From Bacteroidaceae bacterium (GTDB lineage: Bacteria > Bacteroidota > Bacteroidia > Bacteroidales > Bacteroidaceae): DNA of 64,000 nt. Positions 1 to 64,000 of this stretch are shown piece by piece. The DNA is taken from contig JAGBTN010000018.1 of NCBI GenBank assembly GCA_017631315.1, forward strand, positions 159,941 through 223,940, read 5' to 3'. Made by a program: the position numbers and the translations under genes. The stretch's first letter is position 1, and each line of letters starts with the position of its first letter. Below the pieces are notes generated by a model. That model saw nothing but the letters and a program-made list of their open reading frames with translations. It ran no database searches and was not told the DNA's origin.

Positions 1-1
1 C

Positions 2-1723
2 GGCACTATGCTCTTTTGGCAAGACTGCGTTGCTGTTCCGGGAGGATTGCTTGCTTGGTTTGGTGCATGTCTGACACAGTTTTTTTATTATCCTGCGCTT
101 GGTTGCGCGATGCTTATAGGTCTTTGGCTTCTTATCTTCTTGTTGTCAAAGAATCTGTTTCGCATTGCAGATGAATGGAGTTTCCTTCTCTTTGTTCCTT
201 TGACTGCATTGCTGTGTAGTATTACTCAACTGGGTTATTGGGTATATATGCTTACGAATGTGGATTATGTATTTTACCATTCGTTAGGCTTGTTCTTTTC
301 TGTCCTGCTTTCTGCACCATTTTATAATTATACACCTTTAGGCGAAAAGGCAAAACAATGGTTGTCAATTGCATGGATCCCGTTGATAGCAGCATTGTTT
401 TATTATCCGCTTGGTGTTTATGCATTGCTTGCAGCATCAATTATTGCCATTCGTCAGTCATTGGGAAGTATAAGATTATTGATTATCAATATAATTGTTC
501 TTCTCCTTTCGCTTTGGCTTGTGCCTTTATGTGAGACTGTCGGTTCTACGTTGATGCGTTCTGATCAGCCTTGGTTTTATGGCTTTCAGGTTTTTGAGAT
601 AGATGGAATTCGTGATTATTCGTTGGAGATTCCCTTTTATGTTGTATTTGTTTGTGCTTTACTCTTTCCGTTTGTTGGTTGTTTGAAATCAGGGAGAAAG
701 ATGATTAGCCAGGGTGTGATGGTTGTTTCGGCAGTGTTGATGTGCAGTTTTTCGTATGCTTGCGATGTCGCTGACTATAACTTTCATGCGGAAATGCGTA
801 TGCAACGTGCAGTAGAGGAATGTCGTTGGGATGATGTTTTGCAGGAGGCTGCAAGAGTGAAAGGCCCTGTTACTCGCGAGATGATTATGCTGCGCGACAT
901 TGCTCTTATTAATAGAGGTGAGTTTTGTTCTGCACGATATACTTACAACAATCAGAGTGTTCCTCCTTTGCCGATAAACGATTCTGTTCAGATACGCATT
1001 AAGGACCAGGCTTCCGACCTTATTTATTTCAATTACGGTGAGACTGTTTTTGCCATCCGTCGTGCTATGGAGCGTTGTATGCATTATGGGTATTCCTACT
1101 ACACAATGCGTATGTTGACACAATGTGCCATCTTGAACGGAGAGAAGGACAACGCTCTCAAGTATTTGCGTTTGTTGAGTAAAACTTTCTTCCAGCGCAA
1201 GTGGGTAGAAGAGATGAGGCCATATGTCGATGGTGTAAAGCCTTTGCAGGAAAGTGCATGTTTTCGTATGCCACTTAAACTTTACAGGGAGGGGACTGAA
1301 CTTGTGGGGACGGACGACAACTATGTTGAGATGACGCTCAATAAGAAGTGGATGTACACTCTCACGACAGACCCGGAGGCTCAGCAGGTAGCATTGGGAT
1401 GTGCCATGATAATGCGTGATCAGCGTTGTTTCTGGTCGCAAGTCCAGCGTTATTATGAGATAAACAGGGACAAGGCCTTCCCCACTCATGTTCAGGAGGC
1501 AATGCTTTTCGATGTCTACGAAAGGAAGATGCCGGGCATTAATCTTTCCTTTGTGAAGTTCGATGAACGTGTACTGGCACGATACAAGTCGTTCACAGAT
1601 CGCTTGAGGCAGTATGTAAGTCAAGGAATGAGTGGGGAGCAAATAGGCAGAGCATTACGCCCCGAGTTTGGCGACACCTATATGTGGGATTATTGTGCGT
1701 TGAGTGCGGTGCAAACCAATTAA
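2..1723 (+). CDS. DUF6057-like membrane protein, 5' end cut by window edge
   Basis: The reading frame is open to the left edge. The first visible Met is at base 8, but the protein probably starts upstream because the family normally has further N-terminal sequence. About six hydrophobic segments fill the first 240 residues; the last ~330 residues are soluble and helical, with a TPR-like look (repeated aromatic/Leu pairs such as YYTMRMLTQCAILNGEKDNA). This layout, membrane half then helical-repeat half, resembles the Bacteroidetes family DUF6057, whose function is unknown. It lies 38 bp before the PD40 haem-motif protein on the same strand, so the two may be one transcript. Family assignment is from memory of the pattern. 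Confidence 0.6.
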   Translation, partial: GTMLFWQDCVAVPGGLLAWFGACLTQFFYYPALGCAMLIGLWLLIFLLSKNLFRIADEWSFLLFVPLTALLCSITQLGYWVYMLTNVDYVFYHSLGLFFSVLLSAPFYNYTPLGEKAKQWLSIAWIPLIAALFYYPLGVYALLAASIIAIRQSLGSIRLLIINIIVLLLSLWLVPLCETVGSTLMRSDQPWFYGFQVFEIDGIRDYSLEIPFYVVFVCALLFPFVGCLKSGRKMISQGVMVVSAVLMCSFSYACDVADYNFHAEMRMQRAVEECRWDDVLQEAARVKGPVTREMIMLRDIALINRGEFCSARYTYNNQSVPPLPINDSVQIRIKDQASDLIYFNYGETVFAIRRAMERCMHYGYSYYTMRMLTQCAILNGEKDNALKYLRLLSKTFFQRKWVEEMRPYVDGVKPLQESACFRMPLKLYREGTELVGTDDNYVEMTLNKKWMYTLTTDPEAQQVALGCAMIMRDQRCFWSQVQRYYEINRDKAFPTHVQEAMLFDVYERKMPGINLSFVKFDERVLARYKSFTDRLRQYVSQGMSGEQIGRALRPEFGDTYMWDYCALSAVQTN

Positions 1724-1761
1724 ATGAAAAATGTCGGAGCCTCTATGAAACGATGTGATGC

Positions 1762-3312
1762 ATGGCAGACGATAATAACTATCTATTTATGACAATTCGA
1801 GCAAAACATATCTTTCTGGCATTGGTGTTGCTTCTGCTTGCCGGCATACTTCTTTTTCTTTTTGCCGGAAGGGGAGGGCATTGCTCGTTGCCGAAGAACT
1901 ATACCCAGTCGGATGGCGAACTAACCATATGGCCTGACTATAAGGGTGTGACGATTCCGCCCAATATTGCGCCGCTCAATTTCTTGGTCGATAGTGTTGA
2001 TGACGTGGTGGCTCATGTTGTTTCTCCTTGCAGTGCATACTCTTATGGTGGGAGGGGAAATGGTGTTCAGATTGACGAGCAGGAGTGGAAATCGATGCTT
2101 GCCGAGGCAAAAGGCTGTAGCCTTGCCGTAACTGTTTATGCGAAAAAGGATGACGAATGGCTGGCTTATAAGCCTTTCTCCATTTATGTGGCGCAGGAGG
2201 AGATAGACCCTTATATTTCCTATCGTGTGTTGCCACCGACTTTTGTGGGCTTCGATGAACTGTCAATCCGCCAGCGCAATATCGAGAACTTCGAGGAAAC
2301 GGTCATCTATAACAATCGGATGATATCGGAAGGCCTTGAGGGGCAGTGCATTAATTGTCATTCATATCAGAACTACAAGACAGACAATATGATGTTCCAC
2401 ATGCGTTTGCAGCATCCGGGAACTATGATTGTCTGCGAAGGGGAACTGGTTTTTGTTGACCTGAAGACAGACGAAATGATTTCGGCTGCAGCATATAATG
2501 CCTGGCATCCTACATTGCCCATTATTGCTTTCAGCACCGACCACACGATGCAAAGCTTTCATACGCGTGACATTTCGAAGGTTGAGGTTATGGAGTCGGC
2601 CAGTGATATTGTCATTTACGACGTGAAAAAGAATCGTGTTCAAACCGTCCTTTGCGATTCTGCCGAGTTGGAACTCTTCCCTTCGTGGAGTCCGGATGGG
2701 AAGTGGCTCTACTATTGTTCGGCACACTATGAGTATAAGGGTGAGTATGAGGACACAAAGGAATTGCTCGAGAACTACAAGTCGTTGCAATATAATCTGT
2801 ATCGTCTCTCCTTCGATGCAGAGTCTATGACGTTCGGAGAACCGGAACTTATCTACGACGCCGTCAGCAAGAATCGCAGTGCCGTGCAGCCGCGTGTCTC
2901 TCAAGACGGTCGTTATGTAGTCTTTGCAGAAGGTCCTTGGGGACTGTTCCATATATGGCATACGTCGGCAGAGGCGCAGGTGCTCGACTTGCAGACGCAT
3001 CAACTCCTCGACACACGTGCTCTCAACAGCCCGTTGCCGGAAAGTTATCCGTCTTTTTCGAGCAACGACCGCTGGGTGCTTCTTGAAAGTCGGCGTGACG
3101 ATGGCAATTATACGCGAACTTATTTCGCATACTTCGACTGCAATGGCCGTTTGCATAAGCCATTCCTTGTGCCGCAGAAGAATCCGGAGTACTTCCGCCA
3201 TTTGCTGCGAAGTTGGAGCCGTCCGGAGTTCATGAAAGAGCCTGTGCGCATCACTCCGCAGCAGTTCCGCGACAAGGCTCTGACAGAGCCAATTAGCGTC
3301 CCCAATAAGTAG
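1762..3312 (+). CDS. Membrane-anchored PD40/TolB-like beta-propeller protein with CxxCH motif
   Basis: One N-terminal transmembrane segment (about residues 15-32) anchors an extracytoplasmic protein. A haem-c type CINCH motif is at residues 196-200, followed by WD40-like PD40 blades (for example LFPSWSPDGKWLYYCSAHY and QPRVSQDGRYVVFAEG). Such Bacteroidetes proteins are often listed as TolB-like or cytochrome-associated; the role is unknown. An alternative start is Met10 (base 1789), directly before the basic residues and the membrane segment, and fits a signal anchor slightly better. The gene follows the DUF6057 gene with a short gap and ends at repeat array A. Confidence 0.75.
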   Translation: MADDNNYLFMTIRAKHIFLALVLLLLAGILLFLFAGRGGHCSLPKNYTQSDGELTIWPDYKGVTIPPNIAPLNFLVDSVDDVVAHVVSPCSAYSYGGRGNGVQIDEQEWKSMLAEAKGCSLAVTVYAKKDDEWLAYKPFSIYVAQEEIDPYISYRVLPPTFVGFDELSIRQRNIENFEETVIYNNRMISEGLEGQCINCHSYQNYKTDNMMFHMRLQHPGTMIVCEGELVFVDLKTDEMISAAAYNAWHPTLPIIAFSTDHTMQSFHTRDISKVEVMESASDIVIYDVKKNRVQTVLCDSAELELFPSWSPDGKWLYYCSAHYEYKGEYEDTKELLENYKSLQYNLYRLSFDAESMTFGEPELIYDAVSKNRSAVQPRVSQDGRYVVFAEGPWGLFHIWHTSAEAQVLDLQTHQLLDTRALNSPLPESYPSFSSNDRWVLLESRRDDGNYTRTYFAYFDCNGRLHKPFLVPQKNPEYFRHLLRSWSRPEFMKEPVRITPQQFRDKALTEPISVPNK

Positions 3313-3322
3313 TTCCCGAAAT

Positions 3323-3420
3323 AGGTTGACCTTTTTGTACAGAAAGGTTAACCATTATGGCCAAATAGGTGAACCTTTCCAGCAATAATGCTTAACCATT
3401 CTTCGCGGAATGGTTAACGA
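3323..3420. repeat. 22-bp-period quasi-palindromic array A
   Basis: About four and a half units, each 22 bp, lie between two convergent genes. Each unit carries a dyad of the form AGGTTRACCW (AGGTTGACCT, AGGTTAACCA, AGGTGAACCT, TGCTTAACCA, TGGTTAAC) plus a 12-nt spacer. Three spacers are themselves near-palindromes (TTTTGTACAGAA, TTATGGCCAAAT, TTCTTCGCGGAA), so a palindrome centre falls about every 11 bp. The bases differ from arrays B-I but period and symmetry are the same. It is the most divergent member of the family. Confidence 0.7.
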
Positions 3421-3461
3421 AGTTTTTCTTGAAGGTTTTGGCGAGTTGTGCAGACGGCAGC

Positions 3462-3830
3462 CTATTTGCTTTTTTTCAACTCGTGGGGAATACGGAAACT
3501 CGTGTAGAGTTCCAATATGCAGGCAATGGCAAGGGCGACCACCCATTCCCTTCGGCGGAAAGGTCCCCAGTTGTTTAGTTGCATACTCATCATGACCAAT
3601 GCGAAGACAAACATGCAGCAGGCAAGTAATTGCTGGCGACGCAAACGGATGAGCACAAAGTCGTTTCCGAGATATTCCGCCCTTACTCGCATGAGAGCAA
3701 ACATAAGCGTGCCGATGCCATAGACGTACATGCTAATCGTGGGGTACTTGACGAACACAGCAATGCCGACGAGCATCAACACCAATCCCGTGCGGAAGCA
3801 CAAGTTTTCAAGAGGACTCAGTTCTTTCAT
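3462..3830 (-). CDS. Small four-helix membrane protein, unknown function
   Basis: A 122-residue protein with four predicted membrane segments (about residues 12-28, 30-46, 66-84 and 92-110), the second pair separated by a charged loop RRQQ. The C-terminus is basic. It is transcribed in the same direction as the FtsB-like gene, whose stop codon is only 20 bp upstream, so the two are probably co-transcribed and this protein may act at the envelope or division site. No catalytic motif is visible and I do not recognise the family with certainty. Confidence 0.7.
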   Translation of the reverse strand: MKELSPLENLCFRTGLVLMLVGIAVFVKYPTISMYVYGIGTLMFALMRVRAEYLGNDFVLIRLRRQQLLACCMFVFALVMMSMQLNNWGPFRRREWVVALAIACILELYTSFRIPHELKKSK

Positions 3831-3850
3831 TCAGCCGTAATGCGTAATCT

Positions 3851-4174
3851 TTAGTCTTCGAATTCCAATTCTTCCGTTTCTCCAACAAAGACAAACACGT
3901 CTTCGTTAGGGCGCTTCATGTGGTAACGTTCGCGTGCAATCTTTTCTACAGCCTTCGGATTGCTCTCCAATTCACGAATCTTCTTGTCGGCCTCGTCGTA
4001 TTGCTGCTTGTAATTCGCAATCTCCCGACGCAACATGTCGATGCGCGCCCTGCGGGGCTGGCGGTTCAATATGCTGTCCTCGTCCACAATGCCAACAATG
4101 AGTGCGATAATAAGAACCGTAAGCAGATATTTGTGCCTACGCATGAAATGCCATACAGAATGTATTTTGCTCAT
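3851..4174 (-). CDS. FtsB/DivIC-family septum formation initiator
   Basis: A 107-residue bitopic protein: short cytoplasmic N-terminus, one membrane segment (about residues 15-34), then a periplasmic coiled coil (IDMLRREIANYKQQYDEADK) and the family's terminal ARERYHMKRPNEDVFVF pattern (KIAREKYxMxxPxE). It belongs to the DivIC/FtsB family that bridges FtsL and FtsQ in the divisome. I chose the Met at 4174 rather than the upstream Met at 4261, because a Bacteroidetes -7 box (4199-4206) lies 25 bp upstream and would be inside a longer ORF. It is divergent from dnaX. Confidence 0.88.
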   Translation of the reverse strand: MSKIHSVWHFMRRHKYLLTVLIIALIVGIVDEDSILNRQPRRARIDMLRREIANYKQQYDEADKKIRELESNPKAVEKIARERYHMKRPNEDVFVFVGETEELEFED

Positions 4175-4198
4175 AAGGTGCCTGCTGTTTATTTTGTG

Positions 4199-4206
4199 CA
4201 AAATTA
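4199..4206 (-). promoter_or_regulatory. -7 box for the ftsB-like gene
   Basis: On the minus strand this reads TAATTTTG, matching TAnnTTTG. It lies 25 bp upstream of the chosen start and supports that start. No clear -33 TTTG is seen at the usual distance. Confidence 0.6.
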
Positions 4207-4250
4207 AGAAGAAATTGATAATATAAAAAGAAGAATTGAGAATAATTTTG

Positions 4251-4258
4251 TAACTTTG
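4251..4258 (+). promoter_or_regulatory. -7 box for dnaX
   Basis: TAACTTTG, 42 bp before the dnaX start, back to back with the ftsB promoter. The -33 element is not obvious. Confidence 0.6.
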
Positions 4259-4300
4259 CACAAAATAGCAAATGGTAAATAACTAAAAGGTTAGTGACAG

Positions 4301-6070
4301 ATGGAAGAATACATGGTTTCGGCCCTTAAATATCGCCCCCTCAATTTCGACTCCGTTGTAGGTCAGCGTTCGTTGACGACTACACTGAAGAATGCCATAA
4401 CCTCTGGGAAACTGGCGCATGCCTACCTCTTTTGCGGCCCTCGTGGCGTGGGCAAAACCACATGCGCCCGTATATTTGCCAAAGCAATAAACTGCTTCGA
4501 CCCCCAAGAGGGCGGAGAACCTTGCGGAAAATGCGAAAGCTGCCTGTCGTTCGAACAACAGCGTTCCATGAATATCCACGAACTTGATGCCGCCAGCAAC
4601 AACTCTGTGGATGACATCCGAGAACTGTGCAAACAAGTGCTTATCCCGCCTCAGACCGGACGCTACAAGGTGTTCATCATCGACGAGGTGCATATGCTCT
4701 CCGCTGCAGCCTTTAATGCCTTTCTCAAAACACTGGAAGAACCACCATCGTATGTAATCTTCATCCTTGCAACAACCGAGAAACACAAGATACTTCCAAC
4801 CATCTTGAGCCGCTGTCAAGTCTATGACTTCCAGCGAATGACAACTCAAAATACCATCGACCATCTGATGTATGTCGCCCAGAAGGAAGGATACACGGCA
4901 GAGCTGGAAGCACTCTCCTTGATAGCAGAAAAGGCCGATGGCGGAATGCGCGACGCCCTCTCCATCTTCGACCAAATGGTCAGTTTCTCCGCAGGAAACC
5001 TCACATACGACAATGTCTGCAAGAACTTAAATGTACTCAGCCAAGAATACTACTTCCAACTTGTAGATTATTTCCTCGAATCGAAAGTCCCCGAATGTTT
5101 ACTTCTCCTTAACGACGTGTTGCAAAGAGGCTTCGACGGCGGTAATTTCATTGCCGGACTTGCCACCCATATGCGTAACCTTCTGGTCAGTCGGGATGTC
5201 GTGACACTGCCTCTCCTTGAGATGAGCGAAAGGATGCGCAACCGTTATCAGGAACAAGCGCAGCGGTGCCCCATACGTTTCGTATACAAAGTGCTCAAAC
5301 TTGCCAATGATTGCGACCAAGCCTATCGGACAAGTCGCAATAAACGATTGCAGGTCGAAATATGCCTAATACAGAGTGCTGTCGCCGCTGAGCCTGCGGG
5401 CGAGGATGATCCTGCCCCTGCAAAAACACTTCAACCTATAGCCAAGAAGGCGGCAACGGCAATTCCTCCTGTTGAGAAAGCACCTTCTGCATCTCCCGCA
5501 GCCCCAATCCCGCCTTCTGTTTCGCCGACTCCTGCTCCTGTGGCTGGGACGGCTCCCAAACCATTGGCTGCAACTGCATCACCAATCGCCCCGGAAAGTG
5601 CTGCGCCAAAGAAACTGATGAAGGTTTCGTTCAAGAACTTTGGTGCAGGAAAGAAAACAGAAGAAAAAAAGAATGAGGAAGAAGTCAAGACGGTTGAGTA
5701 TCTGAAGGAACCGATAAATGAAGAAAGACTGGGGTTGGCCTGGTATGCTTTCATCGATTCCCTGCCACACGACAGTGTTGCGCTTGCCCAACGCCTCAAG
5801 GGGTTACAACCAATAGTAAAGGACGACAATACGGCATTACTCATCGTCAGCAACCAACAGGTTCAGCAAACCGTGGATAACCTGATGACTCAAATTCTCA
5901 GCACGATGCGTCAGGAATTGAAGAACTATGAGTTCTCCATCGTGACCCAACTTGAGGAGATTCGTGAGGTTACAAAGTCATATAGTGCGCCCGAAATTCT
6001 GAAAATAATGAAGGAGCAAAATGCAGATGTTGGCGAACTTGTGAGTCGCTTACAGCTCTCTTTTGACTGA
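4301..6070 (+). CDS. dnaX: DNA polymerase III subunit gamma/tau
   Basis: Clamp-loader ATPase of the replisome. AAA+ motifs are complete: Walker A GPRGVGKTT (residues 46-54), a Cys cluster of the zinc module (CFDPQEGGEPCGKCESC), Walker B IIDEVHML, sensor 1 ATTEKHK and the SRC box of the arginine finger. Residues ~365-450 are a Pro/Ala-rich linker, then a Lys/Glu-rich stretch and a C-terminal tau-like domain. At 589 residues it is of usual length for Bacteroidetes DnaX. No frameshift heptamer was looked for beyond a glance; the AAAAAAAG run at 5665 in a Lys-rich stretch could be checked for slippage to gamma. Confidence 0.97.
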   Translation: MEEYMVSALKYRPLNFDSVVGQRSLTTTLKNAITSGKLAHAYLFCGPRGVGKTTCARIFAKAINCFDPQEGGEPCGKCESCLSFEQQRSMNIHELDAASNNSVDDIRELCKQVLIPPQTGRYKVFIIDEVHMLSAAAFNAFLKTLEEPPSYVIFILATTEKHKILPTILSRCQVYDFQRMTTQNTIDHLMYVAQKEGYTAELEALSLIAEKADGGMRDALSIFDQMVSFSAGNLTYDNVCKNLNVLSQEYYFQLVDYFLESKVPECLLLLNDVLQRGFDGGNFIAGLATHMRNLLVSRDVVTLPLLEMSERMRNRYQEQAQRCPIRFVYKVLKLANDCDQAYRTSRNKRLQVEICLIQSAVAAEPAGEDDPAPAKTLQPIAKKAATAIPPVEKAPSASPAAPIPPSVSPTPAPVAGTAPKPLAATASPIAPESAAPKKLMKVSFKNFGAGKKTEEKKNEEEVKTVEYLKEPINEERLGLAWYAFIDSLPHDSVALAQRLKGLQPIVKDDNTALLIVSNQQVQQTVDNLMTQILSTMRQELKNYEFSIVTQLEEIREVTKSYSAPEILKIMKEQNADVGELVSRLQLSFD

Positions 6071-6116
6071 ACTTTTGTTAATAATATCTTATACGCAACA
6101 CTTTAATCTGCATTTA

Positions 6117-6148
6117 TTTGCGTGGTTAGAAAAAATGTTTTATCTTTG
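6117..6148 (+). promoter_or_regulatory. Promoter of the MORN-glgB operon
   Basis: TTTG at 6117-6120, 20 bp spacer, TATCTTTG at 6141-6148: a canonical Bacteroidetes promoter 20 bp before the MORN start. Confidence 0.85.
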
Positions 6149-6167
6149 CGCGCAGTAAAGATAGGAC

Positions 6168-7304
6168 ATGATGAAGCATTCTGCTTTCTTACTATATATC
6201 ATTTTTAGCCTTCCCGCTTTTTGCCTCCATGCTCAGCAGATAAAAATAGGGAACCATACGTTTCCGGGAGGTGGCGAATATCAAGGCGAAATGTTCAAGG
6301 GTAAACCTTACGGAACAGGTAAGACGGTTTACCCCAATGGCGATTATCATGAGGGACAGTATGTCAAAGGTAAACGTCAAGGTCAAGGAATATATCAGTT
6401 TGCCGATGGCGAGAAGTATGATGGCGAATGGTTCCAGGATCAGCAGCATGGCAAGGGCATTTATTACTTTGCCAATAACAATCGCTACGAAGGTCTTTGG
6501 TTTCGCGATTATCAGCAAGGTCAAGGCACGATGTATTACTACAACGGCGATATCTATATAGGTTCCTGGTTTCAAGACAAGCGCGAAGGAGCCGGTCGTT
6601 ATACATATGCTCAAGGTGGAGCCTATTACGAAGGCGAATGGAAGAATGACATGAAAGACGGTCAGGGAATCTTCGACTGGATGGATGGCAACCGCTATGA
6701 GGGCTCTTGGCGTGAGAATCAGAAGCACGGCAAGGGCACTTTTACTTATGCGACAGGCGATTCCTATACAGGCGAATGGAGCGACGACCAACAACACGGG
6801 AGAGGCATCTTTGTCTTTGCCGACGGCAATCGTTATGAAGGACAATATGTTCGCGGACAACGAACAGGCGAAGGCATATATACATTCGCTAATGGCGATA
6901 AATATGTAGGACACTTCTCCGAAGGCGAACAGGATGGAACTGGAACCTTTACGTGGCACACCGGAGCCTATTACATTGGCCAATGGCAGCGTAACAAGCA
7001 ACATGGCTCGGGCAAATACCATTGGGCTAATGGCGATGAATATGAAGGCCAATGGGCAGAAGGGCTTCTTGACGGAGAAGGTATTCTACGACAGGCAGAC
7101 GGAGTTCGCTTCAAGGGGACATTCCGTAAGGGAGTTAAAGAAGGAAAAGGCATTCTCGAGGATGCCAACGGCATACGTTATGAAGGCAACTTCAGCGGCG
7201 ACAAGAAGAACGGCGAATTCGTGGAAAAGGACAAAAACGGTCAGTTGTTGCGCAGGGTTGTCTATCGAGACGGGATTCCTGTCAGTACTATTGAAAGTAA
7301 TTAA
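6168..7304 (+). CDS. Secreted MORN-repeat protein (14 repeats)
   Basis: A signal peptide (cleavage likely after LHA, about residue 23) is followed by 14 tandem MORN repeats of 23 residues (form YEGEWxxxxxHGxGxxxxANGxx) that fill nearly the whole 378-residue protein. MORN repeats form an elongated beta sheet that binds lipids or proteins; here the product should be periplasmic or outer-membrane associated. It lies 11 bp before the branching enzyme gene under one promoter, but the enzyme is cytoplasmic, so the functional link is unclear. Start could be 6168 or the adjacent Met at 6171. Confidence 0.88.
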   Translation: MMKHSAFLLYIIFSLPAFCLHAQQIKIGNHTFPGGGEYQGEMFKGKPYGTGKTVYPNGDYHEGQYVKGKRQGQGIYQFADGEKYDGEWFQDQQHGKGIYYFANNNRYEGLWFRDYQQGQGTMYYYNGDIYIGSWFQDKREGAGRYTYAQGGAYYEGEWKNDMKDGQGIFDWMDGNRYEGSWRENQKHGKGTFTYATGDSYTGEWSDDQQHGRGIFVFADGNRYEGQYVRGQRTGEGIYTFANGDKYVGHFSEGEQDGTGTFTWHTGAYYIGQWQRNKQHGSGKYHWANGDEYEGQWAEGLLDGEGILRQADGVRFKGTFRKGVKEGKGILEDANGIRYEGNFSGDKKNGEFVEKDKNGQLLRRVVYRDGIPVSTIESN

Positions 7305-7315
7305 ATCACCCACAT

Positions 7316-9421
7316 ATGGTAAGAACAAAAGCAAAGACTACAAAGGAGACTAAGAAAACTACGAGGAAGAAGGCTGCAGCGGCACCTAAGAAGACGATTC
7401 CTACGCAGAATGTACTCAAACTCATAAAAAATGACAGTGCACTCTCAGTCTTTGCGGATGCCATCAATGGCCGTCATGACGAGGTTTCTCGTAAGATGGC
7501 AGAGATTACTGCGGGCTCGAACAACCTCAACGAGTTTGCGAGTGGCTATCTCTACTTCGGTCTTCACAAGACAGAGGATGGTTATGTGCTTCGCGAATGG
7601 GCACCCAATGCCACCGAGATTTATGTTGTTGGCGATTTCAACGGATGGAAGGAAAGCGCCCGCTATGCGATGAAGCGCGTGAAGGGTTCTGCAGGAAACT
7701 GGGAAATCAAGATAAAGAACAAGTCCTTCAAGCATGGTTCGCTCTATAAACTGATTGTGCATTGGGAGGGCGGTCAAGGAGAACGTATTCCGGCTTGGGC
7801 TACTCGAGTTGTCCAGTCTGCCGAGACGCATATTTTCTGTGCTCAGGTTTGGAATCCGGAGGAGGCCTATCAGTGGCAGGTGGAGAAGTTCCGTCCTACG
7901 ACAAACCCTTTGCTTATCTATGAGTGCCACATTGGTATGGCTCAGGACAAGGAAGAGGTTGGCACTTATGTAGAGTTCCGTGATAAGATTCTTCCTCGTG
8001 TTGCAGCCGACGGTTACAACTGCATCCAGATTATGGCCATACAGGAGCATCCCTATTATGGCAGTTTCGGTTACCACGTAAGCAGTTTCTTTGCTGCCAG
8101 CAGTCGCTTCGGCACGCCCGACGAACTGAAGTCGTTGATTGATACGGCTCACAGCATGGGCATTGCTGTAGTGATGGATATTGTTCATAGCCATGCAGTG
8201 AAGAACGAGGTGGAAGGCTTGGCAAACTTTGCCGGCGACCCATGTCAGTACTTCTGCCAGGGTGAGCGTCGTGAGCATCCGGCTTGGGACAGCCTTTGTT
8301 TCGACTATGGAAAGAACGAGGTGCTGCACTTCCTGCTTTCCAACTGCAAGTATTGGCTTGAGGAATATCGTTTCGACGGTTTCCGTTTCGACGGTGTGAC
8401 CTCTATGCTTTACTATAGTCACGGACTTGGCGAATGTTTTATGTCGTATGGCGACTACTATAACGGCCACCAGGACGGCGATGCTATTACTTACCTGACA
8501 CTTGCCAACGAGCTCATTCATTCTGTTAACAAGTATGCCATCACCATTGCCGAGGAGGTGAGCGGTATGCCTGGCTTGGCTCTTCCCTTCAAGGATGGCG
8601 GCTATGGCTTCAACTATCGTCTGGCAATGAACATTCCTGACTATTGGATTAAGATTATCAAGGAACTGCGCGACGAGGACTGGAAACCGAGCAGCATTTT
8701 GTGGGAATTGACCAACCGCCGCCGCGACGAGAAGACGATATCCTATGCCGAGAGTCACGACCAGGCACTTGTGGGCGACAAGACAATCATCTTCCGTCTT
8801 GTCGACAGCGACATGTATTGGCACTTCAAGAAGGGCGACGAGAACTCGAATGTCAACCGTGGCATTGCTCTGCACAAGATGATTCGCCTTGCTACCCTTG
8901 GCACCATCAATGGCGGTTACCTGAACTTCATGGGCAATGAGTTTGGTCATCCGGAATGGATTGACTTCCCACGTCAGGGTAACGACTGGAGTTACAAGTA
9001 TGCTCGCCGTCAGTGGAACCTTGTAGACAATAAGGAACTTTGCTTCCACTACTTGGGCGATTTCGACCAGGCTATGCTCAAGGTGCTCAAGAAGCATAAG
9101 AGTTTCGAGAAGCAGAGTGTGGTAGAGATATGGCACAACGATGGCGACCAGGTGTTTGCCTTCCGTCGTGGCGACCTGCTCTTCTTCTTCAACTTCAGTC
9201 CCAACAACTCATATACGGACTATGGCTTCATGGTTGAACAGGGTGCTTACGAGTATATCCTCAACACGGACGACCCTGCATTTGGTGGTAACGGCTTCAA
9301 CGACGATAAAATCATCCATTACACCGTTTACGACAATCGTTTGTCTCGCGACAACAAAGGCTGGCTCAAACTCTACTTGCCCACGCGTACAGCCTGCGTG
9401 CTCAAGAAGATAAAAGACTAA
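7316..9421 (+). CDS. glgB: 1,4-alpha-glucan branching enzyme, eukaryote-like type
   Basis: Makes alpha-1,6 branches in glycogen. It has a CBM48-type N-terminal domain (GDFNGW) and a GH13 barrel with region I VVMDIVHSH, nucleophile Asp359 in GFRFDGVTSM, acid/base Glu413 in IAEEVSGMP and region IV YAESHDQ. The blocks YLNFMGNEFGHPEWIDFPR and LTNRR are those of the eukaryotic/GH13_8 enzymes rather than the E. coli type, which is usual for Bacteroidetes. The first ~30 residues are a Lys/Thr/Ala-rich tail (KTTKETKKTTRKKAAAAPKK) of unknown use. A terminator follows 23 bp after the stop. Confidence 0.96.
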   Translation: MVRTKAKTTKETKKTTRKKAAAAPKKTIPTQNVLKLIKNDSALSVFADAINGRHDEVSRKMAEITAGSNNLNEFASGYLYFGLHKTEDGYVLREWAPNATEIYVVGDFNGWKESARYAMKRVKGSAGNWEIKIKNKSFKHGSLYKLIVHWEGGQGERIPAWATRVVQSAETHIFCAQVWNPEEAYQWQVEKFRPTTNPLLIYECHIGMAQDKEEVGTYVEFRDKILPRVAADGYNCIQIMAIQEHPYYGSFGYHVSSFFAASSRFGTPDELKSLIDTAHSMGIAVVMDIVHSHAVKNEVEGLANFAGDPCQYFCQGERREHPAWDSLCFDYGKNEVLHFLLSNCKYWLEEYRFDGFRFDGVTSMLYYSHGLGECFMSYGDYYNGHQDGDAITYLTLANELIHSVNKYAITIAEEVSGMPGLALPFKDGGYGFNYRLAMNIPDYWIKIIKELRDEDWKPSSILWELTNRRRDEKTISYAESHDQALVGDKTIIFRLVDSDMYWHFKKGDENSNVNRGIALHKMIRLATLGTINGGYLNFMGNEFGHPEWIDFPRQGNDWSYKYARRQWNLVDNKELCFHYLGDFDQAMLKVLKKHKSFEKQSVVEIWHNDGDQVFAFRRGDLLFFFNFSPNNSYTDYGFMVEQGAYEYILNTDDPAFGGNGFNDDKIIHYTVYDNRLSRDNKGWLKLYLPTRTACVLKKIKD

Positions 9422-9444
9422 GATTCTTAATGCGTTACATATAT

Positions 9445-9475
9445 AGTGCTGCTCTTTCACAGGGCGGCACTTTTT
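9445..9475 (+). terminator. Intrinsic terminator of glgB
   Basis: AGTGCTGC and GCGGCACT form an 8-bp stem around a 12-nt loop, followed by TTTTTG. Confidence 0.75.
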
Positions 9476-9500
9476 GTTATATTATACTATGCAGGTGTCG

Positions 9501-9610
9501 TTGGCCAACTACACGTGTAAAGACCGCCAACTACACGTGTAAAGACCGCCAATTACACGTGTGAAGTTTGCCAATTACACGTGTGAAGTTTGACAACTAT
9601 ACTGTAGTTG
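9501..9610. repeat. 22-bp-period quasi-palindromic array B
   Basis: Four full 22-bp units and a partial fifth, core ACACGTGT (perfect palindrome), joined by GACCGCC or GTTTGCC. The array ends in ACTGTAGTTGTTTTTC, similar to the ends of arrays E and I. It lies between the glgB terminator and the ABC operon promoter. The gene-free stretch 9422-9749 therefore holds a terminator, this array and a promoter. Confidence 0.85.
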
Positions 9611-9678
9611 TTTTTCAACCTCTCCAGGGGCCCGATTCGACATTAAGCGTTAAATAAATGTTAAAATTACAAATAGTG

Positions 9679-9710
9679 TTGGAAGTTGGCACAAATATGT
9701 CATACATTTG
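9679..9710 (+). promoter_or_regulatory. Promoter of the ABC/GntR operon
   Basis: TTG at 9679-9681, 21 bp spacer, TACATTTG at 9703-9710. It overlaps an upstream in-frame start (9708), which argues for the start at 9750. Confidence 0.7.
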
Positions 9711-9749
9711 CAGTGTACTATTACGCTATTACACCTAAAAAGTAGATTT

Positions 9750-10448
9750 ATGATAAGCATTAAGAATGTAAGGTTTGGCTACAACAGTCGTCAGGTTGTG
9801 CTGGACGATTTCTCGCTCGAGTTCACACAAGGCGGCATCTATGGCTTGCTGGGCAAGAACGGAACAGGCAAGAGTACATTATTATATTTAATGATGGGAC
9901 TGCTCCGGCCGCAGAAGGGTAGTGTTTCTATCGACGGTGTCGGCACATCGCTTCGCACTCCGGAGGTCATGAGCGAGGTGTTTCTTGTGCCGGAGGAGTA
10001 CGACCTTCCGTCCATCTCGTTGCGCAAGTATGTAGAGGTCATCAAACCATTCTATCCGCGTTTCAGCAATGAGTTGCTCGAACAATGTCTGGCAAATTTC
10101 GACATGACTACGGACATCGACCTCGGCTCTCTGTCGATGGGGCAGAAGAAGAAGGTCTATATGAGTGTTGCCCTTGCTTCAAACACACGCTATCTCCTGA
10201 TGGACGAACCAACCAATGGACTCGACATCCTCTCGAAAAGCCAGTTCCGTAAGGCGGTCATCGGAGGCATGTCGGCCGACAAGACCATCATCATCTCCAC
10301 GCACCAGGTGCACGACGTAGAACTCTTGCTCGACCACGTTTGCATCATCGAGCGCAACAGGGTGTTGCTCAACGAACCTATCGAGGAGAAAGACCACGCT
10401 GTCAACCTGGAAGAGTTGTTCATTAAAACGGTAAAAGACCCTCTCTAA
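9750..10448 (+). CDS. ABC transporter ATP-binding protein (YtrB-like)
   Basis: A 232-residue ATPase with Walker A GLLGKNGTGKSTLL, a signature LSMGQKKKV, Walker B YLLMDEPTNGLD and a switch His in STHQVHD. It is the nucleotide-binding half of a transporter whose membrane half is probably the next gene. The trio ABC ATPase, membrane protein and GntR regulator resembles ytr-type export operons, which answer to cell-envelope stress in Firmicutes; substrate here is unknown. The last residues (KDPL-stop) lie inside the left arm of a GC-rich palindromic element, so the C-terminus was probably shaped by that insertion. Confidence 0.92.
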   Translation: MISIKNVRFGYNSRQVVLDDFSLEFTQGGIYGLLGKNGTGKSTLLYLMMGLLRPQKGSVSIDGVGTSLRTPEVMSEVFLVPEEYDLPSISLRKYVEVIKPFYPRFSNELLEQCLANFDMTTDIDLGSLSMGQKKKVYMSVALASNTRYLLMDEPTNGLDILSKSQFRKAVIGGMSADKTIIISTHQVHDVELLLDHVCIIERNRVLLNEPIEEKDHAVNLEELFIKTVKDPL

Positions 10449-10565
10449 CTCTCCCTTAAGGGAGAGAACCTATCAGTATCCAAATCATTTAACACACAAC
10501 TGCCCATGACCCTGCGAAGCAGTTCCCTCGCCCTAAAGGGAGAGGGGTAGGGAGAGGGTCTTTTA
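10432..10565. repeat. GC-rich palindromic element, inverted pair (copy 1)
   Basis: Two ~35-bp arms in inverted orientation (10432-10466 and 10527-10565) flank 60 bp. The left arm begins AAAAGACCCTCTCTAACTC; the reverse complement of the right arm begins AAAAGACCCTCTCCCTACC, and both continue into a CTCCCTTxAGGG palindrome. The element fills the gap between two operon genes, supplies the stop codon of the first and ends 4 bp before the start of the second. Related copies are at 37754-37851, 37965-37998, 42204-42231, 52245-52291 and 58042-58074. MITE- or REP/BIME-like; no transposase is in the window. Confidence 0.8.
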
Positions 10566-10569
10566 TGAT

Positions 10570-11415
10570 ATGTTCAGTTTCAAACGATTTATAAACGTTG
10601 CCCGTTGGGACCTCACCATCAATAGCAAGTTCTATACCCGTTCTGCTCTCTTCATGGTGGCAACAATCTGTATGCCCGTATGCCTGTCATACCTTTTCAA
10701 GATAATGCTGCCCGGGCTTTCTTACATAGGAACAACCGATGAGGTAGGAGTGTATGCTGTAATTATCGTATGGATTGGAATGGCTTACATGATAATATCG
10801 TCGGGTTATATGTTTCACAACCTGCTCACCAAACAAGGCCGCATCCATGAATTTACGCTGCCTGCCACTAACCTCGAACGATTCCTTTGGCACGCAGTAG
10901 TCACCATTGTCGGTGTTCATCTGGTTTTCATTGCTGGAGTTCTCCTTGCAGACCTGATTCATATTCTTTTCCGTCTCATGGTGCCCGGTGCAGAGATAAA
11001 TTCCATCTTCCTTTATGTTTTTGTTGTTGCCTGGAAGTATTGGGAACAGATAAACTTGTTATCGAGCAACCATATAGGCGTTATCTTGTATGTCACATTG
11101 ATGACACTCTGTTATGTGCGAACTTACTGCCTTGTGAATGCATGGAAATACCGTCACAACATTCTATTGACATGTATCTTTCATTTCCTTCTTCAGAGCA
11201 TTTTGCCGTTAATCATCCTATCCGTATGTATGCTTTTCTCCATAGAGAAGGCAGAGGTCTCGTGGTTCGCCAGTTGGCTTATCGATATTGATGAACATTT
11301 TACACCTTTCATCATTTGCATGAATGTTTTCGCTGCATTGCTCTACGTCGGCATTTGGCTCTTGACCTATCGTCTCTACAAACGAGCACAACTGACAACA
11401 AAACGTAATCCCTGA
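10570..11415 (+). CDS. Putative ABC transporter membrane subunit
   Basis: A 281-residue protein with about six hydrophobic segments and little else conserved. The N-terminus MFSFKRFINVARWDLTINSK is the usual cytoplasmic amphipathic lead of ABC-2 type permeases. Position between the ATPase and the GntR gene (4 bp before it) makes it the likely permease of that exporter. No sequence motif proves transport, so the role is inferred from context. Confidence 0.7.
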   Translation: MFSFKRFINVARWDLTINSKFYTRSALFMVATICMPVCLSYLFKIMLPGLSYIGTTDEVGVYAVIIVWIGMAYMIISSGYMFHNLLTKQGRIHEFTLPATNLERFLWHAVVTIVGVHLVFIAGVLLADLIHILFRLMVPGAEINSIFLYVFVVAWKYWEQINLLSSNHIGVILYVTLMTLCYVRTYCLVNAWKYRHNILLTCIFHFLLQSILPLIILSVCMLFSIEKAEVSWFASWLIDIDEHFTPFIICMNVFAALLYVGIWLLTYRLYKRAQLTTKRNP

Positions 11416-11419
11416 ACCT

Positions 11420-11785
11420 ATGAAATTCAAAGACCATAAACCCATCTTTCTGCAAATTGCCGAGCACATATGCGATGAGATACTGCAAGGACACTATCCC
11501 GAAGGCGAACGTCTGCCAAGTGTTCGGGAATATGCAGCAGAGGTAGAAGTCAACGTCAATACCGTTGTCCGTTCATACGATTGGCTCAGCCAGAAAGACA
11601 TTATCTTCAACAAACGAGGAATGGGCTATTTTGTCAACGAGCGTGCTTCCGACAATATCCGACAAAGCCTACGTGAAGATTTCTTTCTGGAAACACTTCC
11701 CGAGTTGGCCCTGCAAATGCAGAAACTAAATATCTCCGTCGAGGAAGTAAAAAATGCCCTGCAAATCTTGCAAGCAAAGGAATAA
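11420..11785 (+). CDS. GntR-family transcriptional regulator (YtrA subfamily)
   Basis: A 121-residue protein with an N-terminal winged helix (PIFLQIAEHICDEILQGHY, then GERLPSVREYAAEVEVNVNT) and only a short helical C-terminal tail (about 40 residues), as in the YtrA subfamily, which lacks a ligand domain. YtrA proteins usually repress their own ABC operon, so the probable target is the promoter at 9679-9710. It is the third gene of the operon, 4 bp after the permease. Confidence 0.9.
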   Translation: MKFKDHKPIFLQIAEHICDEILQGHYPEGERLPSVREYAAEVEVNVNTVVRSYDWLSQKDIIFNKRGMGYFVNERASDNIRQSLREDFFLETLPELALQMQKLNISVEEVKNALQILQAKE

Positions 11786-11798
11786 TGTAGTAATTTTG
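11768..11798 (+). promoter_or_regulatory. Promoter of the DUF975 gene
   Basis: TTG at 11768-11770, 20 bp, TAATTTTG at 11791-11798. It starts inside the last codons of the GntR gene and suggests separate transcription of the next gene. Confidence 0.6.
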
Positions 11799-11837
11799 TA
11801 AAAGTATTTTCAATTTATCATTTCATTTATAAGCATC

Positions 11838-12467
11838 ATGATTTCATCTGCACAACTTTTGCGCGAAAAAGGCGCAAGCGACCTCAGTGGCCGTTGGGGC
11901 GAAGCCGCCCTCTTTACATTCGTTTATTATGTTCTTGCTGCCATCTTTAGCGCAACAGTCTCCGCCGGAGTAGAACTTCTCGTCCCTGGCGTCGGTACGT
12001 TGCTCTCATTGCTCGTCATCCCAATGGGGTGGAGTTACTGTGTAACTTTCCTGGCCAACCATCGCAAGACGGATGCCGACCCATTCAACGTGTCTCGCCT
12101 CTTTGATGGTTATCGCGACTTTACGCGCATCTTCCTGACAACACTTCTGACGAATGTCTATATTTTCCTTTGGACACTCCTGTTAATCGTTCCCGGCATC
12201 ATCAAAGGACTCTCGTACTCGATGACAGCTTTCATCTTGCGTGACAATAAAGAGGCAAAGTACAACGAAGCCATCGAACTCAGCATGGCAATGATGGAAG
12301 GACATAAGATGGAACTCCTCTGGCTCTACCTTACTTTCATCGGTTGGGCAATTCTGTGCGTGTTCACCTTAGGTATCGGTTACTTCTGGCTCGTTCCTTA
12401 TATGTCAAGCACGTTTGCAAACTTCTACGAAGAAGTGAAGGCAGACTACCAAAGTAAGTCCCTCTAA
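11838..12467 (+). CDS. DUF975-family integral membrane protein
   Basis: A 209-residue protein with four to five membrane segments and the family's NxxxFLWTLLLIVPGIIKGLSYS-like block followed by an acidic AKYNEAIELSMAMMEGHK motif (ASxxMMxGHK of DUF975). The function of the family is unknown. It has its own promoter and is followed by the tRNA-Arg gene. Confidence 0.85.
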   Translation: MISSAQLLREKGASDLSGRWGEAALFTFVYYVLAAIFSATVSAGVELLVPGVGTLLSLLVIPMGWSYCVTFLANHRKTDADPFNVSRLFDGYRDFTRIFLTTLLTNVYIFLWTLLLIVPGIIKGLSYSMTAFILRDNKEAKYNEAIELSMAMMEGHKMELLWLYLTFIGWAILCVFTLGIGYFWLVPYMSSTFANFYEEVKADYQSKSL

Positions 12468-12531
12468 ATGCATCTAAAACAAGTTGCTCCGTACGATTGC
12501 AGAAGGGAAGGAAATTTTAATTCCTTAAAAC

Positions 12532-12562
12532 TTGCATAGAAACAAATAAAACTGTAACTTTG
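12532..12562 (+). promoter_or_regulatory. Promoter of tRNA-Arg
   Basis: TTG at 12532-12534, 20 bp, TAACTTTG at 12555-12562, ending 18 bp before the mature tRNA. Confidence 0.8.
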
Positions 12563-12580
12563 CACCCGCAAATTAAGGTT

Positions 12581-12655
12581 GGTCTGGTAGCTCAGTCGGA
12601 TTAGAGCAACAGCCTTCTAAGCTGTGGGTCATGGGTTCGAGCCCCATCCGGATCA
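12581..12655 (+). tRNA. tRNA-Arg (anticodon TCT)
   Basis: A 75-nt cloverleaf: acceptor GGTCTGG pairs with CCGGATC with two G-U pairs, the D arm starts GCTC, the anticodon loop CTTCTAA is closed by a GC-rich stem, the T arm contains GGTTCGA. CCA is not encoded. Confidence 0.95.
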
Positions 12656-12667
12656 CTAAGAAGTATG

Positions 12668-12705
12668 AAAAAGAGGTTATGTCTATTTTGACATAACCTC
12701 TTTTT
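12668..12705. terminator. Bidirectional terminator between tRNA-Arg and the symporter
   Basis: AAAAGAGGTTATGTC and GACATAACCTCTTTT form a 15-bp perfect stem with a short loop, with A-rich and T-rich flanks on the two sides. It can end both the tRNA transcript and the convergent symporter transcript. Confidence 0.88.
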
Positions 12706-12736
12706 ATTGTTTAAATTTGCAGGCTGCCTCCAGAGG

Positions 12737-14182
12737 TCACATGTTTTCGTCAATGCTTCCATCCCACAGGTATTTGCGTGTCTCCTTTACAATCACGCCG
12801 GAAAGGAAAAGCAGACACAAAAGGTTGGGCATTGCCATTAGTGCATTGAAGATGTCGGCAAGGTTCCATACTAAATCAAGACTTACCACAGCACCTAAAT
12901 AGACGGTGATAAGGTAGATAATCCGATAAGCATTGTTAACACTGCGCATCTTTGCTTCCATTTCAGCAGAAGACGGCGAAATACTTCTTTTCTGGCAGTG
13001 TCTCCTAATTATTTTTCTGGCAAGATATTCAATGCCACGCTCTCCATAGATGCCCCATCCCAAAATGGTAGAGAATGCGAAGGTGAGTGTGCCAAAAGCC
13101 AATAGCGGTTTCCCAATATAAGGAATCTTAGAAAATGCCAATTGAGTAAGTTCGCCGCCATCGCTTATCTGAATGTCAGGATAGGCCAGAATGGAGGAAA
13201 CAATAGTCAATCCTGTAATGGCACAAATGACAACTGTGTCCCAAAACGTGCCAGAAGAGGAGACTAAAGCCTGGCGCACAGGATTCTTTGTTTGAGCAGA
13301 AGCAGCAATAATGGGAGCCGAACCCATGCCGGATTCATTGGAGAACAGACCTCGGGCAATACCATATCGGGCTGTTATCATGATAGAAGAACCAACAAAA
13401 CCAGCCCCAGCGGCAGAAGGGTCAAACGCAGAAGCAATTATCAGCCTAAGGGATGGCAACAAAAAGTGACTATTGATGACAAGTATTGTGATACATCCCA
13501 GAATGTAGATGCCCGCCATAAGAGGGACAAGAGCCTGACAACAGCGGGCAATACTCTTAACACCTCCCATGATGACCGCCGCTGCCAAAATTGTAACAAT
13601 GCCACCGACGACGATAGGCGAGATGCCGATGGCTTTATGGCTAAGTGTGGAAATAGCATTTGCCTGTACCGTAGAACCTATTCCGAAGGTTGCAATGGCT
13701 GTGAAGAAAGCAAACATTACAGCCATGGTTTTCCAAAAGCATCGAACAAGTTTTTTGTTGTTATTTGCCAAACCGTTTTCAATGGCATACATTGGTCCAC
13801 CTAACATGCGGTCGCCAGATTGTATGCGGTATTTTACGGCAAGCAATCCCTCGGCATATTTGGTGGCAATGCCCAATAGGCCTGTAAGCCAACACCAGAA
13901 CACTGCTCCCGGTCCGCCTAAAGCAATGGCTGTGCCTACACCAACGATGTTGCCTGTGCCTATTGTTGCTGCTAAAGCCGTGGTTAAGGCTGCAAATTGT
14001 GACACCTCGCCCTTCGAGCCGGGGTCTTTACTTATTGAAAGTTTTATAGCCTTGAATATGTATCGTTGAGGGAAGCGTAGTCGAATGGTGAGAAAGATGT
14101 GTGTCCCTAACAGCAATAATACCATCGGGACTCCCCAAATGAGGCTGCTAATATCGGCGATAATATCATTAAGTTTCTCCAT
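12737..14182 (-). CDS. Sodium:alanine symporter family protein (AGCS)
   Basis: A 481-residue polytopic transporter with about eleven membrane segments and AGCS signatures GGPGAVFWCWLTGLLGIATK, PMYAIENGL and FSNESGMGSAPIIAASA. Family members carry alanine or glycine with Na+. Length is normal. It is transcribed alone, with a shared terminator downstream and the galK terminator behind its start. Confidence 0.94.
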   Translation of the reverse strand: MEKLNDIIADISSLIWGVPMVLLLLGTHIFLTIRLRFPQRYIFKAIKLSISKDPGSKGEVSQFAALTTALAATIGTGNIVGVGTAIALGGPGAVFWCWLTGLLGIATKYAEGLLAVKYRIQSGDRMLGGPMYAIENGLANNNKKLVRCFWKTMAVMFAFFTAIATFGIGSTVQANAISTLSHKAIGISPIVVGGIVTILAAAVIMGGVKSIARCCQALVPLMAGIYILGCITILVINSHFLLPSLRLIIASAFDPSAAGAGFVGSSIMITARYGIARGLFSNESGMGSAPIIAASAQTKNPVRQALVSSSGTFWDTVVICAITGLTIVSSILAYPDIQISDGGELTQLAFSKIPYIGKPLLAFGTLTFAFSTILGWGIYGERGIEYLARKIIRRHCQKRSISPSSAEMEAKMRSVNNAYRIIYLITVYLGAVVSLDLVWNLADIFNALMAMPNLLCLLFLSGVIVKETRKYLWDGSIDENM

Positions 14183-14234
14183 GTGTCAAGTGCGTTTGGT
14201 TCTTCCTCAGGATGTTTTTGTATGTGTATCTAAA

Positions 14235-14273
14235 AGAAGACCTTTCTCCCTTTGCTCGGGAGGAAGGCCTTCT
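14235..14273 (-). terminator. Terminator of the galactose operon
   Basis: Stem arms AGAAGACCTTTCTCCC and GGGAGGAAGGCCTTCT (two mismatches) with a 7-nt loop, 105 bp after the galK stop. On the minus strand it is followed by a TTTTA run. Confidence 0.8.
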
Positions 14274-14377
14274 GGTTTAGTGTTATATGAAGAGACACTG
14301 TGTGGGTTGGAGTTTGGCTATATTGCCTTTTTGCTTGAAAGCAAAAATCCTCTCCTTCCTGTTCTCTTCTATTATAA

Positions 14378-15538
14378 TTAGCAGAGTTTGCGAGAGCCGT
14401 CGCCAATGACTACGTCAATAACGATGGGCTTCTTGCCATACTTTTCTTCAAACTTCTCTACAACAACTTTCTTGAAGTTTGCCACCAGCTCGTCGGCAAC
14501 AAGGTTAATGGTGCAGCCACCAAAACCGCCACCCATGATGCGTGAACCGGTTACGCCTTCTTCCTTGGCAACATCGTTGAGGAAGTCAAGTTCTTCGCAG
14601 CTTACTTCGTATTCCTTGCTCAGACCATAATGAGTTTCGTACATCATTTTGCCTACTGTCTCGTAATCGTCCTTCTGGAGAGCATCGCATACTGTAAGTA
14701 CACGAACCACTTCGCCGATGACGTAGCGTGCGCGCTTGTATTCGTCTTCTGTAATCTGGCCCTTTACCTCTTCGAGCATATCGTAGTTTGCGTCGCGGAG
14801 GCTCTTTACCTCGGGATGAATCTTGCCGATAACCTCTGCAACGTGCTCGCACTGCAGGCGACGTTCGTTGTATGGGCTGCCCTTCAGTTCGTGCTTAACG
14901 CAGCTGTTAACGAGAATGAGCTGGTAGCCTTTCGGATTCCAGGGGAAGTACTCGTATTCGCCGCTACGGCAATCGAGACGAAGCAGTGCGCCTTTCTTAC
15001 CGAGGACACTGATAGCCTGGTCCATAATGCCACAGTTCACGCCAACATACTTGTGCTCTGTGCGCTGACCAACCTTAGCAAGTTCCATCTTTTCAATCTT
15101 GTTATCGCCCCAGAGGTCGTTGAGTGCAAATGCATATGTGCTTTCCAATGCAGCAGAAGAACTCATGCCTGCACCGAGGGGAACATCACCAGCAAATGCT
15201 GTATTAAAGCCTTCAACAGGAACACCAAGAGCCATCATCTCGCGGCAAACACCGTAGATGTAGCGAGCCCAGGTTGCTGTGGGACCATTCTCGTCGTCGA
15301 GAGAGAACTGTACACGGTCCTTAAGGTCAATGCTGTAGGCGTCAACATTGCGAGTGCCATTGGGCTTAATCTCTGCAATGATACCTTGTTCTACGGCTCC
15401 GGGGAATACGAAGCCATTGTTGTAGTCTGTGTGTTCGCCAATAAGGTTGATACGGCCGGGAGAGGCATAAACTGAGCCTGTTGTGCCGTCGAAGTGTTTG
15501 ATGAAACGACTTCTTACGTCGTCAATTGTAAGTCTCAT
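14378..15538 (-). CDS. galK: Galactokinase
   Basis: Phosphorylates alpha-D-galactose at C1 in the Leloir pathway. GHMP-kinase motifs are intact: the galactose-binding signature GRINLIGEHTDYNNGFVFP (residues ~29-47), the ATP loop VPLGAGMSSSAALE and the C-terminal GGGFGGCTINLV. The 386-residue length is typical. It is the last gene of the operon galM-gluP-galK, 33 bp after the transporter. Confidence 0.97.
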   Translation of the reverse strand: MRLTIDDVRSRFIKHFDGTTGSVYASPGRINLIGEHTDYNNGFVFPGAVEQGIIAEIKPNGTRNVDAYSIDLKDRVQFSLDDENGPTATWARYIYGVCREMMALGVPVEGFNTAFAGDVPLGAGMSSSAALESTYAFALNDLWGDNKIEKMELAKVGQRTEHKYVGVNCGIMDQAISVLGKKGALLRLDCRSGEYEYFPWNPKGYQLILVNSCVKHELKGSPYNERRLQCEHVAEVIGKIHPEVKSLRDANYDMLEEVKGQITEDEYKRARYVIGEVVRVLTVCDALQKDDYETVGKMMYETHYGLSKEYEVSCEELDFLNDVAKEEGVTGSRIMGGGFGGCTINLVADELVANFKKVVVEKFEEKYGKKPIVIDVVIGDGSRKLC

Positions 15539-15571
15539 AATATTTATTATTACATTAGTTCATTATAAAAA

Positions 15572-16840
15572 TTAGTCTTCAGCTCTTTTGGTAACCTTTG
15601 AACCGACAAGTGCATAGAAAAGCATGTAGCAAAGTGCAGCAAACAATACCCAATAGCTGTTCAGGTAGCCTGCAAAGTCTGCTACGGCACCCTGCAAGAG
15701 TGGCAGGAGACCACCGCCGCATACCATAACCATGAAGAAGCCTGATGCCAATGCTGTGTACTTGCCAAGGCCTTCTGCTGCGAGGTTGAAGATGCCGCCC
15801 CACATGACAGATGTGCACAAACCGCACAATACAAAGAACAATACGTTCAGAGGAATGGTGTAGCTCATGATTTCAACTGTGCTTGAAGGCATCATGATGC
15901 CGAGGACAATAAATGCAAGTGCTGCTGTGGATACTGCAGAAAGCATTGCCTTTGCTGATACCTTGCCGCCAATTGCACCGCCAACGAGACGACCAATCAT
16001 CATGAGGAACCAGTATGCACCAACAATTGAACCTGCAATTGTAGCGTCCATGCCCAAACCGCCCTTGTCGGCTGTGCTTGTCATGTAGAGATTTGCCATG
16101 TTGGGAATACCAACCTCAATGCCTACATAAAGGAAGATTGCGATAACACCCATTACATAGTGGGGGAACTGGAACAAGCCTTTAAGAGCAGGCTCTTCTT
16201 TCTTCTCGCCATTCTTTAATGCGTCCAGGATGGGTTCGGGAAGTTTTGAAACGAGCAATACAACATATGCCAGTGCAAAGATGCCCATTGCAATCATCAA
16301 AGCGGGACGACCGTCAATCAGGCTGGTCTCCTGTGTAACCTGACCCATGAGGTAACCTACCAATACGGGGCAAATGGTTGCTGCCAAGGAGTTGAGTGAA
16401 CCGCCAATCTGAATCAGCTGGTTGCCCTTGTTGCCACCACCTGCGAGGGTGTTGAGCATGGGGTTAACTACGGTGTTGAGCATACACATAGAGAAACCGC
16501 CAACAAAAGCACCGGTCATGTAAATTGCAAAGATGGTGTTAGGGTCCTCAACATAACTTGAGGCAAACATCAATGCTACACCAATAAAACCAACCAATAC
16601 GGCTGAGATAGAGGTAAATTTATAACCCTTCTTCTGAAGAATCATGCCAGCGGGAAGACCCATGAAGGCATAAGCAATAAAGTTTGCAGCGTTGCCGAGC
16701 TGTGACTGCCAGTTGGCAAGACCTAATTGCTGCTTAAGGATAATACCGAATGGATTTTGGAAACCTGTTACGAAGGAAATCATCGCAAACAGGAAGAACA
16801 TTACGATAATAGGTAATGTGTAGTTCTGTTTCTGTTGCAT
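15572..16840 (-). CDS. gluP: Glucose/galactose MFS transporter (GluP/FucP type)
   Basis: A 422-residue major facilitator with twelve predicted membrane segments. The FHS-family landmarks are present: FFLFAMISFVTGFQNP near the N-terminus, LNTVVNPMLNTLAGGGNKGN and GNQLIQIGGSLNSLAATICP. The family co-transports H+ or Na+ with hexoses. Lying between galM and galK, galactose (and glucose) is the likely substrate. Symbol given by family resemblance. Confidence 0.9.
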   Translation of the reverse strand: MQQKQNYTLPIIVMFFLFAMISFVTGFQNPFGIILKQQLGLANWQSQLGNAANFIAYAFMGLPAGMILQKKGYKFTSISAVLVGFIGVALMFASSYVEDPNTIFAIYMTGAFVGGFSMCMLNTVVNPMLNTLAGGGNKGNQLIQIGGSLNSLAATICPVLVGYLMGQVTQETSLIDGRPALMIAMGIFALAYVVLLVSKLPEPILDALKNGEKKEEPALKGLFQFPHYVMGVIAIFLYVGIEVGIPNMANLYMTSTADKGGLGMDATIAGSIVGAYWFLMMIGRLVGGAIGGKVSAKAMLSAVSTAALAFIVLGIMMPSSTVEIMSYTIPLNVLFFVLCGLCTSVMWGGIFNLAAEGLGKYTALASGFFMVMVCGGGLLPLLQGAVADFAGYLNSYWVLFAALCYMLFYALVGSKVTKRAED

Positions 16841-16899
16841 AATTTTGTTAGTATTTGAGTTTATAATTATTTATTATGTTTCTTCTTTTTGGTGGAATC

Positions 16900-17979
16900 T
16901 TATTCTTCTACGCCAAACTTATAGATGGTCTTTTGTGTATAGACTTCACCTGGCTTGAGTATGCAGCTTGGGAAGTAGGGACGATTCGGTGTGTCGGGGA
17001 AGTGTTGTGCCTCGAAGCAGAGCGCACTGTATTTGGGATAAGTTGCACCGCCGTTGCCTGCAAAACCGCTGTGCCAGTTGCTGCTGTAGAATTGCACACC
17101 GGGTTCGGTGGTCCACATTTCCATTTTTCTGCCGCTGGTGGGCTCAACACATTTGACTGCATACGATAATTCGCCAGGTTCTCGCTTGTTGAGCACATAG
17201 CAGTGGTCATAGCCTGTGCCGTTGACGATTTGCTGACATTTTGTGTCGCCAATGCGTTCGCCTACGGTATGAGGTGTACGGAAGTCGAAGGGCGTGCCTT
17301 CTACCTTGAGTATCTCGCCTGTAGGTATGCTTGTTTCATCAATGGGGATAAAGAAGTCTGCATTGATAGTCAGTATGTTGTTTAATGCTTCTGGCGTCGG
17401 GTTTGCAATGCCTGCGAGGGAGAAGAAGCCATGGCTAGTCATGTTGACAATGGTCTTCTTGTTGGTTGTGCCACGATAGTCGATGATGAGTTCGTTCTCA
17501 TCGGTAAGACTATATTTGACGTTCATGTGCAGCTCGCCTGGGAAACCTTCTTCGTAGTAAGAAGAAATGTAGCGAAGCACCAATTCTTGTTCGTTGATTT
17601 GCTCTGCTTCCCAAACGCGTGCATGGAAACCAGTTGGACCGCCATGCAGATGGTTGGGGCCGTTGTTGACAGCCAGGCTATAGTCTTTGCCGTTCATCGT
17701 GAAGTGCCCCTTGGCAATGCGGTTGCCATAGCGACCTACAAGGGTGCTGAGGAAAGGCTCAGGACTGTTGACCATGTTCTGAATGGAGTCATGTCCTTGA
17801 ATAACATTGGCCATCTTGCCTTCCTTGTCGGGAACCATGATGGCCATGATGGCACCTCCGTAATTGGTGATGCAGACTTCCATTCCGTTGCTGTTCGTCA
17901 GGACGAAGAGGTCTGTCTCCTTTCCCTGAACGACAGCCTGGAAGTTTTCTCTCTTAAGTCCGGAAATAAGTTCGCTCAT
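16900..17979 (-). CDS. galM: Aldose 1-epimerase (mutarotase)
   Basis: Interconverts beta- and alpha-galactose to feed galactokinase. Motifs: GRYGNRIAKGHFTMNGKDY, the substrate His in NGPNHLHGGPTGFHARVW, a second His in VNMTSHGFFSLAG and the catalytic Glu near the end in CFEAQHFPDTPN. I start at 17979 (359 residues), not at 18225: the longer frame would run through the promoter at 18025-18055 and has unrelated N-terminal sequence. First gene of the galactose operon. Confidence 0.95.
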   Translation of the reverse strand: MSELISGLKRENFQAVVQGKETDLFVLTNSNGMEVCITNYGGAIMAIMVPDKEGKMANVIQGHDSIQNMVNSPEPFLSTLVGRYGNRIAKGHFTMNGKDYSLAVNNGPNHLHGGPTGFHARVWEAEQINEQELVLRYISSYYEEGFPGELHMNVKYSLTDENELIIDYRGTTNKKTIVNMTSHGFFSLAGIANPTPEALNNILTINADFFIPIDETSIPTGEILKVEGTPFDFRTPHTVGERIGDTKCQQIVNGTGYDHCYVLNKREPGELSYAVKCVEPTSGRKMEMWTTEPGVQFYSSNWHSGFAGNGGATYPKYSALCFEAQHFPDTPNRPYFPSCILKPGEVYTQKTIYKFGVEE

Positions 17980-18024
17980 ATAATGTTTATTGGTTTTGTC
18001 GTAAGTTTTTAGATGTTTTCCATG

Positions 18025-18055
18025 CAAATTTAAGGAAAAAAATAAATACTTCAAA
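18025..18055 (-). promoter_or_regulatory. Promoter of the galM-gluP-galK operon
   Basis: On the minus strand TTTG (18052-18055), 19 bp, TAAATTTG (18025-18032), 45 bp before the galM start. Confidence 0.8.
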
Positions 18056-18165
18056 AGAAAATACCAAAACTTTCGTCGGTGCCTATTAAAAAATGTTGAA
18101 GAGCATACGACAAAGACGTAAGATTTCCGGGCAGCCAGGATAGACAGAGTCATTCGTATACCATA

Positions 18166-18211
18166 TAAAAAAACTAGGCGTGTTAAACTGGCCAATTTAA
18201 CACGCCTAGTT
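18166..18211 (-). terminator. Terminator of folC, built from the first units of array C
   Basis: AACTAGGCGTGTTAAA and TTTAACACGCCTAGTT form a perfect 16-bp stem around CTGGCCAA. On the minus strand a run of seven T follows, so it is a textbook intrinsic terminator for the grpE-dnaJ-folC transcript. Confidence 0.85.
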
Positions 18212-18272
18212 TGCCATCTTAACACGTTAAGTTGACTGACTTAACACGCGATGTTTTGTTAACACACGTAAG
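18172..18272. repeat. 22-bp-period quasi-palindromic array C
   Basis: About four units with 22-bp spacing and cores GGCGTGTTAA, TTAACACGCC, TTAACACGTTAAG and TTAACACGCG, joined by TGGC/TGCC-like linkers. The first two units make the folC terminator. The gene-free stretch 17980-18351 holds this array and the galM promoter. Confidence 0.8.
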
Positions 18273-18351
18273 TGTTTGTTTTCAATACTTTATGCAAGAA
18301 TTTTCAGACTTGCATTATTTAGTATACTATAATGTATAAAATAAGGCAAGA

Positions 18352-19626
18352 TTATTCGGATGGTAGTATATCAGCGAGCAGGTCTGCCACAACAAAGGTG
18401 CTGCCGCCAATGAAGATGAGGTCGTCGGTGGTGGCATTTCTTTTTGCTGCACGGTACGCAGAAGGCACATCTTGGAAGGCGCCTTCTTCTGCTCCCTGAA
18501 GATGAGAGGCTTTTCGAGCCAACTCTTCTGCCGGCATGGCTCGCTTTACAGAGGCTTGGGTAAAGTAATAGACGGCGTCTGTGGGCAGTAAACGCAATAC
18601 AGAATCAACGTCCTTGTCGTTTACCATGCCTATAACGATGTGCAGCCGTTTGTGTGGCGTTTGCTGCAGTTGCCTGACAATGTACTGCATTCCGCCTACA
18701 TTGTGTCCGGTGTCGCAAATGGTGAGTGGCTTTTCGTCAATCGTTTGCCAACGCCCCATTAACCCCGTCATAGAGCAGACTTCTGCCAGACCTTTCCTGA
18801 TGGCTTCGTCGCTAATTGCAATGCCCCTTTCTTGAAGCAAACGGACTGCGGTAAGAATTGTGCGGATATTCTTTTCCTGGCAAAAGCCTTTGAGGGCGAA
18901 CAGCCCTGCAAGTTCGTCGTTAATGGCGGTGTTGACGAATGCATCTTCTGCAAAAGTGATGGGTGCTCCTACTTCTTTCGCTTTGTTAGCAAAAACGGCC
19001 TTGACGTCTTCGTTGGCGTTCTCACCAATGCATGCAGGAATGCCTGTCTTTATAATGCCTGCCTTTTCCGATGCAATCTTCGGAAGGGTGTCTCCAAGGA
19101 ATTGCACGTGGTCGAAACTGATGTTCGTAACGATGCTGAGTTCAGGCATGATGATGTTTGTGCAATCAAGCCTGCCACCCAAGCCAACCTCAATCACCGC
19201 GAAGTCCACCTTCTGCTCCGAAAAATATTGAAAAGCCAGTGCAGTGGCAAGTTCGAAAAAAGAGAATCCGGAACAAACGGCACTATAATTTCTCTTTTTG
19301 AAATCAGTAACGAAGTCGATAACCCTTTCCTTGCTTATCATTTCCCCGTTGACCTTGATACGTTCGCGAAAATCGACGAGGTGCGGACTCGTGTAGAGGC
19401 CTACACGGTAACCTTGTGCTTGCAGTATGGCTGCAAGCGTGTGGCTGACAGAACCTTTTCCGTTTGTTCCGCCAACGTGTATAGTACGGTACTGACGATG
19501 CGGATGCCCGAATTGCTCGTCAAGTAAATGAGTATTGCCGAGTCCCTCTTTATACGCTGCTGCCCCTACGTTTTGGAACAAAGGGGCAGAGTCGAAAAGG
19601 TATTGAACAGCCGAATTGTAAGTCAT
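18352..19626 (-). CDS. folC: Bifunctional folylpolyglutamate synthase/dihydrofolate synthase
   Basis: Adds glutamate to dihydropteroate and folates. The Mur-ligase-type P-loop [13 protein letters not shown] is at residues ~50-62, [12 protein letters not shown] and the C-terminal domain NVGGMQYIV follow. Length (424 residues) is normal. Its ATG overlaps the dnaJ stop in an ATGA arrangement, so translation is coupled, an unusual partner for a chaperone gene. Confidence 0.96.
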
Positions 19627-20795
19627 TCAAACATCTTTTTGAAGCGTTGGAAAAAGTTCTCCTTGACTGTTGCTCCCGGTTTCATGTTTTCGCTGGAGCG
19701 GAGTTTCTCGAAGATGTCCTTCTCTTCACGAGAGAGGTTCTCGGGAATATATACGCCAATCTGGACTATTAAATCGCCAGTTCCATAACCATAACCTTGA
19801 ACAACTGGCAGACCTTTGCCTCTGAGGCGCATCGTTTTGCCTGGCTGTGTGCCCGGGTCAATCTTGATCTTAACTTTGCCATCGATGGTCGGAACCTCGG
19901 CGCTACCACCAAGAATCGCAGTGGGTACATCGAGCAGAAGATGGTATTGCAGGTTCTGTCCGTCGCGTAGTAATTCCGGATGAGTCTCTTCCTCGATATA
20001 GACGTGAATGTCGCCAGGAACACCATTCCAGCGTGCAGCATTGCCTTTGCCTTTTTCGTTGACCATCATGCCTTCCTGAACGCCGGCGGGAATCTTGATT
20101 TCTACTATTTCCTCGCCTTTAGTGATGCCTGTGCCGCCACAATGTTTACATTTATTGCGAATGATGGAACCTGTTCCGCCGCAGGCATCACATTCTGTTT
20201 GTGTCTGCATATGGCCAAACATGGTCTGCATGGTGCGGTATGTAACACCGCTGCCTTTGCACTTCTCGCAGGTTTCCTTCTTGCCGTCTTCGCTGCCGCT
20301 GCCATGACAATGGGGGCAGGTTACGTACTTGTTAATCTTGAACTTTTTGGTAACGCCGGAAGCGACTTCTTTAAGGTTGACGCGTACTTTGAGACGCAGG
20401 TCTGCACCTTTTTCTACGCGTTTGCCACCGCTTCTGCCTCCAAAGCCTCCAAAGCCTCCAAATCCGCTAAAGCCACCTCCAAAACTTCCGCCACCGAAGA
20501 TGTCGCCAAACATGCTGAAGATGTCGTCCATGCTCATGCCGGCACCTCCTCCAAATCCGCTTTGGCCATTCATGCCTGCAAAGCCGAATTGGTCGTAACG
20601 CTGACGTTTTTCGGGGTCGTGAAGTACATCGTAAGCCTCTGCGGCTTCCTTGAACTTTTCCTCGGCCTCTTTGTTGTCCGGGTTACGGTCGGGATGATAC
20701 TTGATGGCCATCTTTTTGTAGGCGGCCTTTATCTCTGCATCGCTGGCGTTTTTGCTTACGCCAAGCACTTCGTAGTAATCTCTCTTCTCTGCCAT
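19623..20795 (-). CDS. dnaJ: Chaperone DnaJ
   Basis: Hsp40 co-chaperone of DnaK. J domain with HPD (YHPDRNP, residues ~34-40), a long Gly/Phe-rich linker (~80-130), four zinc-binding CxxCxGxG repeats ([32 protein letters not shown]) and the C-terminal substrate domains. I start at 20795 ([12 protein letters not shown], 390 residues); the frame extends seven codons further upstream but those residues are not typical. Middle gene of grpE-dnaJ-folC. Confidence 0.97.
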
Positions 20796-20880
20796 AAAGG
20801 AGTCTTCTCCCTGCATACCCTTTTGGGGTGTGCAATTTTGAATGTGTGATTAATAGATTCGGATTATTTTGCCTGCTGTT

Positions 20881-21453
20881 TTATACTCCCACTACAACTT
20901 GTGCGTGACGGATTACTTTGTCGTTGAGTTTGTATCCGGTCAAGGTGCAGTCCATTACTTTTCCTTTGAGTTCGGGTGTGGGAGATGGTAATTGTGCAAC
21001 GGCTTCGTGCACGTCGACATCGAAGTTTGTCTCTGTTGTTTCTATTATGCTGACACCTTGTTTGCCAAGTATGTCCATGAATTTCTTGTAGATGAGCTCT
21101 ACTCCTTCGGCAACGGCGCTAACGTCTTCGGCGCTTTTCATGTTTTTCAGTGCTCGTTCCATGTCGTCGATGACTGGCAGTATGGATACGATGGTTTTCT
21201 CGCCACCATTGAGGATGAGTTCTGTTTTCTCTTTGATGGTGCGCTTGCGGTAATTGTCGAATTCTGCTATCTTGCGGAGCAGTTGGTCTTTGAGGCTGGC
21301 TATTTCGGTGTTGGCAGCCTCGAGCTGTTCTTCTGCGGTCAGTTGCTTTTCTTCTTCCTGTGGCTCCTGGTTTGGTTCAGATGCAGTCTCGGTTGTTTCT
21401 GTTGCCTGTTGTGTTTCTTTCAGTTCTTCGTCTTTCAATTCTTCGTTCATCAT
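20881..21453 (-). CDS. grpE: Nucleotide exchange factor GrpE
   Basis: Releases ADP from DnaK. The first ~50 residues are acidic and Gln/Glu/Thr-rich, then the coiled coil (EEQLEAANTEIASLKDQLLR) and the family signature region FDVDVHEAVAQL near the C-terminus. 190 residues is usual. It is 85 bp upstream of dnaJ; dnaK is not in the window. No canonical promoter box was found in the 79-bp gap to the ABC-F gene. Confidence 0.96.
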   Translation of the reverse strand: MMNEELKDEELKETQQATETTETASEPNQEPQEEEKQLTAEEQLEAANTEIASLKDQLLRKIAEFDNYRKRTIKEKTELILNGGEKTIVSILPVIDDMERALKNMKSAEDVSAVAEGVELIYKKFMDILGKQGVSIIETTETNFDVDVHEAVAQLPSPTPELKGKVMDCTLTGYKLNDKVIRHAQVVVGV

Positions 21454-21532
21454 TGCTATATTTTGGGGAGTTTATGTTCGAACTCCAGAACTACATTTGT
21501 TAGTTACAAGAAATGTGCCAATCGACAGCGTG

Positions 21533-23161
<1,629 letters not shown>

Positions 23162-23206
23162 TTAATGATTGTTATTTTGAGGTTACTTGTTCTTCTTCGA
23201 AACTTA

Positions 23207-23286
23207 TCGTGTGTAGTTGGCAAACTTCACGTGTGTAATTGGCAAACTTCACGTGTGTAGTTGCCCAACTTCACGTGTGTGGTTTG
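23207..23286. repeat. 22-bp-period quasi-palindromic array D
   Basis: Three and a half very regular 22-bp units with core CACGTG and linkers GTTGGCAAACTT, ATTGGCAAACTT and GTTGCCCAACTT. The array fills the gap between the ABC-F start and the glucosaminidase stop and ends exactly at that stop codon. Confidence 0.9.
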
Positions 23287-24204
23287 TTATCTTATCCGGA
23301 GTATTTCTCCGACTTCTACTGCTTTGGGCTCCTCCCATTTGTTCAGTTTGCAGAGCGACTCCAGGCGTATGCCGTAGAGTTGGGCAATGTCGTGGAGACT
23401 TTGATTGGCTTCTACAATGTGAATTGGATTTTTTCGGAACTCGCGTGAAGCGCAACTGCGTTTCTTCTCCATGTAGATGATGTCGCCAGCCGTTGGGGCA
23501 TAGTCGAGGGGCAAGTCGTTATACTTGTATAGTTTGCGCAGACTGATGCCTGTCTCTTTGCTGATGGTGGCCATGTCGTCGCCCACTTCTACGATGATGA
23601 AGTAGTTCTTGTTGCCTTTGTAAACTGTATGGCGTTGCCAGAACTCACTCGTTGTTGTGACGCTTGCGGCTGTTGTGCTTTTGGCGCTTGAGCGGTATTT
23701 CCCTGTGTCGAACTGATTGAGATTGTACATCTCGATGGTGCGGATAAGGGCATCTGCGTAGTTGGGATTGGTGGCATAGCCGGCAGCCTTAAGTCCGCGA
23801 GCCCATCCCTTATAGTCGGTCTTGCCGAGTTTGTAGAGACCTTGGTATCGTTTTCCTTGCAGAAACTTTGAGTGGTCCACATAACTTTCGCGGGCACTCT
23901 TGTACTTGCGGAACTTCTCGTTCCTCGCGTCGTCGTCGCGAAGGACATAAGGACCTGTCCATGAACTGCCCACTTTGATGCCAAAGTGGTTGTTGGCCTG
24001 TGTAGCCAATGTGCTTCGGCCGGCATTGCTTTCTAAAAGACCTTGTGCAAGGGTGATGCTTGCTGGGATGCCATATTGGTTCATCTGCTCGATGGCCCAA
24101 CCCTTATACTTGTCAATGTATGACCAGAAAGCCTGATTGGTGCGCTGAGCCTGAACGAAAAGGCTGGCAAACAAAAATATGAGAGTGAGAATCTTGTTTT
24201 TCAT
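23287..24204 (-). CDS. Secreted GH73 glucosaminidase with two LysM domains
   Basis: Peptidoglycan hydrolase: signal peptide (cleavage after VQA, ~residue 20), a GH73 domain with the catalytic Glu in GLLESNAGRS and NNHFGIK, a linker rich in Ser/Thr (~170-185), then two LysM modules (about 195-245 and 255-303). 305 residues with the start at 24204; the upstream Met at 24228 would lie above the -7 box at 24217-24224 and is rejected. Likely role is cell-wall turnover or daughter-cell separation. Confidence 0.93.
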   Translation of the reverse strand: MKNKILTLIFLFASLFVQAQRTNQAFWSYIDKYKGWAIEQMNQYGIPASITLAQGLLESNAGRSTLATQANNHFGIKVGSSWTGPYVLRDDDARNEKFRKYKSARESYVDHSKFLQGKRYQGLYKLGKTDYKGWARGLKAAGYATNPNYADALIRTIEMYNLNQFDTGKYRSSAKSTTAASVTTTSEFWQRHTVYKGNKNYFIIVEVGDDMATISKETGISLRKLYKYNDLPLDYAPTAGDIIYMEKKRSCASREFRKNPIHIVEANQSLHDIAQLYGIRLESLCKLNKWEEPKAVEVGEILRIR

Positions 24205-24216
24205 AATTACGCGGCG

Positions 24217-24224
24217 CAAAAGTA
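24217..24224 (-). promoter_or_regulatory. -7 box of the glucosaminidase gene
   Basis: TACTTTTG on the minus strand, 12 bp before the start, implying a very short leader. No clear -33 TTTG. Confidence 0.55.
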
Positions 24225-24503
24225 ACAAAAAAAAGTCACACCACGAAATTATGTCTTAACTTTATAGCCTTATATGATGTTTCCGGCACAAAAGCCTATA
24301 CGTATGAAACTAATGCACTGCCCGTAGAAGAACAAAAAGTGCCGCCATGCACATTTTTGTCCTCTCCCCAAATACGTCAAACAATAACTGCAGACGATAG
24401 TGTTTTATAATCTAAGGTATAGGAAATCTTCCAATAAAAACACATCCGTTTAGGAACTGAATCATCGTGTATCTTCCCAGCATTAATGTTGCAATACCGC
24501 TTT
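24225..24503. other. Gene-free stretch, nothing recognised
   Basis: 279 bp between the glucosaminidase promoter and the 3' end of the PorE-like gene. It is AT-rich, has no convincing ORF, no 22-bp array, no strong hairpin and no RNA-gene pattern that I can recognise. Confidence 0.5.
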
Positions 24504-26717
24504 TTACTCGTTTGTTTTTCTTGGTCTGGAAGGAGTTCTTGTTTTAGAGGGTTCCCTTCTTCTCGTGTTTGGCTGTTTGGCAGGAGAAGATGACTTCTGA
24601 GTCGCTGCTTCTTCTTGTGTGGTTGGTTCCTGTTCGGAAGTGACAGTCGTGTCCTCTGGCTTCGTCTCTTCGTTGTCTTCTGCTTTTGTTCCTTCTGCCT
24701 CTTTATTTTCTGTTTCGGCTGCAGGCTTGGCAGGGGGAGTGAGGTCGAAGAGTCGATAAGTGGTTCGTAGCACCTTAAATTCTGTGCGACGGTTCAGGGC
24801 ATGACAGATTTCCTGCTTCTCTTCGTCTTGAAGCGCAAGGATGAACGCCTCGGTAAGCGTATCGCCTTCATTGAGGAAATCATGGGTGGCTGCTATCTTT
24901 CGTGTTACAACCTTAGGTCGCTTTTCGCCATAGCCGACAGGCGACAAACGAAGAGAGTCTATGCCGTGCTCAATGAGATAGTTTACAACGCTTTCGGCTC
25001 TTCTTTGCGAAAGGTTTTCGTTGTACTTGTCTGCACCGCGGAAATCACAATGCGCTGCCAGTTCGATGGTGACATGAGGATTCTCGTTGAGCAGGATGAC
25101 CAGACTGTCGAGTGCTACACAAGAACTGTCCAGCAAAGCAGCAGAGTCAAACTCATAGAAAATGTTACGGATAAGTACTGGGTTTTCAATGCTTGCGAGT
25201 GGAAACTGAAGCGTGTATTCTTTGCTGACACTGCTGGTGTCAACACTGAGCTCTTCTTTATGATTAAGATAACCCTTGCAGGTTCCCAGGAAGATATAGT
25301 CGACGTTGGGTTTTACTTCCTGCTCGAAAGAGCCATCGCCGCGAACACTCAGTTTGAGATATGTGCCGTCGTTGCCAACCATATACACAAGACCTTCAGG
25401 CAGTTCATAGCCGTCTTTCTCATAGACCCAGCCCTTAACCGTCTGTATGATCTCCGGATGTTCGAACGACATGACGTGGTCCCAGCCTCTGGCATCACCT
25501 CGGTTTGTGGCAAAATAACCACGGTTGTGAAGCCCTTCGAAGGTCATCCCGAAGTCGTCGCCATTGGAGTTCATAGGGTATTTGAGGTTTTCGAGTGTCC
25601 AAACTCCCAGGCTGTCGCAAACACCTTTAATGATGTCCAATCCACCCATGCCGATATGTCCGTTGCTGGAGAAATAGAAGTCTCCGTTTGGGCGAAAAGA
25701 CGGGAACATCTCGTCGCCAGGCGTGTTGATAGGATGACCAACATTTTCTACGCCACCCAACCCATGCTCCGTGATAGCAATACGCCAGATGTCGAATCCG
25801 CCTTGTCCGCCTGGCATGTCGCTTGTAAAGTATAGCCACATGCCGTCTGGTGTGATGGCAGGATGTGCATAGCTGGAAAGAGTGTCCTTGCTAATGGGAA
25901 GGACTTGTGGCTTGCTCCATGATGCATCGCTACGAGTGCTGGTGTATATTTGGGCATAGCGTGGAAAGTCGGGGTCGTGAGTGCAGACGGTCAAGTACAT
26001 TGTCTTGCCGTCGGGCGAAAAGCAGCAGGCACCTTCCTCGTATTCGCTGTTAAGTTCTCCTTCTGCCGGTTCGGGTTGTTCCCATTTTCCTTTGTCGTCT
26101 TTCTTCGAGAAGAAGATGTCGGCACTTTTCGTACCTGTGATGCCGTTTATCTCTTCGCCTTTAGCATCGTTTCGTGTAGAGGTGAAATAGAGCGTGTTGT
26201 TGCTGTCGTCGCCAAGCAGGGCAGGGCAGAAGTCGCTCCGTCGGCTGGTTAAAATGGGTTCTTTCTTTATGCTGTAGAGTGAAAACTGTCTCTTCCATTC
26301 TGGAGCATATTCACATCCTTTCAGTCCGTTTATTGCCAGTGTGTCGTTTGGCTTCTTTTCGAGGAAAGCGGTATATGACTTGGTGGCACTTTTGTAATCG
26401 CCGTTCTTTTGTTGCAGTTGTCCGAGATAGAACAACGCCATCGAGTCGGGATATCCGTATCGGATGGCATTTTGATAGCCTCCGATTGCTTTTGCCGTGT
26501 AGTTTATGCGTCGATAGCATTCCGCCATTTTCCAGGCTCGTTGACCTCGTTTTGCTTTGTCTTTGACTTGTGTGCGGGAATAGGCTTTCTTGTACTCTGC
26601 TGCGGCGTCATAGTATTCGCCGATGGCAAAGAATTGGTCGCCCTTTTTGACATAGACTTCGGGGGTGCATGCTGTGACAAAAAGTGCAATAATTATAATT
26701 CGCAGTAGCGTCTTCAT
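24504..26717 (-). CDS. PorE-like OmpA-family lipoprotein (TPR-PD40-CRD-OmpA)
   Basis: A 737-residue lipoprotein (lipid Cys17 after LFVTA) with TPR-like helices (~20-130), a PD40 propeller (~150-415, blades such as CCFSPDGKTMYLTV and PAITPDGMWLYFTS), a small carboxypeptidase-regulatory-like beta domain (~425-520) and a C-terminal OmpA domain with peptidoglycan-binding residues in HCDFRGADKYNENLSQRRAE. This order matches PorE, a T9SS component that ties the secretion ring to peptidoglycan. After the OmpA domain comes a ~75-residue disordered tail, first acidic, then Arg/Pro/Lys-rich, which I do not recall in PorE. A general OmpA/PD40 protein is the alternative. Confidence 0.8.
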   Translation of the reverse strand: MKTLLRIIIIALFVTACTPEVYVKKGDQFFAIGEYYDAAAEYKKAYSRTQVKDKAKRGQRAWKMAECYRRINYTAKAIGGYQNAIRYGYPDSMALFYLGQLQQKNGDYKSATKSYTAFLEKKPNDTLAINGLKGCEYAPEWKRQFSLYSIKKEPILTSRRSDFCPALLGDDSNNTLYFTSTRNDAKGEEINGITGTKSADIFFSKKDDKGKWEQPEPAEGELNSEYEEGACCFSPDGKTMYLTVCTHDPDFPRYAQIYTSTRSDASWSKPQVLPISKDTLSSYAHPAITPDGMWLYFTSDMPGGQGGFDIWRIAITEHGLGGVENVGHPINTPGDEMFPSFRPNGDFYFSSNGHIGMGGLDIIKGVCDSLGVWTLENLKYPMNSNGDDFGMTFEGLHNRGYFATNRGDARGWDHVMSFEHPEIIQTVKGWVYEKDGYELPEGLVYMVGNDGTYLKLSVRGDGSFEQEVKPNVDYIFLGTCKGYLNHKEELSVDTSSVSKEYTLQFPLASIENPVLIRNIFYEFDSAALLDSSCVALDSLVILLNENPHVTIELAAHCDFRGADKYNENLSQRRAESVVNYLIEHGIDSLRLSPVGYGEKRPKVVTRKIAATHDFLNEGDTLTEAFILALQDEEKQEICHALNRRTEFKVLRTTYRLFDLTPPAKPAAETENKEAEGTKAEDNEETKPEDTTVTSEQEPTTQEEAATQKSSSPAKQPNTRRREPSKTRTPSRPRKTNE

Positions 26718-26774
26718 ATTATATATAACGCAGAAAGGTGTCTTTTATTGTATGAAAGCCTTTTGAACCTTTCT

Positions 26775-28724
26775 TTATAGGGAGGCCTTTTTCTCTTTTA
26801 GTACGGCAAGAACTATGTCGGAAACCATCTGTTTCAGTTCGTCGAGGAAGGTCTTTGCATCGTATTCGTGTCGTTCTATCTGGCGCAGTTTCTTCTCCCA
26901 TCGTCCTGTCAGTTCAGCACTTTTGAGCACATCTTCGTGGATGAGGTCAATCAGTTCGAAGCCTGTAGTCGTGGGACGTAGCGACGAGCGTTCGCGTTTG
27001 ATGTAGTTGCGTCTGATGAGTGTTTCGATGATGGCAGCTCTTGTACTTGGCCGGCCGATACCATTCTCTTTGAGGGCATCTCTCAGTGTTTCGTCTTCGA
27101 CGGTTTTTCCTGCTGTTTCCATAGCACGAAGCAGTGTGGCATCGGTGTATGGTTTTGGTGGTGTGGTCCACTTTTCGGAAAGTGTTGGTGTGTGAGGTCC
27201 GCTCTCGCCTTCCTCGAAGATGGGAAGTGTGTCGTCTGCTTCTTTTGCCTCAGTCTCTGTTGGAAGCGAAGGATTGGGTGTCTCTCCTCGGGAGGATTTG
27301 TGTGGGAATACCACTTTCCAGCCTTCTTCGATGATTACCTTGCCTGTGGTGCGGAAGAGGATGCCTGCATCGCTGTTGTCCTTTACTTCGCCCATGATGG
27401 TTGTTGTCTCGAACTTGCAGTCGTCGTAGAAGGCGGCGATGAAAGCGCGGGCAACAAGGTCGAACACTTTCTGCTCCAGCTCTGTGAGGCCTTGAGGGAT
27501 GACGCCTGTTGGGATGATGGCGTGGTGGTCGGTTACTTTTGAGTTGTCGAAGACTTTTTTTGATTTACGTAAGGGGGCACCGCCGCCAAGTGGCCGGATG
27601 AGGGCGGCATAGGGGGCAATTCCTGCAAACTTTGTTTGGTAGAGTCCATTCATGGTTTGTGGACATTTGGCATAGACGTCGTCGGGCAGGAATGTTGTGT
27701 CGACACGCGGATAGGTGGTCACTTTCTTTTCGTAGAGGCTCTGTATGATGGAGAGTGTTTGTTCTGCAGAGAGTCCTAACTTTTTGTTGCAGTCCACCTG
27801 AAGGCCTGTCAGATCGTAGAGTCGTGGTGGTGCTTCTGTGCCTTTCTTTTTTTCGATAGAAAGGATGGTAAATGGTTTCTCTTTGATGTTGTCGATGAGT
27901 GCTTTGCCTTCATCTTCTGTTGCACATTCCAGTGCTTTGTAGATTTTTCCTTTGGGCTTTTGCTTTTTCCCTTTCTCTGCGGCTGCGGCAACGTTTGCCG
28001 CATCTTCTGCTTCTGCCTCTTCGTCGCGGACGATTGCATTGAACTTGGTGTCGCGATAAAGCGTGGAGAGCATCCATGATTGGCGTGGAACGAAGTTGTC
28101 TATCTCTCGTTGGCGAGCAACGACGAGGGCGAGGGTGGGGGTTTGTACGCGCCCGACGCTGAGCACCTGGCGTTTGCCGGAGGCATATTTCTGTGTGTAG
28201 AGCCGGGTTGCATTCATGCCGAGCAACCAGTCGCCGATGGCTCGCATCAGTCCTGCTTCGTAGAGACCTTGGTATGCGCTTTGGTCTTTCAGTGTTTGAA
28301 AACCTTCTTTTATGGCTTCTTCTGTCAGGCTGTTCACCCAAAGTCGCTTTACAGGGCATTTTGCTCCAGCCTTTTGCATCACCCATCGCTGGATGAGTTC
28401 ACCTTCCTGCCCGGCATCGCCGCAGTTGATGATTTCGTCGGCTTTCTGTATCAGGCTTTCGATGGTGTGGAATTGTTTCTCGACGCCTTTGTCCTCTTTG
28501 AGTTTTATGCCGAATCGGGGTGGAATCATGGGCAGTTGTCCTAAACTCCAACTCTTCCACATCGGCGTGTATTCGTGTGGCTCTTTCAGCTCGCACAGAT
28601 GGCCGAAGGTCCAGGTCACCTGGTAGCCGTTGCCCTCCCAATAACCGGTCTTCTGACTGTTTGCTCCTAGTATCTGAGCGATTTCGCGAGCCACAGAGGG
28701 CTTCTCGGCGATACAAACTACCAT
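26775..28724 (-). CDS. topB: DNA topoisomerase III (type IA)
   Basis: Single-strand-passing topoisomerase. TOPRIM domain with the first Glu in CIAEKPSVAREIA (residue 7) and acidic cluster NCGDAGQEGELIQRW (~100-114); catalytic Tyr338 in KKVTTYPRVDTTFL. 649 residues, no C-terminal zinc ribbons, as in TopB. A Lys/Ala/Glu-rich insert (~236-262, DAANVAAAAEKGKKQKPKGK) is unusual. It is 57 bp upstream of the PorE-like gene on the same strand. Chromosomal housekeeping copy or an old mobile-element copy cannot be told apart here; no conjugation genes are near. Confidence 0.95.
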   Translation of the reverse strand: MVVCIAEKPSVAREIAQILGANSQKTGYWEGNGYQVTWTFGHLCELKEPHEYTPMWKSWSLGQLPMIPPRFGIKLKEDKGVEKQFHTIESLIQKADEIINCGDAGQEGELIQRWVMQKAGAKCPVKRLWVNSLTEEAIKEGFQTLKDQSAYQGLYEAGLMRAIGDWLLGMNATRLYTQKYASGKRQVLSVGRVQTPTLALVVARQREIDNFVPRQSWMLSTLYRDTKFNAIVRDEEAEAEDAANVAAAAEKGKKQKPKGKIYKALECATEDEGKALIDNIKEKPFTILSIEKKKGTEAPPRLYDLTGLQVDCNKKLGLSAEQTLSIIQSLYEKKVTTYPRVDTTFLPDDVYAKCPQTMNGLYQTKFAGIAPYAALIRPLGGGAPLRKSKKVFDNSKVTDHHAIIPTGVIPQGLTELEQKVFDLVARAFIAAFYDDCKFETTTIMGEVKDNSDAGILFRTTGKVIIEEGWKVVFPHKSSRGETPNPSLPTETEAKEADDTLPIFEEGESGPHTPTLSEKWTTPPKPYTDATLLRAMETAGKTVEDETLRDALKENGIGRPSTRAAIIETLIRRNYIKRERSSLRPTTTGFELIDLIHEDVLKSAELTGRWEKKLRQIERHEYDAKTFLDELKQMVSDIVLAVLKEKKASL

Positions 28725-28791
28725 TGTTGTCTAATACCTTCTTGTTGGTTAATACAATTCGGCAGAATGCAGTCACTGCCGTAATTTTTTA

Positions 28792-28825
28792 CAAAGTTAA
28801 AGAATTATTCTGTATGGAGGACAAA
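28792..28825 (-). promoter_or_regulatory. Probable promoter of topB
   Basis: On the minus strand TTTG (28822-28825), 22 bp, TAACTTTG (28792-28799). The spacer is slightly long. Confidence 0.55.
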
Positions 28826-28970
28826 ACTCAACAACTTTTTTGAGAATTTTCAAGTCAAATGAGTTGCTAAGATAGGCAAGAGGCCGCTGCAGTTGTCGGG
28901 AATTAATTCTGTTGTCGGAGTTCAGAGCAGTGTTGCCATAATCCGCCTCTTGTTGGCTTGCCATAAACAT

Positions 28971-29050
28971 CACGTGTTAAGTCGGGTAACTTAACGTGTT
29001 AAGATGGCCAACTAAGCGTGTTAAGTTGGGCAATTAAACAGTAGTTGTTT
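28971..29050. repeat. 22-bp-period quasi-palindromic array E
   Basis: Three and a half units with cores CACGTGTTAAG, TTAACGTGTTAAG and TAAGCGTGTTAAG, linked by TCGGGTAAC, ATGGCCAAC and TTGGGCAAT; it ends in ACAGTAGTTGTTTTC, the same tail as arrays B and I. Confidence 0.85.
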
Positions 29051-29193
29051 TCTGGAACCTCTCTGCTTATTGCATACCTATAAATGTCTTTTTGTCAACT
29101 TTAGAAAAAAATTTTTTATTATGGGGTTGACAAAACGGCTATATCCGGGTATATATATAAGGGGGACTAAAAGGGGGAAACTATTAAAGGGGG

Positions 29194-29241
29194 ATTAACC
29201 TCGAGGAGAAAAAAATAGTCTGTTTTCCTCTTGAGGTTAAT
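29194..29241. repeat. Inverted repeat upstream of the glycosyltransferase gene
   Basis: ATTAACCTCGAGGAGAAAA pairs with TTTTCCTCTTGAGGTTAAT (one mismatch in 19) around a 10-nt loop. A third related half, TCTCCCTTGAGGTATAAT, follows at about 29262-29279. Upstream G tracts (AGGGGGACT, AGGGGGAAAC, AGGGGGATT) recur every 14-16 bp. Possibly a regulatory or mobile-element remnant. Confidence 0.6.
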
Positions 29242-29310
29242 ATTATCAGGTGATATATTTCTCCCTTGAGGTATAATAGCCTGCGAACACAGAAAAATTG
29301 AAATCAGATA

Positions 29311-29342
29311 TTTGGGAATTTGAATTAACCTTCGTACCTTTG
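29311..29342 (+). promoter_or_regulatory. Promoter of the GT2 gene
   Basis: TTTG at 29311-29314, 20 bp, TACCTTTG at 29335-29342. It ends 8 bp before the ATG, so the mRNA may be leaderless or nearly so. Confidence 0.8.
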
Positions 29343-29350
29343 CTTCACTT

Positions 29351-30235
29351 ATGACACCGCTCATCTCTTTTGTCGTTACATATTACAACGAGCCCTATGC
29401 TTTGCTGCGTGCTTGCATAGAGAGTATTCTTGCGCTGAATCTTTCGCCGGATGAGGCTGAGATATTGGTGGTGCAAGATGGAGTTGAGCATAAGATTCAG
29501 GACAAGGTCTGCTCCCTTTCTCCTCTTGTGGGTTATGTCTGTCAGGAGCATGCCGGGCTGTCGGTGGCTCGCAATACCGGCATATCTTGCTCGCACGGGA
29601 GATACATTCAGTTCGTCGATGCCGACGATTGCCTGGAACCGTTGGCTTATGCAGCAGTGTTAGAACATTTGCGTAGCCAGGAAGATGATGCCGTAATGTT
29701 TAGGATGACAACAAAACAAGGCGAGAAAAGCAGACGACTATCTGCCAGACAGACAACGGGGAAAGACTTCCTGTTGCGACACAATCTGCGTGCAGCAGCA
29801 TGGGGCTATGCCTTCAGACGGGACATTCTGGGCAATCTGCGTTTTTCTCCAGGCCTTTTGCACGAGGACGAACTCTTTACTCCCCAACTCCTCTTACGCG
29901 TAAAATCGTTTCGCCTGCTTGATGCGAAGGCATATTTTTATCGTCAGCGAGAGGGGACCATCACGCATGCAAAGTCTCTCGAAATGGTAAAGAAAAGACT
30001 TGACGACATCTTTTCAATCATCATGACACTGCGTTCTTTGGAACAACCTTTGCTCAGCAGGCGTATTAGACAACTGACTGTTGACTATATTCAGAACACT
30101 TGGATGCTGACGCGGAGCCATAGCGAATTACAGCAACGTTGTTCTCAACTTCGCAGCGAAGGCCTCTTGCCATTGCCTATACGTATGTATTCTTTGCGCT
30201 ATTTCCTTGCTTCGGTCGTTACCTCGTTGCTATAG
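29351..30235 (+). CDS. Family 2 glycosyltransferase
   Basis: A 294-residue cytoplasmic GT-A enzyme: N-terminal ISFVVTYYNEP, LSVARNTGISCSHGRYIQF and the metal-binding DADD motif (FVDADDCLEP, ~residues 91-100), then a helical C-terminus. Substrate is not predictable; such enzymes build capsule, O-antigen or glycoprotein sugars. It stands alone, convergent with the Crp/Fnr gene 16 bp away. Confidence 0.92.
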   Translation: MTPLISFVVTYYNEPYALLRACIESILALNLSPDEAEILVVQDGVEHKIQDKVCSLSPLVGYVCQEHAGLSVARNTGISCSHGRYIQFVDADDCLEPLAYAAVLEHLRSQEDDAVMFRMTTKQGEKSRRLSARQTTGKDFLLRHNLRAAAWGYAFRRDILGNLRFSPGLLHEDELFTPQLLLRVKSFRLLDAKAYFYRQREGTITHAKSLEMVKKRLDDIFSIIMTLRSLEQPLLSRRIRQLTVDYIQNTWMLTRSHSELQQRCSQLRSEGLLPLPIRMYSLRYFLASVVTSLL

Positions 30236-30251
30236 GGATATCCTATGTCCT

Positions 30252-30938
30252 TCATGGGCGGCTAAGGATGCACTTCCTGATGTCATGGATGACGAACTTC
30301 CCCCTTCCCAGGCGTATCAATTCTTCTTCCTGCCAACGGTTTAAGAGTCGCGACACGGTGAGTCGTGTTTCTCCAATGTAACGTGCCAAATCGTCCATTA
30401 GTATGTGGATTTCAACCTCCCCATCACAGTCAACAAAAACTCTTTCGAGGAACAATCGCAGGCGGTCTTCAGGATTGTTGAGTTGCAGAGGACGTAGTGC
30501 AGCATCTCTCTTCTGTGCTGTGGCCGAAAGTAAGTTCAATAGATTGAGCCTGAAGACATCGTTTTTCATTAAATGGCTTCCGATAAATGTCTTACGTATG
30601 GCCAGGATTTTAATGTCGCTCTTCGCAGTGTAGGTGTGTTTGTATGTGGGTGTAAGGCCGAAGAGCCTGTCTGCTTCTATGACGGCAGGAGCCTGTATGT
30701 ACGAGTGTAACGTATAGTTCCCCTCAGCAGAACAATGTTCTCTGTGTAATTCACCTTCCACAAGAAAGAGTAGATGGCTGCAATGCTCGCCTTGCCGTAT
30801 GAGTGGTATGTGCGAGGCTGGCAATTCGTCGGGGAAGAGTTTCAGGGCATCTTCCCATCCGAGAAGTTCTGTGCTGCTAACACCTCTGAATAGCGGAAGT
30901 TGGGTAAGCAGAGCATATCGTGTGCTGAGGTCGTGCAT
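30252..30938 (-). CDS. Crp/Fnr-family transcriptional regulator
   Basis: A 228-residue protein: an N-terminal cyclic-nucleotide-binding-like beta roll (~20-130, with IPLIRQGEHCSHLLFLVEGEL) and a C-terminal winged helix (DDLARYIGETRLTVSRLLNRWQEEELI). There is no Fnr-type Cys cluster, so it is not an Fe-S oxygen sensor. It is the last gene of a six-gene operon, 11 bp after apbE, which suggests control of envelope or redox genes, perhaps this operon itself. Confidence 0.92.
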   Translation of the reverse strand: MHDLSTRYALLTQLPLFRGVSSTELLGWEDALKLFPDELPASHIPLIRQGEHCSHLLFLVEGELHREHCSAEGNYTLHSYIQAPAVIEADRLFGLTPTYKHTYTAKSDIKILAIRKTFIGSHLMKNDVFRLNLLNLLSATAQKRDAALRPLQLNNPEDRLRLFLERVFVDCDGEVEIHILMDDLARYIGETRLTVSRLLNRWQEEELIRLGRGKFVIHDIRKCILSRP

Positions 30939-30949
30939 CCTGTTCCTCG

Positions 30950-31978
30950 CTATCTGACAATAAGCCTGTCAAAACCTTTTGATGCCCATGTTTGGTAGTT
31001 CCCCTTCTCGTTGGAATAAATGAAGTAGGCATCAAGCTGGCTTTGCTCCAGGAGCACTTGTTTCGCTTTCTCCATTCCCATCACCATGAATGCAGTGGCA
31101 AAAGCATCTGCTTCTGCGCAAGTGGGAGCAACGACAGTGCTTGAAAGAATGTCCTGTTGGGCAGGATAGCCAGTCTTAGGATTGATGGTATGTGCAATCT
31201 TTTTCCCGTCTTTCACATAGAAGTTTCGATAGTTTCCACTGGTGGCAATGGCATGACCGGAAAGTGATACAATGTCTTGTAATTCTGTGTTGTATGAGGT
31301 AGAGTCTTCGTTCGGCTTGTTAATGCCTATGCGCCAAGACGCCCCCTTCTCGTTTATGCCTTCGGCAACAACTTCTCCGCCAATCTCAACCATAAAGTTT
31401 GTGATACTGTAACCACGTAGCAATTGGGCAATTCGGTCGACTCCATATCCTTTCGCTATTGCACTCATGTCGAGAATGGAAAGCGGGTTGTCTTTGGTGA
31501 CCTTGCCGTCTTGGAAGTGTATGCTCGAGAGCCCGACCAGATTAAGAAGGCTGTCAACCTGTGTGCTGTTGGGCAACTGTCCTTTTTTAAATCCAAATCC
31601 CCAGGCATTGACCAATGGCGCAACCGTAGGGTCGAAGGCGCCGTCGGTGGCTCGGTTGACAGCAAAAGAGAGTTGCAGTACTTCTGCCAACATGCTGTCA
31701 GCAGTGTTGCTTTCACCTTTGTTGATGAGGCTGATGGTGCTTTGGGGATTGAACATTGAGAGCGAAGCGTCAACACGATGCAGTTCTGCCTCGATTTCAG
31801 TCTTCAAATCTTTGTTGTAAAGATATTTGACATGATAGATTGTACCGAAAGTTGTGCCTTCGTTGTGGATGTATATGTAGCTCGATGGACGTTCGTTGCT
31901 ATTCGACTTTTTCAGATAAGAAAAGCCAACGATAGCAATGATGGTAAGCACTGCAAGAAGTAATTTCCGTTTGTTCAT
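30950..31978 (-). CDS. apbE: FAD:protein FMN transferase
   Basis: Attaches FMN covalently to Thr/Ser of NqrB/C, RnfD/G and similar periplasmic proteins. One N-terminal membrane anchor (residues 5-22, no lipobox), then ApbE motifs TTFGTIYHVKY, LDMSAIAKGYGVD, MVEIGGEVVAEG and HTINPKTGYP. 342 residues is normal. Client Nqr/Rnf genes are not in the window. It lies 13 bp after the DUF6048 gene. Confidence 0.95.
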   Translation of the reverse strand: MNKRKLLLAVLTIIAIVGFSYLKKSNSNERPSSYIYIHNEGTTFGTIYHVKYLYNKDLKTEIEAELHRVDASLSMFNPQSTISLINKGESNTADSMLAEVLQLSFAVNRATDGAFDPTVAPLVNAWGFGFKKGQLPNSTQVDSLLNLVGLSSIHFQDGKVTKDNPLSILDMSAIAKGYGVDRIAQLLRGYSITNFMVEIGGEVVAEGINEKGASWRIGINKPNEDSTSYNTELQDIVSLSGHAIATSGNYRNFYVKDGKKIAHTINPKTGYPAQQDILSSTVVAPTCAEADAFATAFMVMGMEKAKQVLLEQSQLDAYFIYSNEKGNYQTWASKGFDRLIVR

Positions 31979-31991
31979 GGTTTGTTACTCT

Positions 31992-32678
31992 CTAATTGTT
32001 GCTTTTTGCTTTTTTTGATGTTTTGCCCACGTCAAAGATGAGGTTTACTGTGCCACCCCAGCCGTTGTCATTATTCTTGCCGAATCCTGGGATATAATAA
32101 GGTGCAATCTCTTCTTCGTGGCTTAATGCGAGTCGGAATTTGTAGCGCATGCTCCACCCCAGACGAATGAAACGCCATAACTTCGTTTCCAGGCCAACAC
32201 CGAATTCCAGCCAATGTCCTGTAGCATTCAGTCCGTTTAACTCCAACGGCGTTGTCGTGCCATACGCAGGGTCGGTAAAGGCTTTGTTTTCGATGTCGTA
32301 ATTGAAACTGCTGAAGCCATATCGAAGGATGCCAAAGAGCCTGTTTCCGTTGTGTTTCTTGTTGAAATTGTAATCAAGGCCAAAGCGCATATACGGAGCC
32401 GTTGTGCTGAAGATATTACCAGTTTCTGCACCTTCTCTGTGGCTGCTGCCAATACCGAGTTCGGCAATGGGGAAGACTTTGTCGTACAGATTAAGTCGTG
32501 CTGCCACTTCCATATTGGCAAACTTGGCTCCCATGGCTTTCATGGCAAGGCCAACAAGGTCTGCACTGACGGCAATGCCACTCAGCAGAGGAGCTTTCTC
32601 TTTCTCTTGTGGTTCTTGTGCTTGCATGGGAACGCATAGCAGGATGGCCAGGAGAATGGACAATACTCTTTGTTTCAT
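31992..32678 (-). CDS. DUF6048-like outer-membrane beta-barrel protein
   Basis: Signal peptide (cleavage after MQA, ~residue 19), then alternating-hydrophobicity strands (GLDYNFNKKHN, LEFGVGLETKLWRFIRLGWSMRYKFRLAL) ending in a strand-like NLIFDVG before a Lys-rich tail. This is a small beta barrel of a Bacteroidetes-only family. I start at 32678 (228 residues), 7 bp after the DUF6452 stop; a longer frame from 32723 would overlap that gene. Function unknown. Confidence 0.82.
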   Translation of the reverse strand: MKQRVLSILLAILLCVPMQAQEPQEKEKAPLLSGIAVSADLVGLAMKAMGAKFANMEVAARLNLYDKVFPIAELGIGSSHREGAETGNIFSTTAPYMRFGLDYNFNKKHNGNRLFGILRYGFSSFNYDIENKAFTDPAYGTTTPLELNGLNATGHWLEFGVGLETKLWRFIRLGWSMRYKFRLALSHEEEIAPYYIPGFGKNNDNGWGGTVNLIFDVGKTSKKAKSNN

Positions 32679-32685
32679 GAGGCGG

Positions 32686-33159
32686 TCAGAACAAATGTAT
32701 TTGCAGATTTGTGGTAAGTTCATAATTCACGGACGAGCGAACGACGGTAATGGACTTGATGATTTCGTTGGTTGAACGAACGTCCTGTATGGTGTGGAAG
32801 AGTGTAGCAGGGCAGTCGGGCGACTCGAAGTGAACCTGATTGCTCTTCTTTATCCAAACGGTGTCGCGTATGAGGTATTCTTCGTTATCCTGGTTTTTCC
32901 CCTGGATGTGGAAGACAAGAGTGTCTTCGTCTTGCCAATAACTCAGGGGAAGATTTAGTTTGGATGTATTTACAGAACGATTGAGCAGAACCGGGCCTGC
33001 TTTGCCTGCGGTGATGGTAAGTGTGTCTTCGATAGAGACGGCTACTCCTTCGCGGTCGAATGCACCATACATTCCTACATAGTTGTTGAGCGTACAGTCG
33101 TAGCTCTCGCAGGCAACAAAGAGTATGCTTAGCAATATGACGAGGAGCCGATGCTTCAT
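32686..33159 (-). CDS. DUF6452-like lipoprotein
   Basis: A 157-residue lipoprotein, lipid Cys17 in LFVACES. The rest looks like an all-beta domain. Its ATG overlaps the stop of the DPM-like glycosyltransferase (ATGA), and the DUF6048 barrel follows 7 bp later. The DUF6452-DUF6048 pair is a recurrent Bacteroidetes neighbour pair as far as I recall, so lipoprotein and barrel may form one envelope complex. Confidence 0.82.
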   Translation of the reverse strand: MKHRLLVILLSILFVACESYDCTLNNYVGMYGAFDREGVAVSIEDTLTITAGKAGPVLLNRSVNTSKLNLPLSYWQDEDTLVFHIQGKNQDNEEYLIRDTVWIKKSNQVHFESPDCPATLFHTIQDVRSTNEIIKSITVVRSSVNYELTTNLQIHLF

Positions 33160-34118
33160 ATTTCTTTTTCTATCTGATAGTTGTTGCGTTCCGGTGCATT
33201 GCGGCTGACGAGTTCTCCGAGGAAGCCTGCCACGAAGAGCTGTGTGCCTAATATCATCATAGTCAATGCAATGTAGAAGTACGGGCTGTCGGTAACGAGG
33301 GGATGGGGAATGCCTGTTGCGAGGCAATAAAGTTTAGTGCCGCCTACAACCATTACAGACAGGAAGCCGATGAAGAACATCAGTGTGCCGATGAAGCCGA
33401 AGACATGCATCGGTTTCAGTCCGAAGTTGGTCAGGAACCAAAGTGATAGCAGATCAAGGTAGCCGTTTACGAAACGATTGAGCCCCATGAACTTCGATTT
33501 GCCGAACTTGCGTGCCTGGTGGCGAACTCTCTTCTCTCCGATGTTGGCAAAGCCTGCGTTCTTGGCGAGATAAGGAATGTAGCGGTGCATCTCTCCATAG
33601 ACTTCGATGTTCTTTACGACTTCTTTGCGATAGGCTTTCAGTCCGCAGTTGAAGTCGTGCAGGTTATGTATGCCGCTCACTTGCCTTGCTGTGGCGTTGA
33701 AGAGTTTTGTGGGAATCGTCTTCGACAGTGGGTCGCCTTTGCTTCGGTTCATTTTGTATCCGCTCACAAGGTCGTATCCGTCTTCTGTTATCATGCGATA
33801 GAGTTCCGGTATTTCGTCGGGAGAGTCTTGCAGGTCGGCATCCATTGTGATGACGACGTTGCCTTGTGCTGCTTTGAAGCCGCAGTACAGGGCCGGGCTT
33901 TTGCCGTAGTTGCGACGGAACTTGATGCCGTGTACGGTGTCGGGGTTCTCTTTTTGGAGTTCTTCGATGACTTCCCACGAGCGGTCGGTGCTGCCGTCGT
34001 TGACGAAGATGACTTCGTATGAGAGGTTGTGCGACGTTGCAACGCGCTTTATCCAGTTGAAGAGTTCGGGTAGCGATTCGTCTTCGTTGAACAGGGGAAC
34101 GACAATGCTTATATCCAT
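33156..34118 (-). CDS. DPM/GtrB-like family 2 glycosyltransferase
   Basis: Likely moves a sugar from a nucleotide donor to polyprenyl phosphate. GT-A domain with ISIVVPLFNEDESLPEL, VNDGSTDRSWEV and the DADLQDSPDEIPEL metal motif, then two C-terminal membrane segments (~235-258 and 273-298). 320 residues, typical of GtrB/ArnC-like enzymes. The acceptor and sugar are not predictable. Second gene of the operon starting at DUF4199. Confidence 0.94.
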   Translation of the reverse strand: MDISIVVPLFNEDESLPELFNWIKRVATSHNLSYEVIFVNDGSTDRSWEVIEELQKENPDTVHGIKFRRNYGKSPALYCGFKAAQGNVVITMDADLQDSPDEIPELYRMITEDGYDLVSGYKMNRSKGDPLSKTIPTKLFNATARQVSGIHNLHDFNCGLKAYRKEVVKNIEVYGEMHRYIPYLAKNAGFANIGEKRVRHQARKFGKSKFMGLNRFVNGYLDLLSLWFLTNFGLKPMHVFGFIGTLMFFIGFLSVMVVGGTKLYCLATGIPHPLVTDSPYFYIALTMMILGTQLFVAGFLGELVSRNAPERNNYQIEKEI

Positions 34119-34140
34119 AGTGTTATTTGCGTTTGGTCAT

Positions 34141-34692
34141 TTATTGTTTTTCGTTTTTTCCTTCTTCCTTTTCTGTGCGGGGGGCTTTTACGGGAAGTGC
34201 TGCAAGCAGCGAGAGGGGGAGTGCCAGCATGATGTTATATGTTGCCAGTTGCATCATGATGTCTCTGACGGTCATTTGCTGAATCATCTTTTGCATCTCT
34301 TCCAGATTGGCCTCCGGCATTATCTGTTGCCATGCTTCGCGGTACTCTTCGCTTTGCATGGTGGTGCTTAGGAGTGAGAGCAGACGCCCGTTGTCGAGGA
34401 AGAGGAAATAGAGGTATTGCGCTGCATCGGTCAGCAGTCCTGCCAGCAGACACACTACGAACGACAGGCGGAAGACATGCAGCCAACTTGTCGAGGGGAA
34501 GAGTTTGCGGTAGTTTGCCAGTTGTTTGTAGAGCACGAAGATGCTGAAGACGCCCAGGGCGGAACTCAGCATCGAGAGTGCCGGGCGGTCGTATCCGTAC
34601 ATTGTGCAGAAGAAACTGGCCGCCCACATGATGCCTATGGGCAGAGCCATCCAGTTGGCAGCGTCTATGAGTGATGGTTTTGTTTTTGTCAT
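34141..34692 (-). CDS. DUF4199-family membrane protein
   Basis: A 183-residue protein with four membrane segments (~13-30, 38-55, 73-98, 145-165) and a Met/Gln-rich amphipathic loop (~115-143) typical of DUF4199, a Bacteroidetes family that commonly precedes a DPM-like glycosyltransferase, as here (22 bp gap). A charged tail EKEEGKNEKQ ends it. Probably helps or stabilises the glycosyltransferase; this is inference from neighbourhood. Confidence 0.88.
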   Translation of the reverse strand: MTKTKPSLIDAANWMALPIGIMWAASFFCTMYGYDRPALSMLSSALGVFSIFVLYKQLANYRKLFPSTSWLHVFRLSFVVCLLAGLLTDAAQYLYFLFLDNGRLLSLLSTTMQSEEYREAWQQIMPEANLEEMQKMIQQMTVRDIMMQLATYNIMLALPLSLLAALPVKAPRTEKEEGKNEKQ

Positions 34693-34715
34693 TATGCGTT
34701 ACGCTAAAGAATGCG

Positions 34716-34723
34716 CAAAGTTA
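34716..34723 (-). promoter_or_regulatory. -7 box of the DUF4199-to-crp operon
   Basis: TAACTTTG on the minus strand, 23 bp before the DUF4199 start; no clear -33 element. Confidence 0.6.
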
Positions 34724-34819
34724 CGGAATAATAATATAAATAATGTATAAAGAGACGAAAAAAACGTCTTGGGAGAATAATTTTCGCTTATTCGCTTTTT
34801 ATTTTCCATTAAATTGTTG

Positions 34820-34827
34820 TACCTTTG
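34820..34827 (+). promoter_or_regulatory. -7 box of the SRP RNA/tRNA-Thr unit
   Basis: TACCTTTG, 12 bp before the 5' end of the SRP RNA; no clear -33 element. Confidence 0.65.
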
Positions 34828-34839
34828 CAGTCGCAAAAT

Positions 34840-34935
34840 GGGAAAGTCCTATACGGCATGCTCCTTGTGAATCCCCCAGGGCTTGATCGCAGCAAGGGCA
34901 GCAGGTCGTAGCGGCGCGATATAGTAAGCTTTCCC
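34840..34935 (+). ncRNA. ffs: Bacterial small SRP RNA (4.5S)
   Basis: About 96 nt closed by GGGAAAG and CTTTCCC. The apical part carries the domain IV pattern: CCCCCAGGGCTTGATCGCAG then CAAGGGCAGCAGG, with the internal loops and tetraloop-like centre expected for Ffh binding, as in other Bacteroidetes. It sits 4 nt before tRNA-Thr, so one promoter probably serves both. Confidence 0.88.
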
Positions 34936-34939
34936 TCCC

Positions 34940-35016
34940 GCCTCTTTAGCTCAGTTGGCCAGAGCACGTGATTTGTAATCTCGGGGTCGTTGGTTCGAAT
35001 CCGACAAGAGGCTCCA
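34940..35016 (+). tRNA. tRNA-Thr (anticodon TGT), CCA encoded
   Basis: Acceptor GCCTCTT pairs with AAGAGGC, D arm GCTC/GAGC, anticodon loop TTTGTAA, T arm GGTTCGAATCC. The anticodon stem CGTGA/TCTCG has a central T-T mismatch. The gene ends with CCA, unlike tRNA-Arg in this window. Confidence 0.95.
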
Positions 35017-35018
35017 GA

Positions 35019-35045
35019 ATTGCCGCCATAGGGCGGCAATTTTAG
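35019..35045 (+). terminator. Terminator of the ffs/tRNA-Thr unit
   Basis: ATTGCCGCC and GGCGGCAAT form a 9-bp perfect stem with loop ATAG, followed by TTTAGTTT. Confidence 0.88.
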
Positions 35046-35117
35046 TTTAGATACCATTGCATTGATTTCTGCGGACAACGGCAAAGTTCTCGTTTTCAAT
35101 TCCTCGATTTTTCATTT

Positions 35118-35810
35118 ATGCCCGACCGTCACTACAGCAAGACCATTGAGCAACATCTGCTTCAACCCTTGAAGGAGGCCGATTCTGAAGGACTCGTACG
35201 ACTGCTTTCGTCGTTCTCCAGAAGTGAGCAGCGCACTGCTGGCTATATGCTTGGAGAGCGTTTGTTGCTGGATTGCCCTGCCGAGCTGTACTGGCAGATG
35301 ACGGAGGCTCTTGTGTGTTATGACAGCAAGGCATATCTTATCACACTGATGAAGACGTTTCTCCTGCGTTTGAGTCGGGGCACGGCATCGCTTTCCGATG
35401 TGCCTTTCGGGCGTCTTGCAGCAGGTTTCAATGAGGTGGAAAGGCAGAAGGTGGCACTGCTTCTGTTGCCCGAACTCGAGCAGCCGAAACAGGTGGAACA
35501 ACTTTTCCAACTTCTTGGCCTTGCCAAGGGACGTGAGCAGCTGGTCTATTTGATTCGTGTAGACACTTTGCCTTGCCTTTTTCTCTTGCTCCGTTCCCTG
35601 CGTTATGTGGAACACGATAGGGCAGAAGTCTTGAAGGTTGCCCGCCAACTCATGAAGCGCGGCAGTGGTTGCAGTTTCAATCTTGCCAGCATTGTCAAGG
35701 TGGCATTTGGCCTCGATGAACTCTCGGGCACATTCTCTCTCCGCCTTCAACCCTACCAGATTGCAAGGCTCGAACAGTCGTACGAAGCATTCTGCCAAAG
35801 TGTGGGCTGA
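35118..35810 (+). CDS. Conserved-looking helical protein of unknown function
   Basis: A 230-residue cytoplasmic protein with no signal peptide, membrane segment or catalytic motif. It looks all-helical with Leu/Gln/Arg-rich helices (for example LLLPELEQPKQVEQLFQLLG), perhaps helical repeats. The start follows the tRNA terminator by about 75 bp. Strand choice rests on base composition, position and the array that starts exactly after its stop; an antisense frame of similar length (35112-35798, minus) is rejected. I do not recognise a family. Confidence 0.65.
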   Translation: MPDRHYSKTIEQHLLQPLKEADSEGLVRLLSSFSRSEQRTAGYMLGERLLLDCPAELYWQMTEALVCYDSKAYLITLMKTFLLRLSRGTASLSDVPFGRLAAGFNEVERQKVALLLLPELEQPKQVEQLFQLLGLAKGREQLVYLIRVDTLPCLFLLLRSLRYVEHDRAEVLKVARQLMKRGSGCSFNLASIVKVAFGLDELSGTFSLRLQPYQIARLEQSYEAFCQSVG

Positions 35811-35895
35811 AACTATACGTGTATAGTTGGCAAACTTAACGTGTTAAGTTTACAAAGTTAACGTGTTAAGTCGGGCAACTTAACGTGTGTCGTTT
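35811..35895. repeat. 22-bp-period quasi-palindromic array F
   Basis: Four units begin at the base after the stop codon of the preceding gene. Unit 1 dyad is AACTATACGTGTATAGTT, unit 2 is AACTTAACGTGTTAAGTT: both arms of the dyad changed together, so symmetry was kept while sequence changed. Linkers are GGCA, TACA, CGGGC. Confidence 0.9.
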
Positions 35896-35936
35896 GGAGT
35901 CGATGCCTGTTGTGTTGAAAAAAGAGCCTCTTTTCT

Positions 35937-35967
35937 TTTGTTTTCCTGCCAATATGTTGTATCTTTG
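35937..35967 (+). promoter_or_regulatory. Promoter of the phosphosugar mutase gene
   Basis: TTTG at 35937-35940, 19 bp, TATCTTTG at 35960-35967. Confidence 0.82.
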
Positions 35968-36006
35968 TCCCCAAAATAAATTAGGAACAAACAAATACGA
36001 AAATTT

Positions 36007-37755
36007 ATGGATATACAGCTTATCAAAGATTGCGAAGCCAAGGCACAGGCCTGGCTCGACTCTCCCTATTACGACGAAGAGACAAAGGCGGAAATCGCTG
36101 CCATGTTGCAAGACGAGGACAAGACAGCCCTTGTGGATGCTTTCTATCAGAGCCTCGAGTTCGGCACAGGCGGTCTTCGTGGCATTATGGGCGCAGGCAC
36201 CAACCGCATGAACAAGTACATCGTCGGCATGGCCACACAAGGTTTTGCCAATTACATCAATAGACAACGGACAACAGACAACGGACAACAGTTGAGCGTT
36301 GTTGTGGGTCACGACTGCCGTAACAATGGCCGCCTCTATGCAGAGACGGTAGCCAATATCTTCAGTGCCAACGGCATAAAGGTTTATCTCTTCGAGAGCC
36401 TTCGTCCAACTCCGGAGGTTAGTTTTGCCATCCGTCAGCTTGGTGCAAAGGCTGGTGTGAACGTAACAGCCAGCCACAACCCCAAGGAATACAACGGCTA
36501 CAAGGCTTATTGGGAAGACGGCGCACAGGTACTTGCTCCGCACGATACGGGCATCATCGACGAGGTGAACAAAGTGAAAATCGAGGATGTTAAGTTCGAA
36601 GGCAACCCCGATCTCATCGAGATCATTGGTGGCGAAATGGACTACGACTACATGACAGCCGTTAAGGAAGCCATGATAGACCAGGATGTCATCCTTCGCC
36701 AGAAAGACCTCAACATTGTCTACAGCGCAATGCACGGCACAGGTCGCCTCATCGTTCCCCTCTGCCTTCGCAGTTGGGGCTTCCAGAACATCCATGTTGT
36801 GCCCGAGCAGATGGTTGTGGACGGCAACTTCCCAACCGTCGTAAGTCCTAATCCCGAGAACGCCGAGGCCATGACTCTGGGCATGAAACTCGGTACGAAA
36901 CTCAATGCCGACCTCGTTGTTGCCACCGACCCCGATGCCGACCGTCTTGCTATCGTCTGCCGCGACAGCAAGGGCGAGTGGACCATCATCAATGGCAACC
37001 AGACCTGCATGATGTTCTGCTACTACATCATCAAGAATAAGATTGCCCTCGGACAACTCCAGCCCACCGACTTCCTCGTTAAGACCATCGTTTCAACAGA
37101 AGTCATTACCGAGATGGCGAAGAAGAACAACATCGAACTTCGCGACTGCTATACAGGCTTCAAGTGGATTGCCCGCGAGATTGCACTCAGCGAAGGCAAA
37201 CAGAAGTACATTGGCGGCGGCGAAGAGAGTTTCGGCTTCCTGCCCTTCGACAAGGTGCGCGACAAGGACGCTCCGGCAAGCATCTGCCTCATCTGCGAGA
37301 TTGCCGCTTGGGCTCGCGACAATGGCATGACGCTCTACGACCTCCTGATGCAAATCTATCTCGAGTACGGTTTCAGTTTCGAACACACTGTCAATGTCGT
37401 TAAGCCCGGCAAGACAGGTGCCGACGAAATCAAGGCCATGATGGAAGACTTCCGCAACAACCCCATCACCGAGATTGCCGGCAGTAAGGTGGTTCTCGCC
37501 AAAGACTTCAAGACACTCAAGGCTCGCGATGGCGAAGGCAAAGAGACAGACCTCGACATGCCTGCAACAAGCAACGTGCTCCAGTACTTCTGCGAGGACG
37601 GCACAAAGGTTAGCGTTCGTCCCAGCGGCACGGAACCCAAGATTAAGTTCTACCTCGAAATCAAGGACACAATGGGTTGTGCCAACTGCTATGCCTCTTG
37701 CGTAGAGAAGGCAAAGGCAAAGGTCGAAGAGATAAAGAAGTCCATGAGAATTTGA
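36007..37755 (+). CDS. Phosphoglucomutase/phosphomannomutase (PGM2-like)
   Basis: Interconverts hexose 1- and 6-phosphates. Catalytic phospho-Ser156 in TASHNPKEYNGYK, metal loop DPDADR (~308-313), sugar loop GGGEESFGFLP and phosphate loop RPSGTEPKIKFY. 582 residues, the long class close to eukaryotic PGM2. Residues ~86-95 (RQRTTDNGQQ) are encoded by an exact 14-bp tandem duplication, in a surface segment before VVVGHDC that varies in the family. It ends at a GC-rich palindromic element and nudC follows. Confidence 0.95.
   Translation: MDIQLIKDCEAKAQAWLDSPYYDEETKAEIAAMLQDEDKTALVDAFYQSLEFGTGGLRGIMGAGTNRMNKYIVGMATQGFANYINRQRTTDNGQQLSVVVGHDCRNNGRLYAETVANIFSANGIKVYLFESLRPTPEVSFAIRQLGAKAGVNVTASHNPKEYNGYKAYWEDGAQVLAPHDTGIIDEVNKVKIEDVKFEGNPDLIEIIGGEMDYDYMTAVKEAMIDQDVILRQKDLNIVYSAMHGTGRLIVPLCLRSWGFQNIHVVPEQMVVDGNFPTVVSPNPENAEAMTLGMKLGTKLNADLVVATDPDADRLAIVCRDSKGEWTIINGNQTCMMFCYYIIKNKIALGQLQPTDFLVKTIVSTEVITEMAKKNNIELRDCYTGFKWIAREIALSEGKQKYIGGGEESFGFLPFDKVRDKDAPASICLICEIAAWARDNGMTLYDLLMQIYLEYGFSFEHTVNVVKPGKTGADEIKAMMEDFRNNPITEIAGSKVVLAKDFKTLKARDGEGKETDLDMPATSNVLQYFCEDGTKVSVRPSGTEPKIKFYLEIKDTMGCANCYASCVEKAKAKVEEIKKSMRI
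36264..36291. repeat. 14-bp perfect tandem repeat inside the mutase gene
   Basis: ACAACGGACAACAG occurs twice in a row, in frame within the coding sequence. It encodes a Gln/Thr/Asn-rich surface segment. Confidence 0.9.
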
Positions 37756-37851
37756 CCCCCCCGGCCCCCTTTAGGGGGAGAAAGGGGTTTCCCTATTTAT
37801 GCTTGAAGTTAATGATAAAAAGAAGTTCCCCCTAAAGGGGGTTAGGGGGTC
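37754..37851. repeat. GC-rich palindromic element, inverted pair (copy 2)
   Basis: Arms 37754-37782 and 37826-37851 are inverted copies (right arm reverse complement starts GACCCCCTAACCCCCTTTAG). The left arm begins in the mutase stop codon TGA; the right arm lies in the first codons of nudC. Same architecture as copy 1 at 10432-10565 with an unrelated 43-bp centre. Confidence 0.82.
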
Positions 37852-38611
37852 TGCTTACTTCCTCTTCTGCAAGGGGGACATCCTTCTCACCAAAGAAGGA
37901 ACAGTCCCCTTTGGCATTTCTGCCCCTATAGAACTGAAGCCCTGGGAAGTGGTCACAAGGTTAAGCCTCCCTCCTCGGGGGGAGGTTGGGAGGGGGGCTA
38001 TTGTCGCCTCTCTTTCTCATCCCGTTACCGACCGTCCCGACCTTCAGATGGTGCCGCTTCGCAAAACATTTCACATCCTTTCGCCCGAGGACTATCAACT
38101 TGCAGGCAAGTGTGCCGAGTTGGTTTACTTCCATCATAACTCGAAGTTCTGTGGCGTTTGTGGTGGCGAGATGAAGTGGCAAACGGAAATCAGCAAGCAG
38201 TGCCGTGAGTGTGGCAAAGAACTTTGGCCCAGCCTTGCAACAGCCATCATTGTCCGCGTGACGAGGGGAGACGAGATCCTGATGGTGCATGCCCATACTT
38301 TTCGCGACCGTCACTATGGTCTTGTGGCAGGCTTTGTGGAGACAGGCGAAACGCTCGAAGACTGCGTCCGTCGTGAAGTCTGGGAGGAGACACACCTGCA
38401 CATCACCAACATCCTTTACTTTGGTTCGCAGTCGTGGCCCTATCCAAGCGGACTGATGGTAGGCTTCACGGCAGATTACCTCTCGGGCGAACTGCAGTTG
38501 CAAAAAGCCGAACTCTCCGACGGTGGCTGGTACAAAAGAGACAACCTCCCCTGCTTGCCCGACCCATCCTCCATCGCCTATCGCCTCATACAAGATTGGC
38601 TCGAAGTTTGA
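37799..38611 (+). CDS. nudC: NAD+ diphosphatase / Nudix hydrolase with two repeat insertions
   Basis: Cleaves NAD(H), and caps of NAD-RNA in E. coli, to NMN(H) and AMP. Zinc ribbon CGVC...CREC (~118-140), Nudix box GFVETGETLEDCVRREVWEE, then the family's SQPWPFP-like motif read here as SQSWPYPSG. Residues ~10-18 (FPLKGVRGS) come from the right arm of the GC-rich element copy 2, and ~57-67 (PPRGEVGRGAI) from a further copy at 37965-37998, both in the variable N-terminal domain. The start at 37799 lies between the two arms; the catalytic half is intact. Confidence 0.93.
   Translation: MLEVNDKKKFPLKGVRGSAYFLFCKGDILLTKEGTVPFGISAPIELKPWEVVTRLSLPPRGEVGRGAIVASLSHPVTDRPDLQMVPLRKTFHILSPEDYQLAGKCAELVYFHHNSKFCGVCGGEMKWQTEISKQCRECGKELWPSLATAIIVRVTRGDEILMVHAHTFRDRHYGLVAGFVETGETLEDCVRREVWEETHLHITNILYFGSQSWPYPSGLMVGFTADYLSGELQLQKAELSDGGWYKRDNLPCLPDPSSIAYRLIQDWLEV
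37965..37998. repeat. GC-rich palindromic element inside nudC (copy 3)
   Basis: GCCTCCCTCCTCGGGGGGAG followed by GTTGGGAGGGGGGC: the same two-part design (palindrome plus adjoining purine or pyrimidine block) as the intergenic copies. It is read as protein in frame. Confidence 0.78.
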
Positions 38612-38637
38612 TGAATGACTATATAATATAAAGATGT

Positions 38638-40833
38638 ATGAGAACAGGATATAAAATGAATATGTTTACAGATAAGGCATACTGTTTCCTTTTACGTATT
38701 AGGATGTTCCTTGTATGCTATTTTGCAGCGTTCTCTTTGTTTGCCCAACAATCGAGGTCTGCCTATGTTGGGCAGAGTGTATTGTTCAGCGCACCGAGCA
38801 CTCCTGCCAATACGGCTTTGAGTACTTCTGCATGGGGGTGCTATGGTGGAAATGTAACTTTGGAAGAGCAAAGAGTAGGAACAAGCGTGTATGGTGTAAA
38901 GGCAACAATCAATTCCTATTTTACCGGTACGGCAGAGATTCGTTGTGATTATTATTACTATTGGTACGACAATTATGGAGCAATGCATCAAAATAGGGCG
39001 ACAACTTATTTTTATTTAAGTTGTAATCCTGTAAATACGCGCTTGAATACCACAAATATGCAGCTTAATGTTGGAGAAGGTGCATGGTTGGAGTATTCAT
39101 TAAGTCCATCCATTAGCCCAACTCCTACGGTTCGCATGTATTCCAGTAACTCCAATGTTGCTACGGTAAACAGCAATGGTTATGTCTATGCCGTAGGTCC
39201 GGGCAGTTGTGTCATCACGGTAGAAAATAGTGCAGGCCCTCCCGTTACTTGTCAGGTTCGTGTAAATAAGGTTGACCCAACAAGTGTCTCTCTTCCTGCT
39301 CCAAGCCCTATATACATTGGACAAACCGTAAAGCTAACTCCCCAACTTTATCCAGCCAATGCCCAAACAACCTATTCTTGGCGTAGCGGCAATACTACAG
39401 TCGCAGAGGTAAGTGGAGGCTCTGTGACGGGACGTGCCGTAGGCACTGCACGCATTACTGTTACAACTGCCAACGGTCTTGCAGCATCGTGCGATGTGGA
39501 GGTATATAAGCCTGTTCCTTCCAGTGTAAGTCTCAATAAGACTTCGCTCCGTTTACCTGTTGGAGGTACTGAAACACTTACTTATAAAGTTTCTCCGTCG
39601 TATGCTATCTATTCGGTGTCTTGGAAGAGCGATGCTCCTGATGTTGTTTCGGTGAGCAATGGACGTCTGGAGGCAAAAACTCCGGGCGAGGCAAACATTA
39701 CTGTTACCACAGATAACGGAAAGGTATCCACCTGTAAGGTGACGGTTCCCAAAGAGCCGATGGAGGTGTCCATAATCCCGGACGAATTGGAACTTCTTAT
39801 GGGTAGAACCAAGACGCTTACATGCTCATTTGTTCCCACAGATGCTGCTACGTCAAGTTTGACGTGGAAGAGTAGCAATCCAGAAGTTGCTTCAATTAAC
39901 CAATCTGGTGTTGTCTCTGCATTACGGCCAGGAGAGGCAACATTGACGGCTACCACGCACAATGGTATTGTCGGTCAATGTCAGATTGTTGTGCCATTGC
40001 CGCTTTTTCAACTCTTTGTCTGGACAAAGGCCGGTATCAAGACAGGATACCTTTCTACAGACAAACCACAATTCAGCCTCGAAGGCGACATCGTACATTT
40101 CAGCACAGATCGGTTATCAATAGATATTCATCGTGATACGCTCGACAAGTTCACTCTTGAGCAGGTGTTGCCCGAACATCCCCAAAGTTTATCCATTTCC
40201 GAGAATGTAATGCTTGAACTTGGTGCAGGCAGACAACTTGATATCAGTTTTATGCCCACAGATGCAAAGACAGAACTGACATGGTTTAATGATAATCCCG
40301 AGGTTGTGAGTGTTACTAAGGGTGGATTTATAAAGGGTCTTGCAGTAGGCGATGCGAACTTGATGGTTCAAACGTCCAATGGATTGCGTGCCACTTGTCG
40401 TGTTACTGTGCCAGAACCTTTTTTACGTTTCTATGTTTGGCTTCGCAGTGGTGAGGTGCACGGCTATGATTTAGAAGAACGTCCAGAGGTGAAGATTGGC
40501 GAAACAGTCTTTACGCTACATTCGGCAAAACATACCGTAGAGTATCAGGCAGACAATGTCTTATATTTTACTTTGCAGGATGCAGCAGTGAATGACCCGG
40601 ATGGGATTTCCCTACCAGAAGCAACGAGCAAGATGCAGTTCAAGGAAGGAGAATTACAGTTGACAGGCTGTACACCTAACAGCGCAGTAAGTGTTTATGA
40701 CATGGCAGGCTTGCTTGTGCAGACAGTTCAGACTGATGCCAATGGCAATCTTTCCCTTTCTCTGAATACTTTACGATCTGCTATATACATAATAAAGACA
40801 AATAATACAACATTTAAAATACAGAAACGATGA
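38638..40833 (+). CDS. Secreted protein with BIG2-type Ig-like domains and T9SS tail
   Basis: A 731-residue exported protein. After the hydrophobic signal segment (~20-38, ending SLFAQQ) come five Ig-like BIG2 domains, each with the KxVATVNxxGxVxAxxPG pattern (for example SNPEVASINQSGVVSALRPG and GTARITVTTANG), interrupted by two beta segments beginning FQLFVWTKAG and LRFYVWLRSG. The C-terminus (VYDMAGLLVQTVQ ... IYIIKTNN) is a T9SS type A sorting-like domain. Start could also be Met7 or Met9. The next gene overlaps its stop (ATGA). Likely a cell-surface adhesin or scaffold. Confidence 0.88.
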   Translation: MRTGYKMNMFTDKAYCFLLRIRMFLVCYFAAFSLFAQQSRSAYVGQSVLFSAPSTPANTALSTSAWGCYGGNVTLEEQRVGTSVYGVKATINSYFTGTAEIRCDYYYYWYDNYGAMHQNRATTYFYLSCNPVNTRLNTTNMQLNVGEGAWLEYSLSPSISPTPTVRMYSSNSNVATVNSNGYVYAVGPGSCVITVENSAGPPVTCQVRVNKVDPTSVSLPAPSPIYIGQTVKLTPQLYPANAQTTYSWRSGNTTVAEVSGGSVTGRAVGTARITVTTANGLAASCDVEVYKPVPSSVSLNKTSLRLPVGGTETLTYKVSPSYAIYSVSWKSDAPDVVSVSNGRLEAKTPGEANITVTTDNGKVSTCKVTVPKEPMEVSIIPDELELLMGRTKTLTCSFVPTDAATSSLTWKSSNPEVASINQSGVVSALRPGEATLTATTHNGIVGQCQIVVPLPLFQLFVWTKAGIKTGYLSTDKPQFSLEGDIVHFSTDRLSIDIHRDTLDKFTLEQVLPEHPQSLSISENVMLELGAGRQLDISFMPTDAKTELTWFNDNPEVVSVTKGGFIKGLAVGDANLMVQTSNGLRATCRVTVPEPFLRFYVWLRSGEVHGYDLEERPEVKIGETVFTLHSAKHTVEYQADNVLYFTLQDAAVNDPDGISLPEATSKMQFKEGELQLTGCTPNSAVSVYDMAGLLVQTVQTDANGNLSLSLNTLRSAIYIIKTNNTTFKIQKR

Positions 40834-41615
40834 AACAGACATTTATTAAGAGTCTTTGCCTCGCCATGTTGTGGTGTGGCATTGCGATGCAGGTTTCGGC
40901 ACAAGGCATTGTCGTAAACAAAACGGATGGAACGAAGGTCTATTATAAGGCATCGGAAGTCCAAAGTGTGGGTGTTTATGGCTATGGCGAGGAACCTGAA
41001 CCGGATATTGACGATACATTGGATGGTCATGATTATGTCGACCTCGGTTTGCCTTCTGGTACACTGTGGGCGACTTGCAATGTAGGCGCATCAAGTCCTG
41101 AAGAATATGGTGATTACTTTGCCTGGGGCGAAACCCAGCCTAAAACGTCATACAACTGGAGTACCTATAAGTACAGCAAGGGCGATGCTAGTAAAATGAC
41201 AAAGTACTGCACAAGTAGTAGTTACGGCTCAGTTGACAACAAGACTGAACTCGAACCGTCTGACGATGCTGCCATAGCAAACTGGGGTAGCGGTTGGCAG
41301 ATGCCGAGTTTTGAACAGTGCAGAGAACTCTACAATAGCAGTTACACCACCACGACATGGACAACAATGAATGGTGTCTATGGCTATGAGATAACAAGCA
41401 AGAGCAATGGCAATAGTATTTTCTTTCCGGCTGCCGGTTATCGCTCCGAGGCGAGCCTCAAAAATGCAGGTAGCTACGGCTACTGTTGGTCGCGTTCGCT
41501 CGGGAACTACAGCTACGGCGCTTATGAACTGTACTTCTATTCCAGCAGTTTTTGGACGAACTACGACAGCCGCTACTTCGGCCGTAGCGTTCGCCCCGTC
41601 CGTGTGAAGAAGTAA
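40830..41615 (+). CDS. Secreted FISUMP-domain protein
   Basis: Signal peptide (cleavage after QVSA, residue ~24), a short N-terminal segment VVNKTDGTKVYYKASEVQS common to such Prevotella-type proteins, a linker rich in Glu/Pro/Asp, then a FISUMP (Fib_succ_major-like) domain: YVDLGLPSGTLWATCNVG, GDYFAWGETQPK, WQMPSFEQCREL, SIFFPAAGYR and a C-terminal SVRPVRVK. Function of the domain is unknown, presumed surface or lectin-like. Coupled to the Ig-like gene by a 4-bp overlap. Confidence 0.92.
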   Translation: MKQTFIKSLCLAMLWCGIAMQVSAQGIVVNKTDGTKVYYKASEVQSVGVYGYGEEPEPDIDDTLDGHDYVDLGLPSGTLWATCNVGASSPEEYGDYFAWGETQPKTSYNWSTYKYSKGDASKMTKYCTSSSYGSVDNKTELEPSDDAAIANWGSGWQMPSFEQCRELYNSSYTTTTWTTMNGVYGYEITSKSNGNSIFFPAAGYRSEASLKNAGSYGYCWSRSLGNYSYGAYELYFYSSSFWTNYDSRYFGRSVRPVRVKK

Positions 41616-41651
41616 CGTCATCGCATAAGTGAACCAACCCCTGCAGTCCAC

Positions 41652-41680
41652 TTGCCCCAACGGACGCGTCCGTTGGGCAA
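41652..41680. terminator. Perfect-looking hairpin after the FISUMP gene
   Basis: TTGCCCCAACGGACG and CGTCCGTTGGGCAA form a 14-bp stem with one bulged C and no loop (centre ACGCGT). Probably a terminator or cruciform; no long T run follows. It merges into array G. Confidence 0.6.
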
Positions 41681-41760
41681 AGTTCACGTGTGAAGTTGCC
41701 CGACTTTACGTGTGAAGTTTGCCAACTTCTCTGCAGTAAATGGCAAAGTTCTCTTGTGGC
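41671..41760. repeat. 22-bp-period quasi-palindromic array G
   Basis: Four units: cores CACGTGTGAAG, TTACGTGTGAAG, then two decayed units with CTCTGCAGT and CTCTTGTGG, linked by TTGCCC, TTTGCC and ATGGCA. The gene-free stretch 41616-41942 holds the hairpin, this array and the rpmE2 promoter. Confidence 0.8.
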
Positions 41761-41835
41761 CTGAATAATATATGGTTGCAATAGGGGCGCGGATGTTCGT
41801 TTGAATGGATATAGCATCATTTCCTTTTGGAAAAA

Positions 41836-41867
41836 TTTGGTGCTTTAGAAAATATGTTGTACCTTTG
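41836..41867 (+). promoter_or_regulatory. Promoter of the L31 gene
   Basis: TTTG at 41836-41839, 20 bp, TACCTTTG at 41860-41867; the leader is about 70 nt. Confidence 0.85.
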
Positions 41868-41942
41868 CAGCGCAAATTGGTATTAATCCGCCCCTTATCT
41901 ACTTCCAGCGAAGGAAACTCGGGGGCACAAAAACAAAACAAA

Positions 41943-42194
41943 ATGAAAGAAGGACTTCATCCCGAAAACTATCGCCCCGTAGTGTTCAAGGACATGAGCA
42001 ACGGCGATATGTTCCTCAGCCGCTCTACGGCAAAGACAAACGACACCATCGAGTTCGAAGGCGAAACTTATCCCCTCTACAAGCTCGAAATCAGTAACAC
42101 TTCTCACCCCTTCTACACTGGTAAGAGCAAGCTGGTTGACACCGCTGGTCGCGTAGATAAGTTCATGAGCCGCTACTCTCGCGCTAAGAAGTAA
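41943..42194 (+). CDS. rpmE2: 50S ribosomal protein L31 type B
   Basis: An 83-residue ribosomal protein: [20 protein letters not shown] at the N-terminus and [20 protein letters not shown] near the end. It has no CxxC zinc motif, so it is the zinc-independent type B. In Bacteroidetes type B is often the only L31, so zinc control cannot be assumed. The start at 41943 is set by homology and promoter; the frame is open further upstream. Its terminator appears to lie inside the next gene. Confidence 0.96.
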
Positions 42195-42203
42195 GAAGTA
42201 CGT

Positions 42204-42231
42204 CCCTCTAAACTCCCGCCGAAAAGGGAGA
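42204..42231. repeat. GC-rich palindromic element (copy 4, short)
   Basis: CCCTCTAAACTCCC then CCGAAAAGGGAGA, 9 bp after the L31 stop and 5 bp before the nuclease start. A single arm of the family. Confidence 0.6.
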
Positions 42232-42236
42232 TATAG

Positions 42237-43271
42237 ATGGTCATGAATAAAAAGAAATGTAACAAGAGGTGCAGACGCATTTGGCTGTCTGCACCTCTTT
42301 GTCTTTTATTCCTCTACCTCGCTTATTGCAGCGACGGCAGCAGTGCTACGGCGACACCTCCGCAGTCTAACGTGAATGCCAATGTCTGTCAGCCTTTGAC
42401 GCTCTTCACAGAAAACACCACGCCTGCTGCTGTCCGCAGTTCGGCAATGTATGGTCTGGAGATTCCTTCGTTGCAGACGGGCACGTCAGATGCCTTTATT
42501 GTCCACACCCTGCCGGATGGCACATTGAACTATTGCATCGGTTACAACACAAGGCTCAAGGCGAATTGCTGGACGGCATATAAGTGGTACGAAGGCAATT
42601 CGTCGCACGACGAGGTGTGGAAACGCGGAAGGTGGAGAAAAGGAGAGTCCTTCAACGGCTATGGCGGCAGTGCAGACCCTTTCCAGCCCGACCCTGTCTT
42701 GCCCAAGAAACTGCGTACCCACACCAGCGACTACGGCAAGGGTTATCAGCGCGGACACATACTGGGCAGTGCCGACCGACTCAATTCGAAGGAGGCAAAC
42801 GGACAGACATTCTACCTGAGCAACATCCATCCGCAGTTGCCCGACTTCAACGAACAAGGCATCTGGTACAACCTGGAGAAGTTCCTCCGCAACAATTACG
42901 ACAAACCTTTTTTCCGCGACACATTATATATAGTCAAAGGCGGCACCATCTCAAAGGGTGACTACAAGAAGATAAAGGCAAGCGGAGCAGGCTATCTTGT
43001 TTGTCCCAAGTACTTCTACATGGCCATTCTTGCTTATTCCGGGAAGTACAGCAAGGCCAATGGCGGCTACAAGGCTATTGCCTTCTGGATGGAGCACAAG
43101 GAAAACAATGACAAGGTCAGTGCGAAGTATGCCATCACCATCGACGAACTGGAGAAACGGACCGGTATAGACTTCTTCTGCAACTTGCCCGACGAAACAG
43201 AAGCCGCTGTTGAGAAGGAGACAAACCTCTCTTATTGGAAACTGAAACACTCGCAGCATCTCTCCAAGTAG
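42237..43271 (+). CDS. Secreted DNA/RNA non-specific endonuclease (NUC1)
   Basis: Exported nuclease of the beta-beta-alpha-metal family. N-terminal signal (h-region SAPLCLLFLYLAY, then a Cys of a weak lipobox), a low-complexity linker, then the nuclease domain with QRGHILGSADR (the usual DRGH reads QRGH), the metal Asn in YLSNIHPQLPDFNEQGIWYNLE and the rest of the fold to ~residue 320. His of RGH is kept. Start may be 42237 or 42243. The signal-peptide codons overlap a perfect hairpin that looks like the L31 terminator. Probably degrades extracellular DNA. Confidence 0.9.
   Translation: MVMNKKKCNKRCRRIWLSAPLCLLFLYLAYCSDGSSATATPPQSNVNANVCQPLTLFTENTTPAAVRSSAMYGLEIPSLQTGTSDAFIVHTLPDGTLNYCIGYNTRLKANCWTAYKWYEGNSSHDEVWKRGRWRKGESFNGYGGSADPFQPDPVLPKKLRTHTSDYGKGYQRGHILGSADRLNSKEANGQTFYLSNIHPQLPDFNEQGIWYNLEKFLRNNYDKPFFRDTLYIVKGGTISKGDYKKIKASGAGYLVCPKYFYMAILAYSGKYSKANGGYKAIAFWMEHKENNDKVSAKYAITIDELEKRTGIDFFCNLPDETEAAVEKETNLSYWKLKHSQHLSK
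42264..42306 (+). terminator. L31 terminator inside the nuclease signal-peptide codons
   Basis: AAGAGGTGCAGAC and GTCTGCACCTCTT form a 13-bp perfect stem with a 10-nt loop, followed by TGTCTTTTATT, 70 bp after the L31 stop and 28 bp into the next ORF. Confidence 0.78.
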
Positions 43272-43300
43272 GGTGCTGCCATACACAAAGAAAGACGAAG

Positions 43301-43900
43301 ATGAATAAGCGTGTTCCATTTGTTTTATTATTTCTTGCTCTTCTCCTTTCCGGAGTGGAACTCTTTGCCCAGACACGTATCCGTGATGTCTATGCTGCTG
43401 CCCCCGACAGCATCTTCCCACTTCTGACGAAGAACAACAGGCTCGACCAGATAGACTTCCGCGAGAACAATATGCAGGCTGTCGTAAAGAACCGTTTCGA
43501 CGGCCATAGCGAACTGCTTATCCTTAACGACCGTTACTTGCGGATGCGTCTTTCCGAGCGTTGTGTAGTGGAGATGCGACTCATCACAGACAGCACATTC
43601 TGCATGGTGCAGACATACAACGGTCCTGTGGCAGACAGCCGTGTACGCCTTTTCGACATCCAATGGAACGAGTTGCCATGCGCCATTGAACGTCCGTCGG
43701 TAGATGAATTTCTGGATGAAGATATCGATATGGATGTACGCCTTGCCTTACAGGCTCTGCCTCTCATAAAAGCCTCCCTGTCGGAAGAAAACGATTTCAT
43801 TACGTGGCAGTTGCAGACTGGCGAATTGACCAAGGAGCAACGCCAAAAGGCAGAAGGCAAGGTTCGTGAGATAAATCGTTTATTGACCCAGCCAGAGTAG
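43301..43900 (+). CDS. DUF3256-family secreted protein
   Basis: A 199-residue protein with a signal peptide (cleavage after LFA, residue ~22) and a compact domain beginning IRDVYAAAPDSIFPLLTKNN, the family's mark. The end is acidic then Lys/Glu helical. Start chosen at 43301 because the longer frame from 43235 runs inside the nuclease gene. The function of the family is unknown; it is exported, Bacteroidetes-restricted. The last 21 bp overlap the convergent EamA gene. Confidence 0.88.
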   Translation: MNKRVPFVLLFLALLLSGVELFAQTRIRDVYAAAPDSIFPLLTKNNRLDQIDFRENNMQAVVKNRFDGHSELLILNDRYLRMRLSERCVVEMRLITDSTFCMVQTYNGPVADSRVRLFDIQWNELPCAIERPSVDEFLDEDIDMDVRLALQALPLIKASLSEENDFITWQLQTGELTKEQRQKAEGKVREINRLLTQPE

Positions 43901-44749
43901 GAACATACTCAGCAGCACAAGGGCAAGGTCGATGGCTTTGCTCTGCAAATTCTTTTCCTGAAAGAGGAGAGCACCAAGCAGGAAACTCACCAGCACGCTG
44001 CTCCGGCGCACCATACTCACCACACTTATCAAAGCACCGTCCAACGACAGACTATAGAAATAAGCATAGTCTGCCAGGCTCAGGAATATACTGATGAGCA
44101 GAATACTCCAGCGCCATTGAAAGGGCGTACTCTTTTTTCTGCCCGGCCACCACAGCAAAAGCAGCATCACTCCCATGATGCCAGCCTGATAGAAGTTATA
44201 CCAGCATTGAACAGTCAGCCTGGGTAAGCCCAATCCGCCTTCTGTAGTCATCAGGTATTTATCGTACAGCCCACTGATTGCTCCCAATATGGCAGCACCG
44301 GCAATGCAGAAGATCCATCGGTTGTGTCTGAAGTCAATGCCTTCTTTCTTACCGCTTTTGCTGAGCAGGCAGAAACTTAAGATGGCCAACATCACACCAG
44401 CCCATTGCCACAGGTTCAGCCTCTCGCCGAAGATGAGCAACGCCCCCAACAGAACAAGCATGGGGCGGGTGGCATTGATGGGGCCAACAATGGTGATAGG
44501 CAGATGTTTGATGCCGATGTAGCCAAGCAGCCAACTGCTCAGCACGATGCATGCCTTCAGCAATATATAGCGTTGCACTTCCCAACCGCCAAAGGGTGTC
44601 TGGAATGCCATTGGCAGGAAGATAATAGAACAAAAAAGTGTGTTGAGAAACAAAATGGGAATGACGGCGTTACCTCGAAGTGAGTACTTCTTACAGACAT
44701 CGTAGAAGCCCAGCAACGCTGCACTGAGAAAGGCGAGTACCAACCACAT
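43880..44749 (-). CDS. EamA-family (DMT superfamily) permease
   Basis: A 289-residue protein with ten membrane segments in two EamA halves: LVLAFLSAALLGFYDVCKKY at the start and GPINATRPMLVLLGALLIFGE in the first half, SLDGALISVVSMVRRSSVL in the second. Such proteins export metabolites or amino acids; substrate unknown. Its 3' end overlaps the DUF3256 gene on the other strand by 21 bp; it lies 33 bp after truA and may be co-transcribed. Confidence 0.93.
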   Translation of the reverse strand: MWLVLAFLSAALLGFYDVCKKYSLRGNAVIPILFLNTLFCSIIFLPMAFQTPFGGWEVQRYILLKACIVLSSWLLGYIGIKHLPITIVGPINATRPMLVLLGALLIFGERLNLWQWAGVMLAILSFCLLSKSGKKEGIDFRHNRWIFCIAGAAILGAISGLYDKYLMTTEGGLGLPRLTVQCWYNFYQAGIMGVMLLLLWWPGRKKSTPFQWRWSILLISIFLSLADYAYFYSLSLDGALISVVSMVRRSSVLVSFLLGALLFQEKNLQSKAIDLALVLLSMFLLWLGQ

Positions 44750-44782
44750 GGAGTCTTTGCAATTTTATTTAAGCCTTGCGAT

Positions 44783-45511
44783 TCAGTATTTAATATCTAC
44801 AAGGAAGAGTGCTTTGCCGGGAACACTTTCGCCGGCACGACAACGGTCTTTTGCTTCGATAACTTGCCTCACATCTTCAATGCTTATCTTGCCTCTGCCT
44901 ACTTCGACAAGTGTGCCTACAATGGCACGAACCATGTTGCGAAGAAAACGGTTGGCGGTGATTGTAAAACGCCATTGCCCGGGGGAAACCTCTTCCCAGT
45001 ATGCTTCGTGCAGGTCGCAGAGGTTGGTTTTTGTGTCGGTATTGACTTTCGAGAAACTTGTGAAATCCTTATATTCGAGAATTATCTTTGCTGCTTCGTT
45101 CATCTTCTCAAAGTCGAGTGCAAACGGAATCTGCCAACTATATGCTTGCAGGAAAGGATTCTTCCCGATATGAATAAAGTAGTGATAGGTCCGACGTGTG
45201 GCAGAGAAGCGTGCATGCAGTTCGTCGCTGACCTGTTTCACTTCCTGGACTGCAATGTCCGGTGGCAGAAGTTTGTTGAGTTTGTACGTTAATTGCTTGC
45301 CATCGATATTCTCGTCCCAATCGAAGTGCGCTACCATCATCTTGGCATGAACCCCGGCATCTGTACGTCCGGCTCCCACCACCTCGACTGTCTGTCGTAA
45401 CAGAGTGGACAGAGACTCTTGCAGTCGTTGTTGAACACTGTCGCCATTAGGCTGTATTTGCCAGCCGTGATAGTGTGTGCCGTCGTAGGAGAGTGTGATA
45501 AAGTAACGCAT
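44783..45511 (-). CDS. truA: tRNA pseudouridine(38-40) synthase
   Basis: Makes pseudouridine in the tRNA anticodon arm. Catalytic Asp in GAGRTDAGVHA (~residue 52), N-terminal MRYFITLSYDGTHYHGWQ, and the family's FTITANRFLRNMVRAIVG. 242 residues with the start at 45511; twelve extra upstream codons are not family-like. Confidence 0.97.
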   Translation of the reverse strand: MRYFITLSYDGTHYHGWQIQPNGDSVQQRLQESLSTLLRQTVEVVGAGRTDAGVHAKMMVAHFDWDENIDGKQLTYKLNKLLPPDIAVQEVKQVSDELHARFSATRRTYHYFIHIGKNPFLQAYSWQIPFALDFEKMNEAAKIILEYKDFTSFSKVNTDTKTNLCDLHEAYWEEVSPGQWRFTITANRFLRNMVRAIVGTLVEVGRGKISIEDVRQVIEAKDRCRAGESVPGKALFLVDIKY

Positions 45512-45528
45512 ATCTGTTAGAAAAGAAT

Positions 45529-45569
45529 TAAGAAAGATATTCCCCAAAAGAACTGGAATATCTTTCTTA
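45529..45569 (-). terminator. Terminator after the TlpA-like gene
   Basis: TAAGAAAGATATTCC and GGAATATCTTTCTTA form a 15-bp perfect stem with an 11-nt loop, 23 bp after the stop; a TTCTTTTC run follows on the minus strand. Confidence 0.82.
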
Positions 45570-45592
45570 ACTCTGAGTATTAACTGTTATTT

Positions 45593-46702
45593 TTATTTGT
45601 CGAGGTATTCAGCCAAAGTCTTGCCAAGTTCTTCGCCACGAAGGTTAGCCTTGATAACCTTACCGTCGGGGCCATAAAGAATGGTTGCAGGAATGCCCTT
45701 AATGTTGTAGAGGTCGCTGGCTGCACACTGCCAACCCTTCAGGTCGCTGATTTGTGGCCATGTGATGCCAAGGTCTTGAACACCTTTTCCCCATGCTTCC
45801 TTGTTGTCGTCGAAGGAGATGCCTACAACTTCGAAACCTTTCTCGCGATACTTCTCGTAGTTTTCCTTTACATTCGGCATTTCTGCGCGGCAGGGACCGC
45901 ACCAGCTTGCCCAGAAGTCAACAAGCACATACTTGCCTTTGCCTACATAGTCTGTGAGATGACATTCGTTGTCGTTGAGGTCTTTACCAACAAAATCAAC
46001 AACAGGAGCTCCGGGGAGTTTGTTCTTTTCGCCGTTGATTGATTTCAAAACAGGCTCCAGAACCTTGCAGTCCTTATATTTGTAATCCTTCAGGAACTCT
46101 TCCAGGAATTCAACACCGTAAGCATCGCCACCGGTGCGCAGAAAGAATACCGGTACGAGGTTGTCTTTGTTGTCCAGAATAATTTGTTTCTTAACTTCGT
46201 TGATTGCCGCAGCGATTTCGTCATAGCGTTTGTCGAAGCCCTGCATCATCTCGGCTGGAACATCACCGTTATATTTCTGATGCGCTACGCCGTATTCCTC
46301 CATGAGTTGTTCCATAGGCTTGCCGGCAGCATCTACACGCTCCATGGCTTCAACCAGTTTCATGTTGCTCTCGGAGCCTTTCGTCACCTCAGCTTTACCT
46401 TCTGCATTAACGGTTATCTCGATAGATTCGCCATCGATGAAGACTGTGCTTACAGGCTGACGTCTGTCGGCACTACGGCCAATCGTTGCAATGACGGGGT
46501 CTAATGTGTCGACGGTAAATGTGATAATGCTGTCGGCAGCCTGTCCTTCGGCAAGAATTTCAGCGCCAAACATATTGTGAAGGAAAGTGGGTTGTGGGTC
46601 GCCTAAATTGCCGGAGACTTTAATCACGGTTTCTGTTTGTGTTTCTGTACAAGCTACCATACAGATGGCAGCAAGCATTGTCATGAATAGATTCTTTTTC
46701 AT
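45593..46702 (-). CDS. TlpA-like thiol-disulfide lipoprotein with DUF4369 domain
   Basis: Lipoprotein (lipid Cys18 in MVACTE) with an N-terminal DUF4369 beta domain (~25-125), a helical middle and a C-terminal thioredoxin-like domain (~235-369) with FWASWCGPCRAEMPN, the redox CGPC pair. Reduces or isomerises periplasmic disulfides, or acts as a peroxiredoxin-type reductant. 369 residues is normal for this Bacteroidetes family. Transcribed alone between two terminators. Confidence 0.94.
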   Translation of the reverse strand: MKKNLFMTMLAAICMVACTETQTETVIKVSGNLGDPQPTFLHNMFGAEILAEGQAADSIITFTVDTLDPVIATIGRSADRRQPVSTVFIDGESIEITVNAEGKAEVTKGSESNMKLVEAMERVDAAGKPMEQLMEEYGVAHQKYNGDVPAEMMQGFDKRYDEIAAAINEVKKQIILDNKDNLVPVFFLRTGGDAYGVEFLEEFLKDYKYKDCKVLEPVLKSINGEKNKLPGAPVVDFVGKDLNDNECHLTDYVGKGKYVLVDFWASWCGPCRAEMPNVKENYEKYREKGFEVVGISFDDNKEAWGKGVQDLGITWPQISDLKGWQCAASDLYNIKGIPATILYGPDGKVIKANLRGEELGKTLAEYLDK

Positions 46703-46738
46703 TTTTGTGTTTTTTAGTTGTTTAAAATATAGTTAGTG

Positions 46739-46769
46739 CAAAGGTACGTTTTCTTTTTGTATGTGCAAA
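46739..46769 (-). promoter_or_regulatory. Promoter of the TlpA-like gene
   Basis: On the minus strand TTTG (46766-46769), 19 bp, TACCTTTG (46739-46746). Confidence 0.85.
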
Positions 46770-46783
46770 ATGTTTAGACACAA

Positions 46784-46821
46784 AAAGCCCTTGCAAGTAA
46801 ATAAATGCTTGCAAGGGCTTT
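46784..46821 (-). terminator. Terminator of the hexuronate operon
   Basis: AAAGCCCTTGCAAG and CTTGCAAGGGCTTT form a 14-bp perfect stem around a 10-nt loop, with TTTTTG after it on the minus strand, 20 bp after the uxaC stop. Confidence 0.9.
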
Positions 46822-46841
46822 GTAATATGGAATCTCGTTTG

Positions 46842-48245
46842 TTAAAAACGGAAGTATCTTTTTGCGTTGAAGTAAGAGATGTCCTCAACCATTTGTTGTA
46901 TGAATGGCATTTCTTCTGCCGGCAGTTTGCCGTCTTCCACATCCTGACCGATGAGGTTACACATGCAACGGCGGAAGTATTCGTGACGAGGGTAGGAGAG
47001 GAACGAACGGCTGTCGGTCAGCATACCTACGAAACGGCTCAAGAGACCAAGTACAGATAGGCAGTTCATCTGGCGTTCCATACCGTCGAGTTGGTCGTTG
47101 AACCACCAGCCGCTGCCGAATTGTATTTTACCTGCTTCAGGACCTTCCTGGAAATTGCCAATCATAGTGGCAAGCATTTCGTTGTCGGAAGGATTGATGC
47201 AATAGAGAATGGTCTTGGCGAGGTTGCCTTCGCAGTCCAGTCTGTCGAGGAAACGCGACAGGCTTTCGCTGGTGTTCCATGTGCCGATGCTGTCGTAACC
47301 TGTGTCCGGACCGAGTTGGCGGAACATACGTGTATTGTTGTTTCGCATTGGACCATAGTGGAATTGCTGTGTCCAGCCTGCCTTCGCGTCCATTCTTCCA
47401 CCTTCGAGCATGAGTGCTGAACGGAATTTGTTCACCTCGTCGGCTGTGGGTTGCTTTCCGTCCATCACTTTCTGGAAAATGTTGTTTACCTCTGCTTCGG
47501 TAAAGTTGTCGGCATAGAATTCGTTGACGCCATGGTCGGAAAGGCGGCAGCCAACGCTGGCAAAGAAGTCGTGGCGCTTTTGTAGAACATCGAGAAGGTC
47601 GGTGTAGGTCTGGATATCTTGCTTTGCAGTGCTACTCAGCTGTTCGATGTATGTTCGGTATGCAGTAGGATTATCAATCGCCATTGCCTTGTCCGGACGC
47701 CATGTGGGCAGCACTTTTGTCTCGAAACCGCTGTCGCGAGTGGCAATGTGATGCTCCAATGTGTCGGCAGGGTCGTCGGTTGTACATACAACTTCCACGT
47801 TGTAGCGACGCATCAATCCACGTGCAGAGAATTCGGGGAGTTGTAGTTTTTCGTTACATTCCTCATAGATTTCTCGTGCAGTAGTTGCATTCAGAATCTT
47901 GTTTATGCCGAAAGCAGTGCGCAGTTCAAGGTGTGTCCAGTGATAAAGAGGGTTGCGCATGCAATAAGGCATTGTTTCTGCCCACTTCTGGAACTTCTCC
48001 CAATCGCTTGCATTTCCTGTGATGTACTTCTCTTCCACACCGTTGCTTCGCAACGCACGCCACTTGTAATGGTCGCCTCCAAGCCATAGTTCTGTAATGC
48101 CGGAAAAGCGATGGTCCTCTGCAACTTCTTTGGGATTGAGGTGGCAGTGGTAGTCGATGATGGGCAGATGTGCTGCGTGGTTATGATAGAGTGCCTGTGC
48201 CGTTGGCGACTGCAACAGGAAATTCTCGTCCATGAATGTTTTCAT
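46842..48245 (-). CDS. uxaC: Glucuronate/galacturonate isomerase
   Basis: First catabolic step: D-glucuronate to D-fructuronate (or galacturonate to tagaturonate). Amidohydrolase fold with the metal motif IDYHCHLNPKEVAED (~residues 30-44), LWLGGDHYKWRALRSNGV, TTDDPAD and FVGMLTDSRSFLSYPRHEYFRR at the end. 467 residues is the family length. Last gene of exuT-SDR-uxuA-uxaC, so the operon can take hexuronate to 2-keto-3-deoxygluconate; kdgK and kdgA are not in the window. Confidence 0.97.
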   Translation of the reverse strand: MKTFMDENFLLQSPTAQALYHNHAAHLPIIDYHCHLNPKEVAEDHRFSGITELWLGGDHYKWRALRSNGVEEKYITGNASDWEKFQKWAETMPYCMRNPLYHWTHLELRTAFGINKILNATTAREIYEECNEKLQLPEFSARGLMRRYNVEVVCTTDDPADTLEHHIATRDSGFETKVLPTWRPDKAMAIDNPTAYRTYIEQLSSTAKQDIQTYTDLLDVLQKRHDFFASVGCRLSDHGVNEFYADNFTEAEVNNIFQKVMDGKQPTADEVNKFRSALMLEGGRMDAKAGWTQQFHYGPMRNNNTRMFRQLGPDTGYDSIGTWNTSESLSRFLDRLDCEGNLAKTILYCINPSDNEMLATMIGNFQEGPEAGKIQFGSGWWFNDQLDGMERQMNCLSVLGLLSRFVGMLTDSRSFLSYPRHEYFRRCMCNLIGQDVEDGKLPAEEMPFIQQMVEDISYFNAKRYFRF

Positions 48246-48286
48246 CTCGTCAGTGTCTATATTACTTAACTCTTAACATTTAACTC

Positions 48287-49456
48287 TTAACTCATACTCA
48301 TAGCGATTCCCATCTCCAGTCCTCGCAGTTCAGCCAGTCCTCGCAGGCGGCCAATGCAGCTGTATCCGGGATTGGTTTTCTTCTTGAGGTCGTCGCACAT
48401 CTGATGTCCGTGGTCGGGTCGCATGACGATGCTCTTCTGTCGTTTCTGCTGAATTTCCAGGAAGGCTTTCATCACTTCATACATCGGCACATCGCCCTCG
48501 AGGTGGTTCGCTTCGTGGAAGTTGCCTTCAGCATCTCTTTGAGTGCTGCGAAGATGTACGAAATCGATGCGGTCCCAGAAACGGCGCATCATGGCAGGCA
48601 AGTCGTTTTCTGCGCTTACGCCGAACGAGCCTGTGCAGAGACAAAGCCCATTTGCCGGACTCGGAACAGCATCGACGAGTGCTTGGAAGTCTTCTGCAGT
48701 GCTGAGAATTCGGGGCAGACCAAGTATTGACATGGGGGGATCGTCTGGATGAATGACGAGTTTCACTCCGGCTTTTTCAGCAACGGGGCATACTTCTTTG
48801 AGGAAATAGATGAGGTTTGCACGCAGCTTTTCCGGTGTGATGTCTTTGTATCTGTCGAGTTCCTTTTGGAATTGTTCGAGCGTAAAACTTTCTTCGGAGC
48901 CAGGCAAGCCTGCAATCATATTGCGTGTGATGAGTTGCTTTTCCGCTTCATCCATCTGCTCGTAACGGGCTTTTGCCTTGTTCTTCTCATCGTCCGTGTA
49001 CTCTTCTTCTGCTCCTGGACGGCGCAGGATGAAGAGGTCGAAGGCTACGAAGGCTGCTTTTTCGAAGCGAAGAGCACGGCTGCCGTCGGGCATTTCGTAT
49101 GCCAGATTGGTGCGAGTCCAGTCGAGAACCGGCATGAAGTTATAGGTTACGACATCAATGCCACATTCTCCGAGGTTGATGAGGCTTTGCTTGTAGTTGT
49201 CGATATACTGTTGGAAGTCGCCCGTTTGTGTTTTGATATGTTCGTGGACAGGCACGCTTTCTACGGCAGCCCAACGCAGGCCAGCGTCTTCAACAATCTG
49301 CTTGCGCTTGAGGATTTCCTCTTTTGTCCAAACCACGCCATTGGGGATGTGGTGTAAGGCGGTGACGATGCCAGTGGCACCAGCCTGTCTGATGTCCTGC
49401 AAGCTGACAGGGTCGTTAGGCCCATACCAGCGGAAACTTTGTTCGCAGAGATACAT
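48287..49456 (-). CDS. uxuA: Mannonate dehydratase
   Basis: D-mannonate to 2-keto-3-deoxy-D-gluconate, Fe2+/Mn2+-dependent TIM barrel. Family marks: [68 protein letters not shown] and MRPDHGHQM. 389 residues is normal. It sits between the SDR gene (23 bp) and uxaC (41 bp). Confidence 0.97.
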
Positions 49457-49479
49457 ATTATATAGATGTTAGGTTATGT

Positions 49480-50289
49480 TTAGATTGAGAAGGCATCAAA
49501 GCCGCCGTCAACTACGGAAAGGACTCCTGTTACGAAACTGCTGGCGTCGCTGATGAGGTAGTGTACGGTTCCGAAGAGCTCTTCCGGTTCTGCGAAACGA
49601 CCGGCTGGTGTGTGTGCAATGATTGTCTTGGCTCTGTCGGTCAGCGAACCGTCTTCGTTCGTCAGGAGTGAACGGTTCTGGTTTGTAAGGATGAAGCCGG
49701 GCACGATGGCGTTGACACGCAGTTTGGGGCTGAACTTTGTGGCAAGTTCTGCTGCCATGTACTTTGTGTAATTGGCGATGGCTGCTTTTGCTGCGCCATA
49801 ACCTACAACGCGTGTGAGTGGGCGCAATGCACTTTCGGAGCAGAAGTTCACGATGGCTCCTTTTTCGTTCTTTGCCATTACGGGCACGAACACTTGTGTG
49901 GGGATGACTGTGCCGAAGAGGTTGAGTTCCACAACTCTCTTGAAAGCATCGAGGTCGAGGTCGAGGAAGGTTTTGTCGGGTGCAATGGTAGCTCCGGCCA
50001 TGTTGCCGCCGGCGGCATTGAGCAATATGTCAATGGTGCCATAGCGTGCAACGATTTCATCACGGTTCTGTTCGAGGATTTCCTTGTTCATGACGTCTGA
50101 GACAAGGAAGAGAGCCTCACCTTTCTTCTTCAGTTCCGCCTCCAGTTCTTTGCCTTGTTCTTCTCCGCGTCCCAGGACAACGACTTTGGCTCCTTGTTCT
50201 ACAAGATAGTGTGCAATGTTTCGGCCTAAAATGCCATAGCCACCAGTGATGACTACAACTTTTCCGGTGATATCAAACAAATTACTCAT
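49480..50289 (-). CDS. SDR oxidoreductase, probable D-mannonate oxidoreductase (replaces UxuB)
   Basis: A 269-residue short-chain dehydrogenase: nucleotide motif ITGGYGILGRNIA, LLNAAGG, Ser in NFCSESALR, catalytic YGAAK in VVGYGAAKAAI. Between uxuA and exuT, the missing step is fructuronate to mannonate, which in E. coli is done by the unrelated UxuB. So this SDR is most likely the fructuronate reductase. Start at 50289 (MSNLFDITGK); seven upstream codons are not needed. Confidence 0.9.
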   Translation of the reverse strand: MSNLFDITGKVVVITGGYGILGRNIAHYLVEQGAKVVVLGRGEEQGKELEAELKKKGEALFLVSDVMNKEILEQNRDEIVARYGTIDILLNAAGGNMAGATIAPDKTFLDLDLDAFKRVVELNLFGTVIPTQVFVPVMAKNEKGAIVNFCSESALRPLTRVVGYGAAKAAIANYTKYMAAELATKFSPKLRVNAIVPGFILTNQNRSLLTNEDGSLTDRAKTIIAHTPAGRFAEPEELFGTVHYLISDASSFVTGVLSVVDGGFDAFSI

Positions 50290-50325
50290 GGTGTGTGTTC
50301 TATTTGTCAAGTTTGTATTTTATTT

Positions 50326-51750
50326 TTAACCTTGTACTGCTTTGTACTTTGGCACGAAGGCCTTAAGCACCATCCAGCCGAGCAAGTAGGCAACGGCACA
50401 GTAGCAGAAGATGATAAAGTAGCCTGCAGGTTTGCCTTCAAAGCCAAGGAATTGCATTTGTGTCTTGTCAGCATAGTCGAAGAGATAACCGCTAATCCAG
50501 TTGATGAGGAATGAACTGATGCCGCCTGCCATGCCGTTGATGCCTGTCATTGTGCCTACAGCCTTCTTGGGGAAGAGGTCGCTGCCCACAGAGAACAGGT
50601 TGGCCGACCAACTCTGGTGTGCTGCGCCAGCCAGACCAATCAGTATGATGGGGAACCAGTAACTGTATGCGCCAAGGGGTTGGGCAAACAAAGTGAGCAA
50701 AGGGAACAGTGTGAAGATGAACATTGCCTTGAGGCGTGCATCGTAGGGGTGCTGTCCGGTTTTGTTGACAATGATGGTGGGCAATTTGCCGCCATAGATG
50801 GAGAGCATCGTGATGGCATAGAGTACAAAGATGAGCAACATGGCAGTTGGGTTGTCGGTCTTCAGACCATAGACATCGCTGATGTATGCCGGTGTCCAGA
50901 ACAGGAAGAACCACCAAACACCGTCGGTAATGAGTTTGGCAAAGAAGATGCCCCAAGTCTGCGGGAATGTAAGGAACTTTGCAAAAGGAATAGATTTTTC
51001 GTCCTTCACTTCCTCTTCTGTAATTTCTTCATCCTGCTGAATATATGCCAGTTCTGCCTTGTTCACGGCTGCACACTCTTCGGGCTTCTTGTAGATGAAA
51101 ATCCATGCGCCAAGCCACACAAAGCCCAATGCACCGATGATGATGAATGCCATTTCCCAACCGTAGAACTTGGCAATAAGAGGGATGCAGATTGGGGCAA
51201 CGAGTGCGCCAATGGTGCTTCCGCTGTTGAATATGCTGGTGGGGAAGGCTCTGTCTTTCTTAGGGAAGTATTCGGCTGTTACCTTGATGGCGCAGGGGAA
51301 GTTACCGCTTTCGCCCAAACCGAGCACGATACGGCTGATGATGAAGAACCATGCACTGACGGAAGCAATGACTGCTGTGCTGGTGCCGACTGCGCTGATG
51401 AGGTCTTCTTTGCCTTCAAGCCCCAGCCACTCTACTGTTGCCCATCCGCAGAAGGCGTGCATGCAAGCACCCAGCGACCAGATGCCAATGGCCCAAAGAT
51501 AGCCTTTCTTTGTGCCAATCCAGTCCATGAAACGACCGCTGAAGAGGTTGCCGATGGCATAAACAATGGAGAAGATGGCGGCGATGCGACCATAGTCGGC
51601 ATCCGTCCAGTGAAACTCGGGCGCGATGAAGTCTTTCCACGTAAGGGAAAGAACCTGACGGTCCATGTAGTTGATAGTTGTTGCGAGGAAAAGCATTCCG
51701 CAGATAACCCAACGATAGTTGGTCATCTTACCAGTAGAATTGTTTTGCAT
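50326..51750 (-). CDS. exuT: Hexuronate MFS transporter (ExuT type)
   Basis: A 474-residue major facilitator of the anion:cation symporter family with twelve membrane segments: MTNYRWVICGMLFLATTINYMDRQ (the family's N-terminal block, shown partly), GRFMDWIGTKKGYLWAIGIW, GLGESGNFPCAIKVTAEYFP and GSTIGALVAPICIP. First gene of the operon; imports glucuronate or galacturonate. A central cytoplasmic loop (~225-260) is Glu/Lys-rich, more than usual. Confidence 0.92.
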   Translation of the reverse strand: MQNNSTGKMTNYRWVICGMLFLATTINYMDRQVLSLTWKDFIAPEFHWTDADYGRIAAIFSIVYAIGNLFSGRFMDWIGTKKGYLWAIGIWSLGACMHAFCGWATVEWLGLEGKEDLISAVGTSTAVIASVSAWFFIISRIVLGLGESGNFPCAIKVTAEYFPKKDRAFPTSIFNSGSTIGALVAPICIPLIAKFYGWEMAFIIIGALGFVWLGAWIFIYKKPEECAAVNKAELAYIQQDEEITEEEVKDEKSIPFAKFLTFPQTWGIFFAKLITDGVWWFFLFWTPAYISDVYGLKTDNPTAMLLIFVLYAITMLSIYGGKLPTIIVNKTGQHPYDARLKAMFIFTLFPLLTLFAQPLGAYSYWFPIILIGLAGAAHQSWSANLFSVGSDLFPKKAVGTMTGINGMAGGISSFLINWISGYLFDYADKTQMQFLGFEGKPAGYFIIFCYCAVAYLLGWMVLKAFVPKYKAVQG

Positions 51751-51780
51751 TAGTTTTGCTTTTATTAGGTTTATTTACCG

Positions 51781-51812
51781 CAAAGATACTAAGAATAACA
51801 ACATAATGCAAA
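51781..51812 (-). promoter_or_regulatory. Promoter of the hexuronate operon
   Basis: On the minus strand TTTG (51809-51812), 20 bp, TATCTTTG (51781-51788), 31 bp before the exuT start. No operator could be named. Confidence 0.85.
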
Positions 51813-51967
51813 ATCTTTGCCCAAAACTTACTCCGAGTAGTATTATTTTGGCTTTATCGTGCAGATAAAGGATGTTATACATGATAATCTAACATGTTAT
51901 ATCAGCGAATTGTCGATACAGACCTGTTTTTATTGTGACGTGTGTGGTCTTCAGACCATGTAAACAA

Positions 51968-52003
51968 GAGAATCCCGATGCACAAATGTGTATCGGGATT
52001 CTC
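51968..52003 (-). terminator. Terminator after the 50-aa gene
   Basis: GAGAATCCCGATGCAC and GTGTATCGGGATTCTC form a 16-bp stem with one mismatch and a 4-nt loop, 37 bp after the small gene's stop. TTGTTTAC follows on the minus strand. Confidence 0.78.
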
Positions 52004-52040
52004 GCTATCCTGCCTTTCGGCAGAGGTTAGAAGTATAGAG

Positions 52041-52193
52041 TTATTCCTCTTCGTTCCAAATGCTCCAACTGTTGTCTTCCTTGCCTAAAGCCTGGCTTCC
52101 GTCAACAGTGGTGTCGCTGATAATCAGGCTCTCGGCCAGCATCTGTGCAGCCTGTGCCTCTTCAACCTTCATAGATGGTGCTAAATATTTCAT
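52041..52193 (-). CDS. 50-residue small protein, unknown
   Basis: A short ORF begins MKYLAPSMKVEEAQAAQML and ends NSWSIWNEEE. It is acidic, without a signal peptide or membrane segment. It lies 102 bp after the 1505-aa secreted protein on the same strand and directly before a strong terminator, with coding-like codon use. Small proteins of the form MKxYxxPxxxVxxxxxxxxM...EE are frequent in Prevotella-type genomes beside secreted proteins, as far as I recall; function unknown. Confidence 0.7.
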   Translation of the reverse strand: MKYLAPSMKVEEAQAAQMLAESLIISDTTVDGSQALGKEDNSWSIWNEEE

Positions 52194-52244
52194 AGTCTAA
52201 TTTTGTTTTGGTGTTACATTATATAATATATACATCATTTCAAA

Positions 52245-52291
52245 ATCCCCTCAATCCCCTCCCACGTATAGGGAGGGGGAAGGGGAAGGAG
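52245..52291. repeat. GC-rich palindromic element (copy 5)
   Basis: ATCCCCTCAATCCCCTCCCA, then CGTATAGGGAGGGGGAAGG and AGGAG, starting 4 bp past the stop of the 1505-aa gene. Same design as the other copies, purine block adjoining a palindrome. It may double as a hairpin between that gene and the 50-aa gene. Confidence 0.72.
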
Positions 52292-52295
52292 AAAT

Positions 52296-55200
52296 TTATT
52301 TCAGCACTTTCTTGCCGCCAACGATGTTGATGCCCTTCTGCATCTTGCCGAGGCGCTGGCCTGCAACATTGTAGATAGGAGCGTCACCGTTAATAGCTTC
52401 AATGCCGCTGATGCCGGTTGCATCGTTACCAGCGAAGGGATAGAATGCTTTCACAGCAGTTGTGAATTGCAAGTAACCCTTACCGGCAGCAATAGTAGAA
52501 CCGGTAGTTGCCTTTGCAAAGCCAACCTCGTCGTCCTGCTTAGCAAGGATGTACTGAGTACCGTCGGCTGTAACGTCAGCAGTAGCAGCAATGAGTTCGT
52601 TAGTAGCACCAAGGCTTGCACCTGTAGTAGTGTTGACATTGTATGTGCCTGCAGCGTCAGCCTTTACAACAACAGCCGTACCAGCAGGAACGGTGGTAAC
52701 AGGTTCGAGGTGAACATAACCATCCATTGCCTGAGCAGCAAATGCGCTTACCTCTGTACCAGTGAAGTCAACGTCAACGGGTGCAACATATGTAGCATAG
52801 AGAGCTTCGCCAATGGTAACAGTCTCTGTTGCTTCAGCAGCGCCAACACGATAGAGACGGAAGTTATCTACAACAATCCAATCTTTTTCCTTAACGTCTT
52901 CAGCGTCGCGATAGATACCAATCTCAAGTGTTCCTGCTGCACCAACATTCACTACTGGAGCCTGTACGGTATAAGTGCCGAGCCTGAAGAAGCGAGGAGC
53001 TTGAGCGCAAGCGTCGGGAATAACCTGATCGCTATCCAAGCGGCCATAGCCTGCACCCTTGTTGGCACCTTCCATGATGCTGGGCAGAAGAGTTTTATTC
53101 TCCTCAGAACCTGCATAGATGTATGCCAGCTGGCTGACGTTGCCTGCAATAGCAGAATCCCAGTCGCCATCACGATAGTAGCCTGTGCATTCTACGATGT
53201 ACTTACCGGCAGGCAGTCCTTCGATGGTCTGCTTGAGGTAAACCTTACCTACTTCAGCGGTGTTCCACATTTCGAATACATAGTCACCATTTGCGTCGTT
53301 GCCCTTCCAGTTCCAGATAGAGCCAGCGTTGCGGTCCCACTTAGAATCATTGAGGTCGCCATTTGCAGCTCCCTTGTCGTTGCCATCGAAGTCGTTCTGG
53401 CTGAATGTGTTCTGATGGATGAAGTAGCTGACGTCAGCAGGATTCTCGGGAGTAGCTGCTGCTGCAAGAGCGTCGAGCTGTTCGCGAGTAACGACCTTCC
53501 ACTGGTTGTAGAGGTTGTCGGCACCAGCCTTGTCTGTGTCCACCTGGTAGCGTTCGTCCTCTGTCATGCCGAGGTATTTGCCTTCTACTCCTTCAAGTCC
53601 GCTCTGGATGATGCGATAGTTACCGTTTCCGACAGCTTCGAATGTCCAAGCCCAATTTTCACCAGTTGTGAAGTCGTCGCCAAAACCGCAGTCAACATAG
53701 CCGTTGTGACCGAGACCGTCGTTTGCACCACGGCGTCCGTTGGGCAGGTTTGTCTGGATAGAGAAGCGGTTTTCGCCGCTGCTGTTGGCACGGAGTACCA
53801 TGGGCCATGAGCTGATGTTGTAGTCGAGTGAAGTGTGTGTACCCCAGTCGTTGCCGCCAGCGAGGAACTGACCGGCACCTACGTTGTAGAGCCAGCACTC
53901 CAGACCATCGGCGGGTTCAGCTGAAGCGAAGGTATAGTTGTGACGCGGAGAGAGAGCCTTGCGGAGTTCCCAACGGATGAGGCTGAGAGCACGACCTGCA
54001 TCCTGCAAGCATACGTTGGCATTCTTTGCATATGCGAGAACATCAGCATCGATGCCTTCAACGCCTTCTGCCTGTGCCAAAGCACTGCTAAGGCGCTTGC
54101 GATTTTCGTTGCCTTCGAAGGCCTTGCTGGGAGAATTTTCAGCCATGCTGTTGCCATAGATGCCACCGTCAGCATAACGACCACCCCAATTCTGGTGAAC
54201 GTGATAAGCAAATACATTGACAGAACCGTCAGTCTTGATAAGAGCACGCTGTTCAGCAGTGAGCTTCACAACTTCTCCTTCATACCAACCGTCAACACCA
54301 GGTTCGTAACCAGTACGTGACCATACGAGTGTGCCATTGATGTAGTATTCGCAGGGAGCATCGTCATGAGGAGCAGGCATGTAGAGTTGTGCGGGCAGTT
54401 CGCCTTCAGCCTTGAAGTAGCGGCGAACATAAACCTCACCCATGTTGCCAGACCAGCCATTTGGCAGGATATTGTTATTGTAGCTCCATACAGCATCTGG
54501 AACATTTATCATTTGGAAATCTGTTTCATACCATGCATTGCCGTTTTCATCTGCTGCAGGAACACCATAAATATGATTATAGTAGCTATCGTTGTAGCCC
54601 ATGCCAGAGTCGAAGGTCATAGTGTATGCAGGTTTGTATTGTTCACCGCTCCATTTGATAGAACCTACGATGGCATCGTTTGTGCCGTCCCAAACTTCAA
54701 TATTATCAGCTGCAACAACAGCAGGCTCAACCTTTAACTCGTAGCTTGCAGTCCAGTTGCTATTTGCGTCGGTAGCAGTGATGATGGTTGTACCTCTTGC
54801 TACGCCGGTAACAGTACCATCGGCTGCAACAGTTGCAACATTTTCATTGGAAGAAGTCCAAGTGAAAGAGGGAGTTGCCATATTCTGCACGGTAGGTTCA
54901 TACTTAGCAGTGAAGCCTACGAAGAGTGTGCGGTTTTCGTTGGGGAAAATAATGTAACTGCCATCCTCGCTAAGGACATATTTGTAACCATTGTAATTCT
55001 GCAGAGGCTGTACGAAGAGTTTGGAATTCGTGTCGTAGTAGCCGAATGCACCATCATTACGCATTACAGGCTTAAAGTCATAGATAATATTGTCGCCTTC
55101 TTTGATGGTCATGTAGTTGATACGTCCGCGCATTGGGTTGTCCCATTCTGGGTTTGCGAAAAGAGACAAAGCGCGAGAGGTAGGAATAGTTTCTGTTTGA

Positions 55201-56813
55201 CCTGTAGGATATTCTGTACCGTTCACAACCAACTTCGTCACGTCTGCTGTTACCTCATAATCGGTGTTCACGCTAAAGGGGGCGAAGTTGTCGCCACCGC
55301 CTGTTGTTTCACCTGTGAAGTAACCGAAGTTTTGTTTGTTGCCGTTCATATAGAGGGAAATACCAGTGCCTGCAAATGTGTTACGTGCGCTGAAGATGCC
55401 GCACCAACCATCAGAGGTGTCATAAACATTGAATGCAGTTTGGAGCTGGGTTGCTGTAACAGGAATGTAGGGCAGCGTGAAGGGGTTCTCTCTTATTGCG
55501 CCGGTGCTTTCGATGTATGCCAACGGGCTGTAAGTGTGGTTGTCGGTCTCGTCAATTTCAAAGATGCTTGAGTCGTATTCTTCAAGAATGGGAACACTCT
55601 CAATTTTAATATTGTCGAAATGGAAGAGGTATTGGGGAGCGTCGTCAACTACACCAAAGTTTACGGCAAGTGTGGTTTCAGGAGCATCTGCAACAAAAGT
55701 GAATGAGTGGGGTGCGTTGTTTTGTGCAGTTTTTGGGAGTGTTGTAAAACCAAGAATTTCTCCGCCAACAGAAGTGGGATAGTAATCATTTTGTGGGAAG
55801 TCCCAGTTGTTCGTTACGAATACGGGAAGTGCTGCCCATCTATCATTGTCCCAAGAAGTCCAGCCATCGGATGTGAAATTGAATGAAACACGATATGTTT
55901 CACCAACTGTCAAACCTTCAACCTTGCACTGGTATGGTTCCCAACCACCTTCGCCCTTGTAGGGGTTGAAGAAGTTGTTATTGCCTTCATTTTCAATGTT
56001 GTCGTATGTGGTACCATAACCAAAGCGGCAGGTCCAGTTGTTCATGTTCTGATACTTTGTGTCAGCGATTTCGGTAGAACGGAGGGAACCGATTTTCTTC
56101 CATGCGCCATCAACATACTTGTACTCGCTGTTGTCTTCCTTAAGAATGACGAGCTTACCTTCATAAGTTGTTGTAGTAGCGAGGTCGTCAACTTCGTCCA
56201 TGTTGCCCCATTTCTCGTACTGGCCTTTGTTGTTGTAGGCATATATCTCACCATTCAATACATCCTTAACGAAGGGCTCTGTACCGCCATAGTAATGTGC
56301 AGCATTAGCAACGATCTTTACTTTAGGAGTCTTAATTACAGGCACTTCTGGAGTGAAGTCTGGGTCTGGAGTGTAGTCAACCACAATAGAAGTCGGACGG
56401 AAAGCACCAGTCATAGTAAAAGTTACGGAACTTGTCGCTTCTCCTGGTGTCCAAGTACCATTGGAGTATGTGCCTGTGTTAGCCGTCGCGTTTGCCTTTT
56501 GAGCTGCGGGATTCGTTGTAAGCGTGATGCCGTTAAGAGTGCCTCTTGTACCAGCAACATTAACCGTCATCTGGTATGTTGCATCAAGCCCAATAACAGT
56601 GCTAACAGTTGGGGATCCAGTGGTTCCATCCTGTTTAGCAATGTCAATAGTTACATGGCCATCTGAATGTTTCCATGTGTACGGGACATCAATCTTAGTG
56701 CTACCCTGAGGTAGTGTTGCTCTCAAGTCGCTAGCATTGAATATGGCTTCATCAGCAAATAGCTGTCCGATGCCAAACACAAGCGAAGCGAGAATTAATA
56801 AATGTTTCTTCAT
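52296..56813 (-). CDS. Large secreted multidomain protein with BIG2 domain and T9SS-like tail
   Basis: A 1505-residue exported protein with a signal peptide (cleavage after LFA, residue ~20). Visible parts: N-terminal beta segments, two carbohydrate-binding-like jelly-roll regions (~245-410 and 1155-1315 with FRLGTYTVQAPVVNVGAAG), a BIG2 Ig-like domain (~640-690, SSNENVATVAADGTVTGVARG), a beta-galactosidase-type sugar-binding region (~730-870) and a C-terminal tail IYNVAGQRLGKMQKGINIV. No catalytic site could be recognised. Likely a surface polysaccharide-binding or processing protein. It has its own promoter. Confidence 0.85.
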   Translation of the reverse strand: MKKHLLILASLVFGIGQLFADEAIFNASDLRATLPQGSTKIDVPYTWKHSDGHVTIDIAKQDGTTGSPTVSTVIGLDATYQMTVNVAGTRGTLNGITLTTNPAAQKANATANTGTYSNGTWTPGEATSSVTFTMTGAFRPTSIVVDYTPDPDFTPEVPVIKTPKVKIVANAAHYYGGTEPFVKDVLNGEIYAYNNKGQYEKWGNMDEVDDLATTTTYEGKLVILKEDNSEYKYVDGAWKKIGSLRSTEIADTKYQNMNNWTCRFGYGTTYDNIENEGNNNFFNPYKGEGGWEPYQCKVEGLTVGETYRVSFNFTSDGWTSWDNDRWAALPVFVTNNWDFPQNDYYPTSVGGEILGFTTLPKTAQNNAPHSFTFVADAPETTLAVNFGVVDDAPQYLFHFDNIKIESVPILEEYDSSIFEIDETDNHTYSPLAYIESTGAIRENPFTLPYIPVTATQLQTAFNVYDTSDGWCGIFSARNTFAGTGISLYMNGNKQNFGYFTGETTGGGDNFAPFSVNTDYEVTADVTKLVVNGTEYPTGQTETIPTSRALSLFANPEWDNPMRGRINYMTIKEGDNIIYDFKPVMRNDGAFGYYDTNSKLFVQPLQNYNGYKYVLSEDGSYIIFPNENRTLFVGFTAKYEPTVQNMATPSFTWTSSNENVATVAADGTVTGVARGTTIITATDANSNWTASYELKVEPAVVAADNIEVWDGTNDAIVGSIKWSGEQYKPAYTMTFDSGMGYNDSYYNHIYGVPAADENGNAWYETDFQMINVPDAVWSYNNNILPNGWSGNMGEVYVRRYFKAEGELPAQLYMPAPHDDAPCEYYINGTLVWSRTGYEPGVDGWYEGEVVKLTAEQRALIKTDGSVNVFAYHVHQNWGGRYADGGIYGNSMAENSPSKAFEGNENRKRLSSALAQAEGVEGIDADVLAYAKNANVCLQDAGRALSLIRWELRKALSPRHNYTFASAEPADGLECWLYNVGAGQFLAGGNDWGTHTSLDYNISSWPMVLRANSSGENRFSIQTNLPNGRRGANDGLGHNGYVDCGFGDDFTTGENWAWTFEAVGNGNYRIIQSGLEGVEGKYLGMTEDERYQVDTDKAGADNLYNQWKVVTREQLDALAAAATPENPADVSYFIHQNTFSQNDFDGNDKGAANGDLNDSKWDRNAGSIWNWKGNDANGDYVFEMWNTAEVGKVYLKQTIEGLPAGKYIVECTGYYRDGDWDSAIAGNVSQLAYIYAGSEENKTLLPSIMEGANKGAGYGRLDSDQVIPDACAQAPRFFRLGTYTVQAPVVNVGAAGTLEIGIYRDAEDVKEKDWIVVDNFRLYRVGAAEATETVTIGEALYATYVAPVDVDFTGTEVSAFAAQAMDGYVHLEPVTTVPAGTAVVVKADAAGTYNVNTTTGASLGATNELIAATADVTADGTQYILAKQDDEVGFAKATTGSTIAAGKGYLQFTTAVKAFYPFAGNDATGISGIEAINGDAPIYNVAGQRLGKMQKGINIVGGKKVLK

Positions 56814-56865
56814 ACTTGTAGAAGTTTAGTTAATAAATATTGGTTAATTATTATATTTTTCGCAC

Positions 56866-56897
56866 CAAAGTTAGTATTATTTGCAATACGACACAAA
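56866..56897 (-). promoter_or_regulatory. Promoter of the 1505-aa gene
   Basis: On the minus strand TTTG (56894-56897), 20 bp, TAACTTTG (56866-56873), 52 bp before the start. Confidence 0.88.
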
Positions 56898-56953
56898 GAA
56901 AAGTTAAATTTTTTATGTCTTGTACACTTAATTATTTAATGTGTAGGTACAAT

Positions 56954-56996
56954 TTACCCCTTTGCGGCATCTCTTTCGAGGCGTGCAAAGGGGTAA
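56954..56996 (-). terminator. Hairpin after asd
   Basis: TTACCCCTTTGC and GCAAAGGGGTAA form a 12-bp perfect stem, with an inner GCATCTC/GAGGCGT part. It follows the asd stop by 31 bp; the T run is weak. Confidence 0.7.
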
Positions 56997-57027
56997 TTAT
57001 GCTTTTTTTATGTGTCCGACAGTTGTC

Positions 57028-58038
57028 TTACTTGATGTTGCCTACGCTGATGAGGTATTCGGCTATCTGTACGGCGTTGAGGGCTGCTCCTTTTTTTATC
57101 TGGTCGCTAACGAGCCAGAAGGTGATACCGTTGGGGTTGGCAAGGTCTTTGCGTATGCGGCCAACGAAGACGTCGTCGCAGTTTTCGTGGAAGAGTGGCA
57201 TGGGGTATTTCTTCTCTTCGGGGCAGTCTTCGAGTGCGAGTCCTTGTCCGTTGCGTACAGCTTCTCTGAACTCTTCTACGCTGACGGGGCGTTCTGTTTC
57301 TGCCCATACGCATTCGCTGTGGCAGCGGAGTGAGGGTACACGGACGCACATGGCACTGACTTGGCAGTCGGTGTGCATGATTTTCTTGGTCTCGTTGTAC
57401 ATCTTCATTTCCTCTTTTGTGTAGCCGTTGTCGCAGAAGACGTCAATCTGCGGTATGACATTGAAGGCGAGCTGATAGGCGAACTTCTCGATGGTTGGCT
57501 TTTCGCCTGCGAGTACTTGGCGTGATTGTTCGAAGAGTTCTGCCATTGCTGCTGCTCCTGCTCCGCTGGCGGCCTGGTAGCTGGAAACGTGTACGCGCTT
57601 GATGTGCGAGAGGTTTTCCAGTGCCTGCAGTGCTACGACCATCATGATGGTGGTGCAGTTGGGGTTGGCTATGATGCCGCGTGGGCGGTTGAGTGCGTCT
57701 GCAGCATTGCATTCGGGCACGACGAGGGGCACGTCTTCGTCCATGCGGAACGCGCTGGAGTTGTCTATCATTACGGCTCCGTGCTTGGTGATGGTTTCGG
57801 CAAATTCCTTGCTTGTGCCGCCACCTGCGCTTGTGAAGGCGATGTCTACGCCTTTGAAGTCGTCGTTATGCTGCAGGAGTTTTACCTCTATTTCTTTTCC
57901 TCGGAAGGTGTATTTGCTGCCTGCGCTGCGTTCGCTGCCGAACAGGAGCAGTTCGTCGATGGGGAAATTTCTCTCGTCCAGCACTCGCAGGAACTCTTGT
58001 CCTACGGCACCGCTTGCGCCTACTATTGCTACTTTCAT
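57028..58038 (-). CDS. asd: Aspartate-semialdehyde dehydrogenase
   Basis: Reduces beta-aspartyl phosphate to the semialdehyde, the branch point to lysine/diaminopimelate, threonine and methionine. NADP motif [15 protein letters not shown], active-site Cys in [15 protein letters not shown] (~residue 128), [16 protein letters not shown] and the His in [10 protein letters not shown]. 336 residues. GC-rich element copy 6 lies in its 5' leader. Confidence 0.97.
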
Positions 58039-58041
58039 AAA

Positions 58042-58074
58042 GCCTCCTCCAAACCTCCCCCTCCAGGGAGAGGT
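58042..58074. repeat. GC-rich palindromic element (copy 6)
   Basis: GCCTCCTCCAAACCTCCCCC then TCCAGGGAGAGGTTT: a single arm placed 3 bp upstream of the asd start codon, so it forms a hairpin in the leader right at the ribosome site. Confidence 0.75.
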
Positions 58075-58110
58075 TTTTGTTATTTTAATGTTAATGGATT
58101 ATTGCGGCTG

Positions 58111-58118
58111 CAAAGATA
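58111..58118 (-). promoter_or_regulatory. -7 box of asd
   Basis: TATCTTTG on the minus strand, 72 bp before the start; no clear -33. Confidence 0.6.
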
Positions 58119-58205
58119 CAAAAAAAGTTTAGAGTGTGTTGTTTGACGTGAGGAGATTTTGTGTTTGTTGTGTGTTTTTGATAAATGTCAAATGTAAGGA
58201 GGGAA

Positions 58206-58292
58206 AACTTCACGTGTAAAGATGTCAAACTTCACGTGTAAAGATGCCCAACTTCACGTGTGTAGTTGACCGTTTTAACGTGTGTAGTTTTC
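58206..58292. repeat. 22-bp-period quasi-palindromic array H
   Basis: Four units, cores CACGTG (three) and TAACGTG, in the divergent gap between asd and the antiporter-protease gene; linkers GATGTC, GATGCCC, GTTGACC. The stretch 58039-58486 (448 bp) holds copy 6 of the GC-rich element, two promoter boxes and this array. Confidence 0.88.
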
Positions 58293-58448
58293 AATCTTCT
58301 TTTGGCAGGTTTTACTTGCGACTGTATGGGGTTGTTTTTCAGATTGTTTTGTCCGGTTTGCTCTGATGTGTGTTGTGTTTGGGTGAGGTAGTGTTTGTGT
58401 GCGCGAAAAAAGTTGAAAGCGGAAGTCGGAATGTTGAAAGATTTTTTG

Positions 58449-58456
58449 TATCTTTG
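58449..58456 (+). promoter_or_regulatory. -7 box of the antiporter-protease gene
   Basis: TATCTTTG, 30 bp before the chosen start at 58487; rules out the upstream in-frame start at 58370. Confidence 0.65.
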
Positions 58457-58486
58457 CTCCCGATTTATACGTTTTACGGTCGACGA

Positions 58487-61400
58487 ATGGTGTTTCTCAG
58501 TACATTTTTATGCTTGGCGCAGGCTCAAGTGCAACAGTCTCTGTTGGCTTCGGCTCTGATTACCGACCCCACATGGGTTTTCTCGGTGGTGTTGGGCATC
58601 ATTCTGTTTGCTCCGTTGTTGCTTCGGCCGTTGCGTATTCCTCCCGTCATTGTGCTTATTCTGGCGGGTATTCTTGTTGGCCCATACGGATTCAACCTTT
58701 TGGCGCACGACCGTTCTTTTGAACTCTTTGGGCAGGTAGGCATATATTATATAATGTTCCTTGCCGGTCTGGAACTGGAAATGGGCAGCGTGGAGCAATA
58801 TGGACGCGATGGCCTTCGTTTTGGCTTCCTCACCTTTGCCATTCCTTTTGTGATAGGCATTGCCTCGAGCATGCTGCTGCTCGACTTCAGTTTGGCAACA
58901 AGTATTCTGCTTGCCTGCATATATGCCAGCCACACACTCGTGACCTATCCCATCGTAGGACGTTATGGCTTGAGCCGGCATCGCACGGTTGTCGTCACGG
59001 TTGTTGCTACGGCTTTTGCGCTTTTTGCTGCCCTGCTTGTCCTGGCGTTGGTCATCGATGGGCAAAACCCCGACACATCGTGGCTCACCTGGCTGTTCTT
59101 TGGCCTGAAATGCGTGTCATACATCGCCTTCGTCATCTTTGTCTTTCCCCGTATAGGCCGTTGGTTCATGCGCCGCTACGACGACAGTGTCATGCAATAT
59201 ATATTTGTACTTCTGCTCGTCTTCCTCAGTGCATCGCTTGCCAAACTGGTGGGACTGGAAGGCTTGCTCGGTGCGTTCCTTGCCGGTTTGATAGTCAATC
59301 GACTCATTCCGAAGACGAGTCCTCTGATGACACGCCTTGAATTTGTAGGCAATGCCCTGTTCATCCCATATTTCCTGATAGGCGTAGGCATGATAATCGA
59401 CCTCGGCATCCTTGTCCGACACCCCGAAGCCCTCTGGGTTGTCGTCGTGATGGTGCTGACGGGAGCCTTGACCAAATGGCTGGCCTCTGCAATAATGGCA
59501 TGGACCATGGGCGAGAGCCGTCACAGCATGTGGCTCATGTTTGGCCTGACCAATGCACATGCCGCCGGTGCTCTTGCCATTGTGACCATAGGCACAGCGC
59601 CGGAAGTGCAACTCATGAACGACGAGGTTTTGGGCGGCACAGTCATGCTCATTCTCTTCAGTTGCCTCATCAGCGGTTTTGCCACAAACCATGGTGCCAA
59701 GCAACTTGCCTTGAGCGATACGTCGCTCGAAGACAACCGAGGCTCCTATCACGGCAAATGTCTCATTACTTACAGTCAGGAAGACAATGTCGATGTAATG
59801 ACCCAACTTGCCATACTTATCCGCAATCCATTCATCCCCGATAACCTTATGGGACTTGCCGTAGCCTATGCCGGCAGCGACAACGATGGCGTAGAGATGC
59901 ACCGGCGAGGACGCATCCTGCTCGAAAAGGCACAGATGATTGCCGCTGCGGCAGATGTTCCTATGGCTACACTCAACCGCATGAGCACTAACATTGCAGG
60001 CGGCATACTCCATACGATGAACGAATATGACTGCGGTGAGGTAATCATGTGCCTCAACGACCGCACCACCGGTATGGCAAAGTCTTCCCTGGGAACGGTC
60101 ATCGATAACGTCGTAGGCGGCACCCACCGTGAGGTGATGGCTGTGCGTAGCATTGTTCCGCCCGGAACAATCAGAAGAGTGGTTGTAGCCGTTCCGCAGA
60201 AAGCAGAATACGAAGTGGGGTTCTACAAATGGCTGGAACATATTTGCCGAATAGGCGAGGAACTCGATTGCCATCTGGAATACCATGCGCATGCCGAGAC
60301 CTTACCTTATATAAAAGGCTATATGGAACAAAAGCACAGCCACGTCCGTTCGCACTACAACGAAATGAACCGCTGGATGCAGTTCCTCAATCTGCGTAAC
60401 GAAATGGGACTCGACACCATGCTGGTAGCCGTTACGGCAAGGCCGGGCTTCATTTCCTATCAGAACAAGTTCGAGGAACTGCCATTGCTCATCCATCGTT
60501 ACTTCAGCAACACGAACGTGATGCTGCTTTTCCCCGACCAATGGGGAGAACCACAGGAAAGCATCTCCGTCTTTATGCCTAACGGTACTGCAGTACAAAG
60601 GCAACCACGTTCCATTCGCGATTGGCTGCGCCACAAGTTCCTTACAGCACGCCGTTCTGCCCTGACGCTGTTCCTCCTGTCGCTTCCCTGCTTTTCTCTT
60701 CTCTCTACGGCACAACGTCCTCGCTTCGACAAGATGTCGCCAATGGTTAGGCTTCAGGTTCTTTCCAACTCTTCCTCGAAGACACACGGCAGAGAACATC
60801 GTCAAGCAGCATTGTCAAACCGAGGCGAGAGAATGCTTACGCTCGTGCAGACCACCGACGAAGATGTGCTCGAGGCCTATGGTTGCCACAGCTTTGCACA
60901 CTGGGGAGACATTCATGCCGTGTCTGTTCCGAAGTCGGAACTGGCAGCTCTGTCGCTTCGTCCGGAGATTTTGCGCATAGAAGGGGGCAGAGTGTGCGAT
61001 GCCCACATCGATACGTCTGCCATCATCATCCGTTCCGCACCGTTGCGCGAGGCAACACCTTATCGCTCAGCATACACGGGCAGAGGCGTTGTGGTGGGCG
61101 TTATGGACATCGGTTTCGACTTGACAAACCCCACTTTCTATAGTCGTGACCTCGGTACATATCGTGTCCGTTCTTTCTGGGACATGCTCGATTATGACGG
61201 AGAAAGCGAACAAGAGATGCCCATAGGAGCGGCTTACACTTCGAGTGCAAGCGTATTACGGAAGGCTCATTCTTCCGATAGTCGTCTGCAATACCACGGA
61301 ACTCATACGGCCAGCACTGCAGCCGGAAGCGGATATGACTCTCCATATGTGGGCATGGCTCCCGATGCAGACATCTGTCTGGTGTCTAATTGTGTCTCTT

Positions 61401-62743
61401 CCGACAAGGAAATGGTCCCAGACTCTTTGTGGGATTTCTATGGTCCTGTTGCCGACTTGCTCGGTTTTGAATACATCTTCCGCTATGCCGACAAGGTGGG
61501 GAAACCCTGTGTGGCAAGTTTCAGCGAGGGCTCTCACGAGGACCTTTGGGGCGAAGCACAACTCTACAGCGTTGTTCTCGACAGTCTGGTACGCCCCGGA
61601 CGCCTTATCTGTGCCTCGGCAGGCAATCAGCATCTCTATGGCACATACATGAAAAAAACAGTTGGGAAGGAGCGTGTGGCATCGCTTATTCAGCCAACAG
61701 GAAACACAACTTACATGATGTTGCGCAGTCGCGGCGACTTCAAAATTCAACTGGACTTTATGGCTTCGCCAACATTGCTGCATAGAAGTTATGAGATGCC
61801 GGTCGAGGATATTCTTGCTGCCGAGGATAGTCTTCTTGTTGATACTATTACCGCAGGCGGTCTGACATACGAATTTATCTTTGGTGCCTATCCTTGTTGT
61901 TACGATTCCACTCAACTTGTGACCGATGTCGTTATCAGCAAGATTGGGAAAGGCTTGATTCTTACCGTACAGATGGGCATAGGTGTGAGTGGTGCATCTT
62001 CGGAGGTGGAGGTTTTTCAGCAAATAGGTTATCTCACCAGCCAACCGGGATATCTCAATTATACAGATGCCCAATCAAGTCACAACATTCATTATCCTGC
62101 TTCCGACCCAAGTGTTATATGTGTGGGAGCGACTTCCTATAAGACCGGCTTCTATAACTTCGACGGGATATGGCAATCGAGAGACAGAGGTACAGGTGGA
62201 GTAGTGGCGACATATAGCAGTCGGGGCCCAACGCTTTTGGGTAATATCAAACCCGATGTTGTTGCTCCGGGAACGAATATTGCTGCGGCGTTCAACAGTT
62301 ACTACGTAGAGATGAATCCCGATTATAACACTTCGGAACACGATGTTGCCCGTTATTCGTTCAAGGGTAGGGACTATGCATGGGGCATGGAATCGGGCAC
62401 AAGTATGTCGTGCCCCATGGTGGCTGGCATCATAGCACAGTGGATGGAGGCCGTGCCAACGTTGTCGCGCGAGCAGGTGCTTGAGGTCTTTCAGGCCACT
62501 TGCCGTCGTCCGGATTCATCGCTGACGTATCCCAACAACGATTATGGCTATGGTGAGATTGATGCAGAGGCAGGTCTTGACTATCTGCTTTCGAACTACG
62601 ATGGCCTTGCTTCGGTGCCTTCTTCGCTCAAGCAGCGCGGAATATACGATTTGCAGGGCAGGCGAGTGGAACATCCTTCGAAGGGAATATATATTATTAC
62701 AGACGAGAAGGGAACTAGAAAGAAGGTTTTCCTGAACAAATAA
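58487..62743 (+). CDS. Fusion: CPA2 cation/proton antiporter + USP-like domain + subtilisin-like protease with T9SS tail
   Basis: One uninterrupted frame of 1418 codons. Residues ~15-405 are a CPA2-type (KefB/NapA-like) antiporter with about twelve membrane segments (VILAGILVGPYGFNL, MFLAGLELEM, GLLGAFLAGLIVNRL). Residues ~421-705 look like a soluble universal-stress-type region. At ~714-743 comes RHKFLTARRS plus ALTLFLLSLPCFSLLSTAQ, a complete signal-peptide pattern. Residues ~745-1380 are an S8 subtilase with Asp874 (VMDIGFD), His937 (YHGTHTAS), oxyanion Asn in SAGNQ and Ser1306 (GTSMSCPM). The end IYDLQGRRVEHPSKGIYII is a T9SS-type tail. Separate neighbours fused by loss of a stop, or a real fusion, are both possible. 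lolD follows 15 bp later. Confidence 0.88.
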   Translation: MVFLSTFLCLAQAQVQQSLLASALITDPTWVFSVVLGIILFAPLLLRPLRIPPVIVLILAGILVGPYGFNLLAHDRSFELFGQVGIYYIMFLAGLELEMGSVEQYGRDGLRFGFLTFAIPFVIGIASSMLLLDFSLATSILLACIYASHTLVTYPIVGRYGLSRHRTVVVTVVATAFALFAALLVLALVIDGQNPDTSWLTWLFFGLKCVSYIAFVIFVFPRIGRWFMRRYDDSVMQYIFVLLLVFLSASLAKLVGLEGLLGAFLAGLIVNRLIPKTSPLMTRLEFVGNALFIPYFLIGVGMIIDLGILVRHPEALWVVVVMVLTGALTKWLASAIMAWTMGESRHSMWLMFGLTNAHAAGALAIVTIGTAPEVQLMNDEVLGGTVMLILFSCLISGFATNHGAKQLALSDTSLEDNRGSYHGKCLITYSQEDNVDVMTQLAILIRNPFIPDNLMGLAVAYAGSDNDGVEMHRRGRILLEKAQMIAAAADVPMATLNRMSTNIAGGILHTMNEYDCGEVIMCLNDRTTGMAKSSLGTVIDNVVGGTHREVMAVRSIVPPGTIRRVVVAVPQKAEYEVGFYKWLEHICRIGEELDCHLEYHAHAETLPYIKGYMEQKHSHVRSHYNEMNRWMQFLNLRNEMGLDTMLVAVTARPGFISYQNKFEELPLLIHRYFSNTNVMLLFPDQWGEPQESISVFMPNGTAVQRQPRSIRDWLRHKFLTARRSALTLFLLSLPCFSLLSTAQRPRFDKMSPMVRLQVLSNSSSKTHGREHRQAALSNRGERMLTLVQTTDEDVLEAYGCHSFAHWGDIHAVSVPKSELAALSLRPEILRIEGGRVCDAHIDTSAIIIRSAPLREATPYRSAYTGRGVVVGVMDIGFDLTNPTFYSRDLGTYRVRSFWDMLDYDGESEQEMPIGAAYTSSASVLRKAHSSDSRLQYHGTHTASTAAGSGYDSPYVGMAPDADICLVSNCVSSDKEMVPDSLWDFYGPVADLLGFEYIFRYADKVGKPCVASFSEGSHEDLWGEAQLYSVVLDSLVRPGRLICASAGNQHLYGTYMKKTVGKERVASLIQPTGNTTYMMLRSRGDFKIQLDFMASPTLLHRSYEMPVEDILAAEDSLLVDTITAGGLTYEFIFGAYPCCYDSTQLVTDVVISKIGKGLILTVQMGIGVSGASSEVEVFQQIGYLTSQPGYLNYTDAQSSHNIHYPASDPSVICVGATSYKTGFYNFDGIWQSRDRGTGGVVATYSSRGPTLLGNIKPDVVAPGTNIAAAFNSYYVEMNPDYNTSEHDVARYSFKGRDYAWGMESGTSMSCPMVAGIIAQWMEAVPTLSREQVLEVFQATCRRPDSSLTYPNNDYGYGEIDAEAGLDYLLSNYDGLASVPSSLKQRGIYDLQGRRVEHPSKGIYIITDEKGTRKKVFLNK

Positions 62744-62758
62744 TGTTACATATAGGAA

Positions 62759-63439
62759 ATGACGAACATGATAAAAATACGTGGCATAAAGAAGAGTTTC
62801 GGCAGTCTTGAAGTGCTTAAGGGTATTGATCTCGACATCGAACGCGGTAAGGTGATAAGCATTGTTGGTTCAAGTGGCGCAGGTAAGACGACACTTCTGC
62901 AAATCATGGGTACTCTTGATGAGGCCGACAGCGGCAGTGTGATTATCGATGGAGTGGATGTTATGAAGTTGAACGATGCCCAACGCTCGGCTTTTCGCAA
63001 TAAGCACATGGGCTTTGTTTTCCAGTTTCATCAGTTGTTGCCGGAGTTTACGGCTTTGGAGAATGTGATGATGCCTGCTCTCATAGGCGGTGTTCCCAAA
63101 CGTACAGCACGACAGCGTGCTGAGGAACTGCTTGGCTTCATGGGGCTCAAGAAGCGCTCTTCGCACAAGCCCAACGAACTTTCGGGCGGCGAGAAACAAA
63201 GAGTTGCTGTTGCAAGAGCTCTTGTTTGCAAGCCGGATGTGGTTTTTGCCGACGAGCCCAGCGGGTCGCTCGATACGCAGAACAAACAGGAACTGCACCG
63301 CCTTTTCTTCGATCTGCGAGACAAGATGGGGCAGACCTTCGTGATTGTTACGCACGACGAGCAACTGGCTTCTCTTGCAGACTGCAAGATTTCCATGAAG
63401 GACGGACGCATTACGGATATTACTGAAAGCGAATCGTAA
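62759..63439 (+). CDS. lolD: ABC ATPase, LolD/MacB type
   Basis: A 226-residue ATPase of the lipoprotein-release/MacB family: Walker [20 protein letters not shown], the long Q-loop segment [21 protein letters not shown], signature [15 protein letters not shown] and Walker [13 protein letters not shown]. LolD couples ATP hydrolysis to lipoprotein release by LolCE; those membrane genes are not adjacent here. Start 62759 or Met4 (62768). It is 15 bp after the protease gene and probably shares its mRNA. Confidence 0.92.
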
Positions 63440-63505
63440 GACGATAAGGACAAGGATTTGTATCCCTCTGGCTGCCATTGTCTTATGAATCTCTTTGTTA
63501 TAATG

Positions 63506-63597
63506 GAAAACATCTACTGTTAAGTTTGCCATAAAGGCGTGCCAAGTCGGGCAGTTTAACGTGCCTTGTTGGGCAACTTAACAGTAGATGTTTTTCG
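63506..63597. repeat. 22-bp-period quasi-palindromic array I, with terminal inverted repeats
   Basis: Three units between convergent genes, bounded by GAAAACATCTACTGTTAAG on the left and CTTAACAGTAGATGTTTTTC on the right, an almost perfect inverted pair. Inner cores are GGCGTGCC and TAACGTGCC, linkers TTTGCC, TCGGGC, TTGGGC. The right tail resembles the ends of arrays B and E. Confidence 0.85.
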
Positions 63598-63627
63598 ACT
63601 ATGTGTGGGGCGTATGTTGCCCAGGCG

Positions 63628-64000
63628 CTATTTCAGAGCAATTTTCTTTCCTCCCCTTATGCAGATACCTTGGAACTCTCTTGTGTTTTCCACTTTCCGT
63701 CCGAGAAGGTCGTATGTGGCATCTGTTGAATTCGGCTGGGAGATAACCGGCGAAATGGCATCGTCTATTGGTGGTGCCATGAGGTATAGCGGAACCCATG
63801 TGGCAGGTTTTGCCGGCAAAGCGTCGGGTATGCATTCTACGATTTGCTGCGTGCCGTCGCCCGTAATGGTTTCAAGATTTATGCCCAGTTTCTTTTCTGA
63901 TGGTGCTTCGGAAAGGCCGATGGAGGCCCATGGTATTGCCATCTCAATCCGATAATAGGCCGATACTACTTTTCCTACACATTCTATGTCTGGTAAGGCT
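63628..64000 (-). CDS. C-terminal part of a secreted protein, CBM9-like domain and T9SS-like tail (cut by window edge)
   Basis: The frame is open to the right edge, so the start is outside. The visible ~123 residues begin PDIECVGKVVSAYYRIEMAI, then PWASIGL, which looks like the end of a family 9-like sugar-binding domain, and finish with TYDLLGRKVENTREFQGICI and a Lys-rich end, a short T9SS-type tail. A Met at 63942 is internal. The enzyme or binding partner is unknown. Confidence 0.65.
   Translation of the reverse strand, partial: ALPDIECVGKVVSAYYRIEMAIPWASIGLSEAPSEKKLGINLETITGDGTQQIVECIPDALPAKPATWVPLYLMAPPIDDAISPVISQPNSTDATYDLLGRKVENTREFQGICIRGGKKIALK

What the first reader, a model, noticed from the sequence alone, without database searches (positions are those of the whole stretch)
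3323..63597. Nine intergenic arrays of a 22-bp-period quasi-palindromic repeat in 64 kb
Seen: arrays at 3323, 9501, 18172, 23207, 28971, 35811, 41671, 58206 and 63506, each of three to five 22-bp units, all outside coding sequence and mostly touching gene ends (array F starts at the base after a stop codon, array D ends at one). A unit is an ~18-bp dyad such as AACTTAACGTGTTAAGTT plus about four bases like TGGC. The linker with its flanks is also a near-palindrome (AAGTTTGCCAACTT), so palindrome centres fall every ~11 bp, about one helical turn. Sequence differs between arrays but period and symmetry do not. Inference: either binding sites for an unknown dimeric protein stacked on one DNA face (nucleoid or domain-border role) or RNA hairpin arrays at mRNA ends. 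I know of no described family with this form.
Basis: partly seen in the sequence, partly recalled or inferred. Interest (0 to 1): 0.88.

Follow-up and report, generated by a model that had tools for sequence, protein, structure and literature searches.

The report
Regularly spaced 22-bp-step DNA elements
A group of uncultured gut Bacteroidales carries many short intergenic DNA elements built in exact 22-base steps and spaced more evenly than chance along the chromosome; the step length is kept while the letters change between species, which suggests protein docking sites rather than RNA hairpins.

Summary
The arrays belong to a family with about one copy per 7-10 kb of this genome, found in one clade of uncultured Bacteroidales. 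Orthologous arrays in the sister genome mostly differ by whole 22-bp units (10 of 12 changed gaps). Many copies are discrete elements of exactly 88 bp (4 x 22) from AAAAC to GTTTT. Unit sequence changes between species and between families in one genome; the period does not. Arrays lie in tandem, convergent and divergent gaps, so they are not specific to mRNA 3' ends. They are spaced more evenly than random intergenic picks (CV 0.45 against 0.80; 0 of 5000 shuffles). No target duplication, viral copy or consistent RAYT transposase was found. Best reading: a new variant of short interspersed repeat working at the DNA level, like E. coli BIMEs, as docking platforms read once per helical turn. 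A selfish element with spacing rules is a strong rival. No binding protein was identified; a Rep3-type initiator with its own 22-bp iterons was tested and does not match by motif.

The parts
3319..3420 (.). Array A, family F2 (GGTTAACC units); between convergently read frames
   Evidence: Lag-22 segment 3323-3418; G023 copy is 22 bp (one unit) shorter
9500..9616 (.). Array B, family F1 (ACGTGT core), tandem gap; lies after a terminator-like hairpin at about 9446-9478 (seen by eye)
   Evidence: about one unit longer than in G023 (21 bp by flanks; shown as one unit)
18170..18257 (.). Array C, exactly 88 bp AAAAC...GTTTT; holds a perfect 17-bp stem whose pairing is kept in G023 by a two-sided change
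   Evidence: not listed by TRF
23197..23285 (.). Array D, F1, tandem gap next to the stop codon of 23287-24228(-); several units changed together between G000 and G023
28964..29046 (.). Array E, F1, divergent gap between topA (-) and a glycosyltransferase (+); one unit longer than in G023
35811..35895 (.). Array F, F1, starts at the base after the stop codon of 35118-35810(+)
41671..41760 (.). Array G, F1 with mixed cores, tandem gap before the ribosomal protein L31 gene; 22 bp longer than in G023
58204..58291 (.). Array H, F1, exactly 88 bp AAAAC...GTTTT, divergent gap
63507..63594 (.). Array I, exactly 88 bp, ends AAAACATCTACTG...CAGTAGATGTTTT; one of 16 such elements in this genome
   Evidence: terminal arms identical in G023
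51869..51982 (.). Interval where sister genome G023 has an array and this genome does not; length difference exactly 66 bp

Best explanation
The arrays are members of a clade-specific family of short interspersed DNA elements. The typical member is 88 bp: four 22-bp units, that is eight 11-bp half-units in alternating orientation, bounded by AAAAC and GTTTT. They work as double-stranded DNA, not RNA. Each half-unit presents the same face of the helix once per turn, so an element is a multivalent docking platform for a DNA-binding protein that was not identified here; gyrase or an architectural nucleoid protein is a guess taken from the BIME comparison. Platforms several kb apart would set local chromosome domains or supercoil relief points. 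Shown: the geometry, intergenic placement, even spacing, whole-unit copy changes, indifference to gene direction, and turnover of sequence with geometry kept. Inferred: that a protein binds, which one, and the chromosomal role.
For: Exact period 22 in unlike sequence families and several species, other lags low in this genome. Size changes between sister genomes: 10 of 12 array gaps that differ by >= 11 bp are within 1 bp of a multiple of 22, against 2 of 9 array-free gaps. Exact 88-bp elements above the backward control in 9 of 19 clade genomes, slightly in 2 more; 32 of 32 elements of one subfamily are 86 bp although 74-104 was allowed. Even spacing: CV 0.46 v 0.77, 0.45 v 0.80 without the window, also significant in G023, G075 and G093. 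Families F1, F2 and F4 share one spacing series. Present in divergent, tandem and convergent gaps. F1 core diverges about 9% between sisters against 20% in nearby intergenic DNA.
Against: No binding protein found; HU-HIG copy number does not track arrays and the Rep3 iteron motif is not enriched in arrays. Spacing is not significantly even in G026, G008 and G034, with 6-11 arrays each, and G012 (4 arrays) and G096 (2) give no support. The low core divergence is partly ascertainment, because units were picked by their core. Excess of exact 88-bp elements is absent in 8 of 19 clade genomes. Several families in one genome are awkward for a single sequence-specific protein. In clade relatives lags 14 (41) and 8 (33) are also raised, though below lag 22 (77).
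Confidence: 0.45

Rival explanations
1. Selfish non-autonomous mobile repeats (MITE- or REP-like), moved by an unknown enzyme that needs the 22-bp geometry. They survive away from promoters, and the even spacing reflects target immunity or selection.
For: Discrete length and inverted ends. Species-specific amplification: 82 places in G026, 16 + 16 elements of one subfamily in G000 and G023 and none in 13 other genomes tested. Intergenic, far from start codons.
Against: No clear target duplication in the flanks listed. Sites stable between sisters: 20 of 20 arrays mapped from G000 and 23 of 24 from G023 have an array, some weak, at the same place. The RAYT family PF01797 is absent from array-rich G000, G005, G008, G023, G035, G075, G094 and G112, though present in G026 and G034 (genomes incomplete). 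Few near-identical pairs at two sites: none of 53 arrays in G000, 1 BLAST pair in G026 and 2 in G034 at >= 90% over >= 80 bp. None in viral contigs for the F1 pattern. Other transposase families were not searched.
Confidence: 0.33
2. Neutral minisatellites: an ancestral 22-bp repeat spread early and now drifts by slippage and unit turnover, without function.
For: Whole-unit length changes and units of one array changing together between sisters (array D) are what slippage gives; copy numbers run 2-6.
Against: Unlike unit sequences all keep period 22 while in this genome other periods stay at background. Exact 88-bp length with defined ends. Even spacing. Core less diverged than nearby intergenic DNA (with ascertainment bias).
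Confidence: 0.12
3. RNA elements: each array is transcribed and folds into a long stem or hairpin series, acting as a bidirectional terminator or mRNA end protector.
For: All nine arrays fold better than shuffles on both strands (z -1.9 to -9.9). A-tract before and T-tract after the element resemble bidirectional terminators. One two-sided change keeps a 17-bp stem in array C. Arrays sit close to stop codons (median 76 bp).
Against: 11 of 32 divergent gaps hold arrays. Core orientation is unrelated to gene direction (7:8). Fold pairs between sisters: 8 compensatory, 78 one-sided, 9 both broken. In 20 G026 elements the two arms of a unit never carry the same word. At least three arrays lie after a terminator-like hairpin of their own (by eye: window B, L026, L008).
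Confidence: 0.08

Closest known systems
REP elements / BIMEs (BIME-2 binds gyrase; PMC2817692, passages)
   Same: Abundant, intergenic, arrays of quasi-palindromic units in alternating orientation, suggested to bind proteins and organise chromosomes
   Different: Exact 22-bp step and 88-bp length; sequence families differ between related species; RAYT absent from 8 array-rich genomes; also in divergent gaps; even spacing
BrickBuilt MITE of Porphyromonas gingivalis (PMC4596501, passages)
   Same: Bacteroidales; short tandem repeat inside an intergenic element with terminal inverted repeats
   Different: Unit 23 nt with an unrelated sequence (AGAYCATARTATCCTCTCRTRTG); IS5-family ends GAGACCTTTGCA; about 19 copies. 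The same paper mentions 22-nt tandem repeats in strain W83 without sequence, which I could not compare
Plasmid iterons of Rep_3 initiators (that some iterons are 22 bp is recalled)
   Same: Tandem sites spaced by two helical turns; this genome has a Rep3 gene with 22-bp repeats upstream
   Different: The local motif TTGGTGCG is not enriched in the dispersed arrays. G074 and G104 have the gene but no F1-pattern hit; array-rich G026 and G035 gave no Rep3 match
Eukaryotic satellite 'libraries' (recalled)
   Same: Fixed repeat length with sequence families that rise and fall between species
   Different: Short dispersed 88-bp elements in a bacterium, not long blocks

Membership tests
REP/BIME with RAYT | Alternating quasi-palindromic units, intergenic, high copy | tested here: met
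REP/BIME with RAYT | Cognate RAYT (Y1) transposase in the genome | tested here: not met
   PF01797 absent from G000, G005, G008, G023, G035, G075, G094, G112 but present in G026 and G034; genomes are incomplete, and RAYT can be lost
MITE | Terminal inverted repeats and fixed length | tested here: met
   86/88-bp elements with inverted ends; many F1 arrays share only AAAAC/GTTTT
MITE | Target site duplication or empty site | tested here: inconclusive
   No clear duplication in the flanks listed; one site differs by exactly 66 bp with short similar flanks in register with the units
MITE | Parent transposase with matching ends | not tested
   Only PF01797 was searched; DDE families were not
BrickBuilt | 23-nt unit and IS5-type terminal repeats | tested here: not met
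   Unit length 22 and unrelated letters
CRISPR | Repeats separated by unique spacers | tested here: not met
   Units are contiguous and similar throughout
Intrinsic terminators | Confined to the downstream side of genes | tested here: not met
   Divergent gaps 11 of 32, 11 of 30 with gaps >= 100 bp
Rep_3 iterons | Sites share the initiator's iteron motif | tested here: not met
   TTGGTGCG match not above shuffles in F1 or relatives' arrays; own non-F1 arrays 27% v 14% with 15 arrays
Protein docking sites | Protein binds the array | not testable with these tools
   No biochemical data

The most novel reading that the evidence does not exclude
The chromosome of this clade carries an evenly spaced set of architecture-coded DNA elements: eight 11-bp half-units, 88 bp, where selection keeps the geometry and lets the letters turn over, so that each species has its own vocabulary for the same platform. 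They would be the footprint of a helically stacked nucleoprotein particle that defines chromosome domains several kb long.
Probability: 0.25. Interest if true: 0.9.

Novelty: new variant of a known kind. Interest (0 to 1): 0.74.

Why it matters
Interspersed repeats are normally recognised by sequence. Here the constant is length and phase, with sequence replaced between related species, and copies are spaced regularly. If proteins dock there, it is a natural experiment on what sets bacterial chromosome domains, in an uncultured gut lineage. If they are selfish, it would be a mobile repeat whose mover reads geometry rather than letters. Either way the even spacing makes the open question of what REP-like repeats do directly testable.

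Tried and rejected
RNA-family search of the window: only the Bacteroidales SRP RNA and two tRNAs. BLAST of array B against plasmids: no match. RAYT (Y1) transposase as mover: not consistent, absent from eight array-rich genomes but present in two. HU-HIG DNA-binding proteins: present in 26 of 26 genomes tested, 2-21 matches each, no tracking. Rep3 initiator as array-binding protein: attractive because its upstream repeats have a 22-bp step and it was found only in this genus, but its motif is not found in the arrays, relatives carry it without F1-pattern arrays, and array-rich G026 and G035 gave no match; kept only as something noticed. Loss of DnaA: rejected, DnaA in 26 of 26. Orientation by replication strand: 62 of 92 F1 units in G000 point one way, not significant when counted by array (Fisher 0.42; G023 0.69). 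Pair covariation: weak. PDB profile search with the Rep3 alignment: nothing at E <= 0.1. No structure prediction was run.

Paper searches: BrickBuilt, 3 papers; 22-bp/Bacteroidetes terms, 2; RUG12391, none; P. gingivalis 22-nucleotide repeats, 1; BIME/gyrase, 5; Rep_3/DnaA/iterons, 14; nucleoid/regularly spaced, 4; Cryptobacteroides repeats, none; interspersed repeats/88 bp, none. I read passages, not whole texts, of PMC5771137, PMC4596501 and PMC2817692; all others were seen as search listings only.

Full report
WHAT IS THERE. The window is 64 kb of an uncultured Bacteroidales genome (Bacteroidales small SRP RNA) of 2.68 Mb in 21 contigs, 86.6% complete. TRF reports period 22 for eight of the nine.

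GENOME AND CLADE. The pattern ACGTGTNNNGTTGNCNAACTNNACGTGT with up to 3 mismatches has 153 places in the genome and 0 in the backward control. Among 61 genomes it matches 13, all within the 37 genus members tested, and none of the 24 from other families. In 25 further genus genomes it matches 12. The backward control hit once each in G028, G054 and G072. Counts run from 387 (G008) to 1. All 18 relatives with TopA at least 85% identical have at least one match, and the richest genomes are among them; two less close genomes, G009 (39 matches) and G107 (25), also have some. In genome contigs (84,980 species) the exact pattern lies in 84 stretches, all titled as uncultured Bacteroidales, Bacteroidaceae or Prevotellaceae; where the title names a host it is a ruminant (water buffalo, goat, yak, roe deer). 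None in viral contigs.

PERIOD CONSERVED, SEQUENCE NOT. In 400 kb of this genome taken without regard to arrays, lag 22 gives 40 segments, lag 44 gives 25, and the other lags 1.0 on average. Clade relatives give 77 at lag 22 and 64 at lag 44 in 686 kb, part of it fetched around topA, with lags 14 (41) and 8 (33) next. Genus members outside the clade give 13 in 399 kb, not above lags 14, 8 or 21; other families of the order give 1 in 272 kb. The units fall into unlike families with the same step: ACGTGT (F1), GGTTAACC (F2, includes array A), ACATGT/CAATTG (F4), GC-rich GCACGC and others. A TTGGCAA-like linker (at least 6 of 7) is in 70% of 30 F1 consensus units of this genome, 47% of its 15 other arrays, and 59% and 32% of relatives' F1-like (32) and other (38) arrays, against 4-6% in shuffles. 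F4 lacks it.

DISCRETE ELEMENTS. AAACATCTNCTG-N{50,80}-CAGNAGATGTTT finds 16 elements in G000 and 16 in G023 and none in 13 other genomes; all 32 are exactly 86 bp. With the outer A and T this is 88 = 4 x 22. In 464 kb, the AAAACW-to-WGTTTT distance has a single peak (9 against a mean of 0.66) at printed length 91, which is 88 after correcting for the script counting bracket characters. AAAAC-N78-GTTTT exceeds its backward control in G026 (82 v 9), G075 (37 v 4), G000 (31 v 10), G023 (25 v 4), G112 (21 v 7), G093 (19 v 5), G094 (17 v 4), G035 (10 v 4) and G034 (6 v 1), slightly in G005 (12 v 8) and G008 (10 v 7), and not in the other 8 clade genomes. It does not clearly do so in any of 14 other genus members or 6 outside genomes. 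In the window, arrays C, H and I are exact 88-bp elements.

HALF-UNITS. The 86-bp elements are written in 11-bp half-units from a small vocabulary: seven 4-letter words make up 154 of 192. Words on the two sides of a linker or core agree in 9 of 96 and 2 of 64 cases, 0.13 expected. In 20 G026 elements the inverted positions carry the same word in none of five neighbouring comparisons nor in the inner mirrored pair (0 of 20 each; shuffles 13-25%); the outer mirrored pair is at chance (0.35 v 0.38), and direct repeats exceed shuffles clearly in two of four comparisons (z 3.3, 2.9). In the G000/G023 elements the same comparisons are mostly within 2.3 sd of shuffles. The dyad is therefore partial (7.4 of 11 pairs against 5.9), and the unit is better described as a directional repeat with a quasi-palindromic frame.

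EVOLUTION BETWEEN SISTERS. Of 48 arrays here, 20 had both flanks mapped in the fetched part of G023, and all 20 have an array there (lag-22 score 13 or more). Of 53 in G023, 24 mapped, and 23 have at least a weak one here (score 9 or more). The exception (window 51869-51982) differs by exactly 66 bp. Of 25 array-bearing gaps, 12 differ in length by 11 bp or more, and 10 of these are within 1 bp of a multiple of 22; of 46 array-free gaps, 9 differ and 2 are. In 12 aligned F1 arrays the core changes at 6-18% per position (19 of 201 overall), positions 8 and 15 at about 32%, nearby intergenic DNA at 20%. The core figure is biased downward because units were found by their core. Further out, arrays recur near the same genes with different unit families (after GT2 in G035, G008, G075, G094, G034; beside g7 in G008, G094, G026, G093, G096, G034). 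As 41 of 99 gaps of at least 150 bp carry arrays, this is suggestive only.

NOT SPECIFIC TO RNA ENDS. Arrays occupy 26 of 104 tandem, 7 of 24 convergent and 11 of 32 divergent gaps of at least 60 bp (own gene predictor; 4 of 48 arrays not placed, and array I fell below the score used). In tandem gaps the core points with the gene in 7 arrays and against it in 8. As RNA the nine arrays fold with z -1.9 to -9.9 over both strands, but in 14 arrays compared between sisters the fold pairs show 8 compensatory, 78 one-sided and 9 double-broken changes.

EVEN SPACING. Against random picks of intergenic gaps: 48 arrays, CV 0.46 v 0.77 (0 of 5000 shuffles), 2 of 43 spacings under 3 kb against 8.5 expected, median 8.7 kb. 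Without the window and with gap length corrected for the array itself: 40 arrays, CV 0.45 v 0.80, 0 of 5000, 2 of 36 under 3 kb against 7.5. G023: 46 arrays, CV 0.56 v 0.82, P 0.003, median 6.9 kb (not independent of G000). G075 P 0.015 and G093 P 0.001; G008 0.12, G026 0.28, G034 0.35; G012 (4 arrays) 0.80, and G096 (2) says nothing. Families F1, F2 and F4 take part in the same series.

MECHANISM. Phase of 11 and 22 bp kept through sequence replacement, indifference to gene direction, even spacing and whole-unit changes point to a constraint on double-stranded DNA geometry. The closest working model is BIME-2, which binds gyrase (PMC2817692, passages). The binder here is unknown. The main rival is a selfish element whose mover reads geometry and keeps its distance from other copies. 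I cannot separate the two with the data in hand.

A SIDE LEAD. Looking for iteron-binding proteins, I found a protein with Rep3_N (E 4e-7), weak Rep3_C (0.007) and weak DnaA_N (0.011) domains (L265). It has matches, some weak or partial, in 35 of 101 genus genomes including this one and in 0 of 197 other genomes of the order. In G000 it lies beside ParA; 22-bp repeats, most of the TTGGTGCG type, lie upstream in most of the 14 genomes looked at. Skew changes from negative to positive there in G000 and G023, as at an origin. Over the other genomes with valid data the left side is negative in all and the right side is positive in 5 of 9. Its iteron motif is not enriched in the dispersed arrays, so I do not join the two.

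Noticed in passing
L265:7088-10953 (G000:C3, about 185-189 kb): A Rep3-type initiator with a weak C-terminal DnaA_N match lies beside a ParA gene, with 22-bp repeats upstream, at a change of GC-skew sign in G000 and G023: possibly a plasmid-type replication origin in this chromosome. DnaA is also present.
   Followed up: partly
window 58370-62743: One 1457-aa frame holds a Na+/H+ exchanger domain (77-439) and a subtilase domain (1233-1395), an odd combination.
   Followed up: no
L269 and L270, upstream of the Rep3 gene: Very long 22-bp arrays, about 12-16 units, lie in this region in G005 and G094.
   Followed up: no
L079, L130, L131 (G110) and L123 (G122): Genus members outside the clade have a few 11-bp-step repeats (TGTACGTAGGC, AAGACCTAACA), again one helical turn.
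   Followed up: no
G000 contigs C12, C16, C19: F1 cores lean to one orientation by replication-strand skew (62 of 92 units), not significant by array.
   Followed up: partly
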